This document shows positions 1-64,000 of a stretch of 64,000 bases of DNA, in pieces. Numbering within the stretch: the first letter of the stretch is position 1; each line of letters starts with the position of its first letter. Both the position numbers and the translations under genes were made by a program. Source of the DNA: Pseudooceanicola marinus (GTDB lineage Bacteria; Pseudomonadota; Alphaproteobacteria; Rhodobacterales; Rhodobacteraceae); assembly GCF_020177265.1 (NCBI RefSeq), contig NZ_JAIVMC010000005.1, positions 62,001 through 126,000 of the forward strand. The letters run 5' to 3'. The notes beneath the pieces are model-generated. The model was not told the DNA's origin and did no database searches. It saw only the letters and a program-made list of their open reading frames with translations.

Positions 1-1267
1 GAGGGAAGGCCACCAGCAGGATCAGCGTCGCCAGCATCGCGAACCAGAAGGGCGTGACGCCCGCGAAGATCCGCGCCAGCGGCACGTCGCGCGCCACCGA
101 TTTGACGATGAAGACGTTGACCCCCACGGGCGGCGAGATCAGCCCCATTTCCAGCGTCAGTACCACCAGCACGCCGAACCAGATCGGGTCCAGACCCAGC
201 TGCATGATCACCGGGAAGTAGATCGGCATGGTCAGCACCAGCATGGCGAACCCTTCCAGGAAGCAGCCCAGCACCAGGTAGGTCAGCAGGATCAGCGCCA
301 GGATGGCGATCGGCCCCACGTCCAGCCCAGCCAGGAAGTCACCGACCAGCGCCGGGATGTGGGTCAGAGCCAGGAAGGGGTTGATCATATGGGCGGCGAT
401 CAGGATCAGCATCACCGTGGCGGTGGTCACCACGCTGTCCTTCGCCGCTTCCCAGAAGCGGCGGAAAGTCAGCTTGCCCTGAAGCGAAGCGATCAGGATC
501 ACCAGCCCTGCGCCCACGGCCGAAGCCTCGGTCGGGGAGAAGATGCCGGTGTAGATGCCGCCGATGGTCAGGATGACGACCAGCAGCACGGGCAGTGCGC
601 CGATCAGTTTCTGCGCCTTCTCGCCCATGGTGGTCTTGGGACCCTTGGGGCCGAAGTGCGGCCAGATCCAGCACATGATCGAGATCGCGGCGATGAACAT
701 CGCCAGCATCAGCAGCCCCGGCAGGACGCCCGCCAGGAACAGGCGGCCGATGCTCTGCTGGGTCAGAATGGCATAGATGACGAAGCCGGTGGAGGGCGGG
801 ATCAGGATCCCCAGCGTACCGCCCGCGGCGACCACGCCGGTGGACAGCCGGTTGTCGTAGTTGAAGCGGTCCATCTGCGCCATGGACACCTTGCCCATTG
901 TAAGCGCCGAGGCCACGGACGAGCCCGACAGCGCGGCGAAGCCCGCACAGCCCAGCACCGTGGCCGAGGCCAGGCCGCCGCGCAGCCGTCCGATAATCGC
1001 ATAGGCGGCGTCATAAAGGCTCGCGCTCATCCCGGTGACGGAGGCGACGTTGCCCATCAGGATGAACAGCGGCACCACCACCAGTTCGGCGGAAGAGGCG
1101 AGGGTAAAGCTTTCGGAGGCCATCAGCGACATGGCCGAGTTGAGGTCGCGCAGCACCCAGATGCCGACGAAGCCCACGGCGAACATCGACAGGGCGACGG
1201 GAAAGCGCAGGACAAGAAGCGCCAGCAGCACCAGCATGCCGACGAGGCCGATCATTTCTCCGCTCAT
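1..1267 (-). CDS. dctM: TRAP transporter large permease (DctM), C-terminus cut by window edge
   Basis: Large membrane subunit of a tripartite ATP-independent periplasmic (TRAP) transporter, which drives solute uptake with the sodium or proton gradient. The reading frame starts at the ATG at 1267, overlapping the stop codon of the small permease (ATGA), and stays open for 422 codons to the window edge. Family members are about 425-440 residues, so only a few C-terminal residues are missing. The translation is almost entirely hydrophobic helices. It is the last gene of a gntR - O-demethylase - dctP - dctQ - dctM run. The context suggests uptake of an aromatic or methoxy-aromatic acid; that substrate is inferred. 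Confidence 0.93.
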   Translation of the reverse strand, partial: MSGEMIGLVGMLVLLALLVLRFPVALSMFAVGFVGIWVLRDLNSAMSLMASESFTLASSAELVVVPLFILMGNVASVTGMSASLYDAAYAIIGRLRGGLASATVLGCAGFAALSGSSVASALTMGKVSMAQMDRFNYDNRLSTGVVAAGGTLGILIPPSTGFVIYAILTQQSIGRLFLAGVLPGLLMLAMFIAAISIMCWIWPHFGPKGPKTTMGEKAQKLIGALPVLLVVILTIGGIYTGIFSPTEASAVGAGLVILIASLQGKLTFRRFWEAAKDSVVTTATVMLILIAAHMINPFLALTHIPALVGDFLAGLDVGPIAILALILLTYLVLGCFLEGFAMLVLTMPIYFPVIMQLGLDPIWFGVLVVLTLEMGLISPPVGVNVFIVKSVARDVPLARIFAGVTPFWFAMLATLILLVAFP

Positions 1268-1776
1268 TCACGGATCTCCTTCTCGGCCCGGGCATCCCAG
1301 CCCGTCAGCGTCAGTTCCACCGCGCGCAGGATCATGCCCAGGGCGGTAATCAGGGCCATCACCGAAAGGGCCCACTGGAAATACCATTTCGGCAGCGCCA
1401 CGATGTTGGTGGCCAGCCCCAGCATCTGGGAGAGTTTCGAGCTGTCGTAGACGGTATAGGCGATGCCGACGAAGATCGCGGCGCCCAGAATGGCGGCGAG
1501 AACGTCCAGCACATGGTTGAAACGCGGCGGGAAGCTGCGTTCGAAGATGTCGACGGAGACGTGCCCGCCCAGCTTGTCGCACAGGGCCATGCCACCGAAG
1601 ACGATGATGACCATGCCCATCTGGGTGTAATCCTGCGCCCCGGTCAGCGGCGAGACGAAGGTCCGTCCGATCACGTCGACCAGCACCACGCCGGTCACGA
1701 AGACCAGACCCAGGGTGCCGATGAATGCGGACAGGCCGATAAGCCCGTCCGCGATCTTTCTGAGAGTTCCGAGCAT
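1264..1776 (-). CDS. dctQ: TRAP transporter small permease (DctQ)
   Basis: 170-residue small membrane subunit of the TRAP transporter. About four hydrophobic segments are visible, near residues 13-35, 48-68, 88-110 and 128-150, which is the DctQ pattern. The stop overlaps the dctM start and the start lies 9 bp after the dctP stop, so the three are translationally linked. The protein connects the binding protein DctP to the large permease DctM. Confidence 0.93.
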   Translation of the reverse strand: MLGTLRKIADGLIGLSAFIGTLGLVFVTGVVLVDVIGRTFVSPLTGAQDYTQMGMVIIVFGGMALCDKLGGHVSVDIFERSFPPRFNHVLDVLAAILGAAIFVGIAYTVYDSSKLSQMLGLATNIVALPKWYFQWALSVMALITALGMILRAVELTLTGWDARAEKEIRE

Positions 1777-1785
1777 TGCCGGTCC

Positions 1786-2772
1786 TTACTCGTATGCGGC
1801 CTGCATGGCCTCCAGCGCGGCCTGGCCGCCGATCTCGTCAACCGTCGCCTGCGTCACCGGCGAGGTCAGCTCGCCAAAGGCGGCGGCTTCTTCGTCGGAC
1901 AGGGTGATGACGGTCTTGGAGCTGTCGGCCTCAAGGCTCGCGATGGTTTCATCGGCCACGCGGTTCCAGGCTTCCTCGGCGCTCTGCGACAGGCTCTCAC
2001 CGGAATGGGCGTCGATGGCGGCCTTCATCTCGTCCGACAGGCCATCGTAGCGGCCCTGGTTCATGACGACGTAGAAGGTCAGACGGCCGAGCGGCGCGCC
2101 CACGGTGTAGCTGTTGGCCACTTCCGACAGCTTGAAGTCGGTGACGGCGGAGGCGCCGGTGACAACACCGTCGATCAGGCCGGTCTGCAGCGCGTTGTAG
2201 ATCTCACCGGCGGGCATCTGCACCGGGGTGGCGCCCAGGGCTTCGATCATCGAGGCGGAGGTGGACCCCGCGACGCGCATCTTCAGGCCTTCCAGATCGG
2301 CCGGGGTGCGAACGTCGACGTCCTTCATGATGAAGATGTTGGGTTCGGAGGTCCAGACAGCCAGCGGCTTGGTCGCCGGGAACTCGGACTTGATCTCATC
2401 CATGGCGGCCCAGATGCCCGGATAGCCCGGCTCACCGTCCGGGATCACGCCCGGCATTTCCGCGATCATGGTCTTCTGGAACTGCGACGAGGTGTAGCCC
2501 GGCAGGCCCCACACGATGTCGGCCACGCCCTGCACGACGCGGACGTATTGTTCCAGGGGGCCCTTGCCCAGCTCACCGCCCGGATAGGCGCGCACGGTCA
2601 GCTCGCCGTCGGTGTCGGCGGAAACGCCGTCGTTCAGCGGTTCGATGACAGAGCCGGTCAGGGTGTGGGTGGGGGCTGCGAAGTGGGCGAAGGACAGTTC
2701 CTCAGCCTGGGCGGCAGCGGCGCCGAAGGTCAGGGCGCTGGCGAAGGCCAGGCCAGTTGCAAGACGGTTCAT
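1786..2772 (-). CDS. dctP: TRAP transporter substrate-binding protein (DctP)
   Basis: 328-residue periplasmic solute receptor. The start at 2772 is preferred over an upstream in-frame ATG because GGGAGGA lies just before it and it opens a clean signal peptide (residues 1 to about 22, ending AAAAQA). The segment around LKMRVAG carries the arginine that family members use to clamp a carboxylate. The family binds organic acids. Its position after a LigM-type O-demethylase suggests an aromatic acid such as vanillate or syringate, but the ligand cannot be read from the sequence. Confidence 0.93.
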   Translation of the reverse strand: MNRLATGLAFASALTFGAAAAQAEELSFAHFAAPTHTLTGSVIEPLNDGVSADTDGELTVRAYPGGELGKGPLEQYVRVVQGVADIVWGLPGYTSSQFQKTMIAEMPGVIPDGEPGYPGIWAAMDEIKSEFPATKPLAVWTSEPNIFIMKDVDVRTPADLEGLKMRVAGSTSASMIEALGATPVQMPAGEIYNALQTGLIDGVVTGASAVTDFKLSEVANSYTVGAPLGRLTFYVVMNQGRYDGLSDEMKAAIDAHSGESLSQSAEEAWNRVADETIASLEADSSKTVITLSDEEAAAFGELTSPVTQATVDEIGGQAALEAMQAAYE

Positions 2773-2906
2773 GAAAATCCTCCCGGGTTTTGCGAACGCC
2801 GGCACGGGCTCCTCCCCATGCCGGTATTCCGTGATGCATACAGACGATACGCGACAAATCCGAGACTTCGACCGGAAATCGCGCGGCTGGCATCATTTTC
2901 TCGCGA

Positions 2907-2935
2907 CCCCCGAGGGGGATTACAACCCCCCGGGG
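2907..2935 (-). terminator. G/C-rich stem-loop between the O-demethylase gene and dctP
   Basis: Sixteen bases after the O-demethylase stop, five G pair with five C across a 7-base loop (2914-2918 with 2926-2930), flanked by a further CCCC/GGGG pair. There is no U-tract on the transcribed strand. It could reduce read-through into the transporter genes or protect the upstream mRNA 3' end. The pairing is seen; the role is inferred. Confidence 0.4.
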
Positions 2936-2950
2936 ATACACGAAAACGTC

Positions 2951-4357
2951 TTAGCCCTTGGTGCGCCAGCTGTCCGCGTAGTTTTCGCGCGCTTCCTTGG
3001 CGTAGGGAGTGTCCGAGACGCGCACACGGATGTCCGCCTGGCGGTGCTTCTCGGTCGAGGTCTTCTGCGTGTCGTCCGGCTCGCCCCATTTCAGGGTCAG
3101 CACGTCACCGACCTGCACGTCCTGGGACACGACGCCCAGCGACAGGCAACGGCGCTCGTTGAAGGAGTAGCCGTTGAACATCGACATGCCGACCATCTTG
3201 TCGCCCTGCATGACCATGTCGGTCGAGGAGGAGGCGTAGTTGGGCTGCGGGAAGTCGATCCACTTGCAGGGCACGCCTTCCTCGAAGTTGGAGGCGATGA
3301 CCTTCATCACGTCTTCGGGGTTCCACTCGAAGGTGACCTTCTTGCGGTTCGAGGGGGAGTCCTTGAGCTTGGTCAGGGCCTCCTTGCCGATGAAGTCGTC
3401 CTTCTTCCAGCCGATGTAGAAGCCGTAACCCAGCTCGAACGGGTTGGTGTAGTAGTCTTCGATGTTGTCGGTGACGTAGGAGCCACCCACCGAACCCACG
3501 GCTTCATAGGCGTCGGCGCCCAGCCAGTCGCGGTACTCGGCCATCATGCCGTCGCCGGTGTAGATGCCGGGCAGCGGCGAGGGGATCCAGCCGGATTCCA
3601 CGGTGTTGGTGGAATAGGCGCGCGAACCCACGCGGCGCAGGTCGACACCGACCTTCTTCGCGGCTTCCAGGATGGTCGACAGGATGTAGTCGCGATCCTT
3701 GTAGGGGCCCCAGATTTCCAGACCCGGTGCACCGGCCATGCCGTGACGCAGCGCCTGCACCTTCTTGGAGCCGATGTTGATCCAGTCGACGTTGAAGAAC
3801 TTGATGTCCGGAACCGGGCCGCCGTTGATCTCGTCGAAGATCTTGTTGGCGTCGGGGCCCTGGATCTGGAAACGGTAGTGGGTGCGCAGCACGCGCTCGC
3901 CATCGGGGCGCGAATCGGAGCGGGGATCGTGGAACAGGCGCACGTTCCACTTGCCGATGGCGGCCTGGAACTTGGTCCAGTTGGCGGTCGGCTGACGGCC
4001 CACCAGGACGAATTTGTCGTCACGCTCGCGGAAGATGATCATGTCGCCGATGACGTGGCCGGCGGGGGTAACGGGGACGAAGTGCTTCGCCTTGTTCAGG
4101 TCGAAGTTCTTGAAGCCGTTGATACCGACATAGGCCAGGAAGGCTTCGGCGTCGGGGCCTTCGACGATCAGCTCGTCCATGTGGTGCGTCTGGTCGAACA
4201 GGACGGCGGTGTCGCGCCAGGCCTGCTGTTCGCTGCGCCAGTTGGAGTATTCGGGCGCGACCACCGGGTACACATAGATGCCGCTTTGCGAGTTGCGCAG
4301 CAGTTCGACGGGGTTACCCGCGGCAGCGATGACCGAGGAAAGACTTTGGATTGCCAT
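2951..4357 (-). CDS. ligM: LigM-like tetrahydrofolate-dependent aromatic O-demethylase
   Basis: 468-residue member of the GcvT/aminomethyltransferase fold. The sequence closely resembles Sphingobium LigM, which moves the O-methyl group of vanillate or 3-O-methylgallate to THF, giving protocatechuate or gallate plus 5-methyl-THF. DesA (syringate) and DmdA (DMSP) are relatives, but DmdA is about 100 residues shorter. From memory of LigM, its His60, Arg122 and Tyr247 correspond to His59 (DQTHHM), Arg121 (VGRQPTANW) and Tyr248 (GSRAY). The start at 4357 has GGGAGG before it; the upstream in-frame ATG has none. A TGTATACA palindrome lies 28 bp upstream. The exact substrate is inferred. Confidence 0.88.
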   Translation of the reverse strand: MAIQSLSSVIAAAGNPVELLRNSQSGIYVYPVVAPEYSNWRSEQQAWRDTAVLFDQTHHMDELIVEGPDAEAFLAYVGINGFKNFDLNKAKHFVPVTPAGHVIGDMIIFRERDDKFVLVGRQPTANWTKFQAAIGKWNVRLFHDPRSDSRPDGERVLRTHYRFQIQGPDANKIFDEINGGPVPDIKFFNVDWINIGSKKVQALRHGMAGAPGLEIWGPYKDRDYILSTILEAAKKVGVDLRRVGSRAYSTNTVESGWIPSPLPGIYTGDGMMAEYRDWLGADAYEAVGSVGGSYVTDNIEDYYTNPFELGYGFYIGWKKDDFIGKEALTKLKDSPSNRKKVTFEWNPEDVMKVIASNFEEGVPCKWIDFPQPNYASSSTDMVMQGDKMVGMSMFNGYSFNERRCLSLGVVSQDVQVGDVLTLKWGEPDDTQKTSTEKHRQADIRVRVSDTPYAKEARENYADSWRTKG

Positions 4358-4384
4358 GTGGAGGCTCCTCCCATTCACATGTTG

Positions 4385-4394
4385 ATGTATACAT
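4385..4394. promoter_or_regulatory. GntR-type operator before the O-demethylase gene
   Basis: Perfect 10-bp palindrome ATGTATACAT, 28 bp upstream of the O-demethylase start. It matches the alternating GT/AC half-sites bound by FadR-subfamily GntR repressors, and the gene just upstream encodes such a protein. The embedded TATACA also resembles a -10 element, so bound repressor would block the promoter. The same core occurs four more times in the window. Confidence 0.7.
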
Positions 4395-4501
4395 GAGATC
4401 GCGAGTCGCGCTGCAAAAAGCAAGAGAAAATTTCCGCGCCGCCCGGGGAAATTTTGACCGGGAGGCGAGAAATTGCCTGCTTTTACTGGCTATATGGGCG
4501 G

Positions 4502-5248
4502 TTACTTTTCTGCGGGCGCAACAAGCTCCAACCCCGGCACGGTGGTGACCATGCTATGTTCGCTGGAGAAAATGTATTCAAGGTTGCGCCGTGCGGCCAG
4601 GGCATGTTCCCGCGCCAGGGCCTCCGCCCGGGCGCCTTCGCGCGCCGCGATGGCGGCCACCAGCTCGCGGTGCTGCTCCTGCCCGACGGCCAGTGACCGG
4701 CGGAAGGCCGACAGGCGCCCCTCGTTCGGCAGGAAGGCCGAGGGCGAGGCGAAGGGCAGGGATTTCACCCGCGCCAGCTCCCGCTCGAAGGTGGCGGAGC
4801 CGGGCAGCGCCGCCAGGGCGTCATGAAACTGGCTGTTCAGCTCGGAATAGGCCTCGAAATCCACCTCGCCGGGGTCATCGCCGAAAACCTCGTCCAGCTT
4901 GCGCACGATCTCGGTGATCTCGCGCAGCTTCGCCTCCGACACGCCGCGCTCGGCCGCCAACCGCGCCGCGGTGCCCTCCAGCACGCCCCGCAATTCCAGC
5001 GTGTCGAGCACGTCGGCATAGGCGAAGCTGCGCACCATGAAACCGCCCGAGGGCGCACGCTCCAGCAGGCCCTCCTCGGCCAGGCGCGACATCGCTTCGC
5101 GCACAGGGGTGCGGGAGATTTGCAGATCCTCTGCCAGGGCCACCTCGAACAGGCGGGTGCCGCCCGGCAACTCGCCCTTTGTGATCCGCTTGCGCAATTC
5201 CACCAGCGCGCGCATCGCGTGAGTTTTCGAGGTCGCTTCCCGTGCCAT
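4502..5248 (-). CDS. GntR-family transcriptional regulator, FadR/FCD subfamily
   Basis: 248-residue regulator with an N-terminal winged helix-turn-helix (about residues 1-75, containing SRTPVREAM) and an all-helical FCD ligand domain (about 85-225). The FCD domain keeps an Asp and three His in the usual metal-binding positions (LDTLELR, SQFHDAL, QEQHREL, REHALAA). Some relatives, such as VanR, repress aromatic O-demethylation genes and are released by the aromatic substrate. The gene is first in the minus-strand cluster and is divergent from the ring-cleavage operon. The shared region holds two TGTATACA palindromes, so autoregulation and control of both sides are likely. Confidence 0.92.
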   Translation of the reverse strand: MAREATSKTHAMRALVELRKRITKGELPGGTRLFEVALAEDLQISRTPVREAMSRLAEEGLLERAPSGGFMVRSFAYADVLDTLELRGVLEGTAARLAAERGVSEAKLREITEIVRKLDEVFGDDPGEVDFEAYSELNSQFHDALAALPGSATFERELARVKSLPFASPSAFLPNEGRLSAFRRSLAVGQEQHRELVAAIAAREGARAEALAREHALAARRNLEYIFSSEHSMVTTVPGLELVAPAEK

Positions 5249-5276
5249 TCATGTCTCCTGATCCATCCGCAAAATT

Positions 5277-5284
5277 TGTATACA
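5277..5284. promoter_or_regulatory. GntR-type operator, gntR-proximal
   Basis: TGTATACA core 28 bp upstream of the gntR start. On the minus strand its TATACA could be a -10 element, with TTTGCG about 16 bp upstream as -35. Likely autoregulatory. Confidence 0.65.
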
Positions 5285-5348
5285 TGACTGCGCCACATCG
5301 CAAACCAATTGACAGCTGGCCTCGGGCACACAGGGGCCTTCCCCGCGG

Positions 5349-5362
5349 CAATGTATACATTG
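5349..5362. promoter_or_regulatory. GntR-type operator before the ring-cleavage operon
   Basis: Perfect 14-bp palindrome CAATGTATACATTG, the most symmetrical copy in the window, 81 bp upstream of the first plus-strand gene. A TTGACA hexamer at 5309-5314 may be part of the plus-strand promoter. Two sites 72 bp apart in the divergent region would allow control of both transcripts. Confidence 0.7.
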
Positions 5363-5443
5363 GAGGGGATTTACCCTTGTTGAATCGTCAAAACACGGCT
5401 ATCCAACGATGAAATGTATGCGACGTGGAGGAGGAGGACCGCC

Positions 5444-6142
5444 ATGGCGACATTGCTGCTGATCCCCGGACTGTTATCCGATGCACGCGTCTGGCGCGCC
5501 GTGGCCGAGGCCTCGCCGATGCCCGTGGCCGATGCCGATGTCTCGCAGGAGACCAGCATCCCCGCCATGGCCGCGCGCCTGCTGCGCGATCACCCCGGCC
5601 CGCTGGTCCTCGCCGGTCACTCCATGGGTGGCCGCGTCGCGATGGAGATGGCCCACCAGGCCCCCGACCGCATCCGCGGCATGATCCTGGCCAACACCGG
5701 CCACGGCAGCCTGAAGGCGGGCGAAGAACCCAAACGCATGGCGAAGGTCGCCCTGGGCCATGAGGACATGGACCGGCTGGCCGCCGAATGGATCCCGCCG
5801 ATGCTGGACCCGGCCCGCGTCGGTGACGCGGCCCTGGTCACGGACCTGACCGAGATGGTGCTGAAAATGGGCGCAGAGGTGCATGAGCGCCAGATCCGCG
5901 CCCTGCTGGCCCGCCCCGACGTGAAGACCTACCTTGCCGACATCCCCTGTCCCGTGCTTCTGATCACGGGCGCCCAGGACGGATGGTCCCCGGCAAAGCA
6001 ACATCGCGAGATCGCTGCCCTTCTGCCGCGCGCAGAGGTACAGGTGATAGACGGCGCAGGCCACTTCCTGCCCGTCGAACGGCCCGAGGAGACGGTGACC
6101 GCAATCACCGCCTGGCTGAAAACCCACGAGGAGGAGTTCTGA
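5444..6142 (+). CDS. alpha/beta hydrolase, first gene of the lig operon
   Basis: 232-residue alpha/beta hydrolase. The nucleophile elbow GHSMGG puts Ser60 at the active site, with Asp179 (GAQDGWSP) and His207 (GAGHF) completing the triad. The start at 5444 has GGAGGAGG upstream. The stop overlaps ligA (TGATG), so it is translationally coupled to the dioxygenase. Extradiol cleavage of protocatechuate-type rings can give the lactone 2-pyrone-4,6-dicarboxylate, and cleavage of 3-O-methylgallate can give a methyl ester. A lactonase or methyl esterase acting on such a product is the best inference. No close family assignment is claimed. Confidence 0.88.
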   Translation: MATLLLIPGLLSDARVWRAVAEASPMPVADADVSQETSIPAMAARLLRDHPGPLVLAGHSMGGRVAMEMAHQAPDRIRGMILANTGHGSLKAGEEPKRMAKVALGHEDMDRLAAEWIPPMLDPARVGDAALVTDLTEMVLKMGAEVHERQIRALLARPDVKTYLADIPCPVLLITGAQDGWSPAKQHREIAALLPRAEVQVIDGAGHFLPVERPEETVTAITAWLKTHEEEF

Positions 6143-6480
6143 TGTCCGACGCACAGATCCCCGAGACACCGCTGTTCGACCGCAAGGGGTCGATCGACGG
6201 CTATCGGATCAACAAGATGGCCATGGCGCTTGGCGACCCGGCCAACCGCGAAGCCTTCAAGGCGGACGAGGAAGCCTTCCTCGACCGGTACAAGCTGACC
6301 CCCGAGCAGAAGGACGCGGTCATGTCCCGCGACTGGAACCGGATGGTGGCCATGGGCGGCAACCTGTTCTTCATCCTGAAGATCGCCGCGGTCGACCCGA
6401 CCCCGATCACCGCCATCGGCGCGGCCCAGGCGGGCCTCGACCACGCGGACTTCCTGAAACAGCGACTGGGGAAAGAATAA
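6142..6480 (+). CDS. ligA: Extradiol ring-cleavage dioxygenase alpha subunit (LigA-like)
   Basis: 112-residue small helical subunit of a type II extradiol dioxygenase (protocatechuate 4,5-dioxygenase family). The segments YKLTPEQKDAV and MVAMGGNLFFILK are typical of LigA. It is shorter than Sphingobium LigA (139 residues). The alpha subunit caps the active site of the beta subunit. Start and stop both overlap neighbours (TGATG and TAATG), so the three genes are coupled. The substrate could be protocatechuate, 3-O-methylgallate or gallate. Confidence 0.9.
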   Translation: MSDAQIPETPLFDRKGSIDGYRINKMAMALGDPANREAFKADEEAFLDRYKLTPEQKDAVMSRDWNRMVAMGGNLFFILKIAAVDPTPITAIGAAQAGLDHADFLKQRLGKE

Positions 6481-7319
6481 TGGCCAAGATCATCGGCGGC
6501 GTGGGCACCAGCCACGTACCCTCCATCGGCGCGGCGCTCGACAAGGGCATCTCCGACAACCCCGACTGGAAACCCTTCTTCGACGGCTACATTCCCGGCA
6601 AGGAATGGATGGCAGAGAAGAAGCCCGACATCGCGGTCGTCATCTTCAACGACCACGGCAACACCTTCTTCCTCGACCGCGTGCCCACCTTCGCCGTGGG
6701 CGTGGCCGACCATTACGACCCGGTGGACGAAGGCTACGGCCGCCGCTCCATCCCTTCCTTCGAGGGCGCCACGGATCTCAGCTGGCATTTCGTCGACAAG
6801 CTGGTGGAGAACCACTTCGACCCGCTGGTCTGCCGCGAGATCGAGGTCGACCACGGCCTGCAGGTCCCGATGGAGCTGTTCTTCGGCCGCCCCGAAAACT
6901 GGCCGGTGAAGGTGCTGCCGATCTGGGTCAACACCATCCAGTACCCGATCCCCACCCCGCAACGCTGCTGGGAAATGGGCAAGGTCCTGCGCGAGGCGAT
7001 CGAGAGCTTCCCGGGCGATGAGCGCGTGGTCATCATGGGCACCGGCGGCCTGTCGCACCAACTGCAGGGCAGCCGCGCCGGTTTCATCAACCGCGAGGCC
7101 GACGAGGACTGGCTGAACAACATCGCCAACAACTACGAGAAGTTCCGCAACATGTCCCGCGAGGACTATGTCGAGCAGTTCGGCTCGGAAGGGGCGGAGT
7201 TGATCATGTGGTTGGTGATGCGCGCGGCCATGGACGACAAGGTCGACCTGAAGATGAAGCATTACCACGCCCCCGCCTCGATGACCGGCGCCGGCATGGT
7301 CGTGCTGGAGAATCTCTGA
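6480..7319 (+). CDS. ligB: Extradiol ring-cleavage dioxygenase beta subunit (LigB-like)
   Basis: 279-residue catalytic subunit. It opens the aromatic ring next to the two hydroxyl groups using non-haem Fe(II). The iron ligands of LigB are recognisable: His12 (TSHVPSIG), His59 (FNDHGN) and a Glu in GSEGAEL near residue 237. The acid-base His193 sits in GTGGLSHQLQG. Sequence and length agree with LigB of the protocatechuate 4,5-dioxygenase family (302 residues in Sphingobium). With the LigM-like enzyme, it gives a route from methoxylated benzoates to 4-oxalomesaconate-level intermediates. Confidence 0.93.
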   Translation: MAKIIGGVGTSHVPSIGAALDKGISDNPDWKPFFDGYIPGKEWMAEKKPDIAVVIFNDHGNTFFLDRVPTFAVGVADHYDPVDEGYGRRSIPSFEGATDLSWHFVDKLVENHFDPLVCREIEVDHGLQVPMELFFGRPENWPVKVLPIWVNTIQYPIPTPQRCWEMGKVLREAIESFPGDERVVIMGTGGLSHQLQGSRAGFINREADEDWLNNIANNYEKFRNMSREDYVEQFGSEGAELIMWLVMRAAMDDKVDLKMKHYHAPASMTGAGMVVLENL

Positions 7320-7651
7320 TGGCCTTCTTCCTGATGCGCTGTCTGCACCACCCGGGCCAGGACGCGGCCCGGGATGAACACCGCCCCGCGCACCGCGCCT
7401 GGGTCGGATCGGGCGGAAACGGCCTGGCCTCCGTGCTGATCGGCTCTGCCCTGCAGGATGACAGCGGGGCCGGCATCGGCAACTTCGGCATCATCGAGGC
7501 AGCGTCGCCGGCCGACGCGCGCGCCTTCGCCGAAGGGGATCCGTTCAACGCCGCGGGCATCGTGGCCGAGATCGACCTGACGCCCCTGCCCGACACCTTC
7601 CAGGCCCATCGGATTACCGATCCGATGTCGCCCCGCCTCGCCGATGGCTGA
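7319..7651 (+). CDS. YCII-family protein
   Basis: 110-residue protein with the YCII pattern: a ferredoxin-like fold, a conserved histidine near the N-terminus (HRPAHRAWV) and the end motif ARAFAEGDPFNAAG. YCII proteins resemble muconolactone isomerase in fold, and many have no known reaction. The start overlaps the ligB stop (TGATG) and the end overlaps folB, which places it firmly in the ring-cleavage operon. A role as an isomerase or accessory for a cleavage product is possible but not shown. Confidence 0.85.
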   Translation: MAFFLMRCLHHPGQDAARDEHRPAHRAWVGSGGNGLASVLIGSALQDDSGAGIGNFGIIEAASPADARAFAEGDPFNAAGIVAEIDLTPLPDTFQAHRITDPMSPRLADG

Positions 7652-8030
7652 CGGGACGATGCCGGTCGGGTCCGAGGTTGCAGTGCGCACGAAGGTCTTC
7701 GTCCGCGACTTGCGCGTCGAGGCCCTGATCGGCGTGCTGGGTCACGAACAGGGGCAACGCCAGCCCCTGTTCCTCGACGTCGAGATGGACGTGCTGACCC
7801 CCGATGCCGATGACCTGGACCAGGCGCTGGATTATCGTCTGGTGGGCGAACTGGCCGAGGACATCGCAGCCACCCAGATCGGCCTGGTCGAGGTCTTCGC
7901 CGAGCACCTGGCGCGCCGCTTGCTGGACCGCGCCCCGGTGCAATCGGCCCGCGTGCATCTGCGCAAACCCCAGGCGCTGACCAATGGGCTGGCCGGAACC
8001 GAGGTCACCCTGGCCCGCACTTCGGCCTGA
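7644..8030 (+). CDS. folB: Dihydroneopterin aldolase-like protein (FolB)
   Basis: 128-residue protein matching FolB: VFVRDLRVEALIGV, then a QRQPLFLDVEMDV strand and a C-terminal VHLRKPQAL strand. FolB converts 7,8-dihydroneopterin to 6-hydroxymethyl-dihydropterin in folate synthesis. It overlaps the YCII gene by 8 bp, so it is translated from the ring-cleavage transcript. A folate-synthesis gene here fits a cluster whose demethylase uses THF stoichiometrically. An ATG at 7659 is an alternative start. It may be a second copy of folB, or a paralogue acting on another pterin. Confidence 0.82.
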   Translation: MADGTMPVGSEVAVRTKVFVRDLRVEALIGVLGHEQGQRQPLFLDVEMDVLTPDADDLDQALDYRLVGELAEDIAATQIGLVEVFAEHLARRLLDRAPVQSARVHLRKPQALTNGLAGTEVTLARTSA

Positions 8031-8124
8031 TCCGCCGGGCCAGATGGTCCGCCTTCCAGGGTGGGTTCCGCCGATTTCCAACGCGTTAGCGGCACGGCAC
8101 GCTCAGTATTCAGAGAGTCAATTC

Positions 8125-8160
8125 CAGTTCAGCCGCGCCCGCTTGGGTGCGGCTGAACTG
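8125..8160 (+). terminator. Long hairpin after the lig-folB operon
   Basis: A perfect 12-bp stem (8125-8136 with 8149-8160) encloses a 12-base loop in which CCC and GGG can also pair. It lies 94 bp after folB and 157 bp before the aldehyde dehydrogenase gene. There is no U-tract. It probably ends or processes the operon transcript. Nothing else is recognised in the 287-bp gap. Confidence 0.5.
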
Positions 8161-8317
8161 CTATGCCAGCCATGTCACAAGGATTTCACCGTTTTCCTGT
8201 GACCTGAAGTCTTGCGCGGTCGCTCAAAATATTAGACACATGCGCCCAAACCCGAATACGGTCGCCGCGGCGGCCAACAGGCGCAATTGTGCAGGCGCAT
8301 ATGGAAAGGACAGGGCC

Positions 8318-9751
8318 ATGAGCTATCCGGACACGCTTCTTCTGATCGACGGCGAATGGGTGCCGGCGGCTTCTGGCAAGACGCTCGGCGTTGTGAACCC
8401 CGCCACCGGCGAGGAAATCGGGCGCTGCGCCCATGCCAGCACCGAGGACCTGGACCGCGCGCTGGCCGCCGTCGACCGCACCTTCCCCGAATGGAAGCGC
8501 ACCGCGGCCTTCGAACGGTCGAAGATCATGCGCCGCGCCGCCAACCTGCTGCGGGATCGCGTCGACACGGTGGCGCAGATCATGACCGCCGAACAGGGCA
8601 AACCCCTGGCCGAGGCCAAGGTGGAGATCCTGGGCGCCTGCGACACCATCGACTGGTTCGCCGAAGAGGCGCGGCGCGCCTATGGCCAGGTGATCCCGGC
8701 GCGCAAGCCCGGCGTCACCCAGCTGACCATCAAGGAGGCCGTCGGCCCCGTCGCCGCCTTCACGCCCTGGAACTTCCCGATCAACCAGGTGGTGCGCAAG
8801 GTCTCTGCCGCGCTTGCCACCGGCTGCACCATCATCGTGAAGGCGCCCGAGGAAACCCCGGCCTCCCCCGCCGAGCTGATCCGCGCCTTCGTCGACGCAG
8901 GCGTGCCCGCCGGCGTGCTGAATCTGGTCTACGGCGATCCGGCGGAGATCTCCGGCTACCTGATCCCCCATCCGGTCATCAAGAAGGTCTCCTTCACCGG
9001 TTCCACCCCGGTGGGCAAGATGCTGATGGGAATCGCCGGACAGCACATGAAACGCGCCACGATGGAGCTGGGCGGCCATGCGCCGGTGCTGATCTTCGAC
9101 GATGCCGATGTCGAGGCCGCGATCGAGGGCATGCTGGGCGCGAAACAGCGCAACGCGGGCCAGGTCTGTGTCTCTCCCACCCGCTTCCTGGTGCAGGAAG
9201 GGGTGGCCGACGCCTTCACCGACGGCTTCACCGAGGCCTATGCTGCGCTGAAGGTCGGTGACGGCATGGCCGAGGGCACCCAGATGGGGCCGCTGGCCAA
9301 TGACCGCCGCATCCCCGCGATCACCGCGATGATCGACGATGCCGTCGCCAAGGGAGCAAAGGTGAAGACCGGCGGCCACCGCATCGGCAACGCCGGCAAC
9401 TTCTTCGAGCCGACGGTGATCACCGACGTGCCCACCGATGCGCTGATGATGAACGACGAACCCTTCGGGCCGCTGGCCATCGTCAACCGCTACAAGACCG
9501 AGGATGAGATCTTCGCCGAGGCGAACCGCCTGCCCTTCGGCCTGGCCTCCTACGCCTGGACCAGCTCGTCGCGCCGCGCGCAGCGCCTGCAGGACGAGGT
9601 CCGCGCCGGGATGCTGACGATCAACCACCTCGGACTGTCGATGCCGGAGGTCCCCTTCGGCGGCATCGGTGACAGCGGCATGGGCACCGAGGGCGGCTCG
9701 GAAGCCATCGAAAGCTACCTGGAAACCCGGTTCGTCACCCGGCTGGGCTAA
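8318..9751 (+). CDS. NAD(P)-dependent aldehyde dehydrogenase (succinate-semialdehyde dehydrogenase-like)
   Basis: 477-residue aldehyde dehydrogenase of normal length. The active site is complete: Asn152 in PWNFP, Glu250 in MELGG and nucleophile Cys284 in NAGQVC. The start at 8318 follows GGAAAGGACAGG; an upstream in-frame ATG would add 57 residues of unrelated sequence. The closest type recognised is GabD-like succinate-semialdehyde dehydrogenase. In this cluster it could instead oxidise a ring-cleavage semialdehyde, since no LigC-type semialdehyde dehydrogenase is present in the window. It converges on a MarR gene. Confidence 0.92.
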
Positions 9752-9760
9752 GACAGAACG

Positions 9761-9790
9761 CGGCGCGCGGGCCCCAATTCCCGCGCGCCG
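9761..9790. terminator. Shared hairpin between the convergent aldehyde dehydrogenase and marR genes
   Basis: Perfect 11-bp G/C-rich stem (9761-9771 with 9780-9790) with an 8-base loop CCCCAATT, starting 10 bp after the aldehyde dehydrogenase stop and 27 bp from the marR stop. The symmetry allows it to act on both strands. There is no U-tract. Confidence 0.55.
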
Positions 9791-9816
9791 CGCGCCGTGC
9801 CGTCAGCACTGCACCG

Positions 9817-10317
9817 TCAGTGGGCCTGCGGCAGCTCGATATTCAGCATCTTGCGCAGCAGGTATTTCAGCTGCTCCGCCTCATCCGCGCTGAGGTTCAT
9901 CGAGGCGCGCTTCTCCAGGCGCAGCATGTCCTCATCGGCGCTTTCCAGAAGCAGGAACCCCTTGCGGGTCAGCGACACGCAGATCGACCGCGCGTCGGTC
10001 AGCGAGGCTTCACGCTGCACCAGCCCCTTGCGCTCCATCCGGCGCAGGGTGTCGCTGACGGTATTGACGTCCAGCGCCACGGCCTCCCCGATCGTCTTCT
10101 GCGACGAATTCGGCCGTTGCCCGATCGCCACCAGCAGCGCCAGTTGGCGCGACGTGATGTCGTATTCAGCGAAGACGCCCGGAAACAGCGACTCGCACCG
10201 GAAGTGTGCCCGCCGCAAGAGATGCACCATCACATCCAGAAGCACATGCTTCCGCGCGACGCTGGACACCTCTACCTCGGTGTTCGGCCCGGTATTCACT
10301 TTCTCAAACATACTCAT
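9817..10317 (-). CDS. MarR-family transcriptional regulator
   Basis: 166-residue winged-helix regulator. The central DNA-binding region has the MarR pattern: QKTIGEAVALDVNTVSDTLRRMERKGLVQRE, then the wing DARSICVSLTRKG, with dimer helices at both ends. MarR proteins near aromatic genes usually respond to a phenolic acid or its CoA ester. It converges on the aldehyde dehydrogenase gene. A palindrome about 95 bp upstream may be its own operator. A start two codons downstream is possible. Confidence 0.92.
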   Translation of the reverse strand: MSMFEKVNTGPNTEVEVSSVARKHVLLDVMVHLLRRAHFRCESLFPGVFAEYDITSRQLALLVAIGQRPNSSQKTIGEAVALDVNTVSDTLRRMERKGLVQREASLTDARSICVSLTRKGFLLLESADEDMLRLEKRASMNLSADEAEQLKYLLRKMLNIELPQAH

Positions 10318-10410
10318 ACACTTTGTCCCCAGAAAATTTCGCCGTCACGCGTCCCGACGGCGGCGCACACAACAGTTTTGTTCACATGACCAATTACACA
10401 ATGACGTAAA

Positions 10411-10425
10411 TCAATTTGCAATTGA
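10411..10425. promoter_or_regulatory. Palindrome upstream of marR, candidate operator
   Basis: TCAATT and AATTGA half-sites flank a 3-base spacer in the AT-rich 122-bp gap between marR and the end of the LysR gene. Its size and symmetry suit a MarR dimer. The sequence is seen; the binding is inferred. Confidence 0.45.
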
Positions 10426-10439
10426 GATATTAACTAAAA

Positions 10440-11612
10440 CTAATACGACTTTTGTCGTACCGACACGGATAGTTCTTTGAGGAAAGCGTCCTGGGCGGCT
10501 GTCGGAAGCCAGTCCTGCCGGGTTGTCAGCCCGATGGGCCGGCGCGTTCCGGGCAGGTCCAGTGGCAGGGGCACCATCAGCCCGAGGTCGATCTCGGCAG
10601 CCGCCTGAAGCCGCGAGATGAAGCCGAGATGGTCGGAGGCGCGCAGCATCTCCCGCATCAGGATCATGGAGCCGGTCTCCACGATGCTCTCGGGTGGGCG
10701 ATGTCCCTGGAACAACCCGTCGAAGATCCGACGCGAGGGCGTACCCTGCCGGGCCAGGACCCAGGGCTGCGCGGCCAGGTCCTCCAGCGTCAGATCCCGG
10801 CGATCCCGCAAGGGGTGGTCGGGGCCAACCACCGCGATCAGGTCATCCTCGAACATCTCCTGCTGAACCACGTCCCCGATGGGCAGGGGATCACGCAGAG
10901 CGCCGATGAGAAAGTCGATTTCCCCCCGCCGCAACCCGGCCAGAAGATCGGCATAGGGACCTTCGTCGACCCGGATCAGCGTGTCGGGCCGGGCCGCGCG
11001 AAACGCGGCGATGGCCCTTGGCAACAAGGAACTGCGCGCCAGCGGCATCGCCCCGACGACGATCCGCCCCGCCGCGCGACCGGCAAGTTCGGCCAGCTCC
11101 ATCTCGCCCTGCTCCAGCTCGGCGAAAGCCAGGCGCGCCGCATCCGCCAGCTGCCGCGCCGGGCGGCTTGCCCGGATGCCCTGGGCGGTTCGGTCGAACA
11201 GCGGTCGCCGCGCCTCGGATTCCAGGTAGGCCACGGCCCGGTGCACCGTCGGCTGCGACAGCCCCAGGCGCCGGGCGGCCAGGGTGAAGTTCTCGGTCTC
11301 GCGCAGGGCGATCAGCGCCTCCAGCTGGGCAAAGCTGGCCGCCCCCGCCAGCCGCGGCGAGATCGGCGCCGCGGCCCGATCAATGCGGCGCAGGGCACGG
11401 GCGACCCGCGCCGCCAGCAGCTCCCCCGCTGGGGTGGGAAAAAGGCCCTGCGACATATGCCGGAAAAGCGGCTGCGCCAGGTCGCGTTCCAGCTTGGCGA
11501 CCGCCTGGGTCGCAGCCGGTTGCGACAGGTTGCATTCCTGCGCCGCACGGGAAACGGAACAATGCCGCGTGATCGCCAAAAACACCCTCAGGTGGCGCAG
11601 GTTCCATTTCAT
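10440..11612 (-). CDS. LysR-family regulator with two tandem helix-turn-helix domains
   Basis: 390-residue protein, about 80 longer than a normal LysR regulator. The extra length is a second DNA-binding domain. HTH 1 spans about residues 5-65 (SRAAQECNLSQPAATQAV) and HTH 2 about 93-157 (TLAARRLGLSQPTVHRAV). A ligand-binding domain follows from about 165 (GRIVVGAMPLARSSLLP). It is divergent from galB with a 238-bp gap that holds two inverted repeats. The likely role is control of the galB-galD genes by an oxalomesaconate-pathway intermediate or an aromatic acid; this is inferred from position. Confidence 0.9.
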   Translation of the reverse strand: MKWNLRHLRVFLAITRHCSVSRAAQECNLSQPAATQAVAKLERDLAQPLFRHMSQGLFPTPAGELLAARVARALRRIDRAAAPISPRLAGAASFAQLEALIALRETENFTLAARRLGLSQPTVHRAVAYLESEARRPLFDRTAQGIRASRPARQLADAARLAFAELEQGEMELAELAGRAAGRIVVGAMPLARSSLLPRAIAAFRAARPDTLIRVDEGPYADLLAGLRRGEIDFLIGALRDPLPIGDVVQQEMFEDDLIAVVGPDHPLRDRRDLTLEDLAAQPWVLARQGTPSRRIFDGLFQGHRPPESIVETGSMILMREMLRASDHLGFISRLQAAAEIDLGLMVPLPLDLPGTRRPIGLTTRQDWLPTAAQDAFLKELSVSVRQKSY

Positions 11613-11665
11613 GCCATGCCTCCGGCACCGCCTTTTGCAAAAAGGTACATTCGAGATTGCATAAT

Positions 11666-11679
11666 TAATGAGTCCATTA
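11666..11679. promoter_or_regulatory. Inverted repeat in the lysR-galB divergent region
   Basis: TAATG and CATTA half-sites flank AGTC in an AT-rich stretch 54 bp upstream of the LysR start. The T...A inverted form resembles LysR binding boxes. Candidate autoregulatory site. Confidence 0.4.
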
Positions 11680-11722
11680 TTTCATTTGCAGGCATTCATT
11701 CCAATCCACGCTCGGCACACAA

Positions 11723-11734
11723 ATGCTATAGCAT
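11723..11734. promoter_or_regulatory. 12-bp perfect palindrome upstream of galB
   Basis: ATGCTATAGCAT is fully symmetrical, 117 bp before the galB start. It sits where an activator or -10 region could be. Candidate site for the tandem-HTH LysR regulator or another dimeric regulator. Confidence 0.4.
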
Positions 11735-11850
11735 GAACTTATCAGGCGCCACGCTCTTCAAATTTGGGTTTTCCGCGCTGATCGGTGAAGGTTCGCGCGA
11801 CCCGCAGCCGGCGCCGTCCCGGCACAGCGGCCTGTACGAAGGAGACCCCC

Positions 11851-12582
11851 ATGTCCGACAAACCCACCGCCCTCATCATCTCCGCCCATGCCGCCGACTT
11901 CGTCTGGCGCTGCGGCGGCGCGATCGCCCTGCATGCGGAAAAGGGCTATGATGTCACCGTCGCCTGCCTCAGCTTCGGGGAGCGCGGCGAGAGCGCGCGC
12001 CTGTGGAAAGAGGGCAAGAGCCTGGACGAGGTGAAGGCGATCCGCCGCGGCGAGGCCGAGGCCGCCGCCGACGCCCTGGGCGCCGCGCATCTGGAATGCT
12101 TCGACTTGGGCGACTACCCGCTGCAGCTGGAGAAGGAAGACAAGTTTAAGCTGGTCGACCTGATCCGCAAGGTGCAGCCGCGCTTCATGATGAGCCACAG
12201 CCAATACGACCCCTACAACACCGACCACATGTACATGACCCAGATTGCCCTGGAGTGCCGCATGATCGCCCAGGCCTGGGGCCACAACCCTGGCGAGACC
12301 GTGCTGGGCGCGCCGCAGCTCTACCTGTTCGAGCCGCACCAGACCGAACAGATGGGATGGAAGCCCGACACCTTCCTCGACATCACGCCGGTCTGGGACA
12401 AGAAGCGCGCGGCGATGGAATGCATGAACGGCCAGGTGCACCTGTGGGACTACTACACCCGCGTCGCCCAGCAACGCGCCAACCACTTCAAGCGCAATTC
12501 GGGCGGCATGTCCGGCGGGCGCGACTGCAAGTACGCGGAAGGGTTCCAGTCGATCTTCCCGCGCACCGTCGACGAACTTTGA
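11851..12582 (+). CDS. galB: 4-Oxalomesaconate hydratase, PIG-L family (GalB-like)
   Basis: 243-residue PIG-L/LmbE-fold protein. The zinc motif appears as SAHAADFVWRCGG (His13, Asp16), with a second histidine cluster in NTDHMYMTQ. Pseudomonas putida GalB, which hydrates 4-oxalomesaconate in gallate catabolism, is of this unusual family and has the same AHAADF signature. The start at 11851 follows GAAGGAGA. It leads a run with an extradiol dioxygenase, the aldolase gene galC and the tautomerase gene galD, which supports the assignment. Confidence 0.88.
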   Translation: MSDKPTALIISAHAADFVWRCGGAIALHAEKGYDVTVACLSFGERGESARLWKEGKSLDEVKAIRRGEAEAAADALGAAHLECFDLGDYPLQLEKEDKFKLVDLIRKVQPRFMMSHSQYDPYNTDHMYMTQIALECRMIAQAWGHNPGETVLGAPQLYLFEPHQTEQMGWKPDTFLDITPVWDKKRAAMECMNGQVHLWDYYTRVAQQRANHFKRNSGGMSGGRDCKYAEGFQSIFPRTVDEL

Positions 12583-12603
12583 CGCGGTTCGAGGGAGGAA
12601 ACC

Positions 12604-13581
12604 ATGTCCGACGTTCCAACGATGCCGCATCCCGACCTGGCCCACCTGGGCCATGTCGAGGTGCTGACCGACAAGTATGACGAAAGCCTCGACTTCTTCA
12701 CCCGGGTTTTCGGGCTGAAACTGTCCGCCGAGGATGAGACCAGCGCCTATCTGCGCGCCTGGGAGGATTACGAGTTCTGCTCGCTGAAGCTGACGCGGGC
12801 CGATACCACGGGCATTGGCCACATCGGCTATCGCGTCGCCTCGCCCGAGGCGCTGGAGCGGCGGGTGGCGGCCATCGAGGCCAGCGATTACGTCAAACAC
12901 GGCTGGGTCGAAGGCGACCAGAGCCACGGGCGCGCCTACCGCTTCGAGGATCCCTTCGGCCATGTGTTTGAACTCTATTGGGACACGGTGAAATACCAGG
13001 CCCCGCCCGAGGATGCCTCGGCGCTGAAGAACCTCGCCTCGCGCTACCACGCCCAAGGCATCAGCCCGCGCCGCATCGACCACGTCAACCTGCTGGGTGA
13101 GGACGTGCGGGCCTTCAAGGACTGGGTGGATACCTGCCTCGGCTCCCGCGTGACCGAGTATATCCAGCTGGACAACGGGCGCATGGGGGGCTGCTGGTTT
13201 TCGTGCAACAACAAGACCTATGACCTGGTCTGCTCCGAGGAACGCGGCGGCGGCAATGGCCGCCTGCACCACGTCACCTTCGCCACCGACACCCGCGAGG
13301 ACATCCTGCGCGCCGCCGACATCTACCTGGAGAACGGCGTGCATATCGAGACGGGGCCGCACAAGCATGCGATCCAGGGGTCCTTCTTCCTCTATGCCTG
13401 GGAGCCTGCGGGCAACCGCATCGAGCTGGCCAATGCCGGCGCGCGGCTGATCCTGGATCCGGGCTGGGAGCCCGTCGTCTGGACCGAGGCCGACCGCAAG
13501 AAGGGCCAGGCCTGGGGCCTGAAGACCATCGAGACATTCCACACCCACGGCACCCCGCCCGTGGACAAGAAGGAGGGCTGA
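12604..13581 (+). CDS. Type I extradiol dioxygenase, catechol 2,3-dioxygenase-like (VOC fold)
   Basis: 325-residue two-domain vicinal-oxygen-chelate protein, near the length of XylE (307). Iron ligands are visible in the C-terminal half: His160 (RRIDHVNLL), one of His222/His223 (RLHHVTFA) and Glu274 (GNRIELAN). The tail TIETFHTHGTPP is typical of catechol 2,3-dioxygenases. Family members cleave catechols next to the diol with Fe(II). It lies 21 bp after galB and 3 bp before galC, so it belongs to that operon and is unrelated in fold to LigB. Its natural substrate in this pathway is unknown. Confidence 0.9.
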   Translation: MSDVPTMPHPDLAHLGHVEVLTDKYDESLDFFTRVFGLKLSAEDETSAYLRAWEDYEFCSLKLTRADTTGIGHIGYRVASPEALERRVAAIEASDYVKHGWVEGDQSHGRAYRFEDPFGHVFELYWDTVKYQAPPEDASALKNLASRYHAQGISPRRIDHVNLLGEDVRAFKDWVDTCLGSRVTEYIQLDNGRMGGCWFSCNNKTYDLVCSEERGGGNGRLHHVTFATDTREDILRAADIYLENGVHIETGPHKHAIQGSFFLYAWEPAGNRIELANAGARLILDPGWEPVVWTEADRKKGQAWGLKTIETFHTHGTPPVDKKEG

Positions 13582-13584
13582 GGC

Positions 13585-14259
13585 ATGGCAAATGTCGTCG
13601 TCCAGAACATCGAACGGGCCGATCAGGCCATCATTGACGAACTGGCCGCCGCCGGTGTCGCCACCGTGCACGAGGCCGCCGGGCGCACCGGCTGCCTGGC
13701 CGCCTACATGCGCCCGATCCAGCAGGGAGCGAAGATCGCCGGCTCCGCCGTCACGATCTCGGCCGCGCCGGGCGACAACTGGATGATCCACGTGGCGATC
13801 GAACAGCTGCAGGCCGGGGACGTGATGGTGCTGGCCCCCACCTCGCCCTGCGACAACGGCTATTTCGGCGACCTGCTGGCGACCTCGGCCCAGGCGCGGG
13901 GCTGTCGCGGGCTGATCATCGACGCGGGCGTGCGCGACACCGCCGACCTGCGGGAGATGAATTTCCCCGTCTGGTCCAAGGCCGTGTCCTGCCAGGGCAC
14001 CGTGAAGGAAACGCTCGGCTCGGTGAACGTCGACATCGTCTGTGCCGGCCAGGCCATTCGCGCGGGCGACATCATGGTGGCCGATGACGACGGTGTCTGC
14101 GTGGTGCGCCGCGAAGACGCCGAGACCGTGCTGGCCGCGACCCGCAAGCGTCTGGACGCCGAAGAAGCCAAGCGCGTGCGCCTGGCCGCCGGAGAGCTGG
14201 GCCTCGACATCTACGACATGCGGCCGCGGCTGGAAGCCAAGGGGCTGAAGTACGTCTGA
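13585..14259 (+). CDS. galC: 4-Carboxy-4-hydroxy-2-oxoadipate aldolase, RraA family (GalC/LigK-like)
   Basis: 224-residue class II aldolase of the RraA/HMG-aldolase family. It splits 4-carboxy-4-hydroxy-2-oxoadipate into pyruvate and oxaloacetate. The magnesium and substrate site is clear in [14 protein letters not shown], with Arg117 and Asp118 as the conserved pair. Length is as expected for this aldolase group (about 225-230). The gene starts 3 bp after the dioxygenase stop with AAGGAGGG upstream. A hairpin follows before galD. Confidence 0.92.
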
Positions 14260-14303
14260 AGGGCAGCGACCATCGGACTTGACCGATGGCGCAAGTTGCA
14301 AGG

Positions 14304-14353
14304 CTGGGGGCGTTCCGCCCCCAGACCCCCCGAGAGTATTTTCAGCCCAAGTA
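14304..14353 (+). terminator. Terminator-like repeat element between galC and galD
   Basis: A perfect 9-bp stem with a 3-base loop (14304-14324) is followed by ACCCCCCGAGAGTATTTT and CAGCCCAAG. This hairpin plus CCCGAGTATTTT-type tail is a familiar intergenic element of Rhodobacteraceae genomes, here from general knowledge. It would end or weaken the galB-galC transcript just before the galD ribosome binding site. Confidence 0.65.
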
Positions 14354-14366
14354 TGGGAGGGGCGCC

Positions 14367-15431
14367 ATGCCCGAGTATCAGGACGGAATTCCCTGCCTCT
14401 GGATGCGGGGTGGGACCTCCAAGGGGGCCTATTTCCTGGCCGCCGATCTGCCAGACGACGTGGCGGCGCGGGATGCGCTTCTGCTTGGCATCATGGGCTC
14501 GCCGGATCCGCGGCAGATCGACGGGATCGGGGGGGCGGATCCGCTGACCTCGAAGGTTGCGGTGCTGGGCCCGCCGACGCGCGAGGATGCTGACGTGGAT
14601 TACCTCTTCCTGCAGGTCTTCGTCGACGAGGCCATCGTCACCGACGCCCAGGGCTGCGGCAATATCCTGGCTGGTGTCGGCCCTGCCGCGATTGAACGCG
14701 GGTTGGTGCCCGTGGCGGGTGACGTGACCCCGGTGCACATCCACATGCGCAACACCGGCGAAGTGGCCGTGGCGAAGGTCCAGACCCCGGGCGGGCGGGT
14801 GACCTACACGGGCGACGCCTCCATCGACGGCGTCCCCGGCACCCATGCGCCGGTGCCGCTGATGTTCACCGGCACCGCCGGGTCGATGACCGGCAGCGGC
14901 GTCATGCTGCCCACCGGAAACGGCGCGGACGAGATCGAGGGCGTGGCCTGCACGCTGATCGACAACGGCATGCCCTGTGTCGTCATAGCCGCCAGCGACC
15001 TGGGCATCACCGGCACCGAAACGCGCGAGGAGCTGGAGGCGAACAGCGCCCTGAAAGAACGACTGGAGGCGATCCGCCTGAAGGCCGGACCCATGATGAA
15101 CCTTGGCGACGTGGCGGAGAAATCGGTGCCGAAGATGACACTGGTCTCGGCCCCGCTGGCAGGCGGGGCGATCAGCACCCGCAGCTTCATCCCGCATCGC
15201 TGCCATGCCTCGATCGGGGTCTTCGCCGCAGTCACCGTGGCCTCCGCCTGCCTGGTGGAGGGCAGCCCCGCCGCCGCCCTGGCGCAACTGCCCGAGGACG
15301 GCCGGTTCCGGATCGAGCATCCCTCCGGCGCCGCCGAGGTGCTGATCGAGACCGACGCGGGCGGGCAGATCACCGGCGCGGGAACCCTGCGCACGGCGCG
15401 CAAGCTGTTCGACGGGCGGGTCTTTTCCTGA
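14367..15431 (+). CDS. galD: 4-Oxalomesaconate tautomerase, PrpF family (GalD-like)
   Basis: 354-residue PrpF/diaminopimelate-epimerase-fold protein. The N-terminal MRGGTSKG motif and the later QGCGNILAGVGP and TGTAGSMTGSG segments are characteristic. GalD converts the keto form of 4-oxalomesaconate to the enol form, which feeds GalB. The start at 14367 follows GGGAGGGG. A longer in-frame ORF reaches back through the repeat element and is rejected. Together with galB and galC it completes the route to pyruvate and oxaloacetate. Close PrpF relatives act on aconitate-type acids, so specificity is inferred from context. Confidence 0.88.
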   Translation: MPEYQDGIPCLWMRGGTSKGAYFLAADLPDDVAARDALLLGIMGSPDPRQIDGIGGADPLTSKVAVLGPPTREDADVDYLFLQVFVDEAIVTDAQGCGNILAGVGPAAIERGLVPVAGDVTPVHIHMRNTGEVAVAKVQTPGGRVTYTGDASIDGVPGTHAPVPLMFTGTAGSMTGSGVMLPTGNGADEIEGVACTLIDNGMPCVVIAASDLGITGTETREELEANSALKERLEAIRLKAGPMMNLGDVAEKSVPKMTLVSAPLAGGAISTRSFIPHRCHASIGVFAAVTVASACLVEGSPAAALAQLPEDGRFRIEHPSGAAEVLIETDAGGQITGAGTLRTARKLFDGRVFS

Positions 15432-15451
15432 ACCTGGCCGAAGGCCGACCC

Positions 15452-15940
15452 TTATCCGAAGGGGTGTTCGATCTCGGGCGGGAAAATCACCGTGCCATCC
15501 TCGTCGTGGAAGAGGTAGCCATAGGGGTCGACCCGGGCGCCGCCGAGGTGCAGCCGCACGTCCACCTGCCCGTCGCCGCGCGACATGCAGTGGCGGGGAA
15601 TATGCCCCAGGGCCAGCACCCCGATGTCCAACTCGCGGATCTCAGTCACGTCCTTCACCGCGCCCCAGATCACCAGCCCGGCCCAGCCGTTTTCGGCGAA
15701 GCGCCGGGTCAGACGCCCGCCCAGAAGGGCCGCGTGCAGCGACCCCGCACCATCGACGACCAGCACCCGTCCGTCGCCCTCGCTGCGCGACAATTCCCGC
15801 AGCTTCGTATTGTCCTCGAAACACTTCAGCGTTTCGATCGGGCCCTGAAATCCGGTCCTTGCCCCGTAGGAGGTCAGGCCGTAGGGCAGGATCTCAATCG
15901 CATTGCCGTAATCTTCATGCAGGTCGCACGTCGTCTTCAT
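15452..15940 (-). CDS. RraA-family protein (second copy, short form)
   Basis: 162-residue RraA-type protein, distinct from galC. The segments TLKCFEDN, GRVLVVDGAGS and GLVIWGAVKDVTEIRELDIG match the short RraA group, known in E. coli as an RNase E inhibitor and in other bacteria as small aldolases of 4-hydroxy-4-methyl-2-oxoglutarate type. Here GAVKD replaces the GVRD of the aldolases, with Lys where the catalytic Arg would be. The start could also be 15 bases upstream. It converges on galD and is divergent from a TauE/SafE gene with only about 32 bp between starts. Confidence 0.85.
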   Translation of the reverse strand: MKTTCDLHEDYGNAIEILPYGLTSYGARTGFQGPIETLKCFEDNTKLRELSRSEGDGRVLVVDGAGSLHAALLGGRLTRRFAENGWAGLVIWGAVKDVTEIRELDIGVLALGHIPRHCMSRGDGQVDVRLHLGGARVDPYGYLFHDEDGTVIFPPEIEHPFG

Positions 15941-15972
15941 CTGCACCAATTCCATAGGGAGAGCTGGGCCGC

Positions 15973-16734
15973 ATGGAACGCCTCATAGAACTGATTTTCA
16001 ATGGATTGCCGGTGGAATCCGGGCTTCTCATGGCGGGTATGAGCCTTGCGTCTAGCTTCATCACCGCCTCCATGGGGATCGGCGGCGGGGTTCTTCTGCT
16101 GGCAGTGATGGCCAGCCTGTTTCCCCCGCTGGCGCTGATCCCGGTGCACGGGGTGATACAGCTGGGGTCCAACTTCTTCCGTGCCGTGCTGATGCGGACC
16201 CATGTGCAATGGCGGGTGGTGGCGGCCTTCGCCGCGGGCTCCGTCCTGGGGGTGGCGATCGGCGGATCAGTGGCGGTGCGGCTGGAACCGGCAGTGGTGC
16301 AGATCGGCATCGGCGCCTTCGTCCTGTGGTCCGTCTTCCGCAAGCCGCCCGCCTGGCTGGCGAAGGCCGGCGGGCTGACCGGGCTGGCGTCGTCGTTTCT
16401 GACGATGTTCTTCGGTGCCACCGGCCCCTTCGTCGCCAACTACGTGAAATCGCTCACCCTGCCGCGACAGGCCCACGTGGGCACCCACGCGGTACTTATG
16501 ACGATCCAGCACAGCCTGAAAAGCCTGACCTTCGGTTTTCTCGGCTTCGCCTTCGGGCCCTGGGCCGGGTTCATCCTGCTGATGATCGCCATGGGGTTCC
16601 TCGGCACGGTGCTGGGCAAACGGGTGCTGATGCGCCTGGACGATAGACAGTTCCGCCGGGCGCTGAACCTGGCGTTGGTGCTGATCTCGGCCCGGCTGAT
16701 CTGGCTGGGCGCCAGCACCCTGCTGGCGGGTTAA
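15973..16734 (+). CDS. TauE/SafE-family membrane exporter
   Basis: 253-residue inner-membrane protein with about eight hydrophobic helices in two repeats. The family signature is visible as GIGGGVLLL near residue 37 and as FFGATGPFVANY in the second half. TauE/SafE proteins move sulfite, sulfoacetate or other organic anions. The substrate cannot be read here. GGGAGAG precedes the start. The last 4 bp overlap the convergent dehydrogenase gene. Confidence 0.88.
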   Translation: MERLIELIFNGLPVESGLLMAGMSLASSFITASMGIGGGVLLLAVMASLFPPLALIPVHGVIQLGSNFFRAVLMRTHVQWRVVAAFAAGSVLGVAIGGSVAVRLEPAVVQIGIGAFVLWSVFRKPPAWLAKAGGLTGLASSFLTMFFGATGPFVANYVKSLTLPRQAHVGTHAVLMTIQHSLKSLTFGFLGFAFGPWAGFILLMIAMGFLGTVLGKRVLMRLDDRQFRRALNLALVLISARLIWLGASTLLAG

Positions 16735-17732
16735 CGCGCCAGCCCGTCGATCTCCTCCAGCAGGGAGACATCGGCCGCGATGCCCGTCCTCGACAGCTCC
16801 GACCGGATCTGCTGACGGCGGCGACCGGGCAGGCGCGCGCCGTCCATCTCCTCGATCTCGCGGGCCATGTCGGCAAAGCGCGTGGTGGCATGAGGGCCGA
16901 AGACGGTGGCGTCGATGGCCAGGATGACCTGGCCCACCCCCATCGGGTCCCCTTCCACATCGAAGAAGGAATTGGCCTCATGGGCGTAAAGCGCGCCGGT
17001 CAGGCCTGCGGCCAGCATCTCCACCATGATCGCCAGCGCCGTGCCCTTGGCCTCGCCCATGGGCAGCATGGTGCCCTTCATCGCGGCATGGGCGTCGGTG
17101 GTGGGATTGCCATCGGCATCCAGCGCCCAGCCCTCGGGGATGTCCTCCCCCGTCTGGGTCGCGGCCATGATCTTGCCCTTGGCGACCTTCGACAGGGAAA
17201 TGTCGATGACCACCGGATCGCCGCCCGCGACAGGGGCGGCAAAGGCGATGGGATCGGTGCCGAACAGCGGCTTGCGCCCGCCCCAGGGGGCCATTGCGGC
17301 GGGGGCATTGGCCATGAAGATCGCCAGGAAGCCTTGCTGGGCCAGCCGCTCCACCGGCAGGCCGGCGACGCCGCAATGATGCGAATTGTGCAGCCCGGCC
17401 AGGGCGATGCCGTTCTCGCGCGCCATCTCGGGCAGCTGCTCCAGCGCCATGTCGAGGGCGGGATAGGCAAACCCGTCATGGGCATCGACCAGCAGGGCGC
17501 CGGGGCGCGTGCGCTGGCTGGTCGGCTGCACCCGGCCCTTCACCTTCCCCGTCAGGACATGGCGCGCATAGGTCGGCAGGCGGCGCAGCCCATGGCCGTA
17601 TTGCCCCGTCAGCTCCGCCCCTACCAGGGCCTCGGCCACCGGCACCGCATTGGCGGGATCCGTGCCGCAGCGGGTCAGGGTGTCGACGACGAGGGCATGG
17701 GCCTCGGCGGGGGTCAGGGTGCGGCTGGTCAT
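16731..17732 (-). CDS. Malate/L-lactate dehydrogenase-family oxidoreductase (Ldh2/YiaK type)
   Basis: 333-residue NAD(P)-dependent 2-oxoacid reductase of the Ldh2 family, which is unrelated to classical lactate dehydrogenases. Recognisable parts are GQYGHGLRRL at the N-terminus, the HNSHHCG catalytic histidine loop, and APWGG plus GTDPIAFA in the nucleotide-binding core. Members reduce malate, sulfolactate, ureidoglycolate or 2,3-diketogulonate, so the substrate is open. It overlaps the TauE/SafE gene end to end by 4 bp. Confidence 0.9.
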   Translation of the reverse strand: MTSRTLTPAEAHALVVDTLTRCGTDPANAVPVAEALVGAELTGQYGHGLRRLPTYARHVLTGKVKGRVQPTSQRTRPGALLVDAHDGFAYPALDMALEQLPEMARENGIALAGLHNSHHCGVAGLPVERLAQQGFLAIFMANAPAAMAPWGGRKPLFGTDPIAFAAPVAGGDPVVIDISLSKVAKGKIMAATQTGEDIPEGWALDADGNPTTDAHAAMKGTMLPMGEAKGTALAIMVEMLAAGLTGALYAHEANSFFDVEGDPMGVGQVILAIDATVFGPHATTRFADMAREIEEMDGARLPGRRRQQIRSELSRTGIAADVSLLEEIDGLAR

Positions 17733-17982
17733 GGGAGAGGTCCGATCTGGAAACGTGGCGCCAATGGATCGCCTCGGCGCGGGACAGTCAAGCCGATGCC
17801 CTCTGCCGCTTTGGCGCCCGGACCGGGCGATGCCTCCGGCGGGGAGAATTTTGGCACAGAGAAACGCATCGGGCTGACCCTCGAAAGCCCCCGGGGCGCC
17901 GCCGAGGTTTTGCTGTGCCCCACCCCTCTCTATGTGTTGGCCAGTAGTATCCCGAGAGGAGTCGCGCCCCGCGTGACGGGCC

Positions 17983-19176
17983 TTACGCGGGCCCGAGCAG
18001 CTTCTCCGCGATCAGGTCCCCGATCGGCAGGGCCGAGGTCGCCGCCGGGCTGGGGGCATTGCAGACATGCAGCATCCGGGGCGTATCGAGGAAAACGAAA
18101 TCCTGGCTCATGCTGCCGTCCTTCAGGATCGCCTGGGCGCGGATGCCGCAGGGTTCCGGGGTCAGGTCAGACAGCTCCAGCGCCGGGCAGTAGCGGCGGC
18201 AGGTATCCAGGTAGCGGCGGCGGAAGACCGAATTACCGATCTCGGTCAGGCCCGGGCCGACATATTGCAGGATGGACTTCCAGAAGCCCGGGAAACTCAG
18301 CATCTGGGCCGCATCGCGGGGGCTCACCGACCACTTGGGATAGCCCTCGCGCGCGAAACCCAGCATGGCGTTCGGCCCCACGGTGACATAACCGTCGATC
18401 ATCGGCGTCAGGTGGGTGCCCAGGAAGGGCAGCCCGGGTTCCGGCACCGGGTAGATCATCGCGTGCACCACGTCGTTGAGGCGCGGCGCCAGGCGATAGT
18501 ATTCGCCGCGGAAGGGCACGATCTGCAGCCCCGGGTCGATCCCCGCCATGCGCGCCACCCGGTCCGACTGCAACCCGGCACAGGCCACCAGGCGACGGGC
18601 GGTGATGACCTCGCCGCCGGTGTCGACGGTCACCTGATCGCCCGCCTCGGTGATCGCGCGCGGCGCGGTCTCGAACCGGATCTCGGCGCCCTGGGCCTCG
18701 ATCTCCGCCAGGATCACCTGCATGACCTTCGTGTAATCCACGATGGCCGCCTCGGGCACGTGGATGGCCTTCAGACCGGTCACATTGGGTTCACGCGCGG
18801 CGATCTCGGCCCCGTCGATCAGCTCCGCCCGGATGCCGTTTTCGCCGGCCCGGTCGTACAGCGCGTCGAGGCGGGGGATCTCCTCCTGCCGCGTGGCGAC
18901 GATCAGCTTGCCGCGATCCTCGTACGGCACCCCATGCTGCTGGCACAGTTCCTTGGTGCGCGCCGCCCCCTCGCGGCAGAGCCGCGCCTTGAAGGAGCCC
19001 GGCGCGTAGTAGATGCCGGAATGAATCACGCCGGAATTGCGCCCGGTCTGGTGGCGACCCAGCTCCGGCTCCTTTTCCAGCACCACCAGCGAGGCGCCGG
19101 GGGTCCGGGCCAGCAGCGCCCGCGCCGTCGCCAGCCCGACGATGCCGCCGCCGATGATGCAATAGTCGAAGATCAT
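17983..19176 (-). CDS. lhgO: L-2-Hydroxyglutarate oxidase/dehydrogenase (LhgO)
   Basis: 397-residue FAD enzyme of the DAO family. The N-terminal GGGIVGLATARAL binds FAD, and GRNSGVIHSGIYY and YVTVGPNAMLGFAREGY match LhgO. It oxidises L-2-hydroxyglutarate to 2-oxoglutarate and passes electrons to the quinone pool. The start at 19176 follows GGAGGGG; a longer in-frame ORF adds 27 non-homologous residues. E. coli LhgO is about 422 residues. It is divergent from a CaiB-type CoA transferase, a pairing that would suit a C5-dicarboxylate (glutarate) route. Confidence 0.9.
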   Translation of the reverse strand: MIFDYCIIGGGIVGLATARALLARTPGASLVVLEKEPELGRHQTGRNSGVIHSGIYYAPGSFKARLCREGAARTKELCQQHGVPYEDRGKLIVATRQEEIPRLDALYDRAGENGIRAELIDGAEIAAREPNVTGLKAIHVPEAAIVDYTKVMQVILAEIEAQGAEIRFETAPRAITEAGDQVTVDTGGEVITARRLVACAGLQSDRVARMAGIDPGLQIVPFRGEYYRLAPRLNDVVHAMIYPVPEPGLPFLGTHLTPMIDGYVTVGPNAMLGFAREGYPKWSVSPRDAAQMLSFPGFWKSILQYVGPGLTEIGNSVFRRRYLDTCRRYCPALELSDLTPEPCGIRAQAILKDGSMSQDFVFLDTPRMLHVCNAPSPAATSALPIGDLIAEKLLGPA

Positions 19177-19339
19177 GTGCTGCCCCTCCACGGTCCACGC
19201 CCTCCGGGGGCGGTTCGGCCCGATGATGGCATCTGACCCGCCGAAGCGCCAGAGCACCCGGCTTATGCGCCGGACGCATCATGCCATGACCAGAACTCGT
19301 TTCATCTCGGGGGCTTCGGCCGCTAGGTAGGGGGCAGGC

Positions 19340-20512
19340 ATGACGAGAGGGAATGACATGACATCGGGAACGGGTGACGCGCCCCTGAAGGGGCTGAAGG
19401 TCGTGGAACTGGCGCGGATCCTCGCCGGGCCCTGGATCGGCCAGACCCTGGCCGACCTGGGCGCCGAGGTCATCAAGGTGGAGGCGCCCGAGGGCGACGA
19501 TACCCGTCGCTGGGGCCCGCCCTTCATCACCCGCCCCGATGGCCGCGGCGGCGAGGAAACCGTGGCCGCCTATTTCCACGCCGCCAACCGGGGCAAGACC
19601 TCGATCACCTGCGATTTCGGCGACCCGGCGCAGCTGGAGAAACTGAAGGCGCTGATCGCCGAGGCGGACGTGGTGCTGGAGAACTTCAAGGTCGGCGGGC
19701 TGGCCAAGTTCGGGCTGGATTACGACAGCCTGAAGGATGCCAACCCGGGGCTGGTCTATGCCTCCGTCACCGGCTTCGGGCAGGACGGGCCGCGCGCCAA
19801 GCAGCCGGGCTATGATTTCCTGATCCAGGGCATGTGCGGGATCATGGACCTGACCGGCGACCCGGCGGGCGAGCCGCAGAAGATCGGCGTGGCCTGGATC
19901 GACATCTTCACCGGGCTTTACGGTGTGATCGGCGTGCAGGCGGCGCTGGCCGAACGGGCGCGCTCGGGCAAGGGGCAGCACGTCGACCTCAGCCTGCTGG
20001 ACGCGGGCGTGGGCGTTCTGGCCAATCAGGCGATGAACTTCCTGCTGGGCGGCCAGGTGCCGCACCGGCTGGGTAATGCGCATCCGTCGATCGTGCCCTA
20101 CCAGGTGTTTCCGGCCGCCGACGGCCATTTCATCGTCGCCTGTGGCAACGACCGGCAGTTCCGCGCGCTTTGCGGCATCCTCGGGCTGGAGCTGGCGGAT
20201 GATCCCGACTTCGCCACCAACGCCGCCCGCGTCGGCAACCGCGACCGGCTGGCCGAGCTGATTTCCGACAAGACCCGCCTGCGCCCCAAGGCCGAGCTGA
20301 TCGCGGCGATGGAGGCCGGCGGCGTGCCCGGCGGGCCGATCAACACGGTGGAGGAGGCCCTGGCAGACCGCCAGATCGTTGCCCGCGGCATGCAAATCGC
20401 CCCCGAGGGCCTGGCCGGACTGCGCACGCCGGTACAATTCTCCCGCTCCGACCTGGCGGTGGACAAGGCCGCGCCGGCGCTTGGCGACGGAGAATGGCGA
20501 TTCTCTTCCTGA
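19340..20512 (+). CDS. CaiB/BaiF-family CoA transferase
   Basis: 390-residue family III CoA transferase. Typical segments are GLKVVELARILAGPWIGQTLADLGAEVIKVE, NRGKTSI and the catalytic aspartate in GYDFLIQGMCGIMDLTG. These enzymes move CoA between carboxylic acids, for example succinyl-CoA to glutarate. It faces lhgO across 163 bp, consistent with glutarate or hydroxyglutarate metabolism; this is inferred. ATG 19358 is an alternative start. A TGTATACA palindrome begins 3 bp after the stop. Confidence 0.9.
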   Translation: MTRGNDMTSGTGDAPLKGLKVVELARILAGPWIGQTLADLGAEVIKVEAPEGDDTRRWGPPFITRPDGRGGEETVAAYFHAANRGKTSITCDFGDPAQLEKLKALIAEADVVLENFKVGGLAKFGLDYDSLKDANPGLVYASVTGFGQDGPRAKQPGYDFLIQGMCGIMDLTGDPAGEPQKIGVAWIDIFTGLYGVIGVQAALAERARSGKGQHVDLSLLDAGVGVLANQAMNFLLGGQVPHRLGNAHPSIVPYQVFPAADGHFIVACGNDRQFRALCGILGLELADDPDFATNAARVGNRDRLAELISDKTRLRPKAELIAAMEAGGVPGGPINTVEEALADRQIVARGMQIAPEGLAGLRTPVQFSRSDLAVDKAAPALGDGEWRFSS

Positions 20513-20514
20513 TT

Positions 20515-20522
20515 TGTATACA
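20515..20522. promoter_or_regulatory. GntR-type operator, distal upstream site of folD-purU
   Basis: TGTATACA core directly after the CoA transferase gene and about 490 bp before folD. It has the same core as the three sites around gntR and the O-demethylase gene. A second copy lies 163 bp downstream. Confidence 0.6.
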
Positions 20523-20677
20523 TTAATACCCTGACGGCGGGCCGCTCTGGCGCGCACCGAACGGCGGCCAGAAGCCCCGACTGGGCCCATGGTGGAGAAA
20601 ATTCACTATAGGAACGGGATTTCCGCCACCACCGGCGGCTTTCCCAACAAAACGCGTGACCTCCCCCCGCGATGCAA

Positions 20678-20685
20678 TGTATACA
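20678..20685. promoter_or_regulatory. GntR-type operator, proximal upstream site of folD-purU
   Basis: TGTATACA core 327 bp before folD. Its TATACA with GTGACC 18 bp upstream could form a promoter. A transcript from it would begin near 20692, before the possible leader ORF. It links folD-purU to the same regulator as the O-demethylase. Confidence 0.6.
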
Positions 20686-20737
20686 CCGCATCAGAGGAGA
20701 TCACCGACGCCCCCGGGCGCGGTGGAATGGAGGAAGC

Positions 20738-21031
20738 ATGTCGATCCAGAGGCGACAGACCGCGGTGCAGGGCACCTGCGGCCCGGCGACACACGCCCTG
20801 ACGGCCCCGCGCCCCGGCGCAGGCGGCCCGTCCGCTTTCGGAACGCCGCGTTCCCGAAAGGAAACCAACCGCCCCATTTCGCCGCCTTTTTGCACGGAAG
20901 TGTCGCGCCCGGCCCTGCGCGCGGCTGTTTTCCCGGCAGAAGTTCCGGTACGGCGAGGACCGACCCAAACCGCCCGCCCGACGCGCCGCGGAACCCAAGG
21001 AGCCCGAACGGATGTCTGCGAAAATCATTGA
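20738..21031 (+). CDS. Possible small ORF or leader peptide overlapping the folD start
   Basis: 97-codon frame with GGAATGGAGGAAGC just before its ATG, one of the better ribosome binding sites in the area. It ends 20 bp inside folD in another frame. The peptide is rich in Arg, Pro, Thr and Gly and has no recognisable domain, so it may be non-coding. If translated, it could couple or regulate folD translation. A relic of a lost gene is another possibility. Confidence 0.25.
20835..20860 (+). other. Hairpin in the folD leader
   Basis: CTTTCGG-AACGC pairs with GCGTT-CCGAAAG across a single-base loop with one bulged C; the innermost pairs would open to form a usable loop. About 150 bp before folD. 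No U-tract follows, so it is not a standard terminator. Confidence 0.45.
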
Positions 21032-21914
21032 TGGCAAGGCCTTCGCCGCCGATGTGCGTGCCCGCGTGGCCGAGCAAGTCGCCACGCTGAAAGCCGATCA
21101 CGGTATCACCCCCGGTCTGGCCGTCGTGCTGGTCGGCGAAGACCCCGCGTCTCAGGTCTATGTCCGCAACAAGGGCAAGCAGACCATCGAGGCCGGCATG
21201 AACTCCTACGAGCACAAGCTGGAGGATACCACGCCCGAGGCCGATCTGCTGGCCCTGGTCGAGAAACTGAACGCCGATCCCGCGGTGCATGGCATCCTGG
21301 TGCAGCTGCCGCTGCCGGACCACATCGACGAGGCCAAGGTGCTGGCCACCATCGACCCCGCCAAGGACGTCGACGGCTTCCACATCTCCAACGTCGGCCT
21401 GCTGGCGACGGGCCAGAAGGCGCTGGTGCCCTGCACGCCGCTTGGCTGCCTGATGATGCTGCGCGACCACCACGGCAGCCTGTCGGGGCTGAACGCCGTG
21501 GTCGTGGGCCGCTCGAACATCGTGGGCAAGCCGATGGCGCAACTGCTGCTGCGTGACAGCTGCACCGTGACCATCGCCCACTCGCGCACCAAGGATCTGG
21601 CCGAGGTCTGCCGCCGCGCCGACATCCTGGTCGCCGCCGTGGGCCGCCCGCAGATGCTGAGCGCAGAGCACGTGAAGCCCGGCGCCACCGTGATCGACGT
21701 GGGCATCAACCGCATTCCCGCCCCGGAAAAGGGCGAGGGCAAGACGCGCCTGGTGGGTGACGTGGATTTCGACAGCGCGGCCGAGGTGGCAGGCGCGATC
21801 ACCCCCGTGCCCGGCGGCGTCGGCCCGATGACCATCGCCTGCCTGCTGGCCAATACCCTGACCGCCTGCTGCCGCGCAGCCGGCCTGCCTGAACCCGAGG
21901 GCCTGACCGCCTGA
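21012..21914 (+). CDS. folD: Methylene-THF dehydrogenase / methenyl-THF cyclohydrolase (FolD)
   Basis: 300-residue bifunctional enzyme that interconverts 5,10-methylene-THF and 10-formyl-THF with NADP. The catalytic Tyr50 and Lys54 are in YVRNK, the cofactor site in [16 protein letters not shown], and the signature [10 protein letters not shown] near the C-terminus. Normal length. It is followed 24 bp later by purU, and together they oxidise C1 units on folate and free the THF. The cluster also has a THF-dependent demethylase and sarcosine oxidase, both sources of folate-bound C1. Confidence 0.97.
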
Positions 21915-21938
21915 CCTTTTGACCCCAAGGACCATACC

Positions 21939-22823
21939 ATGAGCGAATATACCCTCACCGTGACCTGCCAGACGCAGCGCGGCATCGTCGCCCAGATCTC
22001 GGGCTACCTGGCCGAGAAGGGCTGCAACATCACCGACCTGGCGCAGTTCGACGACACCGAGACCGGCATGTTCTTCAGCCGCGTCACCTTCGTCAGCGAG
22101 GAAGGCACGGGCATCGACGAGCTGCGCGAGGGCTTCGGTCCGATCGGGGCCGAGTTCGACATGACGTGGAAATTCCACGATCCGTCCGAGCGGATGAAGG
22201 TCATCATCATGGTGTCGCGTTTCGGGCACTGCCTGAACGACCTGCTGTACCGCGTGCGCATCGGCGCCCTGCCGATCGACATCGTGGCGGTGATCTCCAA
22301 CCACATGGATTACCAGAAGGTCGTGGTGAACCAGGACATCCCCTTCCACTGCATCAAGGTGACGAAGGAGAACAAGCCGCAGGCCGAGGCCGCCATCATG
22401 GACGTGGTGCGCGAAACCGGGGCCGAGCTGATCGTGCTGGCGCGCTATATGCAGATCCTGTCGGATGAGATGTGCCAGAAGATGTCGGGGCGGATCATCA
22501 ACATCCACCACTCGTTCCTGCCCAGCTTCAAGGGGGCCAACCCCTACAAGCAGGCCTATGAGCGTGGGGTGAAACTGATCGGCGCGACCTCTCACTACGT
22601 GACGGCCGATCTGGACGAGGGTCCGATCATCGAGCAGGACACGGTGCGCATCACCCATGCGCAGTCGCCGTCGGACTACGTGTCCCTGGGCCGCGACGTG
22701 GAAAGCCAGGTGCTGGCCCGTGCGATCCACGCGCATATCCACCACCGCGTCTTCCTGAACGGCAACAAGACCGTGGTCTTCCCGGCCTCTCCGGGCAGCT
22801 ACGCCTCCGAGCGCATGGGCTGA
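21939..22823 (+). CDS. purU: Formyltetrahydrofolate deformylase (PurU)
   Basis: 294-residue enzyme that hydrolyses 10-formyl-THF to formate and THF. An N-terminal ACT domain (residues about 5-80, TVTCQTQRGIVAQISGYL) is followed by a formyltransferase fold with the conserved INIHHSFLPSFKGANPY and the HYVTADLDEGPIIEQ segment. It is co-directional with folD. In this setting it regenerates free THF when much C1 enters the pool. A terminator lies 43 bp after the stop. Confidence 0.97.
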   Translation: MSEYTLTVTCQTQRGIVAQISGYLAEKGCNITDLAQFDDTETGMFFSRVTFVSEEGTGIDELREGFGPIGAEFDMTWKFHDPSERMKVIIMVSRFGHCLNDLLYRVRIGALPIDIVAVISNHMDYQKVVVNQDIPFHCIKVTKENKPQAEAAIMDVVRETGAELIVLARYMQILSDEMCQKMSGRIINIHHSFLPSFKGANPYKQAYERGVKLIGATSHYVTADLDEGPIIEQDTVRITHAQSPSDYVSLGRDVESQVLARAIHAHIHHRVFLNGNKTVVFPASPGSYASERMG

Positions 22824-22866
22824 TCGCCTGCGGTGATCAAGACGGCGCCTTGGGCCCGAAAGCAGA

Positions 22867-22891
22867 GGGCGGGGAATTTCCCCGCCCTTTT
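22867..22891 (+). terminator. Intrinsic terminator of folD-purU
   Basis: 8-bp GC stem (GGGCGGGG with CCCCGCCC) and an AATTT loop, followed by TTTTCATTT. This is a clear Rho-independent terminator on the plus strand. Confidence 0.85.
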
Positions 22892-23171
22892 CATTTACAC
22901 GCATGTCGTCGCGTCGACATCCGAGAGGGACGCACTAGGCCAGAGGGCCGCGCCCGACCCTGGGTGGGCGCCTCGATTCCCTTCCGCTACGGATGCACCC
23001 CAAAGCCCCTTCGTCGGTGCCGCTTTCCACGACAATCGCCATGCGCCCTCCCGGGGGGAGGGTCGGGCGCGGCCCGGGCTTGCAGCCCGTGCCAGGGCCC
23101 CGCATCGCGTGCCCATCTTTTCACCGGCGCCCCGTCATGCTCTCTTGTCCCTCACCAACGGAGAGCCCAAC
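22892..23171 (+). other. 280-bp gap between the purU terminator and the XRE-cupin gene
   Basis: No gene is supported here. An in-frame extension of the regulator upstream reads as low-complexity Pro/Arg/Ser sequence and is rejected. No palindrome stands out. It presumably holds the promoter of the regulator. Confidence 0.5.
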
Positions 23172-23819
23172 GTGACCGACACCCCCGACGAACCGGCCAA
23201 GCTGCGCCAGAACCCCCATGCCCTGCGCGAAACCCGCGAGAAGAACCTGGAGGTCGCCATCGGCCGCCAGGTCCGCGAGCTGCGCAAGCGGCAGCGGATG
23301 ACCGGCAGCGACCTGGCCCAGGCGGCGGGCGTCTCGGTCGGCATGCTGTCGAAGATCGAGAACGGGGTGATCTCTCCCTCCCTCTCGACCATCCAGACCC
23401 TGGCCCACGCCCTGCGCGTGCCGCTGGTGCAGCTTTTCTCCGGCTACGAGGAGGCCCGTGGCTGCGTCCATACCAAGGCGGGCGAGGGTGCCGAGGTCGA
23501 CCGCGAAGGCACCCGCGCCGGGCATCAGTACAACCTGCTGGGCCATATCGGATCGAACAACTCGGGCGTTGTGGTCGAACCCTACCTCATCACGCTGAAC
23601 AACGAGAGCGACCGCTTTCCCGTCTTTCAGCACGAAGGGATCGAGATGCTCTACATGCTGGACGGCCTGCTGGATTACCGCCACGGCGACACCATGTACC
23701 GGCTGGAGCCGGGCGATACGCTCCTGTTCGACTCGGATGCGCCGCATGGGCCGGAGGGGATGCTGGAATTCCCCATCCGCTACCTGTCGATCATCACCTA
23801 CCCGCAGCAGCAGAAGTGA
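23172..23819 (+). CDS. XRE-family regulator with C-terminal cupin domain
   Basis: 215-residue regulator: HTH at about residues 30-90 (GSDLAQAAGVSVGMLSKIENG) and a cupin at about 135-210 (HEGIEMLYMLDGLLDYRHGD, then LEPGDTLLFDSDAPHGPE). The start is a GTG at 23172 with GGAGAG upstream. Relatives control small-molecule catabolism, with the cupin sensing the ligand. It sits just before glxBCD-gmaS, and two inverted repeats in the gap are candidate operators. The ligand may be a methylated amine or amide, inferred from the neighbours. Confidence 0.9.
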   Translation: MTDTPDEPAKLRQNPHALRETREKNLEVAIGRQVRELRKRQRMTGSDLAQAAGVSVGMLSKIENGVISPSLSTIQTLAHALRVPLVQLFSGYEEARGCVHTKAGEGAEVDREGTRAGHQYNLLGHIGSNNSGVVVEPYLITLNNESDRFPVFQHEGIEMLYMLDGLLDYRHGDTMYRLEPGDTLLFDSDAPHGPEGMLEFPIRYLSIITYPQQQK

Positions 23820-23876
23820 TCCTGCCCGGATTCTAGGCACCGCGACGCGCGCCCTGCACGCGCGACCGCGACATTT

Positions 23877-23889
23877 TCCCCTAAGGGGA
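23877..23889. promoter_or_regulatory. Inverted repeat upstream of glxB (1)
   Basis: TCCCCT and AGGGGA around one A, 95 bp before glxB. Directly followed by a second inverted repeat. Possible operator, or a weak terminator for the upstream regulator gene because an AT-rich stretch follows. Confidence 0.4.
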
Positions 23890-23890
23890 T

Positions 23891-23912
23891 TTATTTTCTT
23901 TACAGGAAATAA
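23891..23912. promoter_or_regulatory. Inverted repeat upstream of glxB (2), candidate XRE-cupin operator
   Basis: TTATTTTC and GGAAATAA flank a 6-base spacer with one mismatch, in an AT-rich island 72 bp before glxB. Size and place suit a dimeric XRE regulator encoded immediately upstream. Confidence 0.5.
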
Positions 23913-23983
23913 CCTCTCCTCCTAGGAAAGGCATGACGGGGCCTGGCCTGACGCCGGTGCCCCCATGCTGATGGAGTGAGAAG

Positions 23984-24868
23984 ATGTGTGGCATCGTTGG
24001 CCTCTTCCTGAAGAAGGATGAGCTGCGCCCGCGCCTGGGCGACATGCTGACCGATATGCTGATCACCATGACCGACCGCGGCCCGGACAGCGCCGGGATC
24101 GCGATCTATGGGGATGCAGCCGACGGTCTGAAATTCACCGTGCAATCGGATGACCCCGCCGCCTTCGACGGGTTGGCCGAGGCGCTGGAAACCACCCTGG
24201 GCGTGACCATCCCGGTGACGCTGAAGGACACCCACGCCGTGCTGCTGGTGCCCGCCGAGAAAGAGGCCGCCGCCATCGAGGCGCTGGAGGCCCGGGGCCT
24301 GCGCATCATGGGCATCGGCGAGGCGATGGAGATCTTCAAGGAAGTCGGCCTGCCCAAGGACGTGGCCGCCCGCTTCGGCCTGCGCGAGATGGGCGGCAGC
24401 CACGGCATCGGCCACACCCGCATGGCGACCGAGTCCGCCGTGACCACGCTGGGCGCCCACCCCTTCTCCACCGCCGAGGACCAGTGCCTCGTGCACAACG
24501 GCAGCCTGTCGAACCACAACGACATGCGCCGCAAGCTGGCCAAGAAGGGCGTCTTCACCAAGACCGAGAACGACACCGAGGTGGGCGCGGCCTACATCAG
24601 TTCCCGCATCGCCGAGGGCGCGACCCTGGGCGAGGCGCTGGAAGGCACGCTGAAGGATCTCGACGGGTTCTTCACCTTCGTCACCGGCACCAAGACCGGT
24701 TTCGGTGTGGTGCGCGACCCCATCGCCTGCAAGCCCGCCGTCATGGCCGAGACCGACGACTACGTCGCCTTCGCCTCCGAATACCGCGCCTTCGCCGACC
24801 TGCCGGGCATCGACACCGCCCGCGTCTGGGAACCCGAACCCGCCACCGTCTACTTCTGGGAGCGTTGA
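23984..24868 (+). CDS. glxB: Class II glutamine amidotransferase, GlxB / N-methylglutamate synthase subunit A (MgsA)
   Basis: 294-residue Ntn-type amidotransferase. Cys2 (MCGIVGLF) becomes the N-terminal nucleophile after Met removal. GHTRMATES and HNGSLSNH are also typical. With GlxC and GlxD it resembles a glutamate synthase split into three genes. In methylotrophs and roseobacters the three form N-methylglutamate synthase, which makes N-methylglutamate from methylamine and glutamate. It is followed closely by glxC. Which reaction occurs here is inferred from the gmaS gene downstream. Confidence 0.92.
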   Translation: MCGIVGLFLKKDELRPRLGDMLTDMLITMTDRGPDSAGIAIYGDAADGLKFTVQSDDPAAFDGLAEALETTLGVTIPVTLKDTHAVLLVPAEKEAAAIEALEARGLRIMGIGEAMEIFKEVGLPKDVAARFGLREMGGSHGIGHTRMATESAVTTLGAHPFSTAEDQCLVHNGSLSNHNDMRRKLAKKGVFTKTENDTEVGAAYISSRIAEGATLGEALEGTLKDLDGFFTFVTGTKTGFGVVRDPIACKPAVMAETDDYVAFASEYRAFADLPGIDTARVWEPEPATVYFWER

Positions 24869-24871
24869 GCC

Positions 24872-25555
24872 ATGCCCACCCTCGATATGTCGCAAGTCGA
24901 GCTGCGCGAGGTCAACCAGACCCTGCAAGGCGCCGCCGGCACCCAGACCGCCGAACCCTATGACATCATCAACCCGCGCGGCAGCCATGCGGTCGCCTGC
25001 GGGCTGAACGGCCCGCTGACCGTCACCGTGAAAGGCTCCACCGGGTACTACTGCGCGGGCATGAACAAGGACGCCACGGTGCACGTCGAAGGCTCCGCCG
25101 GGCCGGGCGTGGCGGAAAACATGATGTCGGGCACCGTGGTCATCGACGGCGACGCCAGCCAGTACGCGGGCGCCACCGGCCATGGCGGGTTGCTGGTCAT
25201 CAAGGGCAATGCCTCCTCCCGCTGCGGGATCTCGATGAAGGGGATCGACATCGTCGTGCATGGCAACATCGGCCATATGTCCGCCTTCATGGCGCAAAAG
25301 GGCAACCTAGTGGTGCTGGGCGACGCGGGCGAGGCTCTGGGCGACAGCCTTTACGAGGCGCGCCTCTTCGTGCGCGGCTCCGTCAAATCCCTGGGCGCCG
25401 ACTGCATCGAGAAGGAGATGCGCCCCGAGCACCTGGAGATCCTGGCCGACCTGCTGGAGAAGGCCGGCGCCGACGCAAAGCCCGAAGAGTTCAAGCGCTA
25501 TGGCTCGGCCCGCAAGCTCTACAATTTCAACATCGACCACGCCGACGAGTATTGA
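24872..25555 (+). CDS. glxC: GXGXG-domain protein GlxC / N-methylglutamate synthase subunit B (MgsB)
   Basis: 227-residue protein formed of the right-handed beta-helix found at the C-terminus of glutamate synthase. Repeated glycine-rich turns (GSTGYYCAGMNKDATVHVEGSAG, then GDAGEAL) are visible. It starts 3 bp after the glxB stop. It has no active site of its own and holds the amidotransferase and synthase subunits together. Confidence 0.92.
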   Translation: MPTLDMSQVELREVNQTLQGAAGTQTAEPYDIINPRGSHAVACGLNGPLTVTVKGSTGYYCAGMNKDATVHVEGSAGPGVAENMMSGTVVIDGDASQYAGATGHGGLLVIKGNASSRCGISMKGIDIVVHGNIGHMSAFMAQKGNLVVLGDAGEALGDSLYEARLFVRGSVKSLGADCIEKEMRPEHLEILADLLEKAGADAKPEEFKRYGSARKLYNFNIDHADEY

Positions 25556-25565
25556 GGAGCGCGAT

Positions 25566-26891
25566 ATGGACAAGACCCCACAGACCGACCCGCGCCAATC
25601 CTGGACCTTCTCAAAGGAAACCAATTCCGAGATCCGCCGCGCAGCCGCGACCGGCATCTACGACATCCGCGGCGGCGGCGCGAAACGCCGCGTGCCGCAT
25701 TTCGACGACCTGCTGTTCCTCGGCGCCTCGATCAGCCGCTACCCGCTGGAAGGCTACCGCGAGAAATGCGGCACCGACGTGGTGCTGGGCACGCGCTTCG
25801 CCAAGAAGCCGATCGAGCTGAAGATCCCCATCACCATCGCCGGCATGTCCTTCGGCTCTCTCTCCGCCAATGCGAAAGAGGCCCTGGGCCGGGGCGCGAC
25901 CATGGCGGGCACCTCCACCACCACCGGCGACGGCGGCATGACCGAGGAAGAGCGCGGGCATAGCGAGAAGCTGGTCTATCAGTACCTGCCCTCGCGCTAC
26001 GGGATGAACCCCGACGACCTGCGCCGCGCGGACGCCATCGAGGTGGTCGTGGGCCAGGGCGCCAAGCCCGGCGGGGGCGGCATGTTGCTGGGTCAGAAGA
26101 TCACCGAACGGGTCGCCGGGATGCGAGACCTGCCCGTGGGCATCGACCAGCGCTCGGCCTGTCGTCACCCCGACTGGACCGGCCCCGATGACCTGGAGAT
26201 CAAGATCCTCGAGCTGCGCGAGATCACCAACTGGGAGAAGCCGATCTACATCAAGGTCGGCGGCGCGCGCCCCTACTACGACACGGCGCTGGCGGTGAAG
26301 GCGGGCGCGGACGTGATCGTGCTGGACGGCATGCAGGGCGGCACGGCGGCCACGCAGGACGTCTTCATTGAACACGTGGGCCAGCCGACGCTCGCCTGCA
26401 TCCGCCCCGCCGTGCAGGCGTTGCAGGATCTGGGTCTGCACCGCGAGGTGCAGCTGGTCGTCTCGGGCGGCATCCGCACCGGCGCCGACGTGGCCAAGGC
26501 GCTGGCGCTTGGCGCCGATGCGGTGTCCATCGGCACGGCGGCACTGGTGGCCCTGGGCGACAACGACCCCAAGTGGGAGACCGAGTACAACAAGCTGGGC
26601 ACCACCGCCGGCGCCTATGACGACTGGCACGAGGGCCGCGACCCTGCCGGCATCACCACCCAGGACCCCGAGCTGATGGCGCGGCTGGACCCGGAGGCCG
26701 CCGGGCGGCGCCTGCGGAATTACCTGAACGTCATGACGCTGGAGGCCCAGACCCTCGCCCGCGCCTGCGGCAAGAGCCATGTGCACAATCTTGAACCGGA
26801 AGACCTCTGCGCCCTGACGATGGAGGCCGCCGCCATGGCGCAGGTGCCCCTGGCCGGGACAAACTGGTGGCCGGGCAAACCCGGGTTCTGA
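25566..26891 (+). CDS. glxD: FMN-binding glutamate synthase-type protein GlxD / N-methylglutamate synthase subunit C (MgsC)
   Basis: 441-residue protein with the FMN/iron-sulfur core of glutamate synthase. The FMN barrel is recognised by ITIAGMSFGSLSANAKEAL, GQGAKPGGGGML and VSGGIRTGADVAKALALGADAVSIGTA. The start at 25566 follows GAGGAG; an upstream ORF extension overlaps glxC and is rejected. It performs the reductive step that makes glutamate or N-methylglutamate. A hairpin separates it from gmaS. Confidence 0.93.
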   Translation: MDKTPQTDPRQSWTFSKETNSEIRRAAATGIYDIRGGGAKRRVPHFDDLLFLGASISRYPLEGYREKCGTDVVLGTRFAKKPIELKIPITIAGMSFGSLSANAKEALGRGATMAGTSTTTGDGGMTEEERGHSEKLVYQYLPSRYGMNPDDLRRADAIEVVVGQGAKPGGGGMLLGQKITERVAGMRDLPVGIDQRSACRHPDWTGPDDLEIKILELREITNWEKPIYIKVGGARPYYDTALAVKAGADVIVLDGMQGGTAATQDVFIEHVGQPTLACIRPAVQALQDLGLHREVQLVVSGGIRTGADVAKALALGADAVSIGTAALVALGDNDPKWETEYNKLGTTAGAYDDWHEGRDPAGITTQDPELMARLDPEAAGRRLRNYLNVMTLEAQTLARACGKSHVHNLEPEDLCALTMEAAAMAQVPLAGTNWWPGKPGF

Positions 26892-26896
26892 GACGG

Positions 26897-26918
26897 CGGC
26901 GGGGAGCGATCCCCGCCG
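26897..26918 (+). terminator. Hairpin between glxD and gmaS
   Basis: Perfect 9-bp stem CGGCGGGGA / TCCCCGCCG with a GCGA loop, 5 bp after the glxD stop. Only TT follows, so it is probably a partial terminator or mRNA-stabilising hairpin that sets the gmaS level. Confidence 0.55.
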
Positions 26919-27024
26919 TTCGCCCTTGGCGGCACGGCAGGTGCTGACCGGGCGAAGACATGAGACGAATGGATCGACAGACGGGGCGCCAGACCCCCGC
27001 GACACGACAGGGAAAGGACAAGCT

Positions 27025-28341
27025 ATGACCGACCTCACAGCCTTCGCGAAGGCCAATGGCGTCAAGTATTTCATGATCTCCTACACCGACCTCTTCGGCG
27101 GACAGCGGGCGAAACTTGTGCCCGCCGCCGCCATCGCCGACATGACCGAAGACGGCGCCGGTTTCGCGGGTTTCGCCACCTGGCTGGACATGACGCCGGC
27201 GCATCCCGACATGCTGGCCGTGCCGGATCCGACCACGGTGATCCAGCTGCCCTGGAAGCCCGAGGTCGCCTGGGTCGCCGCCAACTGCGTCATGGAAGGC
27301 CAGGACGTGGCCCAGGCGCCGCGCAACGTGTTGCGGGGCCTGGTGGCCGAGGCCGCCAAGGAGGGTCTGCGCGTCAAGACCGGGATCGAGGCGGAATTCT
27401 TCCTGCTGACCCCCGAAGGCGACGTGATCTCGGACCCCTTCGATACCGCCGAGAAGCCCTGTTACGATCAGCAGGCCGTGATGCGCCGCTATGACGTGAT
27501 CAGCGAGATCTGCGACTACATGCTGGATCTCGGCTGGGGCCCCTACCAGAACGACCACGAGGACGCGAACGGCCAGTTCGAGATGAACTGGGAATTCGAC
27601 GACGCCCTGGTCACAGCCGACCGCCACAGCTTCTTCAAGTTCATGGTCAAATCGGTGGCCGAAAAGCATGGCTTCCGCGCCACCTTCATGCCGAAACCCA
27701 TCGAAGGGCTGACCGGCAACGGCTGCCACGCCCATATCTCGGTCTGGGATCTGGAGGGCAAGGAGAACGCCTTTGCCGGAGATGCCGGGGGCCAGATCGG
27801 TGAGGTTGGCCTGAGCGAACGCGGCGGCTATTTCCTGGGCGGCATCATGAAACATGCCGAGGCGCTGGCGGCGCTGACCAACCCGACGGTCAACAGCTAC
27901 AAGCGGATCAATGCGCCGCGCACCATGTCCGGGGCCACCTGGGCGCCCAACACCGTCACCTGGACCGGCAACAACCGCACCCACATGGTGCGCGTCCCCG
28001 GCCCCGGCCGGTTCGAGCTGCGCCTGCCCGATGGCGCCGCCAACCCCTACCTGTTGCAGGCAGTGATCATCGCCGCGGGCCTCTCGGGCATCCGGTCCAA
28101 GGCCGATCCGGGGCAACGCCACGACATCGACATGTACGCCGAAGGCCACAAGATCACCGATGCGCCGAAGCTGCCGCTGAACCTGCTGGATGCCATCCGC
28201 GCCTTCGAGGCGGATGACGAGTTGCAGGCGATGCTGGGCACCGACTTCTCCGCCTCCTATGCCAAGATGAAGCATCAGGAATGGAACAGTTTCGTGTCCC
28301 ACTTCTCCCGCTGGGAGAAGGACAACACGCTGGATATCTGA
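27025..28341 (+). CDS. gmaS: Glutamine synthetase-family ligase, GmaS/GlnT type
   Basis: 438-residue glutamine synthetase-fold enzyme. Metal and substrate motifs are present: GIEAEFFLL, NGQFEMNWEF, NGCHAHISVW and the ATP/phosphate segment RTHMVRVPGPGRFELRLPDGAANPY. The length matches gamma-glutamylmethylamide synthetase (about 440). That enzyme joins methylamine to glutamate and works with N-methylglutamate synthase (glxBCD) in methylamine use. An ordinary GlnT glutamine synthetase is the alternative. It has a strong terminator 41 bp downstream. Confidence 0.88.
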   Translation: MTDLTAFAKANGVKYFMISYTDLFGGQRAKLVPAAAIADMTEDGAGFAGFATWLDMTPAHPDMLAVPDPTTVIQLPWKPEVAWVAANCVMEGQDVAQAPRNVLRGLVAEAAKEGLRVKTGIEAEFFLLTPEGDVISDPFDTAEKPCYDQQAVMRRYDVISEICDYMLDLGWGPYQNDHEDANGQFEMNWEFDDALVTADRHSFFKFMVKSVAEKHGFRATFMPKPIEGLTGNGCHAHISVWDLEGKENAFAGDAGGQIGEVGLSERGGYFLGGIMKHAEALAALTNPTVNSYKRINAPRTMSGATWAPNTVTWTGNNRTHMVRVPGPGRFELRLPDGAANPYLLQAVIIAAGLSGIRSKADPGQRHDIDMYAEGHKITDAPKLPLNLLDAIRAFEADDELQAMLGTDFSASYAKMKHQEWNSFVSHFSRWEKDNTLDI

Positions 28342-28381
28342 GGGACCTCTCCCCGTTGGCCACAAGATCCGGCCGACGACT

Positions 28382-28409
28382 GGCCCGGGGTCTCCCCCGG
28401 GCCTTTTTT
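28382..28409 (+). terminator. Strong intrinsic terminator after gmaS
   Basis: 9-bp GC stem (GGCCCGGGG with CCCCGGGCC), TCTC loop, then six T. The clearest Rho-independent terminator in the window. Confidence 0.92.
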
Positions 28410-28491
28410 GGTTCAGAGGTCCGGGGCGCGCCGCATCCTGCGCACCTGACACCCTGCCGCGCAGGGCGCAGGGTGTGACCGGCCGGCCCCG

Positions 28492-29328
28492 TCAGCCGTT
28501 GTCGCGCAACAGGATGATCTCCAGCCGGTCATTGCGGGCGGCCATCGGGTTACGGTCGGCCAGCTCGCGATCCGCGTGGCCGGTGACCCGCGACACGCGG
28601 CTGCCCGACAGCCCCTGCTGCAGCATCAGCTTGCGCATCTCCTGGGCACGCAGGGTCGACAGCTCCCAGACCGGGTTCTCGTTCAGGACGACGGGACGGG
28701 CGTGCACATGCCCCTCCATCGCCATTTCGTTGGTCACCAGCGAAGTCACCCGCACCAGCATCGCCGCCATCTCCTCCAGCAGGGCCGTCGGCTCGGCGGT
28801 CTCCCCCTCGAAGAGCGGCACATCCTCGGTCTCGAACAGCTCGATCACCAGGCCCTCGTCGGTGACGCGGGTCACGATGTGGCGCAGCATTTCGGGATGC
28901 ACGTCGCTTTCGCCGGTCTGGCCGCGCAGGATCTTCTCGATCTCCTCCAGCTGGCGCTGCTGCTCGGCCTCCGCCTCCTCCTCGGCCTCGCGCCCCGAGG
29001 CCTTGTCCTCCGGCGTGGGGTTCAGGGAGGTGGCCCCGGTGCCGACCTGCGGCAGGGCCATCTCGGAAAAGGTGCTTTCGCCGCCGAAGGCGCCGTCGCC
29101 CCCGCCGGACACCCGGTTCAGCGGGATCGTCGGGCTGAAGTAATCCGCGATCCCCTTGCGTTGCTTTTCCGTCGTCGCGTTCAACAGCCACATCAGCAGG
29201 AAGAAGGCCATCATGGCCGTGACAAAATCGGCATAGGCCACTTTCCAGGCGCCGCCGTGATGTCCGTCACCGCCGCCCTTCTTCACCTTCTTGATGATGA
29301 TCGGCTGGGCGTTGCTCGGCCCACTCAT
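28492..29328 (-). CDS. motB: Flagellar motor stator protein MotB
   Basis: 278-residue stator subunit. One membrane helix near residues 28-50 contains the proton-carrying Asp34 in YADFVTAMMAFFLLMWLLNA. A central acidic linker follows (about 95-125), then an OmpA-like peptidoglycan-binding domain with GHADRELADRNPMAARNDRLEI. The start at 29328 is preferred over 29349 because AGG lies in place. No motA is adjacent in the window. The flgEKLI genes lie 11 kb away, with sox and polysaccharide genes between them. Confidence 0.92.
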   Translation of the reverse strand: MSGPSNAQPIIIKKVKKGGGDGHHGGAWKVAYADFVTAMMAFFLLMWLLNATTEKQRKGIADYFSPTIPLNRVSGGGDGAFGGESTFSEMALPQVGTGATSLNPTPEDKASGREAEEEAEAEQQRQLEEIEKILRGQTGESDVHPEMLRHIVTRVTDEGLVIELFETEDVPLFEGETAEPTALLEEMAAMLVRVTSLVTNEMAMEGHVHARPVVLNENPVWELSTLRAQEMRKLMLQQGLSGSRVSRVTGHADRELADRNPMAARNDRLEIILLRDNG

Positions 29329-29494
29329 CCTTACCACCTCTGTTCTCACCCGGGATCAGGCTACCCCCCAGCCCTTGCTGCGGCCTTAACACCTTCAATT
29401 GTCCCCATTTGCCCGCGTCCAAGGCGCGCGGGAGGCAGGCGGGAACCGATCCTTAACTCTGCCGCGCCAAGGATGGGCGCACATCGGATGGAGG

Positions 29495-30421
29495 ATGAGG
29501 GTGACAGTCGATCTGCTGGTTCTGGGAGGCTCGGGCCGCGTGGGCCGCCTGTTGCGCGGCGCGCTGGCCCGGTCCGAGGCGCTGCGCGCAGAGCTGGCGC
29601 CGTCGGGCCGGACGCCGCGCCTCATGTGGCAGTGCCGCCGCGGGCCGTCAGGGGCGGATATCCTGAAATGGCAACCGGGCGCGGCCCTGCCGGAGGGGCT
29701 GCGTGCCCGGGCAATCCTTGCGCTCTGGGGCGTGACCGAGGGGCCGGCAACGGCGCTGGCGCAGAATGCTACCCTGGCGCGCGCGGCGCTGCACCTGGCG
29801 CAACGGGTCGGCGCCGACCGGGTTCTGCATGCCTCCAGTGGGGCCGTGCAGGCCGGGCTGACCGGCGCCCCGGCGCAGGAGGATGGCCCGCTGGCACCGC
29901 TTGGCCCCTACGGCACCGCCAAGGCGGAGATGGAACGCGTCGTGGCGGCCTGGCACGCCCGCCGCGCCACGGCAGGGGATACCCCAGGCGACACAGGCCC
30001 GCGCAGCCTGATCCTACGTCTGGGCAACATCGCCGGGGCCGACAGCCTGTCGCGCGCCCTGTCAGGTCCCGGACCGATCACGCTGGACCGTTTCGACGGG
30101 CCCGGCGCCACCGCAGGCGGACCCCGCCGCGCCTACCTCGGAATCGAGGATCTGGCCCGCGCCCTGGGCGCCCTGCTGCGCCTGCCCGCCGCCGCGATGC
30201 CAACGCACCTGAACCTCGCCGGCCCCGCCCCCGTCGCGATGGAGGCGCTGGCCCGCGCCGCCGGGCGCGAGGTGCTCTGGCGCCCCGCCCCGGCGGCCGC
30301 GCTGCCGGTGCTGGCGCTGGACACCACGCGCCTTGCCGCCCTGACGGGCGGCCCATTGCACGGCAGCGCCGACCCTAGCGCCCTGCTGGCCCAGTGGCAC
30401 GGCGCGGAGGTCGGCGCATGA
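29495..30421 (+). CDS. NAD-dependent epimerase/dehydratase-family protein
   Basis: 308-residue short-chain dehydrogenase of the extended type. The Rossmann motif GGSGRVGR is near the N-terminus, SSGAVQ occupies the catalytic Ser position and YGTAKAEME gives the Tyr-x3-Lys pair. GTG at 29501 is an equally good start. The stop overlaps the next gene (ATGA), so it heads a three-gene sugar/polysaccharide operon. The nucleotide sugar it acts on is unknown. Protein is very rich in Ala, Arg and Leu. Confidence 0.82.
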   Translation: MRVTVDLLVLGGSGRVGRLLRGALARSEALRAELAPSGRTPRLMWQCRRGPSGADILKWQPGAALPEGLRARAILALWGVTEGPATALAQNATLARAALHLAQRVGADRVLHASSGAVQAGLTGAPAQEDGPLAPLGPYGTAKAEMERVVAAWHARRATAGDTPGDTGPRSLILRLGNIAGADSLSRALSGPGPITLDRFDGPGATAGGPRRAYLGIEDLARALGALLRLPAAAMPTHLNLAGPAPVAMEALARAAGREVLWRPAPAAALPVLALDTTRLAALTGGPLHGSADPSALLAQWHGAEVGA

Positions 30422-31134
30422 CCTCCGGCGTGCACGGGCCGTTTCCCGCGAAGGCCTCCCCCCTCTCCCGCGCCCGTGGCCAAGCGCAGGCCTCTCCTGC
30501 CCGGCCCGCGCCGCTGCCGCCCGGACGCCGGGCGCTGGACCTGTCTGTGGCCCTGCTGGCGACGCTCTGCCTCTGGCCCCTGCTGCTGGCCCTGACCCTG
30601 CTGATCCGGTTGCGCGACGGCGCGCCTGTTCTCTACCCGGCGGAGAGGATGCAGGCGCCCGGTCGGCCCTTCATCCTGTGGAAATTCCGCACCATGACCC
30701 CCGATCCCGATGACCATGGCGTCACCGGCGGCGACAAGGCGGCACGGATCACGCCGCTTGGCCACCACATGCGCCGATGGCGGCTGGATGAGCTGCCGCA
30801 GCTGTGGAACCTTCTGCGTGGCGACATCACCCTGGTCGGCCCGCGGCCGCCGCTGCGCAGCCATGTCGCCGCCCGGCCCGCGCTCTTTGCCCGCGTCCTG
30901 CAAAACCGCCCCGGGCTGACCGGCCTCGCCACGCTGCGCTGGCATGCCCGCGAGGCCGCGCTGCTGCACCCCTGTCGCGACGCCGCCGAAACAGAACGGA
31001 TCTACCTGGCGCGCTGCTTGCCCGCCAAGGCGCGGCTGGACCTGTGGTATGCGCGCCACCGCAGCCTCCGGCTCGACCTCTGGATCCTGGCCCGCACCCT
31101 CTGGCCCCGCCGCAGACGGCGGAGTCGGCGATGA
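30418..31134 (+). CDS. Bacterial sugar transferase (polyprenyl-phosphate phosphoglycosyl transferase)
   Basis: 238-residue small phosphoglycosyl transferase. A hydrophobic re-entrant helix at about residues 42-62 precedes the core motif WKFRTM, then RWRLDELPQLWNLLRGDITLVGPRPPL with the catalytic Asp-Glu pair. It moves a sugar-phosphate to undecaprenyl phosphate to start an exopolysaccharide, capsule or O-antigen unit. The multi-helix N-terminal domain of WbaP-type enzymes is absent. It overlaps both neighbours by ATGA. Confidence 0.9.
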   Translation: MTSGVHGPFPAKASPLSRARGQAQASPARPAPLPPGRRALDLSVALLATLCLWPLLLALTLLIRLRDGAPVLYPAERMQAPGRPFILWKFRTMTPDPDDHGVTGGDKAARITPLGHHMRRWRLDELPQLWNLLRGDITLVGPRPPLRSHVAARPALFARVLQNRPGLTGLATLRWHAREAALLHPCRDAAETERIYLARCLPAKARLDLWYARHRSLRLDLWILARTLWPRRRRRSRR

Positions 31135-33062
31135 CGGCGCGACGCGGCCCATGGTCCCGGCTGGCCCGCCACCTGACCGATCTCGGCCCGCGCCCCAAGG
31201 CGGCGATCCTGCTGGCACTGGACAGTGCCGCCGCTACTCTCGCCTGGGTCGCTTGCCTGCTGGCCTGGCCCGGCGCGGGTGACCCGGCACTGCTGCTGGT
31301 GCTTCCGGCACTGGCGGGCGCGGGCTGCGTCTTGCTCGGCCTCCACCGCGGGAAACTGCAGGCCTACCCGCTGCAAGGGCTGCCCCGCAGCCTGGCGCTG
31401 GCGGTCGCACTGGCCGGGTTGGTCGCCCTGTGGCAGGGTCTGACGCCCACGGCCAGCAGCGCCACAGCGGTGGTCCCGGCCCTGGGACCGCCCTTGGGAC
31501 TGGCCTCCCTCTTTGTCACCCTGACGGTCATCGGTCGGCTGATCCTGCTGCGCCTGGCCCTGATGGCCCATGGAGTCGCGCGCCCGCCGGACAGCCTGCT
31601 GATCTGGGGCGCCGGGAGGGCCGGACAGCAACTCTCCGCCGCCTTGGCGGGCGATCGCCACCACCGCTGCCTCGGCTTTCTCGACGATGACCCGCGCAAG
31701 CAGGGACAGCGGCTGGCCGGGCTACCGGTCCATGCCCCGGCCCGCGCGGCGGACCTGCTGGCCCGGCACAGCCCCGCCCGGATCATCCTGGCCCTGCCCC
31801 GCGCCACCTGGACCCAGGCCCGGGCGCGACTGGCCGGCCTGTGCTGCGAGGTGCAGACCCTGCCCGGCTTCGCGGCCCACCTTTGGGGCGGTGCGGACGG
31901 GCCACCGGACCCGCCGGACCTGCTCGGACGCGCCCGCCTCGACCGGCACCTGCCGGAGGTGCGCGACAGCTATGCCGGGCGGCGCATCCTGGTGACCGGC
32001 GCCGGCGGCTCGATCGGATCGGAACTGGCCCGGCAACTGCTGCGCTGCGGCCCCGCGCGGCTGGTGTTGCTTGATCACGGAGAACTCGCCCTCTACAGCA
32101 TCGCGATCGAATTGGAGGCAGCGGGCCAGGGCGTGATCCGCCCCGTGCTGGGATCGGTCTGCGACGGCCCCGGCATCGAGGCCCTGCTGACGTCAGAGCG
32201 TATCGATACCGTCTTTCACGCCGCCGCTCTGAAACACGTCCCCCTGGTCGAGGCGAATCCGCTGGCGGGGATCCGCACCAACGTCCTGGGCACCCAGACT
32301 CTGGCCGAGGCCGCGCTGCGGGCCGGCGTGGGCCGGATGCTGCTGGTCTCGACCGACAAGGCCGTGCGCCCGACCTCGGTGATGGGCGCCAGCAAGCGGC
32401 TGGCCGAAGAGGTGGTGCAGGACCTAGCGGAGCGCAGCGATGCCACCCGCTTTGCCATGGTGCGCTTCGGCAACGTGCTGGGCTCCTCGGGGTCCGTCGT
32501 ACCCCGCTTCGCCGCCCAGATCGCCGCCGGCGGGCCGGTGACGGTGACCGATCCCCGGATGACACGCTACTTCATGACCTGCGCCGAGGCGGTGCGGCTG
32601 ACCCTTCTGGCCGGGGCCTGGGCGCGCGGCGGCGATCTCTTCGTGCTGGACATGGGCCCGCCGCAACGGATCCTGGACCTGGCCTGCCGCATGATCCGAG
32701 GTGCGGGCCATCTGCCGCGCCTGCCTCCGGGGACCGCTGCGCGGGACCGACCCGCGCCCCTCGGGGCAGAACCGCCCGGCCCCGATGCGGAAGAGATCGA
32801 GGTGCGCTTCACCGGCCTGCGCCCGGGAGAGAAGCTGACCGAGGATCTGCTGATCGGGGACCAGCTTCATCCCACGCCGCATCCCCGCATCCTGCGCGCC
32901 CGCGAGGGACATCTGTCGCAGATAGAGGTGGCCGCGGCCCTGACAGAGCTGCGCCGCTGTCTGGAGGCACGCGACGACACCGCTGCCGTCGCGGCCCTGC
33001 ACCGATGGGTCGCGCGCGGCCAGCAGCCCCGCCGCGCCGCCAGCGGAGAGGAGAGCGGCTAA
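31131..33062 (+). CDS. CapD/WbpM-type membrane nucleotide-sugar dehydratase/epimerase
   Basis: 643-residue protein. The N-terminal part (about 1-150) has hydrophobic helices; a small Rossmann-like domain follows (GAGRAGQQLSAAL, about 163), then the catalytic SDR domain (VTGAGGSIGSELARQLL, about 287). The active site reads STDKAVRPTSVMGASKR, with Met replacing the usual Tyr as in UDP-GlcNAc 4,6-dehydratases. It probably makes a 6-deoxy-4-keto sugar for the lipid carrier loaded by the upstream transferase. The end (about 535-560) has a Pro/Gly-rich insertion. Confidence 0.88.
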   Translation: MTARRGPWSRLARHLTDLGPRPKAAILLALDSAAATLAWVACLLAWPGAGDPALLLVLPALAGAGCVLLGLHRGKLQAYPLQGLPRSLALAVALAGLVALWQGLTPTASSATAVVPALGPPLGLASLFVTLTVIGRLILLRLALMAHGVARPPDSLLIWGAGRAGQQLSAALAGDRHHRCLGFLDDDPRKQGQRLAGLPVHAPARAADLLARHSPARIILALPRATWTQARARLAGLCCEVQTLPGFAAHLWGGADGPPDPPDLLGRARLDRHLPEVRDSYAGRRILVTGAGGSIGSELARQLLRCGPARLVLLDHGELALYSIAIELEAAGQGVIRPVLGSVCDGPGIEALLTSERIDTVFHAAALKHVPLVEANPLAGIRTNVLGTQTLAEAALRAGVGRMLLVSTDKAVRPTSVMGASKRLAEEVVQDLAERSDATRFAMVRFGNVLGSSGSVVPRFAAQIAAGGPVTVTDPRMTRYFMTCAEAVRLTLLAGAWARGGDLFVLDMGPPQRILDLACRMIRGAGHLPRLPPGTAARDRPAPLGAEPPGPDAEEIEVRFTGLRPGEKLTEDLLIGDQLHPTPHPRILRAREGHLSQIEVAAALTELRRCLEARDDTAAVAALHRWVARGQQPRRAASGEESG

Positions 33063-33337
33063 CCCGCGGATCAGCCGACCTGTAAGCCCTCGGGTAACTC
33101 GAGCGACCTACCCGGCGCCATCCCCCCAGAAGGCGGCAGGATGGCAACGGCTGCGCATGATCCCCAGGCCACAGCCGCCACGGGCAAGCCGGGCGCGGCA
33201 TGGTATGGGCTCTCCCCCAGCACCCGGAGCCCCGGTTCTCTCGAAGCCGGCGCCATGCGCCGCTGAGAGTGGGGCGCCCCTCTTCTCCTTGCCGGACATA
33301 TCCCCACCGGAGGCATCGGCCGCCAGGCCGATCCCCT
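33063..33337. other. 275-bp gap between convergent polysaccharide and dipeptidase genes
   Basis: No gene is supported. Several short GC-rich inverted stretches are present but none has a U-tract on either strand. It must contain the 3' ends of both transcripts. Confidence 0.4.
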
Positions 33338-34399
33338 TCAGTCCTTCCAGGTGCGCCGCAGGACCGCCATCCAATTGCGATGACAGAGCTTCTCCATCAG
33401 CGCGTCGTCGATCCCGTGATCTCGCATCGCTGTGCGCAGCGCCGAAAGGCCGGCGCAGTCGCCGATGGCCTGCGGCACGATCGCCCCGTCGAAATCGGAG
33501 CCGAACCCCACACGATCCTCGCCTAGGATGCCGATCAGGTGGTCGAGGTGGCGCAGCAGCATGCCCAGCGGGGTGTCCGCCGTCATCTGCCCGTCGGGCC
33601 GCAGGAACCCGGTGGCCAGGTTGATCCCCACCATGCCGTCGCTGTCGGCGATCGTCCGCAGCTGATCGTCGGTCAGGTTGCGCGCATGCGGACAGACGGC
33701 GGCGGCGTTGGAATGGGTGGCCACCAGGGGCGCGTCGCTGATCGCGGCCACCTCCCTCACGCCAGCCGCATTCAGATGCGACAGGTCGATCAGGATGCCC
33801 AGGCGGTTGCATTCGGCGACCAGGCGCCGCCCGGCCTCGGTCAGCCCGCCGCCGATGTCGGGATCGGACGGATAGCGGAAGGGGACGCCTTCGGCGAAGA
33901 TCGTCGGCCGCGACCAGACCGGCCCGAGGGACCGCAGGCCGCGCGCGTGGAAATCCTCCAGCTCGGCAATCTCCGGCCCGATGGCCTCGGCGCCCTCGAT
34001 ATGCAGCACGGCGGCCATCTCTGGCCCGTCCAGTGCGGCCTCCAGCGTGTCGGCATCCGTGCAAATGCGAATGACCCCGGCCGCCTCCAGCGCGCGGGCG
34101 GCGGCGAAGCCCTGATCGGTCATCTCGGCGGCATAGGGGCGCTCCACCGGTGGCGGCAGCGGGATGTCGTAGCTGGGTTTCGCCAGGTCCTCCATCGACA
34201 TGCCATGCTCCGGCGGGCTGGGCACGAAGATGGCGAAGAACCCGCCCGACAGGCCACCGGCCCGGGCGCGCGGCAGGTCGATATGGCCGCTGTTCAGCCC
34301 GTCGCGCACCTGCGCCGCCGTCACCTTGCCGGTGATCAGCCGCAGGATCAGGTCGTTATGGCCGTCGAAGATGCCCGGCTGGCGGTCACTGTCATGCAT
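33338..34399 (-). CDS. Membrane dipeptidase (peptidase M19, renal dipeptidase family)
   Basis: 353-residue zinc dipeptidase. Metal ligands are visible: DGHND near the N-terminus, the bridging Glu in HIEGAE, HLN in LIDLSHLNAAG, and THSNA. VGFGSDFDG is a further hallmark. In Pseudomonas an M19 dipeptidase gene lies with dimethylglycine and sarcosine genes under GbdR control. This gene follows soxBDAG here, so a link to N-methylated glycine metabolism is likely, though its substrate is unknown. Confidence 0.92.
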   Translation of the reverse strand: MHDSDRQPGIFDGHNDLILRLITGKVTAAQVRDGLNSGHIDLPRARAGGLSGGFFAIFVPSPPEHGMSMEDLAKPSYDIPLPPPVERPYAAEMTDQGFAAARALEAAGVIRICTDADTLEAALDGPEMAAVLHIEGAEAIGPEIAELEDFHARGLRSLGPVWSRPTIFAEGVPFRYPSDPDIGGGLTEAGRRLVAECNRLGILIDLSHLNAAGVREVAAISDAPLVATHSNAAAVCPHARNLTDDQLRTIADSDGMVGINLATGFLRPDGQMTADTPLGMLLRHLDHLIGILGEDRVGFGSDFDGAIVPQAIGDCAGLSALRTAMRDHGIDDALMEKLCHRNWMAVLRRTWKD

Positions 34400-34464
34400 G
34401 ATCTGACTTCCCTGAAAACACAGCCCCGACAGAACCGCCTAGCGCCGCCTCTGTCCAGAGTGGA

Positions 34465-35034
34465 TCAGGCTGTCGCGGCGGGAACCTGGCGGGACGCCGT
34501 TTCGCGCAGCAGGTGCCAGAGGCTGCCCGCGGCCGAGCGCGGCGCCAGAACCGCCAGATGATCCTCCGCCCGACGGATGACGATGCAGCCCAGGTGATGC
34601 AGCAGGGTGCGGGTGGCATGGCCCGGGGCGACCTGATCGGGCGACAGGTTCACCAGCCGCTCCAGCAGGGCGCGGATCGGGGCGGGGCCCGCGTCCGAGG
34701 TCACCTCGACACAGACCCAACCATCGGACTGGTCGGTCAGCCGGGCGCCTGGCGCGCTGCGGATCGCATCGCGCAGCCGTTCGGCATGGTCAGGCACATC
34801 GGTCTCGATCATCCACTGACCCGGCCCGGTCCAGAAGGCCGCCGCCCCCTGCCCCTGCGACCACAGCCCCGGCCCCGGCAGGTGCAGGCCCAGGGGATGC
34901 GGCGCAGGCGTGCCCGGGCGGGTGGCGACGGAGATCAGCATCAGGGCCGTGTTCTCGGTCAGGGTCAGGGCGCCATGGCTGGCGCGGGCGGGGTCGGGGG
35001 TGCCCAGGGCCCCCATGGGAATCAGGTCAGTCAC
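34465..35034 (-). CDS. soxG: Sarcosine oxidase gamma subunit (SoxG)
   Basis: 189-residue smallest-fold GcvT-like subunit of heterotetrameric sarcosine oxidase. Recognised by GPGQWMIE, DQSDGWVCVEV and the C-terminal SAAGSLWHLL. The start is a GTG at 35034 overlapping the end of soxA, with GAAGGAGGA upstream. The longer ATG-initiated ORF would run deep into soxA. The subunit is non-catalytic and needed for assembly. Confidence 0.9.
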   Translation of the reverse strand: MTDLIPMGALGTPDPARASHGALTLTENTALMLISVATRPGTPAPHPLGLHLPGPGLWSQGQGAAAFWTGPGQWMIETDVPDHAERLRDAIRSAPGARLTDQSDGWVCVEVTSDAGPAPIRALLERLVNLSPDQVAPGHATRTLLHHLGCIVIRRAEDHLAVLAPRSAAGSLWHLLRETASRQVPAATA

Positions 35035-37990
35035 GCAGTCGTCCTCCTTCGGGATCGACGAAATGAGCCGGGACGACACGGGCGGAAATGTCCTGTCCTT
35101 CCAGCGGGTTGGCACAGCGGATCACCTCGCCCAGGCGCTGATCGCCCTTCTCGAGGAAACCGAGCGCGATGTAGCTTTCCACATGGGGCGAATAGCAGGC
35201 GGAGGTGATCCAGCCCTCGTCTGTCGCCAGCGCCTGCGCCGCGCCCTCGGCAAAGAGATGGGCGCCTGCGGGTAGCTTCTGGCCGGGGTCCACGGGTTGC
35301 AGGCCGACCAGGCGGCGGCTGTCGTCCGCCAGCCCCTCGCGCCGCGACATCACCGCGCCGATCGCATCCTTCTTGGCGGATACCATCCGCCCCAGCCCCA
35401 GCATGGCAGCGGTGGTCTGGCCGTTCAACTCGGCCCCCGCCGCATGGCCCTTCTCGATCCGCAGCACCGCCAGCGCCTCGGTCCCGTAGGGGGTCACGCC
35501 CAGATCGGCGCCGCGTTCCATCAGCCGCTCCATCAGGGCATGACCATAGCGGGCCGGCACCGCCAGCTCATAGGCCACTTCGCCCGAGAAGGAGATCCGG
35601 AAGAGCCGCGCCGGCAACCCGCCGCAGACCGTCAGCTCGGCACAGGCCATGAAGGGGAAGACATCGTTCGACAAATCGAACCCGTCCACCACCCGTTCCA
35701 GCAGGGCACGCGATTTGGGCCCCGCCACGGCGATCTGGGCCCAGGCGTCGGTGGTGGAGATCAGGGTGACATCCAGCTCGGGCCAGAGGCACTGGCGGGC
35801 GAATTCCATCCGCTGGAAGACCAGGCCGGCGTTGCCGGTGGTCGTCGTCACAACGTAATGCCCGTCGCCCAGGCAGGCGCAGGTACCGTCGTCGTACAGG
35901 AACCCATCCTCGCGCAGCATCAGCCCATAGCGGACGCGGCCCGGTTTCAGGGTCGAGATCGTGTTGGCATAGATCCGGTCGAGGAAGGTGCCCGCATCCG
36001 GCCCCTGCACGTCGATCTTGCCCAGCGTGGTCACGTCACACAGACCCACGGCGGCGCGCACGGCGCGTGCCTCGCGATCCACGCTTTGCCGCCAGTGGGT
36101 TTCGCCGGGCTGGGCGTACCATTGGGCCCGCATCCATTGACCGACCTCGACGAAGGTGGCGCCGTTGGCCTCGGCCCAGTGGTGCGTCGGCGTCAGGCGG
36201 CGCGGACGGAAGTTGGCGCCGGTGTCGCCGCCGCCTAGCACCGACAGGGCGACGGGGGTGTAGGGCGGGCGGAAGATGGTGGTGCCGGTGCGGGCGATGC
36301 CATTGCCCGTCAGCTCCGCCATCACCGCCAGGGCCGTGACGTTCGAGGTCTTGCCCTGATCCGTCGCCATGCCCAGCGTCGTCCAGCGTTTCATGTGCTC
36401 GACCGAGCGCATGTTCTCCTGGTGCGACAGCTTGATGTCCTTGACCGTCACGTCGTTCTGCAGATCGACCCAGGCGCGGCGCTGGCCCGGCACATGCCAG
36501 AGCGCGGTGATGGCCGAAGGTTCCTCCTCGGCCTGCGGCAGGGCGGGGGCGGCGGCCGTGCGGTCCAGCTGCGTCAGCGCTGTCTGCGCCGCGCGGCGCC
36601 CGTCCGCGAGGGCGGCGATGGTGCTGCCATGGCCGCAGGCGGCCCCGGCGGGGATCAGCCCGGCGGGGCCATCGGGGCCGGGCAGGAAGGTCAGCCGTTC
36701 GCCATCCCAGACCGGGCGCCCGCGATGATGCGAGGCCAGTTGCACATTGGGGTTCCAGCCGCCCGCGACGCCCAGCACCCCGCAGGAGATCCAGCTGTCG
36801 CTGCCGTCAGCGGTGCGGATCTGCACCCGCCGCAGCCCGTGACGCCCCTTGGTGCCGGTGACTACGGCGCCGGCATGGGTGGTGTAATCGCCCAGGCTGC
36901 GCGCGCCGCTGCGGCTGTCGACCACGCCCGCCAGGGACACGCCGCGCGCCAGCAAGGACTGGGCGGTACGATGGCCGTCATCGTTGTTGGTGAAGATCAG
37001 CACCGGATCCGTGGCCCGCGCCTGCGGAGTCACCCCCCAGCGGTTGGCATAGGCGCGTAAGGAACCAGACAGCAGAACGCCGGGGCGGTCGTTGTCGGCA
37101 AAGGGGATATGCCGTTCCGTGGCGCCAGTCGCCATGATCGCGCGCTTCGCGGTGATGCGCCACAGGGTCTGGCGTACCTGTTCGCCGGGAGTGGCAAGGT
37201 GATCCGACACTCGTTCGACCGCGCCGTAGATGCCGTGGTCGTAAACCCCGAAGACCGTGGTGCGCGGCATCAGCCGGACGTTGGGCAGCGCGGCCAGCTC
37301 GGCCAGCACCTGAGCGACCCAATCGGTCGCGGGGGCGCCATCCAGCAGCCCGCCTTCGGCCAGCAGGCGCCCGCCCATGCGCGCATCCTCGTCGGCCAGA
37401 ACCACCTCGGCCCCGGCCCGCGCTGCGGTCAGCGCGGCCATCAGCCCGGCCGCGCCCGCACCGATCACCAGAAGGTCCGGGTGCAGATAGCCCCGGTCGT
37501 AGCTGTCGGGGTCGGCCTCCATCGACAGCTTGCCCAGACCGGCGGCGCGGCGGATCGCCGGCTCGTAGAGCTTTTCCCAGAAGGCGCGCGGCCACATGAA
37601 GGTCTTGTAATAGAACCCCGCCGAGAGGAAGGGCGCGGCCAGGTCGTTCACCGCCATCAGGTCGTGCCGCACGCCGCCGAGGTGGTTCTGACTGCTGGCC
37701 TCCAGCCCCTCGAACAGCTCTACCATGGTGGCACGGGTGTTGGGTTCGGCACGCGCCCCGCTGCGCAGGGTGACCAGGGCGTTCGGCTCCTCCGATCCGG
37801 CAGAGAAGATGCCGCGCGGGCGGTGGTACTTGAAGCTGCGCCCGACCAGCTGCACACCATTGGCCATCAGGGCCGAGGCGAGCGTGTCACCGGCGAAGCC
37901 CGTGTAGGGCCGCCCGTCGAAGGTGAAGGACAGCGGGCGGTTGCGGTCGATCAGCGCGTCGCGGCTTTGCGGGAGGTCCAGGCGGCTCAT
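35027..37990 (-). CDS. soxA: Sarcosine oxidase alpha subunit (SoxA)
   Basis: 987-residue subunit. The N-terminal ferredoxin-like part (SFTFDGRPYTGFAGDTLASALMANG) is followed by a dinucleotide site GAGAAGLMAALTAARAG near residue 177 and a C-terminal GcvT-like THF domain from about 600. It carries NAD and passes the methyl carbon of sarcosine to THF as 5,10-methylene-THF. Overlaps soxG and soxD. The same subunit type serves in N-methylglutamate dehydrogenase (MgdC), which is the main alternative here. Confidence 0.95.
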   Translation of the reverse strand: MSRLDLPQSRDALIDRNRPLSFTFDGRPYTGFAGDTLASALMANGVQLVGRSFKYHRPRGIFSAGSEEPNALVTLRSGARAEPNTRATMVELFEGLEASSQNHLGGVRHDLMAVNDLAAPFLSAGFYYKTFMWPRAFWEKLYEPAIRRAAGLGKLSMEADPDSYDRGYLHPDLLVIGAGAAGLMAALTAARAGAEVVLADEDARMGGRLLAEGGLLDGAPATDWVAQVLAELAALPNVRLMPRTTVFGVYDHGIYGAVERVSDHLATPGEQVRQTLWRITAKRAIMATGATERHIPFADNDRPGVLLSGSLRAYANRWGVTPQARATDPVLIFTNNDDGHRTAQSLLARGVSLAGVVDSRSGARSLGDYTTHAGAVVTGTKGRHGLRRVQIRTADGSDSWISCGVLGVAGGWNPNVQLASHHRGRPVWDGERLTFLPGPDGPAGLIPAGAACGHGSTIAALADGRRAAQTALTQLDRTAAAPALPQAEEEPSAITALWHVPGQRRAWVDLQNDVTVKDIKLSHQENMRSVEHMKRWTTLGMATDQGKTSNVTALAVMAELTGNGIARTGTTIFRPPYTPVALSVLGGGDTGANFRPRRLTPTHHWAEANGATFVEVGQWMRAQWYAQPGETHWRQSVDREARAVRAAVGLCDVTTLGKIDVQGPDAGTFLDRIYANTISTLKPGRVRYGLMLREDGFLYDDGTCACLGDGHYVVTTTTGNAGLVFQRMEFARQCLWPELDVTLISTTDAWAQIAVAGPKSRALLERVVDGFDLSNDVFPFMACAELTVCGGLPARLFRISFSGEVAYELAVPARYGHALMERLMERGADLGVTPYGTEALAVLRIEKGHAAGAELNGQTTAAMLGLGRMVSAKKDAIGAVMSRREGLADDSRRLVGLQPVDPGQKLPAGAHLFAEGAAQALATDEGWITSACYSPHVESYIALGFLEKGDQRLGEVIRCANPLEGQDISARVVPAHFVDPEGGRLRD

Positions 37991-38262
37991 GCGGTGCCCC
38001 CCAGCTTCACGTCGCGGGCCAGCTCGGCGCCCAGGATCTCATGCGTCAGGGTGTTGCGGGTGACCACCAGCCAGGATCGGTCGCCCTGTTCGTGGAACCA
38101 CAGCTCGCGGTGCACACCCGCCGGGTTGTCGCGCAGGTAGACGTAATCGGCGAAACCCGCCTCGCCCGCCGCCGGGTCGGGGCGGTTCAGCAGGGCGGCA
38201 TCGCCGAGATAGGTGAACTCCTGCGCGTCTCGCAGGCCCAGAAGGGGATGGGGGATCAGCAT
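37987..38262 (-). CDS. soxD: Sarcosine oxidase delta subunit (SoxD)
   Basis: 91-residue zinc-binding-type subunit: starts MLIPHPLLGLRDAQEF and contains YVYLRDNPAGVHRELWFHEQGDRSWLVVTRNT. In typical SoxD, the N-terminal CPxCG zinc motif has cysteines; here HPLLGLRD occupies that place, so the zinc site appears lost or replaced. It overlaps soxA by 4 bp and lies 7 bp after soxB. Confidence 0.93.
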   Translation of the reverse strand: MLIPHPLLGLRDAQEFTYLGDAALLNRPDPAAGEAGFADYVYLRDNPAGVHRELWFHEQGDRSWLVVTRNTLTHEILGAELARDVKLGGTA

Positions 38263-38269
38263 CGGGACC

Positions 38270-39520
38270 TCAGTGCAGGTTGGGTTGCGCGCCAGCGCCG
38301 CGTTCGTCGATCAGATGGCCGCGCGCGAAGCGGTCCAGGCGGAAGGCGGTGGCGGTGTCATGGGGGGTGTCGGTGGCCAGCAGATGCGCAAAGACATGGC
38401 CCGAGGCGGGCGTGGCCTTGAACCCGCCGTAGCACCAGCCGCCGTTGAAATAGAGGCCCTCGACCGGCGTCCGGTCGATGATCGGCGAGCCGTCCATCGA
38501 CATATCCATCAGCCCGCCCCAGCTTCGCAGCAGCCGGGCACGGCCGATCATCGGCATCAGGGCCATACCGCCCTCGGCCACATCCTCGATCACCGGCAGG
38601 TTGCCGCGCTGCGCGTAGCTGTTGTAGCCGTCGATATCGCCGCCGAAGACCAGCCCGCCCTTGTCCGACTGGCTGATGTAGAAATGTCCGGCGCCGAAGG
38701 TGATCACCCCGGGGATCACCGGCTTCAGCCCCTCGGTGACGAAGGCCTGCAACACATGGCTTTCGATCGGCAGGCGCAGCCCGGCCATGGCCATGACCCG
38801 GCCCGAAGACCCTGCAACCGCCACGCCGACCTTGCCCGCACCGATGTAGCCGCGCGAGGTTTCGACACCCCGCACCTGACCACCTTCGATGCGGAATCCG
38901 GTGACCTCGCAGTTCTGGATGATGTCGACGCCCATCTGGTCGGCGGCCCGGGCATAGCCCCAGGCGACGCCATCGTGCCGCGCCGTGCCGGCGCGGGTCT
39001 GCATCAGCCCGCCCTTGATGGGAAAACGCGCGTTGTCGTAGTTCAGGAAGGGCACCATCTGGCGCAGCTCGTCGCGGTCCAGCAGGCGGGCCCCCGCGCC
39101 GGTCAGCATCATGGAATTGCCCCGCCGCCGGAAACTGTCGCGCTGCGCGTCGCTGTGGATCAGGTTGATGATGCCGCGCTGGCTGACCATCGAGTTGAAG
39201 TTCAGGTCCTGCTCCTGCCGTTCCCAATGCTGCATCGACAGCTCGTAAAACGGCTGGTTGCCGGGCAGCAGGTAGTTCGACCGGATGATCGTGGTGTTGC
39301 GCCCGATGTTACCACCGCCCAGCCAACCCTTCTCCAGCACCGCCACGCGATGCCGGCCATAGAGTTTCGCCAGGAAATAGGCCGTCGCCAGCCCGTGACC
39401 GCCGCCGCCGACGATGACGATGTCGTACTGCGCCCGCGGCGCCGGATCGCGCCATAGCGGCCCCCAGCCCTTGTGGCCGGTCAGCGCTTCCTTGATGACG
39501 CGGAACCCGGAGAATCCCAT
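38270..39520 (-). CDS. soxB: Sarcosine oxidase beta subunit (SoxB)
   Basis: 416-residue catalytic flavoprotein. The FAD motif GGGGHGLATAYFLAK is near residue 49, and the covalent-FMN/FAD region and ARGHLIDE-type C-terminus match SoxB. It oxidises the N-methyl group of sarcosine. The start at 39520 follows AAGGAG. It is first in soxBDAG and divergent from an AraC-type regulator 94 bp away. MgdA of N-methylglutamate dehydrogenase is similar; the GbdR-like neighbour favours sarcosine. Confidence 0.95.
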   Translation of the reverse strand: MGFSGFRVIKEALTGHKGWGPLWRDPAPRAQYDIVIVGGGGHGLATAYFLAKLYGRHRVAVLEKGWLGGGNIGRNTTIIRSNYLLPGNQPFYELSMQHWERQEQDLNFNSMVSQRGIINLIHSDAQRDSFRRRGNSMMLTGAGARLLDRDELRQMVPFLNYDNARFPIKGGLMQTRAGTARHDGVAWGYARAADQMGVDIIQNCEVTGFRIEGGQVRGVETSRGYIGAGKVGVAVAGSSGRVMAMAGLRLPIESHVLQAFVTEGLKPVIPGVITFGAGHFYISQSDKGGLVFGGDIDGYNSYAQRGNLPVIEDVAEGGMALMPMIGRARLLRSWGGLMDMSMDGSPIIDRTPVEGLYFNGGWCYGGFKATPASGHVFAHLLATDTPHDTATAFRLDRFARGHLIDERGAGAQPNLH

Positions 39521-39614
39521 CTGCTGCTCCTTGCTGCTGCGCCCTTGATCTAGCCGCGTGAGCATCGCAGTGTGCTGCGGAAAACGGTCAATTTATTTCG
39601 GAAAAGGGTCATCC

Positions 39615-40571
39615 ATGCCCCCCAAGCGCATCGGCTTCGTCCTGGTCGACGGCTACGCGATGATGAGCACCGCCGCCGCGATGGAACCGCTGCGGGCGGC
39701 GAACCTGTTCTCGGACGGGCTCCTGTACGACATCGTGCCCCTGTCGCGGCAGGGCGGGCCTGTGGCCTCGTCACTGCCCTTCACCATCGAAACCACGGCG
39801 CTTGCGCGGGCGCGCGGGCCTTTCGATCTGGTCTTCGTGGTGGCGGGGGGCCATCCGCTGGCGCTGAACGATCCGACCCTTCTGGCTTGGTTGCGCCGGC
39901 TGGATGCGGCGGGGGTGCCCTTGGGCGGGATCTCCGGCGGGGCGGCGATCCTGGCCCAGGCGGGGCTGATGGCGGCGCGGCGTTTCACCGTGCACTGGCA
40001 CCACCTGGAGGCGTTGCGCGCCCTGTCGCCCGATTTCCTGCTGGAACGGCGCCTCTTCGTCATCGACCGGGATCGCTACAGCTGCGCGGGGGGCACCGCC
40101 CCGCTGGACATGATGCAGGCGATCCTGGCGCGCGACCACGGCACCGCCTTTGCCCGCCGCATCGCCGACTGGTTCATCCAGACCCAGATCCGCCCGGCGG
40201 ACGCACCGCAGCAGGCCGGGATCGGCGCCCGCTACGGCGCCCTGCCGCGGCCCGTGCTGGAGGCGCTGGAACTGATGGAGACCCACCAGGCCGACCCGCT
40301 GGACCTGGGCCAGATCGCCGCCCTGGTCGGCCTGTCGCCCCGGCAGCTGCAACGCCAGTTCGACGCCGCCCTTGGCCGGTCGGTGATCCGCGCCTACCGC
40401 GAAATGCGCCTGGCCACGGCGCGGGACCTGCTGCGCAGCTCGCGCCTGCCGATGGGTGAAGTCGCTGCGATCACGGGGTTTTCCACGCCTGCCCTCTTCT
40501 CCGACAGCTATCGCGCCCATTATGGCGAGGCGCCGCGCGACACCCGCCGGGCCGCGCAACAGGCATCCTGA
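39615..40571 (+). CDS. GlxA/GbdR-type AraC-family regulator (DJ-1/PfpI plus HTH)
   Basis: 318-residue activator. The N-terminal DJ-1/PfpI-like sensor (about 5-175) has GGISGGAAILAQAGLM around the nucleophile elbow, with Gly in place of the usual Cys. The C-terminal double HTH (about 215-310) contains QIAALVGLSPRQLQRQF and GEVAAITGFSTPALFSDSYR. Relatives GbdR and SouR detect glycine betaine, dimethylglycine or sarcosine. The gene is divergent from soxBDAG, which it probably activates. Confidence 0.92.
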   Translation: MPPKRIGFVLVDGYAMMSTAAAMEPLRAANLFSDGLLYDIVPLSRQGGPVASSLPFTIETTALARARGPFDLVFVVAGGHPLALNDPTLLAWLRRLDAAGVPLGGISGGAAILAQAGLMAARRFTVHWHHLEALRALSPDFLLERRLFVIDRDRYSCAGGTAPLDMMQAILARDHGTAFARRIADWFIQTQIRPADAPQQAGIGARYGALPRPVLEALELMETHQADPLDLGQIAALVGLSPRQLQRQFDAALGRSVIRAYREMRLATARDLLRSSRLPMGEVAAITGFSTPALFSDSYRAHYGEAPRDTRRAAQQAS

Positions 40572-40615
40572 CGTCCCGGCGGAAGTGTGGCGCATTTTAG
40601 GGGTCTGCCCGGTTG

Positions 40616-40630
40616 TTAGCCCGCTGTTAA
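40616..40630. promoter_or_regulatory. CtrA-like box upstream of flgE
   Basis: TTAG-N7-TTAA, one base from the CtrA consensus TTAA-N7-TTAA, 58 bp before the flgE start. CtrA controls flagellar genes in many alphaproteobacteria. The GTTAAGGCCGC following it is also found upstream of motB on the minus strand. Confidence 0.5.
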
Positions 40631-40688
40631 GGCCGCGCCCTTAGCCCTGAGGCACGACAAAAGGTCGATGCAGCAGAAAGGCGTATTC

Positions 40689-41990
40689 ATGACAATTTCC
40701 TCGTCCCTCAATGCGGGCGTCGCGGGTCTGCAGACGAATGCCACCCGTCTCGCGGCCATTGCCGACAATATCGCCAACTCTTCCACCTTCGGGTACAAGC
40801 GGGTCCAGACGGACTTCAGCTCGCTGGTGCTGGGCGATTCCGGCGGCGGCTATACCGCGGGTGGCGTGCGCGCCTCGACGATGCGGCTGATCGACCAGCG
40901 ACGGTCCATCGTGCCCACCGACAATCCCACCGACCTGGCGGTGCGCGAACGCGGCATGCTGCCTGTGGCTCTGTCGACCGAGATTGCCGCCACCGGCACC
41001 TTCGAGGAAATGCTGCTGACCTCAACAGGGTCCTTCCGCATGGATGCCGACGGCTTCCTGAAGACGGAGACAGGGCTGGTCCTGCTGGGCTGGCCCGCAA
41101 ATGGGGACGGCAGCTTCCCCAATGTCCCGCGCGAAACCTCCAGCGCCCTGGTGCCGGTGCAGATCGACCCGTCGACCTATGCCGGCAACCCGACCACGGC
41201 GATCGACATGGGGGTGAACCTGCCCGCGACCGAAACCGAGGATACCGCCAGCGGTGACCCGCTGGAGGTGACGATCGAATACTACGACAACCTGGGCAAG
41301 CCCGAGACGCTGACGGTGGTCTTCACCCCCGATGTGACCGGGCCCGGCGCCAGCAACATGTGGTCGATGGAGATCACCGACAGCGCCACTGCGGCGGTGG
41401 TCGGCGAATATGACCTGACCTTCAACGACAGCCGGACCGCCGGCGGCACCCTGGCCGATGCCACGCTGACCGGCGTCGGCACCGCCTATGACACCGGCAC
41501 CGGGACCGTGGTCATCAACGTCGCCAGCGGCCCGATCGAGATCGACCTCGGGCTTTACGGCGAGGGCGGCGGCCTCAGCCAGCTGGGCGATGATTTCGCA
41601 CCCACGGGCATCAACAAGGACGGCTCCGCCGTGTCCAACATGACCGGGGTGGAGGTGGATGCGAACGGCTACGTGCGCGCCTTCTTCGAAAGCGGTGAGG
41701 CGCTGGTGCTCTACCAGGTGCCGCTGGCAGATGTGACCAACGTCAACGGGATGAAGTCGCTGGACTACCAGACCTACAAGCCGACGCCCGACAGCGGCGG
41801 CTTCTACCTCTGGGACGCCGGTGACGGTCCGACCGGCGACATCGTCGCCTACGCCCGCGAGGAATCGGGCACCGATGTCGCCGGTGAACTGACCGACATG
41901 ATCCGCACCCAACGCGCCTATTCCTCCAACGCTAAGGTCTTCCAGACCGTCGACGAGATGCTGCAGGAAACCACCAACATCAAGCGATAA
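40689..41990 (+). CDS. flgE: Flagellar hook protein FlgE
   Basis: 433-residue hook subunit. The N-terminal helix with SSLNAGVAGLQTNATRLAAIADNIANSSTFGYKR and the C-terminal helix (RTQRAYSSNAKVFQTVDEMLQET) are the conserved flagellar rod/hook ends. The centre is acidic and Gly/Thr-rich as in surface-exposed hook domains. The start at 40689 follows AGAAAGG. First of flgE-flgK-flgL-flgI. Confidence 0.95.
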   Translation: MTISSSLNAGVAGLQTNATRLAAIADNIANSSTFGYKRVQTDFSSLVLGDSGGGYTAGGVRASTMRLIDQRRSIVPTDNPTDLAVRERGMLPVALSTEIAATGTFEEMLLTSTGSFRMDADGFLKTETGLVLLGWPANGDGSFPNVPRETSSALVPVQIDPSTYAGNPTTAIDMGVNLPATETEDTASGDPLEVTIEYYDNLGKPETLTVVFTPDVTGPGASNMWSMEITDSATAAVVGEYDLTFNDSRTAGGTLADATLTGVGTAYDTGTGTVVINVASGPIEIDLGLYGEGGGLSQLGDDFAPTGINKDGSAVSNMTGVEVDANGYVRAFFESGEALVLYQVPLADVTNVNGMKSLDYQTYKPTPDSGGFYLWDAGDGPTGDIVAYAREESGTDVAGELTDMIRTQRAYSSNAKVFQTVDEMLQETTNIKR

Positions 41991-42067
41991 CAGCAGCTTG
42001 ACCCCGGGTCGTCGCCCAGGCGGCGGCTCGTGAACAGGAAGGCCCACTAAACAGGAAGGTCTGATCC

Positions 42068-43525
42068 ATGTCCCTCTCCGGCGCCCTGTCCAACGCCCTG
42101 TCCGGCCTGACCGCGACCGCGCGCAATTCCTCCGTCACCGCCTCGAACATCTCGAATGCGATGACCGAGGGCTACGCCCGCCGCACGCTGGAAACCTCCG
42201 CCCGCTCCACCGGGTCCTACGGCGGCGTGCAGGTGGACGGCGTGGTGCGCCACGTCGATCACGGTCTGGTGGCTGACCGGCGGGAGGCGAATTCCGCCCT
42301 GCAGCAAAGCGACACGATCAGCCAGTTCTACACCCGCGTCGAGGATCTGCTGGGCACGCCAGAGGATGGGGCCTCCCTCTCCGGCCGGCTGACCAACTTC
42401 GAAAGCGCGCTCATCGCCTCGGCCTCGCGCCCGGACCTGTCGGAACGGCTGACAACCACGCTCTACGCCGCCCAGGACGTCGTGGATGTCTTCCGCCGCA
42501 TCAGCGACGGCATCCAGGACATCCGGATGGAGGCGGATGCGGAAATCGACAGTTCCGTCACCCGAATGAATACCCTGCTCGATCAGGTGGCCGATCTGAA
42601 CACCGGCATCAACAAGGCCCGGATGACCGGCGGCGATCCGAATTCCCTGATCGACCATCGCCAGGCGGTCATCGACGAGCTGTCGGAGTACATCCCCGTC
42701 ATCGAGGTCGCGCGCGCCAATGACACCGTGGCGCTTTATTCCGCCGGCGGGGCGATCCTGCTCGACGGCTCCTCAGCGGTGGAGTTCGGCTTCACCCGCA
42801 CCAACATGATCACCGCCAACATGACCCAGGACGCTGGCCTGCTGTCGGGGCTGACGATCAACGGTGTCGCCATCGACACCGAGGACGACCGCAGCCCGAT
42901 CCTCGGCGGTCGTCTTGCCGCCCTGTTCCGCGCCCGCGACAGCCTGGCGGAAGAGGCCCAGGCCCGGATCGATTCCACCGCTCGCGACCTGGTCGAACGC
43001 TTCCAGGACCCGGCACTGGATCCGACGCTTCTGCCTGGCGATGCCGGTCTCTTCACCGATGGCGGCGGGGCCTTCCTGCCCGCCGACGAAGTGGGGCTTG
43101 CCGGCCGGCTGCAGATCAACGCCGCCGTCGATCCGACCCAGGGGGGCGAAACCTGGCGGCTGCGCGACGGGATCAATGCGGGCGCCCAGGGACCGGTCTC
43201 CGACGCGGCCCTGCTGCAGGACATGCTCTCGGCCCTGGCGGTGAAACGCACCCCCGCCTCCGGCCCCTTCGCCACCTCGGGCCTTTCCGCGCCGGACCTG
43301 GCCTCCTCGCTGATCTCCATGGCCGGAACGGAACGGCACCTCGCCGAACAGAGCCTCAGTTTCGCCACCACCCGCGAGGCGGAGCTGAAGGCGCGACTGC
43401 TCTCCGACGGCGTCGACACCGATGAGGAAATGCAGCGCCTGTTGCTGATCGAACAGACCTACGGCGCCAATGCCCGCCTGGTGCAAACCATCGAGGACCT
43501 CCTCGACCGACTGATGAGTATCTGA
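42068..43525 (+). CDS. flgK: Flagellar hook-associated protein FlgK (HAP1)
   Basis: 485-residue junction protein that joins hook to filament. N-terminus SLSGALSNALSGLTATARNSSVTASNISNAMTEGYARR and C-terminus MQRLLLIEQTYGANARLVQTIEDLLDRLMSI match the FlgK ends. It is 77 bp after flgE and 3 bp before flgL. Shorter than enterobacterial FlgK (about 547), typical for the group. Confidence 0.95.
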   Translation: MSLSGALSNALSGLTATARNSSVTASNISNAMTEGYARRTLETSARSTGSYGGVQVDGVVRHVDHGLVADRREANSALQQSDTISQFYTRVEDLLGTPEDGASLSGRLTNFESALIASASRPDLSERLTTTLYAAQDVVDVFRRISDGIQDIRMEADAEIDSSVTRMNTLLDQVADLNTGINKARMTGGDPNSLIDHRQAVIDELSEYIPVIEVARANDTVALYSAGGAILLDGSSAVEFGFTRTNMITANMTQDAGLLSGLTINGVAIDTEDDRSPILGGRLAALFRARDSLAEEAQARIDSTARDLVERFQDPALDPTLLPGDAGLFTDGGGAFLPADEVGLAGRLQINAAVDPTQGGETWRLRDGINAGAQGPVSDAALLQDMLSALAVKRTPASGPFATSGLSAPDLASSLISMAGTERHLAEQSLSFATTREAELKARLLSDGVDTDEEMQRLLLIEQTYGANARLVQTIEDLLDRLMSI

Positions 43526-43528
43526 GCC

Positions 43529-44539
43529 ATGCCAAGCCCCATCACCATAGGCGACCTCGCGCAGAGCTTCATGCTGCGCCAGCAGAACACCGACCTGAAG
43601 AGCCGGATGAACCAGCTCAGCCAGGAACTGGCCTCGGGGCGCACCGCCGATGTCGCCCGCCATCTTTCCGGCAGCTATTCCTACCTGGCCGACGTCGAAC
43701 GCAACCTCACCCTGATCGAGGGATACGATTCCGCCGCCAGCGAGGCGATCCTCTTCACCGGCACGATGCAGGAGGTGCTGGACCGCTACCAGACCCTGGC
43801 CACGGACCTCGGCTCCGCCGCCCTGACCGCGGCCGGCTCCTTCCTGGACGAGGCGGTGATCGGTGCCTCGACCCGCGCGACGGAAGACATGGAAAGCATG
43901 GTCAACGCGCTGAACACCACCGTGGCCGGGCGCGCGATCTTCTCCGGCATCGACAGCGACACCTCACCGCTGATCTCCTCCGAACAGATCCTGGACGAGC
44001 TGCGCACGGCATTGGCCGGTCAGACCGACCTGGCAGGGGTCCAGGGCGTGCTGGACACCTGGTTCGGCCCCGGCGGCGATTTCGAGACGGTGGCCTACCA
44101 GGGCAGCACCACCTCGCTGCGCCCCTTCCTGCTGGGAGAGGGCGAAACCGTCGACCTGGACCTGCGCGCCGACGATCCAGGCCTGCGCGAGCTGATGAAA
44201 CACACCGCCATGGCCGCGCTGGCCTCGGATCCGGCCCTTGGCTTCGACAGCGCCCTGCAGGTCGAGATGATGAAGGCCGCGGGGGAGGGCCTCTCCTTCC
44301 AGCAGGAAGGCATCGTGCAGTTGCGCGCCGATCTCGGCTATGCCCAGACCCGCGCGGAGGAGGCCTCGGCCCGGGTGGTGTCGGAACGCGCCGGTTACCT
44401 GATCGCCCAGTCCGAACTGCTGGCGGTCGACCCCTATGAAACGGCGACACAGCTGGAGGACGTTCAGTTCCAGCTGGAAGCGCTCTATGCGTTGACGGTG
44501 AAGCTCTCGCGCCTGTCGCTGACGGATTACCTGCGATGA
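43529..44539 (+). CDS. flgL: Flagellar hook-associated protein FlgL (HAP3)
   Basis: 336-residue flagellin-like junction protein. The N-terminal region SFMLRQQNTDLKSRMNQLSQELASGRTADV and C-terminal helix resemble flagellin ends. It connects FlgK to the filament. The stop overlaps flgI (ATGA). Confidence 0.93.
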   Translation: MPSPITIGDLAQSFMLRQQNTDLKSRMNQLSQELASGRTADVARHLSGSYSYLADVERNLTLIEGYDSAASEAILFTGTMQEVLDRYQTLATDLGSAALTAAGSFLDEAVIGASTRATEDMESMVNALNTTVAGRAIFSGIDSDTSPLISSEQILDELRTALAGQTDLAGVQGVLDTWFGPGGDFETVAYQGSTTSLRPFLLGEGETVDLDLRADDPGLRELMKHTAMAALASDPALGFDSALQVEMMKAAGEGLSFQQEGIVQLRADLGYAQTRAEEASARVVSERAGYLIAQSELLAVDPYETATQLEDVQFQLEALYALTVKLSRLSLTDYLR

Positions 44540-45642
44540 TCCGCCTCGGCGCCGCCCTGACCCTGTGCCTCGCCCTGCTGGCCGCCCCCCTCGCCGCCGG
44601 GCCGATCCGCATCAAGGACCTGGTCGAATTCGACGGGGTGCGGGGCAACGACCTTGTCGGCTACGGGCTGGTCGTCGGGCTGAACGGCACCGGTGACGGG
44701 ATCCGCAACGCCCCCTTCACCGAAGAAATCATGTCGAACATCCTCGAACGGCTGGGGGTGAACATCACCGGCGAACAGTTTCGGCCAAAGAACGTGGCCG
44801 CCGTCTTCGCCACCGCGGAACTGCCCCCTTTCTCCCGCGCCGGGTCACAGATCGACGTGACCGTCTCGGCCATCGGCGATGCCTCCTCCCTGCTGGGCGG
44901 GACATTGATCATGACGCCCCTGAACGCGGCCGACGGGCAGATCTACGCGGTGGCCCAGGGCACGATCATCGCCGGCGGCGCCGCCGCCGAGGGCGAGGCG
45001 GCGCAGGTGGTCCAAGGCGTGCCCACCGCCGGGGTCATCCCGGCCGGCGCCCGGGTGGAGCGGGAGGTCGATTTCGAGCTCTCGGCCCTGTCCTCCCTGC
45101 GCCTGGCCCTGCGCGAGCCTGACTTCACCACGGCCGCCCGGATCGAGACGGCGATCAACAGCGCCTTCGGCACCGGCGCGGCGCGCATGCTGGATTCGGG
45201 CACGGTGCGCCTCGATATTCTGGCCACCGGGCTCCCCTCTCCCGCCCATGCCCTGGGCCAGGTGGAAAACATCCTGGTGGAACCCGAGCGCAAGGCCCGC
45301 GTGGTCGTCGACCAGCGATCCGGGACGATCGTCATGGGCGATGACGTCCGCATCAGCCGCGTCGCCGTCAGCCAGGGCAACCTGACCCTGCGGATCGAGG
45401 AGGACCCGGTGGTGGTTCAACCCAACCCCTTCGCCGAAGGGGAAACCGTGGTCGTGCCACGCACCAATGCCGACATCATCGAGGAGCCGGGCATCGGCCT
45501 GGCGGAGATCGACGAGGGCACCTCCCTGTCGGAAGTGGTTGCGGGTCTGAACGCGCTCGGCGTGGCGCCACGGGACATGATCGACATCCTCAAAAGCATC
45601 AAGGCCGCCGGGGCCCTGCATGCGGAGTTCATTGTGCGATAG
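44536..45642 (+). CDS. flgI: Flagellar P-ring protein FlgI
   Basis: 368-residue periplasmic P-ring subunit with a signal peptide (about residues 1-20, cut after LAAPLAA). IRIKDLVEFDGVRGNDLVGYGLVVGLNGTGDG and the C-terminal LNALGVAPRDMIDILKSIKAAGALHAE are strongly conserved. It surrounds the flagellar rod at the peptidoglycan. Last gene of the run; a 444-bp gap follows. Confidence 0.96.
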   Translation: MIRLGAALTLCLALLAAPLAAGPIRIKDLVEFDGVRGNDLVGYGLVVGLNGTGDGIRNAPFTEEIMSNILERLGVNITGEQFRPKNVAAVFATAELPPFSRAGSQIDVTVSAIGDASSLLGGTLIMTPLNAADGQIYAVAQGTIIAGGAAAEGEAAQVVQGVPTAGVIPAGARVEREVDFELSALSSLRLALREPDFTTAARIETAINSAFGTGAARMLDSGTVRLDILATGLPSPAHALGQVENILVEPERKARVVVDQRSGTIVMGDDVRISRVAVSQGNLTLRIEEDPVVVQPNPFAEGETVVVPRTNADIIEEPGIGLAEIDEGTSLSEVVAGLNALGVAPRDMIDILKSIKAAGALHAEFIVR

Positions 45643-45822
45643 CCAGGCCGCACTGAGGCAGAGCGGTGAAGGAGGCCCGGGACGCTTGCGACCGACTTGA
45701 GGTCGACGTCGCGCGACCGCCCAGCAGAGCGCACTGCGGCGACAAGACGATCCGGGGTGGTCCATGCGCCCTCCCCCATCCTCTGACGTCATGGCCATGC
45801 CCTGCGAAACGCAAGGCACGCA

Positions 45823-45853
45823 GGGCTTAGGGCTTAGGGCTTAGGGCTTAGGG
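45823..45853 (+). repeat. Tandem heptamer (GGGCTTA)x4 + GGG, G-quadruplex-capable
   Basis: Four perfect head-to-tail copies of GGGCTTA followed by GGG give five G3 tracts separated by four-base loops. This meets the usual pattern for an intramolecular G-quadruplex and resembles telomere repeats. The repeat number could vary by slippage. It lies 181 bp after flgI, in non-coding DNA. Confidence 0.9.
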
Positions 45854-45997
45854 AACCTGGCACGGGTGACATCGAGATCACCCCCGGCAGCAGCCCAATT
45901 CCCGGTGACCCCCGATCATCTGGATAGCCGAAGGGTGGCATGGGGGGACTACCTCCATGGTCCTTTCGTCGTCTCCCGCCGGGGCGGCAACGAAATA

Positions 45998-46022
45998 GGG
46001 GCCGGACCATCGGTCCGACCCC
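45998..46022 (-). terminator. Hairpin after pgm
   Basis: CGGACC and GGTCCG flank ATC, extended by a G-T pair and three G-C pairs to about 10 bp. On the minus strand it is followed by TATTTCGTT. It starts 65 bp after the pgm stop. Probable terminator. Confidence 0.55.
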
Positions 46023-46086
46023 AGGGCCCACCGCCAGGGGCCAATGAATGTGCCGGGGATCCGCAGATGCCCCGGTCACCCGGACC

Positions 46087-47583
46087 TCAGAAGGTCTGGT
46101 CGTAGTCACCCACGCCCGGCTCGGTGCGGATCACCGCATCGACCTCTTCGAAGATCGCGCGCAACTCCTCCGCGCTGTCGGAGCTTTCGCAGACCACCAC
46201 CAGGTTCGGCGTGTTCGAAGAGGCGCGCACCAGCCCCCAGGAGCCGTTTTCGAGGATCACGCGAGCGCCGTTCACCGTCACCACTTCCTTGATCGCCTTG
46301 CCGGCGAAGCTGTCGCCGGCCTCGGCCTTGGCCACCAGCTTCTGCACGATCCGGTCGAGGATGTCGTATTTCTCCTCATCCGCCGCATAGGGCGACATGG
46401 TGGGCGTGGAATAGGTCACCGGCAGGGCCTTGCGCAGGTCCGACATCTTCATGTCCGGGTTGCGATCCATCAGCTTGCAAATCTCGACCGCCACGCGCAT
46501 GCCGTCGTCGTAGCCGCGCCCGATGGGTTCAGCCAGGAAGTAGTGGCCCGACTTCTCGAAGCCCGCCAGCGCGCCCAGCTCGTGCACCCGGCGCTTCATG
46601 TGGCTGTGGCCGGTCTTCCAGTAATCCGCCTTGGCGTCGCCCGCGACCAGCTCGGGATCGCTGGCAAAGAGGCCGGTGGACTTCACGTCCGCCACGAAGG
46701 TCGAACCGGGGTAGAGCTTCACCAGATCGCGGGCCATGATGACGCCCACCTTGTCGGCAAAGATCTCCTCGCCCTCGTCGTCCACCACGCCGCAGCGGTC
46801 GCCGTCTCCGTCGAAGCCGAGGGCGAAATCGGCGCCGGAGGCCTTCACGCTGTCGGCCATGTCATGCAGCATTTCCATGGCTTCGGGGTTCGGGTTGTAG
46901 TTGGGGAAGGTATAGTCGAGCGTGTTGTGACTCTCGACCACCTCGACGCCCATGCGGCGGAACAGCTCGGGCGCATAGGCGCAGGCGGTGCCGTTGCCGG
47001 TGGCGCAGACCACCTTCAGCTTGCGGGACATTTTGAAATCGCCCAGCAGATCGTCCATGTAGGCGTCCCAGACGCCGTCGACGAATTCCACCTTGCCGCC
47101 CTCGCGGGCCTCACCCTTGCCTTCCAGCACGATGTCCTTCAGCTCGGCCATCTCGTCGGGGCCGTGGGTCAGGGGCATGTCGAAGCCCATCTTCACCCCG
47201 GTCCAGCCGTTCGGGTTGTGCGAGGCGGTGACCATGGCCACGGCGCAGCCGCCCAGGTGGAAGCTGCTGAAATAGGCCATGGGCGTGATGCAGGGGCCGA
47301 TGTCCTTCACCGTGATCCCGGCCTGCACGAGGCCCAGGATCAGGGCGTTCTTGATGGTCAGCGAATAGTCGCGGTAGTCGTTGCCGACGGCGATCACCGG
47401 CGGCAGGCCGCGCTTCATCATCTGCGTGCCCAGGCCCAGGCCGAGGGCCGTCATGCCGGGCAGGTTGATCTCTTCGGGGTATTTCCAGCGGGCGTCGTAT
47501 TCCCGGAAGCCGGTCGGCTTGATCATCGGATCGCGCAGGAATTCCCAGGTATTGGGGGTGACGGTGGAAAGGGGTTTGGTCAT
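46087..47583 (-). CDS. Phosphomannomutase/phosphoglucomutase (ManB/AlgC type)
   Basis: 498-residue alpha-D-phosphohexomutase. The phosphoserine loop is TASHNPNGWTG near residue 120, the metal loop GFDGDGDRCG near 253, the sugar-binding loop EKSGHYFL near 345 and the phosphate loop RASSNTPNLVV near 462. It interconverts the 1- and 6-phosphates of mannose or glucose for polysaccharide synthesis. It is divergent from glmM with a 293-bp gap, so two family members lie back to back. Confidence 0.93.
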   Translation of the reverse strand: MTKPLSTVTPNTWEFLRDPMIKPTGFREYDARWKYPEEINLPGMTALGLGLGTQMMKRGLPPVIAVGNDYRDYSLTIKNALILGLVQAGITVKDIGPCITPMAYFSSFHLGGCAVAMVTASHNPNGWTGVKMGFDMPLTHGPDEMAELKDIVLEGKGEAREGGKVEFVDGVWDAYMDDLLGDFKMSRKLKVVCATGNGTACAYAPELFRRMGVEVVESHNTLDYTFPNYNPNPEAMEMLHDMADSVKASGADFALGFDGDGDRCGVVDDEGEEIFADKVGVIMARDLVKLYPGSTFVADVKSTGLFASDPELVAGDAKADYWKTGHSHMKRRVHELGALAGFEKSGHYFLAEPIGRGYDDGMRVAVEICKLMDRNPDMKMSDLRKALPVTYSTPTMSPYAADEEKYDILDRIVQKLVAKAEAGDSFAGKAIKEVVTVNGARVILENGSWGLVRASSNTPNLVVVCESSDSAEELRAIFEEVDAVIRTEPGVGDYDQTF

Positions 47584-47876
47584 GCCAAGTCATCCGTTTG
47601 AAAAGAGACGAAAGAGGTCGCCTCAAAGTGGTAGCGAGGGCCGGCGGGGGGATCAACGCAGATCCCGGGCGACCGGTGGTTTGTTACCGAAACGAAAAAC
47701 TAGCGGCGGATGACCGCCGGGAAAGGGGGCGCAGCGGCGGAATTTCAGGCCCCGCGCGATTGGACACCCCCCGCCCCGGCGCCTATAGCTGCAAAACAAG
47801 CGAAATGCGGCGGGCCCGGCCCGTGCGCGAGGCGCGCCGGGGACAGGCGCGGGACTGAACGGAAGTGGGGCAGCAG
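47584..47876. other. 293-bp divergent region between pgm and glmM
   Basis: No gene is supported. It must hold promoters for both mutase genes. I see no clear palindrome or -35/-10 pair. Confidence 0.4.
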
Positions 47877-49217
47877 ATGGCAGGCAGGCTCTTCGGCACC
47901 GACGGGGTGCGCGGACAGGCGAACAAGTGGCCGATGACGGCCGATGTGGCGCTGCAACTGGCGGCGGCGGCGGGGCGGTATTTCCGTACCGACAAGCAGG
48001 ACCACCGGGTGGTGATCGGCAAGGACACGCGGCTGTCGGGCTACATGCTGGAAAACGCGCTGACCGCGGGCTTCACCTCGACCGGCATGAACGTCTTCCT
48101 GCTGGGCCCGGTGCCGACGCCCGCCATCGGCTACCTGACCCGCAGCCTGCGCGCCGACGTGGGCGTGATGATCTCCGCCAGCCACAACCCGGCCGAGGAC
48201 AACGGGATCAAGTTCTTCGGCCCTGACGGGTTCAAGCTGTCGGATGAGGCGGAGGATGCGATCGAGCGGCTGATGGCCGAGGGCGTGCCCCCCGCACAAC
48301 CGCAAAACATCGGTCGCGCCAAGCGCTACGAGGACGCGCGCGGGCGCTATGTGGAATATGCCAAGGCTACCCTGCCGCGCCGCACGCGCCTGGACGGGCT
48401 GCGCGTGGTGCTGGATTGTGCCAATGGCGCGGCCTACCGCACCGCCCCCGCCGTCCTGTGGGAGCTGGGCGCCGAGGTCATCCCCATGGGCGTCGAACCC
48501 AACGGGTTCAACATCAACGAGGATTGCGGCTCCACCCATCCCGAGCAGGCCGCGCGCCGCGTGCGCGAAACCCGTGCCGATCTGGGGGTCTGCCTGGATG
48601 GTGACGCCGACCGGGTGATCCTGATCGACGAGACCGGCCGCGTGGCCGATGGCGACCAGATCATGGGCCTGATCGCCGCCCGCTGGAAAGAGGCCGGCAT
48701 CCTGGCGGGCGACAGCCTAGTGGCCACGGTGATGTCGAACCTCGGGCTGGAACGCTATCTGGAAGGCCGCGGTATCGGTCTGGAACGCACCGCCGTCGGT
48801 GACCGCTACGTGGTCGAGCGGATGCAGCAGGGCGGCTTCAACCTCGGCGGCGAACAGTCTGGCCATATCGTGATGACCGACCATTCGACCACCGGCGACG
48901 GGCTGCTGGCCGCGCTGCAATTCCTGTCGGCCATGGTCGAGACGGGCCGGTCCGCCAGTGACCTGTCCAACGTGTTCCAGCCGGTGCCGCAGAAGCTCAT
49001 CAACGTGCGCTATGCCGATGGCAAGGCGCCGCTGGACACCGACCCGGTGCAGGAGGCCATTGCCCAGGGCGAGAAGGCCCTGGGCAAGGGCGGGCGCCTG
49101 CTGATCCGCAAGTCGGGCACCGAACCCCTGATCCGCGTCATGGGGGAGGCCGAGGACATGCAGCTACTGGACCGCGTTCTGAACAGCATCGTGGACGAGG
49201 TCCGCGCGGCGAGCTGA
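47877..49217 (+). CDS. glmM: Phosphoglucosamine mutase (GlmM)
   Basis: 446-residue mutase. It begins [13 protein letters not shown] and has the phosphoserine loop [16 protein letters not shown], the metal loop LDGDADRV and the phosphate loop [12 protein letters not shown], all characteristic of GlmM. It converts glucosamine-6-phosphate to glucosamine-1-phosphate for UDP-GlcNAc and the cell wall, and is essential in most bacteria. ATG 47877 is preferred over an upstream GTG. It converges on a TrpD2-like gene with 4 bp between stops. Confidence 0.96.
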
Positions 49218-49221
49218 CCGC

Positions 49222-50190
49222 TCAGGCCGGGACCTGCGCGCGGGCGGCCCAGAGGCGCCGCGCCTCGCCACTCGGGTCGGGCACCCCCAGCGTATCCAGC
49301 GCCAGTTCGGCGGTGCCCAGCACGATCTCGGTGGCGAAATCATCCGCCCAGTCGCCGGACCACAGCCGCGCCAGCAGCGTCGGATCGGTCCAGCCCCGGT
49401 TCAGCTTGCCCGTCTCCGCCATCCGCGCGGGCGCCAGCCGGTCCAGCGGCGCGCCCTCGCGCAGGCCGAAGAGGGCAATCTCCTTGCCCGGGTTGCGTTC
49501 AAACTCGCCGCCGCCGCCCTTGATGACGGTCAGGTTGTCCTGCCCCAGCAGACGGCCCGCGTCGGCCTGCAGCTCCCGGTAGGGCGGATGGAAGACCCCC
49601 TGGACGGAGGCCGGCGCGCGCGCCGGATTCAGCACCCGCAGCACCGTGTTCACGCAGCTGCGCACGCCAAGCTTGTCCCGCAATTGCATCAGCGCCAGCA
49701 GGCCGGGCTGAAACTGCTCCAGCGGCAGGTAGGCGATGCCGTGGTCGGCCAGCAGGGCGCCTGCGTCCGTCACCGAAGCCGCGACGGGAATGCCGGCATG
49801 GAGCAGCGCGCTGCGGACCGACGCCGCCTCGGCCATGTGGTGTTCGGAATTCCAGCCGTGCAGCAGCACCGGATGCCCCGCCTGGGCCACGAGCCGGGCG
49901 GCCAGCAGGAAAAACGGCAACCCCCGGGTGCGCCCGGCGGCATAGCTGGGCCAGTCCAGCGCAGGGCGGGGGATCTGTGGCAGGGCCTCGCGGGCCGCCT
50001 CGGCGAAACCCGCGATCTCGTCGGCGGTTTCCCCCTTCATCCGCAGCAGCATCAGGATGGCCCCAACGGCCTCCGGGTCGGCCCCCTCGGCCAACATCAG
50101 GCGCATGACCTCCGCCGCTTCCTCCTGCGTGTAGGAGCGTGATCGGCCCGGGCCACGGGCGAGGATGCGGGTATAGGGGGCCAGGCTCAT
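49222..50190 (-). CDS. TrpD2/YbiB-like anthranilate phosphoribosyltransferase-family protein
   Basis: 322-residue protein of the glycosyltransferase family 3 fold. The N-terminal helical domain (SYTQEEAAEVMRLMLAEGADPEAVGAILMLLRMKGET) and FNVFHPPY-like VQGVFHPPYREL are visible. The pyrophosphate-binding GTGGD motif of true TrpD is not seen. TrpD2 proteins such as E. coli YbiB bind nucleic acid rather than make tryptophan. It starts 7 bp after nasA, so it is on the nitrate transcript; its job there is unknown. Confidence 0.88.
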   Translation of the reverse strand: MSLAPYTRILARGPGRSRSYTQEEAAEVMRLMLAEGADPEAVGAILMLLRMKGETADEIAGFAEAAREALPQIPRPALDWPSYAAGRTRGLPFFLLAARLVAQAGHPVLLHGWNSEHHMAEAASVRSALLHAGIPVAASVTDAGALLADHGIAYLPLEQFQPGLLALMQLRDKLGVRSCVNTVLRVLNPARAPASVQGVFHPPYRELQADAGRLLGQDNLTVIKGGGGEFERNPGKEIALFGLREGAPLDRLAPARMAETGKLNRGWTDPTLLARLWSGDWADDFATEIVLGTAELALDTLGVPDPSGEARRLWAARAQVPA

Positions 50191-50197
50191 CGCGCGC

Positions 50198-52831
50198 TCA
50201 CTCCGCCGCTTCGGCGCGGGCGGGGGGCGCCACACGGGCCAGCAGATCGGCCAGTTCCGGCCGGCAGGAGCCGCAGTTGGTGCCCGCGCCCAGGGCCGCG
50301 CCGATCGCCTCGACCGACATCAGCCCGTCGCTTTCGATCGCCGTGAGGATGGTGTTCACCCCGATGCCGAAGCACGAGCACAGCACTGGCCCCGGGTCGG
50401 GGCGGTCGGCGCCCGCGCGGCCCGACAGCGCGGTCGGCGCCTCGGTGCCCGGCAGGCCGGCCAGGTAGTCGCGCATCACCGCCACCGGCTCGGGCGCGGC
50501 GAAGAAGGCCGCCTGCAACCGCCCGTCGCGGATCACGGCGGCGCGGTAGCTGCCACGCGCGGGGTCGGTGACCACCTGCATCTCGTCCTCGGCACAGTCG
50601 AACATGCCGCAAAGGTAACGCCCCCAGTCCTCGGGGCAATGATGATCCGCGATCTCGGCCCGCCAGCCCTGGCCGGTCTTCGCCTGCGCCCAGTAGGCGG
50701 CATCGGGGGTGAAACGGTCAGACGCCACGGCGAAGGCGTAAAAGCCCCCCTGCCAGCGCGCCACCTGGGCCACGGCCGCCTTGCTTTCGGGCTGGCCCGA
50801 GACCGGGTCGACCACGGCGGCCACCAGCGTGTCGATCCGCGCGGAGGGGGCGGTTTCGCCGGTCCAGTGCATGGGGGCGAAGACCTCACCCGGCTGCACG
50901 CGGTCGGTCAGCAGGGCGCGCAGGATCGCGCGGCCCGTGGGGCTGGTGACCTCGACCAGATCGGCAGGCGCGATGCCGCGGGCGGCAGCGTCCTCGGGGT
51001 GGATCTCCAGAAACGGTTCGGGCAGATGCGCCGACAGCCGGGCGGAGCGCGCGGTGCGGGTCATCGTGTGCCACTGGTCGCGGATGCGCCCGGTGTTCAG
51101 GCGGAAGGGGAAGGTCTCGCTGACCTCCACCGCCGGGCCGCGCTGGTGCAGCGGCAGCATCCGGCCCTTGCCCGAGGGGGTGAAGAACCGCCCGTCACCG
51201 AAAAAGCGCCCGCCCTGGCGGCCATCGGTGACCGGCCAGCGGATCGGTTCCAGCGCGTCATAGGCGGCGTCGGTCAGCCCCGCCAGGCCCGAGATGTCGA
51301 AGTCGAGGCCAAAGCCCCCCGCGATTCCCGACAGCGCCGCATATTCGCGGAAGATCTCGGCGGGGCCGTCGAAATCGAAGGCGCGGGACCAGCCAAGGCG
51401 GCGGCCCAGCTCGCAGATCTGCCACCAGTCGGGGCGCGCCTCGCCCGGGGCGGGCAGCAGAGCGCGCTGGCGGCTGATGGTGCGGTCGGAGTTGGTGACG
51501 GTGCCGGATTTCTCGGCCCAGCCGGTGGCGGGCAGCAGCAGGTCGGCCAGCCGCGCGGTATCCGTGGCGCCGGTGATGTCCGAGACGGCGACGAAATCGC
51601 AGGCGCCGATGGCGTCGCGCACCGCGTCGGCATCGGGCATCGACACCGCCGGGTTGGTGTGCAGGATCCACAGCGCCTTGATCCGCCCCTCGCCCACGGC
51701 GCGGAACAGATCGACGGCCTTCAGCCCGGCACGGTCGGCAATGGTGGGCGCGTCCCAGAAGCTGCGGACGGCGTTGCGGTGATCGGCGTTTTCCAGATCC
51801 ATGTGGCAGGCCAGCATATTGGCCAGCCCGCCCACCTCGCGCCCACCCATGGCATTGGGCTGTCCGGTGACGGAAAAGGGCCCCATGCCCGGCCGCCCGA
51901 TGCGCCCCGTCGCCAGGTGGCAATTGAGGATCGCGTTCACCTTGTCACTGCCGCTGCTGGATTGGTTCACGCCCTGGGAATAGACGGTGACGACCTTCTC
52001 GGTCCGCACCCAGAGGTCGTAGAAGGCGCGCAGATCGGCGGCGTCCAGCCCGGTGGCGGTGAGATCCGTGGTCGAGGCGGCGCAGACGGCGGCGTCATAG
52101 CCTTCGATCCGGGAGAGATAGGCGGCATCCGCCGCGCCCTGCTCGTGGATCTGCGCCAGCAGTCCGTTGAACAGCGCCACGTCGCCGCCGGGTTTCACCG
52201 CCAAGTGCAGATCGGCGATGTCGCAGGTGGCGGTGCGGCGCGGGTCTATGACCACCACGCGCATCTGGGGCCGGGCCTTTTTCGCCGCGATCAGCCGCTG
52301 GTACAGAACCGGATGGCACCAGGCCAGGTTCGACCCGGTCAGCACCACCAGATCGGCCTGTTCCAGATCCTCATAGGTGCCGGGCACGGTGTCGGTACCG
52401 AAGGCGCGCTTGTGCCCGGCCACCGAGCTGGCCATGCAAAGCCTTGAGTTCGTGTCGATATTCGCCGATCCGATGAAGCCCTTCATCAGCTTGTTGGCGA
52501 TGTAGTAATCTTCGGTCAGCAGCTGCCCCGAGACGTAAAGGGCGACACTGTCGGGCCCATGATCGCGGATGGCGGCGCGGAATTTCTCGGCCAGCGTCGC
52601 CATCGCCGCGTCCCAACCGACAGGGGCGCCCTGCAGCATCGGCTGCAACAGGCGGTCTTCCATCCCCACGGTCTCGCCCAGTTGCGTCCCCTTGGAACAC
52701 AGCCGGCCGAAATTCGCCGGATGCGCCGGGTCGCCCTTCACCGACAGCCCGCCCTGCCCGTCGGGCGACAGCAACACGCCGCAGCCCACGCCGCAGTAGG
52801 CGCAGGTGGAGCGGGTGACCGGAGCGCCCAT
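50198..52831 (-). CDS. nasA: Assimilatory nitrate reductase catalytic subunit (NasA)
   Basis: 877-residue molybdopterin enzyme that reduces nitrate to nitrite in the cytoplasm. Cys10, Cys13, Cys17 and Cys45 (STCAYCGVGC, then GRLCSKG) bind an N-terminal 4Fe-4S cluster. The molybdopterin guanine dinucleotide domains follow (GSNLAWCHPV, NQSSSGSDKVN). A BFD-like 2Fe-2S domain is at the C-terminus (VLCSCFGIG, then GTNCGSCRPEL), as in the two-cluster type of NasA. It overlaps nirD by ATGA. Confidence 0.96.
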   Translation of the reverse strand: MGAPVTRSTCAYCGVGCGVLLSPDGQGGLSVKGDPAHPANFGRLCSKGTQLGETVGMEDRLLQPMLQGAPVGWDAAMATLAEKFRAAIRDHGPDSVALYVSGQLLTEDYYIANKLMKGFIGSANIDTNSRLCMASSVAGHKRAFGTDTVPGTYEDLEQADLVVLTGSNLAWCHPVLYQRLIAAKKARPQMRVVVIDPRRTATCDIADLHLAVKPGGDVALFNGLLAQIHEQGAADAAYLSRIEGYDAAVCAASTTDLTATGLDAADLRAFYDLWVRTEKVVTVYSQGVNQSSSGSDKVNAILNCHLATGRIGRPGMGPFSVTGQPNAMGGREVGGLANMLACHMDLENADHRNAVRSFWDAPTIADRAGLKAVDLFRAVGEGRIKALWILHTNPAVSMPDADAVRDAIGACDFVAVSDITGATDTARLADLLLPATGWAEKSGTVTNSDRTISRQRALLPAPGEARPDWWQICELGRRLGWSRAFDFDGPAEIFREYAALSGIAGGFGLDFDISGLAGLTDAAYDALEPIRWPVTDGRQGGRFFGDGRFFTPSGKGRMLPLHQRGPAVEVSETFPFRLNTGRIRDQWHTMTRTARSARLSAHLPEPFLEIHPEDAAARGIAPADLVEVTSPTGRAILRALLTDRVQPGEVFAPMHWTGETAPSARIDTLVAAVVDPVSGQPESKAAVAQVARWQGGFYAFAVASDRFTPDAAYWAQAKTGQGWRAEIADHHCPEDWGRYLCGMFDCAEDEMQVVTDPARGSYRAAVIRDGRLQAAFFAAPEPVAVMRDYLAGLPGTEAPTALSGRAGADRPDPGPVLCSCFGIGVNTILTAIESDGLMSVEAIGAALGAGTNCGSCRPELADLLARVAPPARAEAAE

Positions 52832-53163
52832 CAGGCCGCGCTCCGCTTGCCGACGGCGACCGCGTCCAGCAGCAGCCGCCCCTCTTCCAGGCGGATGGGA
52901 TAGGTGGCGATCTGCCCCTCATCCGCGCCCTGGGCCGCGCCGGTTTCCAGCGAGAACACCCAGTTGTGCAGCGGGCAGGTGACATGGCGCCCATGCACGA
53001 TGCCCTCGGACAGGGGCCCGCCCTTGTGCGGGCAGCTATTGGCGGCGGCGAACACCTCCGCCTCGGCGGTGCGGAAGACGGCGATGCAGCCCACGGGGGT
53101 TTTCACCAGGCGCGCGCCGCGCAGGGGCACGTCGTCGATATGTCCGATGTCGATCCAGCTCAT
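52831..53163 (-). CDS. nirD: Nitrite reductase small subunit (NirD), Rieske type
   Basis: 110-residue protein. The Rieske ligands are CPHKGG and CPLHNWVF, so it should bind a 2Fe-2S cluster; some NirD proteins have lost these residues. It partners NirB. The start at 53163 overlaps the nirB stop, and the stop overlaps nasA. A longer in-frame ORF into nirB is rejected. Confidence 0.95.
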   Translation of the reverse strand: MSWIDIGHIDDVPLRGARLVKTPVGCIAVFRTAEAEVFAAANSCPHKGGPLSEGIVHGRHVTCPLHNWVFSLETGAAQGADEGQIATYPIRLEEGRLLLDAVAVGKRSAA

Positions 53164-55598
53164 TCCGCGGCCTCCAGGGTGATGTCCGCCAGGGGCTGGT
53201 ACAGATCGGCGCGGTGTTCGGCGTGATCGGCCCAGGGATCCTTGCGATAGACGGATTGCGAGATTTCGAAACGTTCGTTCAGGGCGGCGCGTTCGGCCGG
53301 CTCGGCCAGCACTTCTTTCACCCAGTCCAGGCCCACCTTGGCGACCCATTTGTAGGGCCGATCCAGATAGCGCGCCTGTTCGCGGTAAAGCTGCACAAAG
53401 GCGGTGGTCCACTCGATCGCCTCGGCCTCGGTCGGCACGTCGACCAGGCGTTCGGTCTCCTTCACCTCCATCCCCGCGGCGCCCGCCACCGACACCTGAT
53501 AGCCGCTGTCGACGCAGATGATGCCCACGTCCTTGCAGGTCGCCTCGGCGCAGTTCCGGGGGCAGCCCGACACGCCCAGCTTGACCTTGTGCGGGGTCCA
53601 CGACCCCCACAGCTTCTTCTCCAGCTTGATGCCAAGGCCCGTGCTGTCTTGGGTGCCAAAGCGGCAATGGTCGGTGCCGACGCAGGTCTTCACCGTGCGC
53701 AGCCCCTTGGAATAGGCGTGGCCAGAGACCATGCCGGCCTGGTTCAGATCGTACCAGATCGCGGGCAGATCCTCCTTCCGCACACCCAGAAGGTCGATAC
53801 GTTGGCCGCCGGTCACCTTTACCGTGGGCACCTTGTACTTGTCGGCGGCATCCGCAATGGCGCGCAACTCATCCGGGGTGGTGATCCCGCCCCACATGCG
53901 CGGCATCACCGAATAGGTCCCGTCCTTCTGGATGTTGGCGTGGTTCCGTTCGTTGACGAAACGCGACTGAAGATCATCGTGGTAGTCCAGCGGCCAGTCG
54001 GCCAGCAGGTAATAGTTCACCGCCGGGCGGCAGACGTGGCAACCGTTCGGCGTGGACCAGCCCAACTCCTGCCAGACCGCCGGTTGGCTTTTCAGCTCCT
54101 GCGACTTGATAAGCCGCCGCACGTCCTCGTGGGACAGATCGGTGCAACCGCAGATGCCCTGCGCCCCGGGCAGGACGAAATCATCGCCCAGGGTCACCGC
54201 CATCACCTGTTCCACCAGCCCGGTGCAGGTGCCGCAGGAGTTGGAGGCCTTGGTGATCGCCTTCACATCGCCCAGCGTATGGGCGCCGTCCTGCACCGCC
54301 TTGACGATGGTGCCCTTGCAAATGCCGTTGCAGCCGCAAATCTCGGCGTCATCCGCCAAGGCTGCAACGGCTGCCAAAGGGTCCGCGGCGGCCCCCCCCT
54401 GGAAGGCCGGGCCGAAGATCAGGGTGTCGCGCATCTCCTCAATGCATTCACCCTCCTTCATCAGGCCGAAGAACCAGTTACCATCGGCCGTGTCGCCGTA
54501 CATCACCGCGCCGATCAGTCGGTTGTCCTGCAGGACCAGCCGCTTGTAGACGCCGCGCGCCGGGTCGCGGAAGACGATGTCCTCGCGGTCCTCTCCTTCC
54601 GCGAAATCGCCCGCACTGAACAGGTCGCACCCAGTCACCTTCAGCTTGGTCGAGACGTTGCGCGGCACGAAGGCCGCCTCTTCGCCCGACAGCGTCGCCG
54701 CCGCCACCTTGGCCTGATCATAGAGCGGCGCGACAAGGCCGAAGAGGGCGCCACCATGTTCCACGCATTCGCCCAGCGCCAGGATGTCGGCGTCGGAGGT
54801 GATCATCTGGTCGTCCACATGCACGCCCCGGCCCACCGCCAGCCCGGCCTGCTGCGCCAGCGCCACGTTGGGACGGATGCCCACGGCCATGACCAGCAAA
54901 TCGCAGGGCAGAACGGTGCCATTGTCCAGCGCCAGCCCGGTGACATGGCCGTTTTCGCCCAGGATCTCCTTGGAGTTGGTCGCGCAGAGCACCTTGATGC
55001 CGCGCCCCACCAGTTCCTTGCGCAGCAGATAGCCCGCGGCTTCGTCCAGCTGGCGTTCCATCAGGTGGCCCATCAGATGCACCACGGTCACGTCCACGCC
55101 CCGCGCATGAAGCCCGGCGGCGGCCTCCAGCCCCAGCAGGCCGCCACCGATCACCACCGCACGGGCGCCCTTTTGCTCTCCGAGCGCAATCATGCGGTTG
55201 GTGTCTTCCAGATCGCGGTAGGCGATCACCCCTTCCAGGTCGTGACCCGGCAGCGGGATGATGAAGGGGTTCGACCCGGTGGCGATGACCAGCTTGTCAT
55301 AGGCCAGCACCTCGCCGGTTTCCGACGTCACGGTCTTCGCGGCGCGGTCGATGCCCGCCACCTTTTCGCCGAAGCGGCAGGTGACACCGTGGCCCTCGTA
55401 CCAGGCCGCATCATGGGTCACGATCTCTTCATAGGTCTTTTCGCCGGACAGCACCGGCGACAGCATCAGCCGGTTGTAGTTGCCGCGCGGTTCGGCGTTG
55501 AACAGGGTCACGTCCCAGTCGGTGTGCCGCTCGAAGAGATGTTCCAGCATCCGGCCCGAGGCCATGCCGGCACCGATCACAATCAGTTTCTGTGCCAT
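53160..55598 (-). CDS. nirB: Assimilatory nitrite reductase large subunit (NirB)
   Basis: 812-residue NAD(P)H-dependent siroheme enzyme reducing nitrite to ammonium. In order: FAD/NAD oxidoreductase domain (GAGMASGRMLEHL, residues about 1-310), BFD-like 2Fe-2S domain (CGCNGICKG and NSCGTCTG, about 420-470), and siroheme/4Fe-4S domain with CVGTDHCRFGTQDS and GVSGCPRNCAEATC. GGAGGAACGAC precedes the start. It lies 87 bp after nrtCD in the same direction. Confidence 0.97.
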   Translation of the reverse strand: MAQKLIVIGAGMASGRMLEHLFERHTDWDVTLFNAEPRGNYNRLMLSPVLSGEKTYEEIVTHDAAWYEGHGVTCRFGEKVAGIDRAAKTVTSETGEVLAYDKLVIATGSNPFIIPLPGHDLEGVIAYRDLEDTNRMIALGEQKGARAVVIGGGLLGLEAAAGLHARGVDVTVVHLMGHLMERQLDEAAGYLLRKELVGRGIKVLCATNSKEILGENGHVTGLALDNGTVLPCDLLVMAVGIRPNVALAQQAGLAVGRGVHVDDQMITSDADILALGECVEHGGALFGLVAPLYDQAKVAAATLSGEEAAFVPRNVSTKLKVTGCDLFSAGDFAEGEDREDIVFRDPARGVYKRLVLQDNRLIGAVMYGDTADGNWFFGLMKEGECIEEMRDTLIFGPAFQGGAAADPLAAVAALADDAEICGCNGICKGTIVKAVQDGAHTLGDVKAITKASNSCGTCTGLVEQVMAVTLGDDFVLPGAQGICGCTDLSHEDVRRLIKSQELKSQPAVWQELGWSTPNGCHVCRPAVNYYLLADWPLDYHDDLQSRFVNERNHANIQKDGTYSVMPRMWGGITTPDELRAIADAADKYKVPTVKVTGGQRIDLLGVRKEDLPAIWYDLNQAGMVSGHAYSKGLRTVKTCVGTDHCRFGTQDSTGLGIKLEKKLWGSWTPHKVKLGVSGCPRNCAEATCKDVGIICVDSGYQVSVAGAAGMEVKETERLVDVPTEAEAIEWTTAFVQLYREQARYLDRPYKWVAKVGLDWVKEVLAEPAERAALNERFEISQSVYRKDPWADHAEHRADLYQPLADITLEAAE

Positions 55599-55685
55599 GT
55601 CGTTCCTCCGTCAGAAGGGTGTTGCGGGTCGCGTGGTGCCCGCCCGGGCGCCGCGTTGCGAAGCAGTTCGAAAGAGGGGCGCCGC

Positions 55686-57380
55686 CTATTCGGCCGCGAT
55701 CCGGGCCGTTTGCGCGGCCTTGGGTTTCGGCGTGGCGCCGTGTTCGTATTCTTCGAGGAAGTCGAGCACGTCCTGCCGGTAGCGGTAGTAATCGGGGTGT
55801 TCGAGCAGCGCCTTGCGGGTGCGCGGGCGCGGCAGATCGACCTTGGTCACCTTGCCGATGGTGGCGCGGGGGCCGTTGGTCATCATCACCACGCGGTCGG
55901 CCAGCAGGATCGCCTCGTCCACATCATGAGTGACGCAGATCGCGGTGACCTTGGTGCGCGACCACACTTCCATCAGAACTTCCTGAAGTTCCCAGCGTGT
56001 CAGGCTGTCCAGCATCCCGAAGGGTTCATCCAGCAGCAGCAGCTTGGGCGACAGGGCGAAGGCGCGGGCGATGCCAACGCGCTGTTTCATGCCGTTCGAC
56101 ATGGAATGCGCCGGGCGGTCCATCGCATCCGCGAGGCCCACGCGTTCGAGGTAGTATTCGATCACGTCCTGTTTCTCGGCCTGGGAGGCGCGGGGATAGA
56201 CCTTGTCGACGCCGATCGCCACGTTCTCCTTGGCCGAGAGCCAGGGGAAGAGATTGGGCGACTGGAAGACCACGGCGCGTTCAGGGTCGGCGCCCTGCAC
56301 GTCGAAGCCATCCAGCTTGATGACCCCTTTCGAGATCGCGTTAAGCCCCGCCGTCATGGTCAGCACGGTGGACTTGCCGCAGCCCGAGTGGCCGATCAGC
56401 GAAATGAACTCGCCCCGGTCCATCTTCAGGTTGAAATCCTCGACCACGGTCAGCGGGCCCTTGGGGGTGGGATAGACCTTGTGCAGCCCCTCGAAGCTGA
56501 GGAAGCGATTGTCGATCAGCCCCTTCTGGGCGTCGCTGACGGCCTTGGGCACATTATGGATCGCCTCGACGTTGGGCAGCGTGCGGGTGCCCTCGGCCTT
56601 GGCCTCGATACCGAGATCCATCAGGTAGGTGGTGACCCGGGCGCGCAGCGCCTTGAAAGTCTCGTCGCTGTTCATCGCGCCGCGGTCGCGCGGGCGGGGC
56701 ATGTCGACGCGGAATTCCTCGCCCAGGGTGCCCTCGGGCGTCAGGGCGATGATGCGGTCGGCCAGCAAAATGGCCTCGTCCACGTCATTGGTGATCAGCA
56801 CGCAGGTCTGTTTCTCCTCGTTCCAGATCGCCTCGATCTCGTCGCCCAGGTTGGCGCGGGTCAGGGCGTCCAGTGCCGACAGCGGCTCGTCCAGCAGCAG
56901 CACCTCGGGGTTCATCGCCAGGGCGCGGGCCACGTTGACCCGCTGGCGCATGCCCCCCGACAGTTCCGCCGGACGGCGGGTGGTGGCGTGGCTGAGGCCG
57001 ACCATCTGGATATACTTGGCCGCCTTCGCTTCTTTCTCTTTCTTCGACAGACCCGGGAAGATCGTGTCGACCGCCAGCATCACGTTCCCCTGCACCGTCA
57101 GCCAGGGCATCAGCGAGTAGTTCTGGAAGATCACCCCGCGTTCCGGCCCCGGCCCGGTGACCGGCTGGCCCTTGAAGGTGACCGCGCCCCGGCTGGGCAT
57201 TTCCAGCCCCGCCATCAGGTTGATCAGGGTGGTCTTGCCGGTGCCCGAGAACCCCAGCAGGACCAGGAACTCGCCCTCTTCGACGCTCAGGTCGATGTCC
57301 TTCAGGACATGGGTCGCGCGGGTTCCCTCGCCGTAGCTTTTGGAAACGTTGGTAAAGTTGATCACGCCCATATCGCTCAC
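55686..57380 (-). CDS. Nitrate ABC transporter ATP-binding protein, two fused ATPase domains (NrtC/NrtD-like)
   Basis: 564-residue protein with two complete ATPases. Domain 1 (about 5-235) has Walker A GFSGTGKTT, signature LSGGMRQR and Walker B LLLDEP. Domain 2 (about 290-540) has GHSGCGKST, the signature MSNGMKQR and LLLDEP. Cyanobacterial transporters use separate NrtC and NrtD, where NrtC carries an NrtA-like regulatory domain. That domain is absent here. The GTG start overlaps the nrtB stop; ATG 57371 is the alternative. Confidence 0.93.
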   Translation of the reverse strand: MSDMGVINFTNVSKSYGEGTRATHVLKDIDLSVEEGEFLVLLGFSGTGKTTLINLMAGLEMPSRGAVTFKGQPVTGPGPERGVIFQNYSLMPWLTVQGNVMLAVDTIFPGLSKKEKEAKAAKYIQMVGLSHATTRRPAELSGGMRQRVNVARALAMNPEVLLLDEPLSALDALTRANLGDEIEAIWNEEKQTCVLITNDVDEAILLADRIIALTPEGTLGEEFRVDMPRPRDRGAMNSDETFKALRARVTTYLMDLGIEAKAEGTRTLPNVEAIHNVPKAVSDAQKGLIDNRFLSFEGLHKVYPTPKGPLTVVEDFNLKMDRGEFISLIGHSGCGKSTVLTMTAGLNAISKGVIKLDGFDVQGADPERAVVFQSPNLFPWLSAKENVAIGVDKVYPRASQAEKQDVIEYYLERVGLADAMDRPAHSMSNGMKQRVGIARAFALSPKLLLLDEPFGMLDSLTRWELQEVLMEVWSRTKVTAICVTHDVDEAILLADRVVMMTNGPRATIGKVTKVDLPRPRTRKALLEHPDYYRYRQDVLDFLEEYEHGATPKPKAAQTARIAAE

Positions 57381-58459
57381 CGCTGGTTCGAGAAGGTGAA
57401 GAGGGATTGCAGCGCGTACATCACCCGATCCAGCAGGAAGCCGATGATGCCGATGGTGAAGACGGCGACCATGATCCGCGACAGCGAGGAGGAGCTGCCG
57501 TTCTGGAATTCATCCCAGACGAATTTGCCCAGGCCGGGGTTCTGCGCCAGCATTTCGGCGGCGATCAGCACCATCCAGCCCACGCCCAGCGACAGGCGCA
57601 GCCCGGTGAAGATCAGCGGCAGGGCCGAAGGCAGGACCAGCTTGGTGATCTTCGACCAGGTGCCCATCTTCAGCACCTTCGAGACGCTGATCAGATCCTT
57701 GTCGATCGAGGCCACGCCAAGGGCGGTGTTGATCAGCGTGGGCCAGAGCGAGCACAGCGTCACGGTGATGGCCGAAACCAGGAAGGACTTGGCGAAGAGG
57801 CCATCATTTGTGGTGTAGACCGCCGAGACGACCATGGTGACGATGGGCAGCCAGGCCAGCGGCGAGACGGGTTTGAAGATCTGGATGATCGGATTCAGCG
57901 CCGCATTGGCGGTCAGCGACAGCCCCGCCAGGATGCCCAGCGGAATGGCCACGGCGCTGGCGATCAGGAAGCCGAAGAACACCGTCTTGATCGAGGTCCA
58001 GATCTGCGCGTAGTAGCTCGGCGCGCCGGTATAGGGGATGTCCTTCACCCGTTCGGGCTGGCCGTTCTCGATGAAACGCTGGTTGCGGGCATCGACCCGG
58101 GCCTCGAACTCGGCCTTGTCGGCGGCGGTCTGCACCGCGGCCTCATGCAGGCCCACGGCCTCGGTCCAGACCTGCGCCGGCCCCGGCACGGCGCCCAGCG
58201 AGGTCTGCACCTTCGGCGCCAGCGTGCCCCAGAGCATCAGGAAGATGGCGATGGCCAGAAGCGGCACACCCAAGAGGCGCCAGACCTCTTTCGCCTGGAC
58301 CTTGGGGTTGTCGCCGGCGGCGGCCTTCAGCATCGGGGTGATCCACGCCAGCCCCAGAACCTGGAACCACTTGTCGGCGGAATTGATGCGGGTGAACAGC
58401 TTCGCACGGCGGGCCTCACGGGCCTCTGCGCGCGCAAATTCGGGATCGACAGTGGTCAT
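57377..58459 (-). CDS. nrtB: Nitrate ABC transporter permease (NrtB-like)
   Basis: 360-residue permease, longer than the typical NrtB (about 275). A hydrophobic segment at about 70-90 precedes a charged stretch, then the BPD_transp_1 domain (about 140-355) with the EAA-type loop ISVSKVLKMGTWSKITKLVLPSALPLIFTGLRLSLG. It forms the membrane channel. Overlaps nrtCD by 4 bp. Confidence 0.94.
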   Translation of the reverse strand: MTTVDPEFARAEAREARRAKLFTRINSADKWFQVLGLAWITPMLKAAAGDNPKVQAKEVWRLLGVPLLAIAIFLMLWGTLAPKVQTSLGAVPGPAQVWTEAVGLHEAAVQTAADKAEFEARVDARNQRFIENGQPERVKDIPYTGAPSYYAQIWTSIKTVFFGFLIASAVAIPLGILAGLSLTANAALNPIIQIFKPVSPLAWLPIVTMVVSAVYTTNDGLFAKSFLVSAITVTLCSLWPTLINTALGVASIDKDLISVSKVLKMGTWSKITKLVLPSALPLIFTGLRLSLGVGWMVLIAAEMLAQNPGLGKFVWDEFQNGSSSSLSRIMVAVFTIGIIGFLLDRVMYALQSLFTFSNQR

Positions 58460-58508
58460 CGGTCTTCTCCTGGATCCGGCGGGATGGCCCGCGTTCGGTT
58501 TGGGGTCC

Positions 58509-58532
58509 GGTTGGCGGGGCGGTCCGCCAACC
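58509..58532 (-). other. Stem-loop between nrtA and nrtB
   Basis: Perfect 9-bp stem (GGTTGGCGG with CCGCCAACC) and 6-base loop in the 143-bp nrtA-nrtB gap. No U-tract. Together with the hairpin just after the nrtA stop it may stabilise nrtA mRNA and reduce read-through, giving more binding protein than channel. Confidence 0.55.
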
Positions 58533-58585
58533 TCAGGGTGTCATGGGTGGGTCTGGTCTGCGGCGGCCGGGGGTGCGCCTGCTCT

Positions 58586-58602
58586 GCGCCCCCCCGGGGC
58601 GC
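58586..58602 (-). other. Hairpin directly after the nrtA stop
   Basis: 7-bp stem GCGCCCC / GGGGCGC with a 3-base loop, touching the nrtA stop codon. First of two hairpins in the gap. Confidence 0.5.
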
Positions 58603-59976
58603 TCAGCCCTGAACCTCGTTGCCGACGACCTTCTGTTCGCCCTTCAGGCCGATCGGCAGGCTGTCGAGGTAGGCGTTCGGGGTGCGGCCGTCGTAGGGGA
58701 TACCGTCGATGATATCGGCGGCGGGCGTCGGATCCTTGTAGCCGTCGCTGTCCCAGGGGAAGTCGGCCTCGTTGGCCAGGCCCTCGTCCACCAGCATCCG
58801 CGCGGCTTCGAGGTAGATCTCGGGCTTGTAGACCGATTTCGCGACCTCATCGTACCAGCTGTCCGACTTCGCCTCGGGGATCTGCCCCCAGCGACGCATC
58901 TGGGTCAGGTACCAGACGGCATCCGAGTAGAAGGGATAGGTGGCGTTGTAGCGGAAGAAGACGTTGAAATCGGGCACCTCGCGGGTGTCGCCCTTCTCAT
59001 ACTCGAAGGTGCCGGTCATCGAGTTGGCGATCACCTCGTAGTCCGCACCGACGTACTCGGGGCGCGACAGGATCTCGACCGCCTCGGGACGGTTGGCGTT
59101 GTCGTTCTCGTCCAGCCACATGGCGGCGCGGATCAGCGCCTTGGTGATGGCCAGCGTGGTGTTGGGGTTGGCCTCCTGGAACTCTGCCGACAGGCCGAAG
59201 ACCTTCTCTGGGTTGTTCTTCCACAGCTCGTAGTCGGTGATCACCGGCACGCCGATGCCCTTGAAGACGGCCTGCTGGTTCCACGGTTCCCCCACGCAGT
59301 AGCCGCTGATCGTGCCGGCCTCCAGGGTGGCGGGCATCTGCGGCGGCGGGGTGACCGACAGGAAGGCCTCGGCCCCGATCTGGCCGGTGACGTTCTCGGG
59401 GGAATAATAGCCCGGTTCGATCCCACCGGCGGCCAGCCAGTAGCGCAGCTCGTAATTGTGGGTCGAGACGGGGAAGACCATGCCCATGTTGAAGGGCTTT
59501 CCTTCCGCGTTGAAGCTTTCGATCACCGGCTTGAGGTGTTCGGCGCCGATGGGGTGGGCCACCAGGCCCGCGTCATTGGTGGGCAGGTTGGGCTTCATCA
59601 TCTCCCAGACCTCGTTCGACACGGTGATGCCGTTGCCGTTCAGGTCCATCGAGAAGGGGGTGATGATATGCGCCTCGGTGCCATAGCCGATGGTGGCCGC
59701 CAGCGGCTGACCGGCCAGCATGTGCGCGCCGTCCAGGGTGCCCGAGATCACGCCGTCCAGCAGCACCTTCCAGTTGGCCTGCGCCTCCAGCGTGACGAAC
59801 AGGCCCTCGTCGTCGAAGAAGCCCTGTTCATAGGCCACGGCCAGCGGCGCCATGTCGGTCAGCTTGATGAACCCGAAGGTCAGCACGTCCTTTTCCAGGT
59901 CCAGCATCTCGGCGTTTGCCGGTGCGACCAGGGCGGTGGAGGCCGCCAGCGAAAGAAGCAGTTTCTTCATCTTCAT
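58603..59976 (-). CDS. nrtA: Nitrate ABC transporter substrate-binding protein (NrtA)
   Basis: 457-residue nitrate/nitrite receptor. A short N-terminal signal sequence ([22 protein letters not shown]) leads into the CmpA/NrtA-type domain ([35 protein letters not shown]). NrtA is usually about 440 residues and a lipoprotein; here no lipobox cysteine is seen, so it is probably soluble in the periplasm. It is the first gene after a long structured leader. Confidence 0.94.
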
Positions 59977-60003
59977 ACCCCGTCATCTGTTCTTTTTCAG
60001 GAA

Positions 60004-60030
60004 CCCGGGGATGGTTTTTCCTCACCCGGG
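60004..60030 (-). terminator. Stem in the nrtA leader, candidate attenuator
   Basis: CCCGGG at both ends pairs to form a 6-bp stem, with GG/CC pairing again inside. It ends 28 bp before nrtA. It lacks a U-tract on the transcribed strand, so its role as terminator is uncertain. Confidence 0.4.
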
Positions 60031-60059
60031 CCAAACACGAAAAGCCACTCTGACAATCC

Positions 60060-60077
60060 CGGATGCGGGTGCATCCG
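60060..60077 (-). terminator. 7-bp hairpin between the hexaloop pair and nrtA
   Basis: CGGATGC pairs with GCATCCG around a 4-base loop. A T-rich piece (CTTTTCGTGTTT) follows about 16 bases later on the minus strand. Possible terminator that NasT binding would prevent from forming. Confidence 0.4.
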
Positions 60078-60083
60078 AAGTGT

Positions 60084-60099
60084 CGAGCGGCTCTGCTCA
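60084..60099 (-). ncRNA. Hexaloop hairpin P2 of the ANTAR leader
   Basis: On the minus strand UGAGC pairs with GCUCG (one G-U pair) around loop AGAGCC, with A1 and G4 as in known ANTAR targets. 29 bases downstream of P1. Confidence 0.7.
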
Positions 60100-60128
60100 G
60101 TCAAACCCAGTCGGTGGGAGAAATTCGT

Positions 60129-60152
60129 CAGGTGGGCGCCATTGCCTACCTG
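60129..60152 (-). ncRNA. Hexaloop hairpin P1 of the ANTAR leader
   Basis: On the minus strand CAGGUAGGC pairs with GCCCACCUG (one A-C mismatch) around loop AAUGGC, with A1 and G4. The 9-bp stem is the strongest hairpin of the leader. Confidence 0.72.
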
Positions 60153-60260
60153 TGATCCTTGATGCGGGACTCGGTGCGCAAAAGCAAAGGTTGGATGTGC
60201 GCGGACGCCCCATTTTTCGCGATTAGACAGGTTCTGCCGCAAAAAGCGCCGTTTCAGGGG

Positions 60261-61445
60261 CTATTCCTGCGACGACGGCTCAAAAACGCGGCTGTCGAAG
60301 AAGGAATCGGGGATCAGCGACAGGTGACCCGCCGCCGAGGCGATGGAGGTTTCGCCGGTCACCGCTCCCTCGATCTTCGATGAGGCACCGGGCAGATCGG
60401 CCTCGGTCCCCGACAGGGCGGCGCGGTGCAGGTCGCTGCGGAAGGCCTGCGCGCCCGCGCGGGCCGCCGCGTCGCGGTCCAGCCCGGTGCGCGCGGCCAG
60501 CTGATGCGCGATCCATTCCGCCTGGCTGCGCCAGGGGAAGCTGGCACAGCCCCGGTGGAACCCGACGAAGCCCGGCACGGCGCGCGTATCGCCGCGCCCG
60601 TTGATGACCATGCGCCCCGACAGCGACCGTTCCAGCACCTCGACCGGCAGGTTCAGGTATTCGGGCCGCGAAAGCAGCTCAGCCGCCAGATCCCGCGCGC
60701 CGGGCTCCGCCAGCCAGCGCCCGGCCCGCCAGCAGGCGCGCACCAGGCGGCCGACCAGCGCGCCTTCCCGCTCGGCCCAGTCGGTGCGCATCGCCAGCAC
60801 CTTTTCCGGCGCCATCTGCCAGATCGCCCGGCCCGGCAACAGCAACTCACCAGCGCCGTTTTCCACCGTGATGCTGCCCCAGGGTTCACCGACGCAGAAG
60901 GCGTCCAGCTCGCCCGCGGCCATGGCATCGGCCATCAGCGGCGGCGGCACGGTGTGGATCGACACCCCCTGCGGCGCGGGCAGGCCCAGGGCGGACAGCC
61001 AGTAATAGAGAAGCTCTGCGTGCATCGAGAAGGGGAAGGGCACGCCCAGGCGCAAAGGCCGGTCCTGCGGTTTGGCGCGGATCAGCGCCTCGCCCGCCGC
61101 CCGTGCATCGTCAAAGGCGAAGTCATGGCCCACGGCGCGCAGCCGCTCGGCCAGGGCGTTGCTGACCCCGATCACGTTGCCGTTCACCGACAGGACCGAA
61201 ACCGCCGACAGTGCCGCCCCCGTGCCCCCCAGGCCCAGGGCCGAGGCCACGGGGACGGGCGACAACATATGCGCCGCCTCGACCCGGCCGAAGACCAGCA
61301 TGTCGCGCAAGCTGGACCAGCTGGGCGCGCGCTGCAGGTCCAGGGTGATGCCTTCCTCGGCGGCAAAACCCATCTCCTGCGCCACCACCAGGGGGGCGGC
61401 ATCCACCAGCGGGATGAACCCCACGTTCAGAACCTGCGGCGTCAT
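60261..61445 (-). CDS. nasS: Nitrate sensor NasS (NrtA-like, cytoplasmic)
   Basis: 394-residue protein of the NrtA/CmpA fold (LNVGFIPLVDAAPLVVAQEMGF; FCVGEPWGSITVE). It has no signal peptide, which separates it from the transport receptor NrtA. In Paracoccus and Azotobacter, NasS binds NasT and releases it when nitrate or nitrite binds. It overlaps nasT by ATGA, giving matched expression of the two partners. Confidence 0.93.
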   Translation of the reverse strand: MTPQVLNVGFIPLVDAAPLVVAQEMGFAAEEGITLDLQRAPSWSSLRDMLVFGRVEAAHMLSPVPVASALGLGGTGAALSAVSVLSVNGNVIGVSNALAERLRAVGHDFAFDDARAAGEALIRAKPQDRPLRLGVPFPFSMHAELLYYWLSALGLPAPQGVSIHTVPPPLMADAMAAGELDAFCVGEPWGSITVENGAGELLLPGRAIWQMAPEKVLAMRTDWAEREGALVGRLVRACWRAGRWLAEPGARDLAAELLSRPEYLNLPVEVLERSLSGRMVINGRGDTRAVPGFVGFHRGCASFPWRSQAEWIAHQLAARTGLDRDAAARAGAQAFRSDLHRAALSGTEADLPGASSKIEGAVTGETSIASAAGHLSLIPDSFFDSRVFEPSSQE

Positions 61446-62026
61446 CCCAGCAGCCCCGCCGTGGTGACCAGCGCCTGGGCGACATCCGCCACCCGCTTGC
61501 CCTGGTCCATCGCCGCCTTGCGCAGCAGGGCATAGGCCTCATCCTCGCCCAGGCCCCGCGCCTTCATCAGCAGGCCCTTGGCGCGGTCGATGACCTTGCG
61601 TTCCTCCAGCGCGCGCTTGGTCGTCTCCAGTTCGGTGCGCATCCGCTGGAACATGTGAAACCGCGCCACGGCAGCATCCATCACCGGCTTCACCCGCTCG
61701 GGCTTCAGCCCGGCGACGACATAGGCCGACACGCCCGCCTCGATCGCGGCGCGGGTCAGGCCATCGTCGGACTGGTCCACGAACATCGCCACGGGGCGGT
61801 CCAGCGGGCCGGAGGCAAGCGTCAGCTCCTCCAGCATGTCGCGCGACGGGTTGGCGATATCGACCAGCACCACGTCGGGGTTCAGCGCGGTGACCTTGCG
61901 GGCCAGGCCCGTCACCTCGGATATCACGTGCAGATCGTAATCCCCGGCCTCGGCCAGGCTGTCAACGATCAGCATGGCCCGGTCCCGATCCGGTTCGACG
62001 ACGATGATGGAAAGCTTGTCCGGCAT
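61442..62026 (-). CDS. nasT: ANTAR-domain antiterminator NasT
   Basis: 194-residue RNA-binding response regulator. The N-terminal pseudo-receiver (about 5-120; NPDVVLVDIANPSRD) is followed by the three-helix ANTAR domain (about 130-190; ALEERKVIDRAKGLLMKARGLGEDEAYALLRKAAMD). It binds paired hexaloop hairpins in leader RNA and stops terminator formation. Its expected target lies just downstream, before nrtA. Confidence 0.95.
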   Translation of the reverse strand: MPDKLSIIVVEPDRDRAMLIVDSLAEAGDYDLHVISEVTGLARKVTALNPDVVLVDIANPSRDMLEELTLASGPLDRPVAMFVDQSDDGLTRAAIEAGVSAYVVAGLKPERVKPVMDAAVARFHMFQRMRTELETTKRALEERKVIDRAKGLLMKARGLGEDEAYALLRKAAMDQGKRVADVAQALVTTAGLLG

Positions 62027-62153
62027 ACCCCGACATGGGGCCAGCCGGCGGGTTTTGTAAACTCCCCCGTGATCCTGACATGATCCTGACGGCCCGGCCT
62101 GCTGGCGCTTGGCCCAAAAAACCGGCGGGTCAGGCCGGGTCCCCCAGCAGTTT

Positions 62154-62166
62154 TAATCATTGATTA
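62154..62166. promoter_or_regulatory. Palindrome between nasT and the methyltransferase-like gene
   Basis: TAATCA and TGATTA around one T, in the only AT-rich part of the 188-bp divergent gap, 48 bp before the plus-strand gene. Candidate regulator site. Confidence 0.4.
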
Positions 62167-62214
62167 GGGAAGCTGCGGCGAAATGGCCCCGCTGCCCTGT
62201 GACAGGAGGTTCCC

Positions 62215-63147
62215 ATGCAGACGATCGACCACCCGCCGATGACCTGGCGCGACGACCAGAAGATTGCCTGGCCGATGAAGAAGCTGGGCCATGCCCAGCT
62301 TGGCGCCGCCGAAGGGGCCATGCTCTACTACATCGCCCGCGACTGGGTGTCGGGGCGGCACCCCCTGCTGGAGCTCGGCTCCTTCCTGGGGGGCAGCGCC
62401 TCTCTGACCGGGGCCGGGCTGATGGCCAACCCCGACTGGGACGGCACCACGCGGCTGCACTGTTTCGACATCTTCGAGGCGAAGTTCGGCGATATGGCCG
62501 AATTCATCCGCACCCGCATCGACCCCGACTTCCGCGAGGGGGAGGATTTCCAGCACCTCTTCGAGGCCCAGACGGCAGAGGTCGCCCCGGCGATCGAGAT
62601 CCACAAGGGCGACTTCGCCCAGGCCCGCTGGGACGGCGGCGCGGTGGATCTGGTCTTCGTCGACATCGCCAAGACGGCCGAACTGAACCGCGTCGTGCTG
62701 GAGCGGTTCCTGCCCGCGCTGCGCCCCGGCCCGGGCCTGCTGGTGAACCAGGATTTCCACAATGCCGACAACCCGTGGATCCATTGCTCGCTGGGTCACC
62801 TGATCGACTATTTCGAGCTGATGGAGCCGCGCGCCGACGATTCCATCCTGCTGCGCCTGCGCGAGTCGATCCCCGCCCACGCCCTGGCGGAGGCGGGCCG
62901 CTGGGAAGACCTGGACCCGACCGATGCCCTGGCCCGGGTCGATCGGCTGCTGTCGCTGTTCCGCGAGGGCGGGCACGACACCCGTTACATCGAACTGGTC
63001 CGCGCCCGGCTGCTAATCCGCAGTGGCGATGCGGGGGGCGCCCTGGCCCTGGTGGACGAGGCGCTGGAACGCTTCGGCCCCGGCGACCCGAAGGAGCATT
63101 TCTTCTGGCTGCGCCGCTGCCGCGCCGTCCAGCAGGAGGCTGCCTGA
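62215..63147 (+). CDS. Class I SAM-dependent methyltransferase-like protein
   Basis: 310-residue protein. The N-terminal half has a Rossmann-type motif I (LLELGSFLGGSAS, about 52-64), an acidic turn (LHCFDIFE) and VDLVFVDIAK in the motif IV place, as in Methyltransf_24-type enzymes. The C-terminal 80 residues are helical and TPR-like (ALARVDRLLSLF; GGALALVDEALERFG). The substrate is unknown. AGGAGG precedes the start. Divergent from nasT. Confidence 0.75.
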   Translation: MQTIDHPPMTWRDDQKIAWPMKKLGHAQLGAAEGAMLYYIARDWVSGRHPLLELGSFLGGSASLTGAGLMANPDWDGTTRLHCFDIFEAKFGDMAEFIRTRIDPDFREGEDFQHLFEAQTAEVAPAIEIHKGDFAQARWDGGAVDLVFVDIAKTAELNRVVLERFLPALRPGPGLLVNQDFHNADNPWIHCSLGHLIDYFELMEPRADDSILLRLRESIPAHALAEAGRWEDLDPTDALARVDRLLSLFREGGHDTRYIELVRARLLIRSGDAGGALALVDEALERFGPGDPKEHFFWLRRCRAVQQEAA

Positions 63148-63237
63148 CGCCCCGTCCAGGGGTGAGCAGCCCCTGTGCACGGATGCGGGGCTGCGCGCGG
63201 GGGATTTCGGCCTATCTTGGGACCAAAGGAGGCCCCT

Positions 63238-64000
63238 ATGAGCTGGAATCCCGACGCCCTTCTGACCGACCCCGACCTGATCGCCGCCTCGGCGCTGGAA
63301 ACCCTCATCATCCCCCGCAGCCGTGACATCGGCGGCTTCGAGGTGCGCCGCGCCCTGCCCGCACCCCGACGGCAGATGGTCGGCCCCTTCATCTTCTTCG
63401 ACCAGATGGGCCCGGCGGAACTGCTGGCCGGCGACCGGATCGACGTGCGACCACATCCCCATATCGGGCTGGGCACCGTGACCTACCTGTTCGAGGGCAG
63501 CTTCCGGCACCGCGATTCCATCGGGTCCGATCAGGTGATCGTCCCGGGTGACGTGAACTGGATGGTGGCCGGACGCGGGGTCAGCCATTCCGAACGCTCC
63601 CCCTCGGTCGAGGCGGGCGGCGCGATCCACGGCCTGCAGACCTGGATCGCCCTGCCCGAGGCGGAGGAGACCCGCGCGCCGCTGTTCGAACATTTTGCCA
63701 AGGCCGCCCTGCCCGAGCTGGAGGCCGAGGGCATCCAGGCCCGGCTGATCCTGGGCGACGCCTTCGGTGAAAGCGCCCCGGCGCAGCTTTTTTCCGAGAG
63801 CTTCTACCTGGACGTGACCCTGGCCCCCGGCGCCCGCTTCCCCCTGCCCGACGACCACGAGGACCGCGGCGTGCATGTCACCCATGGCGCGGTCGAGGTG
63901 GCGGGCGATCGGTTTGATCCGGGCCGGATGATGGTCTTCCGCCCCGGCGATGCGATCACCCTGCGCGCCGCGCCAGAAGGCGCACGGTTCCTCGCCCTCG
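63238..64000 (+). CDS. Pirin-family protein, C-terminus cut by window edge
   Basis: 254 codons of a bicupin pirin, which is usually about 290-310 residues. The metal-binding cupin residues are in PHPHIGLGTVTYLFEG and GVSHSERS. Some bacterial pirins oxidise quercetin-like flavonols; others act as regulators, so function is open. AAAGGAGG precedes the ATG at 63238. The frame is open at the window end. Confidence 0.93.
   Translation, partial: MSWNPDALLTDPDLIAASALETLIIPRSRDIGGFEVRRALPAPRRQMVGPFIFFDQMGPAELLAGDRIDVRPHPHIGLGTVTYLFEGSFRHRDSIGSDQVIVPGDVNWMVAGRGVSHSERSPSVEAGGAIHGLQTWIALPEAEETRAPLFEHFAKAALPELEAEGIQARLILGDAFGESAPAQLFSESFYLDVTLAPGARFPLPDDHEDRGVHVTHGAVEVAGDRFDPGRMMVFRPGDAITLRAAPEGARFLAL

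Follow-up and report, generated by a model that had tools for sequence, protein, structure and literature searches.

A GntR repressor predicted to join aromatic O-demethylation and folD-purU in a one-carbon regulon of Pseudooceanicola marinus

THF-dependent demethylation requires free tetrahydrofolate (THF), and growth on methoxylated lignin units therefore depends on the clearance of one-carbon (C1) units. The DNA analyzed here, a stretch of 64,000 bases from Pseudooceanicola marinus (the window), raises the question of whether demethylation and C1 clearance are under common control, as copies of one short palindrome, TGTATACA, lie both in a cluster of aromatic demethylation and ring-cleavage genes and ahead of the distant folD-purU pair. 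A preliminary description had proposed that a GntR regulator acts on all these sites, with methyl groups from methoxy-aromatics inducing folD-purU.

Genes of the two loci

The demethylation locus is predicted to encode a THF-dependent vanillate/3-O-methylgallate O-demethylase, LigM (2951..4357, minus strand), with an equivalog-level match to NCBIfam NF047885 (614.4 bits against a cut-off of 580) and a match to PDB 5x1i (E 7.4e-159). Next to it is the dctP gene of a TRAP transporter (1786..2772, minus strand; Pfam DctP), in an order kept in relatives, and after dctP the gene calls place dctQ (1264-1776) and dctM (from 1255 past the left edge). The regulator gene gntR (4502..5248, minus strand) is followed on the plus strand by genes for an alpha/beta-hydrolase (5444..6142; NCBIfam matches all below cut-off), the LigA-like (6142-6480; below its cut-offs) and LigB-like (6480-7319; above subfamily cut-offs) subunits of a class III extradiol ring-cleavage dioxygenase, a YciI-like protein (7319..7651) and a FolB-like dihydroneopterin aldolase (7644..8030; Pfam FolB 76.6 bits; TIGR00525 68.6 against a cut-off of 72.15). 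With the last of these, the row of lig genes takes in an enzyme of folate synthesis.

At the second locus folD (21012..21914, plus strand), for 5,10-methylene-THF dehydrogenase/cyclohydrolase, precedes purU (21939..22823, plus strand), for formyl-THF deformylase (TIGR00655 above cut-off); with a threshold of 1e-80, a single FolD match came up in 21 of the 22 genomes of the genus. On the 3' side of the pair come genes for an XRE-cupin regulator and amidotransferase-, glutamate-synthase- and glutamine-synthetase-like proteins, the adjoining glutamate-synthase-like/glutamine-synthetase-like cluster being at 23984-28341. A MetF-like protein encoded to the left of the window would be the pathway step between LigM and FolD: its top PDB match is the methylene-THF reductase (MTHFR) structure 7xg9 (E 7.4e-53), which we take to be the SYK-6 enzyme, while TIGR00676 scored 26 bits against a cut-off of 293.7 and the Pfam search returned no match.

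The palindrome is clustered beyond chance

The window holds five exact matches to TGTATACA (4386-4393, 5277-5284, 5352-5359, 20515-20522 and 20678-20685), as the preliminary description had claimed, against a mean of 0.05 and a maximum of one in 100 dinucleotide shuffles of the window. All five lie between called genes, which bears out the regulatory placement proposed for them. Across the whole genome (4.55 Mb in 28 contigs) we found 13 copies, as against five of a reversed control pattern, so that a handful are to be expected by chance. Six of the 13 are grouped within 21 kb (C5:61830-82685), where 0.03 copies would be expected at the rate in the rest of the genome (P ~1.5e-12, the region having been picked after the sites were known). 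The sixth member of this cluster (C5:61830) lies 170 bp left of the window and 33 bp before the MetF-like gene. The longer form WTGTATACAW occurs five times among the genome matches listed, all of them within the same cluster, versus two for its control. On site counts and clustering, a chance origin of the palindromes was rejected.

Five copies elsewhere (C1:259771, C1:798136, C4:261363, C4:302820 and C7:149749) each have G at the 3' flank and, on our reading of the called proteins, no fitting gene; they were treated as background rather than as operators. That at C1:259771 sits between icd-like and MFS-like genes. When up to two mismatches were allowed, the motif was found eight times in the window versus 3.2 times in the shuffles, two of 100 of which reached eight; this is weakly above chance, and single degenerate sites thus prove little.

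Arrangement of the candidate operators

Within the window, and given here without strand, ATGTATACAT (4385..4394) lies 28 bp upstream of the ligM start (4357), and TTGTATACAT (5276..5285), which differs from it by one mismatch, has its core 28 bp upstream of the gntR start (5248). A second ATGTATACAT (5351..5360) stands 75 bp from the gntR operator, before the hydrolase-ligAB-yciI-folB genes, its core being 84 bp upstream of the hydrolase start at 5444. The region between the stop codon of caiB (20512) and folD contains two exact TGTATACA cores: a distal operator TTGTATACAT (20514..20523) immediately past the caiB stop, and a proximal operator ATGTATACAC (20677..20686) lying 163 bp from the distal one and ~326 bp before folD.

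A second site with at most two mismatches was found within 260 bp in five of six promoter regions, folE2 being the one without; two pairs consist of exact cores and the others include degenerate sites, at a threshold that is weakly above chance in the window. The spacings of the second sites are 86 and 190 bp at metF, 187 bp at ligM and 85 bp at the tannase gene. The background comprised four sites at the same threshold in ~133 kb; the five non-operator TGTATACA copies, on which stretches had been centered, do not enter this count. The degenerate ligM partner, ATGTATTCAA (4572..4581; two mismatches), falls inside gntR and is a possible, if weak, candidate for a loop partner of the ligM operator, and the weak site ATGCATACAG (2834..2843; two mismatches), in the gap that separates ligM from dctP, could have arisen by chance. 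No sigma-70-like site was detected in 4300-5500 or 20400-21100. With an Rfam search at gathering scores over 1-26000 and another at E up to 1 over the long leader of folD (20400-21100) both empty, a known RNA in that leader was rejected.

The repressor is a close homologue of Atu1419

As had been proposed, a GntR regulator is encoded at the first operator cluster, with both the Pfam GntR and FCD domains above cut-offs. The label "FadR-type" attached to this FCD-type repressor did not hold: its closest solved relative was placed in the VanR group by its authors. The protein is a close homologue of Atu1419 (PDB 6z74; phmmer E 2.4e-87). In Agrobacterium fabrum, Atu1419 is a repressor that binds ATGTATACAT and controls the genes for a LigM-type demethylase and a MetF-like enzyme, its published targets being atu1418, atu1419 and atu1420 (PMC7797058). 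Repression by a tetramer with looping was reported, and 5,10-methylene-THF, the proposed effector, releases the protein, whereas THF and 5-methyl-THF do not (PMC7797058). FolD, too, acts on 5,10-methylene-THF.

The named residues through which Atu1419 contacts DNA (H9, R31, E34, S44, R45, T46 and R49) are identical at all seven positions in the P. marinus protein, as are eight of nine named citrate contacts (R86, Y133, N137, H141, S169, R183, H214 and N221), the one difference in the pocket being a Glu in place of K175. Position 192 is a His, which we would guess to be the third zinc His. The likeness extends to the operators: the same 10-mer, ATGTATACAT, precedes both ligM and the MetF-like gene, the repressor gene has a site of its own, and candidate paired sites stand no more than ~200 bp apart. 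The two systems differ in that sites here also precede the ligAB genes (with folB), folD-purU, the tannase gene and possibly folE2, and in the setting of the demethylase, which in A. fabrum is a hydroxycinnamate CoA pathway and here a TRAP transporter with ligAB. This homology supports the proposed GntR action on all the sites, and it may be inferred that the protein acts in P. marinus as Atu1419 does, its action extending to folD-purU.

The folD-purU operator tracks the repressor within the genus

Comparison across the genus likewise supports the claim that folD-purU belongs to the same regulon. An operator core within 900 bp of folD was present in all five genomes whose GntR is at least 89% identical (that of P. 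marinus included) and in none of the 12 GntR-less genomes having a folD locus; the folD operator thus appears, on comparative grounds, to track this GntR within the genus. In this clade of five the proximal site differs from ATGTATACAT by one mismatch and the distal site by one or two. The block around the distal operator aligns with G256 only (z from -0.3 to 1.0 in G251, G265 and G261), and so for the distal site in those three the evidence is its position and the 10-mer; against the proximal block, G264, which has neither GntR nor operator, gave a z of 4.0. No core was found within 900 bp of folD in two genomes with more divergent repressors (69% in G267 and 55% in G257). Nor does the longer motif keep to genomes with the repressor: WTGTATACAW occurs at least once in 10 of 13 GntR-less congeners (23 sites in total), as against 34 sites in the nine genus genomes with GntR.

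A reading of the palindromes ahead of folD as non-functional, or as products of chance, would sit with the 13 genome copies against five for the control and with the 326 bp that lie between them and folD. We consider this highly improbable given that a single intergenic region ahead of folD contains a pair of exact cores spaced by 163 bp, the recurrence of an exact proximal core with a distal site before folD in the other four clade members, and the clustering in the genome.

An alternative is that this GntR serves the lig-cluster sites while those at folD-purU answer to a different GntR paralogue that shares the core motif and is tied, for instance, to the 23984-28341 cluster. In other genomes, GntR paralogues (30-36% identical) are indeed found close to this core, in the forms TTGTATACAA, ATGTATACAA and once the exact ATGTATACAT (L201), some with TRAP genes, and the genes that come after folD-purU would suit this proposal. 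The distribution of the folD operator in the genus speaks against a paralogue, as does the lack of any match to the gntR reference next to folD, both in this genome and in L158, L160 and L162. Moreover, two congeners with GntR (G250 and G258) carry folD inside the gntR-lig cluster. We therefore regard a second regulator as improbable and favor a single GntR for both loci.

In those two congeners no core immediately precedes folD, which, together with folB, continues the row of lig genes; a purU (54% identical) lies directly before the metF operator. Beyond the genus, the folD operator was absent at 29 folD loci of 28 other genera with a GntR of 50-65% identity (27 genera testable; one locus, G153, offered 90 bp of upstream sequence only, and six lesser FolD matches lacking a locus were left out). 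Thus, the link to folD is lineage-specific.

Other candidate targets

In two of these 28 genera, and no more, the operator precedes fhs-folD, ATGTATACAT beginning 254 bp (G097) and 66 bp (G222) before it. Over 26 fhs loci, a set that leaves out the window's own genome, the exact operator was found at two, i.e., two of 19 with GntR and none of seven without, and fhs was hence not accepted as a general target. One genome without GntR (G249) has GTGTATACAG 144 bp upstream of fhs. The tannase gene occurs in three of the 22 genus genomes, with an operator core ahead of it in all three. G000 and its near twin G256 have the core at folE2, as does G097, where it overlaps folE2 codons 2-5, but it was found at none of the other 19 genus loci or 25 family loci; folE2 was accordingly not accepted as a firm member of the regulon. 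Other lineages associate folD, purU or fhs with the system in different ways, with the operator ahead of them or with a place in the same row of genes, which further favors a tie between folD-purU and this regulon.

Comparison with other demethylation regulators

The Caulobacter VanR operator is ATTGGATCCAAT, for which the window has no match at up to two mismatches, and a Caulobacter-type VanR/vanAB operator was thus not found there. As described in passages of PMC6888825, VanR of Caulobacter and Acinetobacter resembles the present system in being a GntR-type control of vanillate demethylation, acting via vanAB, and differs in that VanAB is an oxygenase-type enzyme and the reported Caulobacter effector is vanillate. 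The same passages describe in Sphingobium SYK-6 a DesR regulon with a ligM-metF-ligH operon, in which, as here, one repressor presides over a THF-dependent O-demethylase and folate C1 enzymes; DesR is, however, a MarR-type protein with vanillate and syringate as its inducers, a formyl-THF synthetase (LigH) stands where P. marinus has PurU, and control of folD is not described there (PMC6888825).

These precedents, together with the one altered ligand residue of the P. marinus protein, could suggest that the effector is an aromatic acid rather than methylene-THF, with folD-purU induced by feed-forward. Such an effector is compatible with the regulon itself, yet we consider it unlikely: Atu1419 is freed by methylene-THF but by neither THF nor 5-methyl-THF, its named citrate contacts are largely conserved here, the regulon covers folate genes beyond ring chemistry, and the Caulobacter VanR operator had no match in the window at up to two mismatches.

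A predicted one-carbon-load circuit

We conclude, with a probability of roughly 0.83, that the five palindromes are operators of this GntR which, with the sites outside the window, make up a one-carbon-load regulon reaching folD-purU, its repressor being released by 5,10-methylene-THF. The operator, repressor, effector and control of ligM and metF are already known; the predicted inclusion of folD-purU, ligAB, the tannase and, perhaps, genes of folate synthesis seems to be new, if lineage-specific.

On this model, as long as methoxy-aromatics are lacking, the repressor, which is probably tetrameric and could form loops joining paired sites, would hold down its own gene, ligM (with the TRAP transporter), the MetF-like reductase, the tannase/feruloyl esterase and the hydrolase-ligAB-yciI-folB genes, and at folD-purU would act on an added upstream promoter. 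LigM would transfer the methyl groups of vanillate-type compounds to THF, and the MetF-like enzyme would oxidize the resulting 5-methyl-THF to 5,10-methylene-THF, which would bind and release the repressor. FolD and PurU would then break 5,10-methylene-THF down to formate with release of THF, which would complete a feedback loop.

More tentatively, a single methylene-THF-sensing repressor might control methyl input (LigM, tannase), oxidation (MetF-like), disposal (FolD-PurU or Fhs-FolD) and also carrier synthesis (folE2, folB), with roseobacter lineages having assembled the circuit repeatedly. Were this so, the THF pool would be enlarged when methoxy-aromatics load the cell, and lineages would have gained the circuit by adding operators to folate genes or by moving these behind the lig genes.

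If the regulon is as predicted, the repressor would read the C1 load directly, as a metabolic sensor, and govern the whole disposal route; demethylase genes would be induced by other C1 sources, and folD by its own substrate. Such a circuit may also be of use in guiding the design of lignin-conversion strains.

Operator-core copies in the P. marinus genome

The preliminary description had proposed that the GntR regulator encoded beside ligM controls ligM, the lig genes and the distant folD-purU pair through one palindrome. The five copies of its core, TGTATACA, were recovered where they had been placed (4386-4393, 5277-5284, 5352-5359, 20515-20522 and 20678-20685); they are the only matches in the window against 0.05 expected from shuffles, and all five lie between called genes. 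A genome-wide scan (4.55 Mb in 28 contigs), the check proposed alongside, returned 13 copies, with 5 for the reversed control pattern. Six of the 13 fall in the cluster at C5:61830-82685, on the contig bearing the window, where 0.03 would be expected at the rest-of-genome rate (P about 1.5e-12, for a region picked after the fact). Extended by degenerate flanks to WTGTATACAW, the core matches the genome at five places, always in this cluster (control 2); the sixth core copy, the proximal folD site, reads ATGTATACAC and falls outside this set.

The cluster copy additional to the five in the window lies 170 bp to its left, 33 bp ahead of a gene for a 304-residue MetF-like protein (L014, 15882-16796, minus strand). 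The best solved relative of this protein is the methylenetetrahydrofolate reductase 7xg9 (E 7.4e-53); it scores weakly with standard MetF models, and a Pfam search gave no match. By homology, its gene is the predicted step between LigM and FolD. Outside the cluster, one copy lies 37 bp ahead of a tannase/feruloyl-esterase-family gene (contig C3; Pfam Tannase, E 1.8e-91) and another 55 bp upstream of folE2, encoding GTP cyclohydrolase (C7:209205; L021 4000-4064). The remaining five genome copies are flanked by G on their 3' side, and none of them has a gene that would fit.

A folB-like dihydroneopterin aldolase gene (7644-8030) stands in line with the ligAB genes, an unusual place for a folate-synthesis gene, inside an aromatic catabolic gene run; folB also follows folD in the lig gene run of genomes G250 and G258. 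Among the oxalomesaconate-pathway genes is a VOC-type extradiol dioxygenase (12604-13581; score below the catechol 2,3-dioxygenase cut-off), which also accompanies ligM clusters in G250, G258 and G197. Adjoining these genes, a LysR-family gene (10440-11612) encodes a protein with two HTH_1 matches (Pfam), an apparent duplication of the DNA-binding domain.

The regulator and its characterized homologue

The product of gntR (4502-5248, minus strand) combines GntR and FCD domains (Pfam). Its closest solved relative is 6z74 with its companion entries (E 2.4e-87), which we take to be Atu1419 of Agrobacterium fabrum. The numbering of seven DNA contacts (H9, R31, E34, S44, R45, T46, R49) in PMC7797058 fits this chain. 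All seven are identical in the window GntR, as are eight of the nine named citrate contacts, K175 being replaced by E. Two homologues 49% identical to GntR (L280 in G644, L283 in G468) are each interrupted, as aligned in the search, by a single in-frame TAG, reflecting either a broken gene or a frame question.

PMC7797058 describes Atu1419 as a tetrameric GntR/FCD protein of A. fabrum that binds the operator 5'-ATGTATACAT-3' and represses atu1418 (MetF-like), atu1419 and atu1420 (LigM-type), with derepression of 1.6- to 3.9-fold in the deletion. The tetramer can form loops joining palindromes separated by 190 bp; 5,10-methylene-THF releases it, and neither THF nor 5-methyl-THF does so. That work already covers the operator, the repressor type and the effector, as well as regulation of both a LigM-type demethylase and a MetF-like enzyme. 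In SYK-6, a MarR-type regulon joins ligM, metF and ligH, according to PMC6888825. Literature on ATGTATACAT with GntR comprised PMC7797058 only, within a coverage that takes in few subscription papers; vanillate together with formyl-THF deformylase led to a single genome paper, ligM and metF both appear in two lignin papers, and a search for purU and folD with O-demethylation, coarse since folD matches the ordinary word "fold" and similarly limited in coverage, gave papers whose titles showed no relation to the subject.

Second sites with up to two mismatches accompany the operators of metF (86 and 190 bp), ligM (187 bp), gntR/lig (75 bp), folD (163 bp) and the tannase gene (85 bp); none was found near the folE2 operator. 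The background is 4 in about 133 kb of the genome, counted after setting aside the operators along with the five TGTATACA copies taken as non-operator. The second ligM site lies inside gntR; the degenerate site inside atu1420 of the Atu1419 system is comparable. On the other side, allowing two mismatches across the entire window yields 8 matches against a shuffle mean of 3.2, and 2/100 shuffles reach 8. These pairs are compatible with a looping tetramer, though they do not prove one.

Operator cores upstream of folD-purU within the genus

The genus set comprised 22 genomes, including that of P. marinus, with GntR (E up to 1e-40) in nine and a FolD match (E up to 1e-80) in 21. The core lies within 900 bp upstream of folD in 5/9 genomes with GntR and in 0/12 without it. 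These five (G000, the P. marinus genome itself, its near twin G256, G251, G265 and G261) are also the five with GntR at least 89% identical; because they look like one clade, the co-occurrence counts as an association rather than as five separate gains. Each of them has the proximal core plus a distal site 163-186 bp further upstream, with 1-2 mismatches to ATGTATACAT.

In a block comparison, the 130 bp adjoining folD are similar to the corresponding stretch in four operator-less congeners (z 3.2 to 7.8). Blocks B and C, which lie further upstream and include the proximal operator, align with the remaining four members of the clade (z 6.2 to 93) but fail to align with those four congeners (z -1.0 to 1.4), the sole exception being block C in G264 (z 4.0); the distal-operator block matches G256 only. 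This suggests that an older folD leader gained an operator-controlled promoter on its upstream side, an addition that would also explain the 326-bp gap to folD.

Eight genus genomes encode a GntR with 69% identity or more; of their 32 WTGTATACAW sites, 25 adjoin gntR, lig, ligM, metF, folD or tannase genes. The tannase gene is present in 3/22 genus genomes, with a core within 160 bp upstream in all three. In G250 and G258, hydrolase-ligA-ligB-yciI-folD-folB run on one strand, divergent from gntR, folD being set off from yciI by 0.2-0.3 kb; the gene directly preceding the metF operator encodes a different PurU (54% identical; TIGR00655 equivalog). A copy of ATGTATACAT lies between enoyl-CoA hydratase and acyl-CoA synthetase genes in G267 (L170 12451), which suggests that in this congener the regulon extends to a side-chain CoA pathway.

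Distribution beyond the genus and other regulators

At least one core lies within 1.5 kb of gntR in 27/30 family loci, that of P. marinus included, and in 8/8 further loci from a class-wide search, seven outside the family. None of 29 folD loci from 28 genera with GntR 50-65% identical has a core within 900 bp of folD (0/29); G153 offers 90 bp of contig upstream of folD, leaving 27 testable genera, six lesser FolD matches without a locus were left out, and G159, the 29th genome with such a GntR, had no FolD match. The exact operator precedes fhs in 2/26 loci, and the core occurs at folE2 in 3/47 (2/21 in the genus, near twins; 1/26 in the family set). In G097, of another genus (4.0 Mb), all five WTGTATACAW sites are at gntR, ligM, a metF-like gene, fhs-folD and folE2; there the core overlies the first codons of folE2 (L188 3292-3305). 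In G222, of a third genus, the four such sites precede gntR, ligM, fhs-folD-folD and a ligAB-like pair. Since the core near gntR is widely kept and that at folD is rare, control of gntR and its neighbours is old, and folD-purU are a lineage-specific addition, apparently made in more than one way.

GntR paralogues (32-36% identical) also lie near core copies, at L166 (4037-12821), L169 (4118-12870), L201, L208, L210 and L219, mostly as TTGTATACAA or ATGTATACAA and with TRAP genes alongside in L208 and L210; other FCD regulators may thus use the same core, and the folD-purU sites could serve one of them. This alternative gains from the exact 10-mer adjoining a paralogue in L201, from WTGTATACAW in congeners lacking GntR (at least one site in 10/13 genomes, 23 in total; 34 in the nine with GntR) and from the weak two-mismatch control described above. 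We consider it improbable, but on these grounds slightly less so than at the outset, and lower the probability of a GntR regulon including folD-purU marginally, to roughly 0.83 from 0.85.

Proposed mechanism

In such a GntR regulon, LigM would form 5-methyl-THF, which the MetF-like enzyme would oxidise to 5,10-methylene-THF; this would free the repressor from its operators, until FolD and PurU, by turning the same molecule into formate and THF, restore repression. The sequence of events between binding and release has been published for Atu1419 only (PMC7797058), and by homology would hold in P. marinus. The signal would then be the C1 load, not the aromatic ring.
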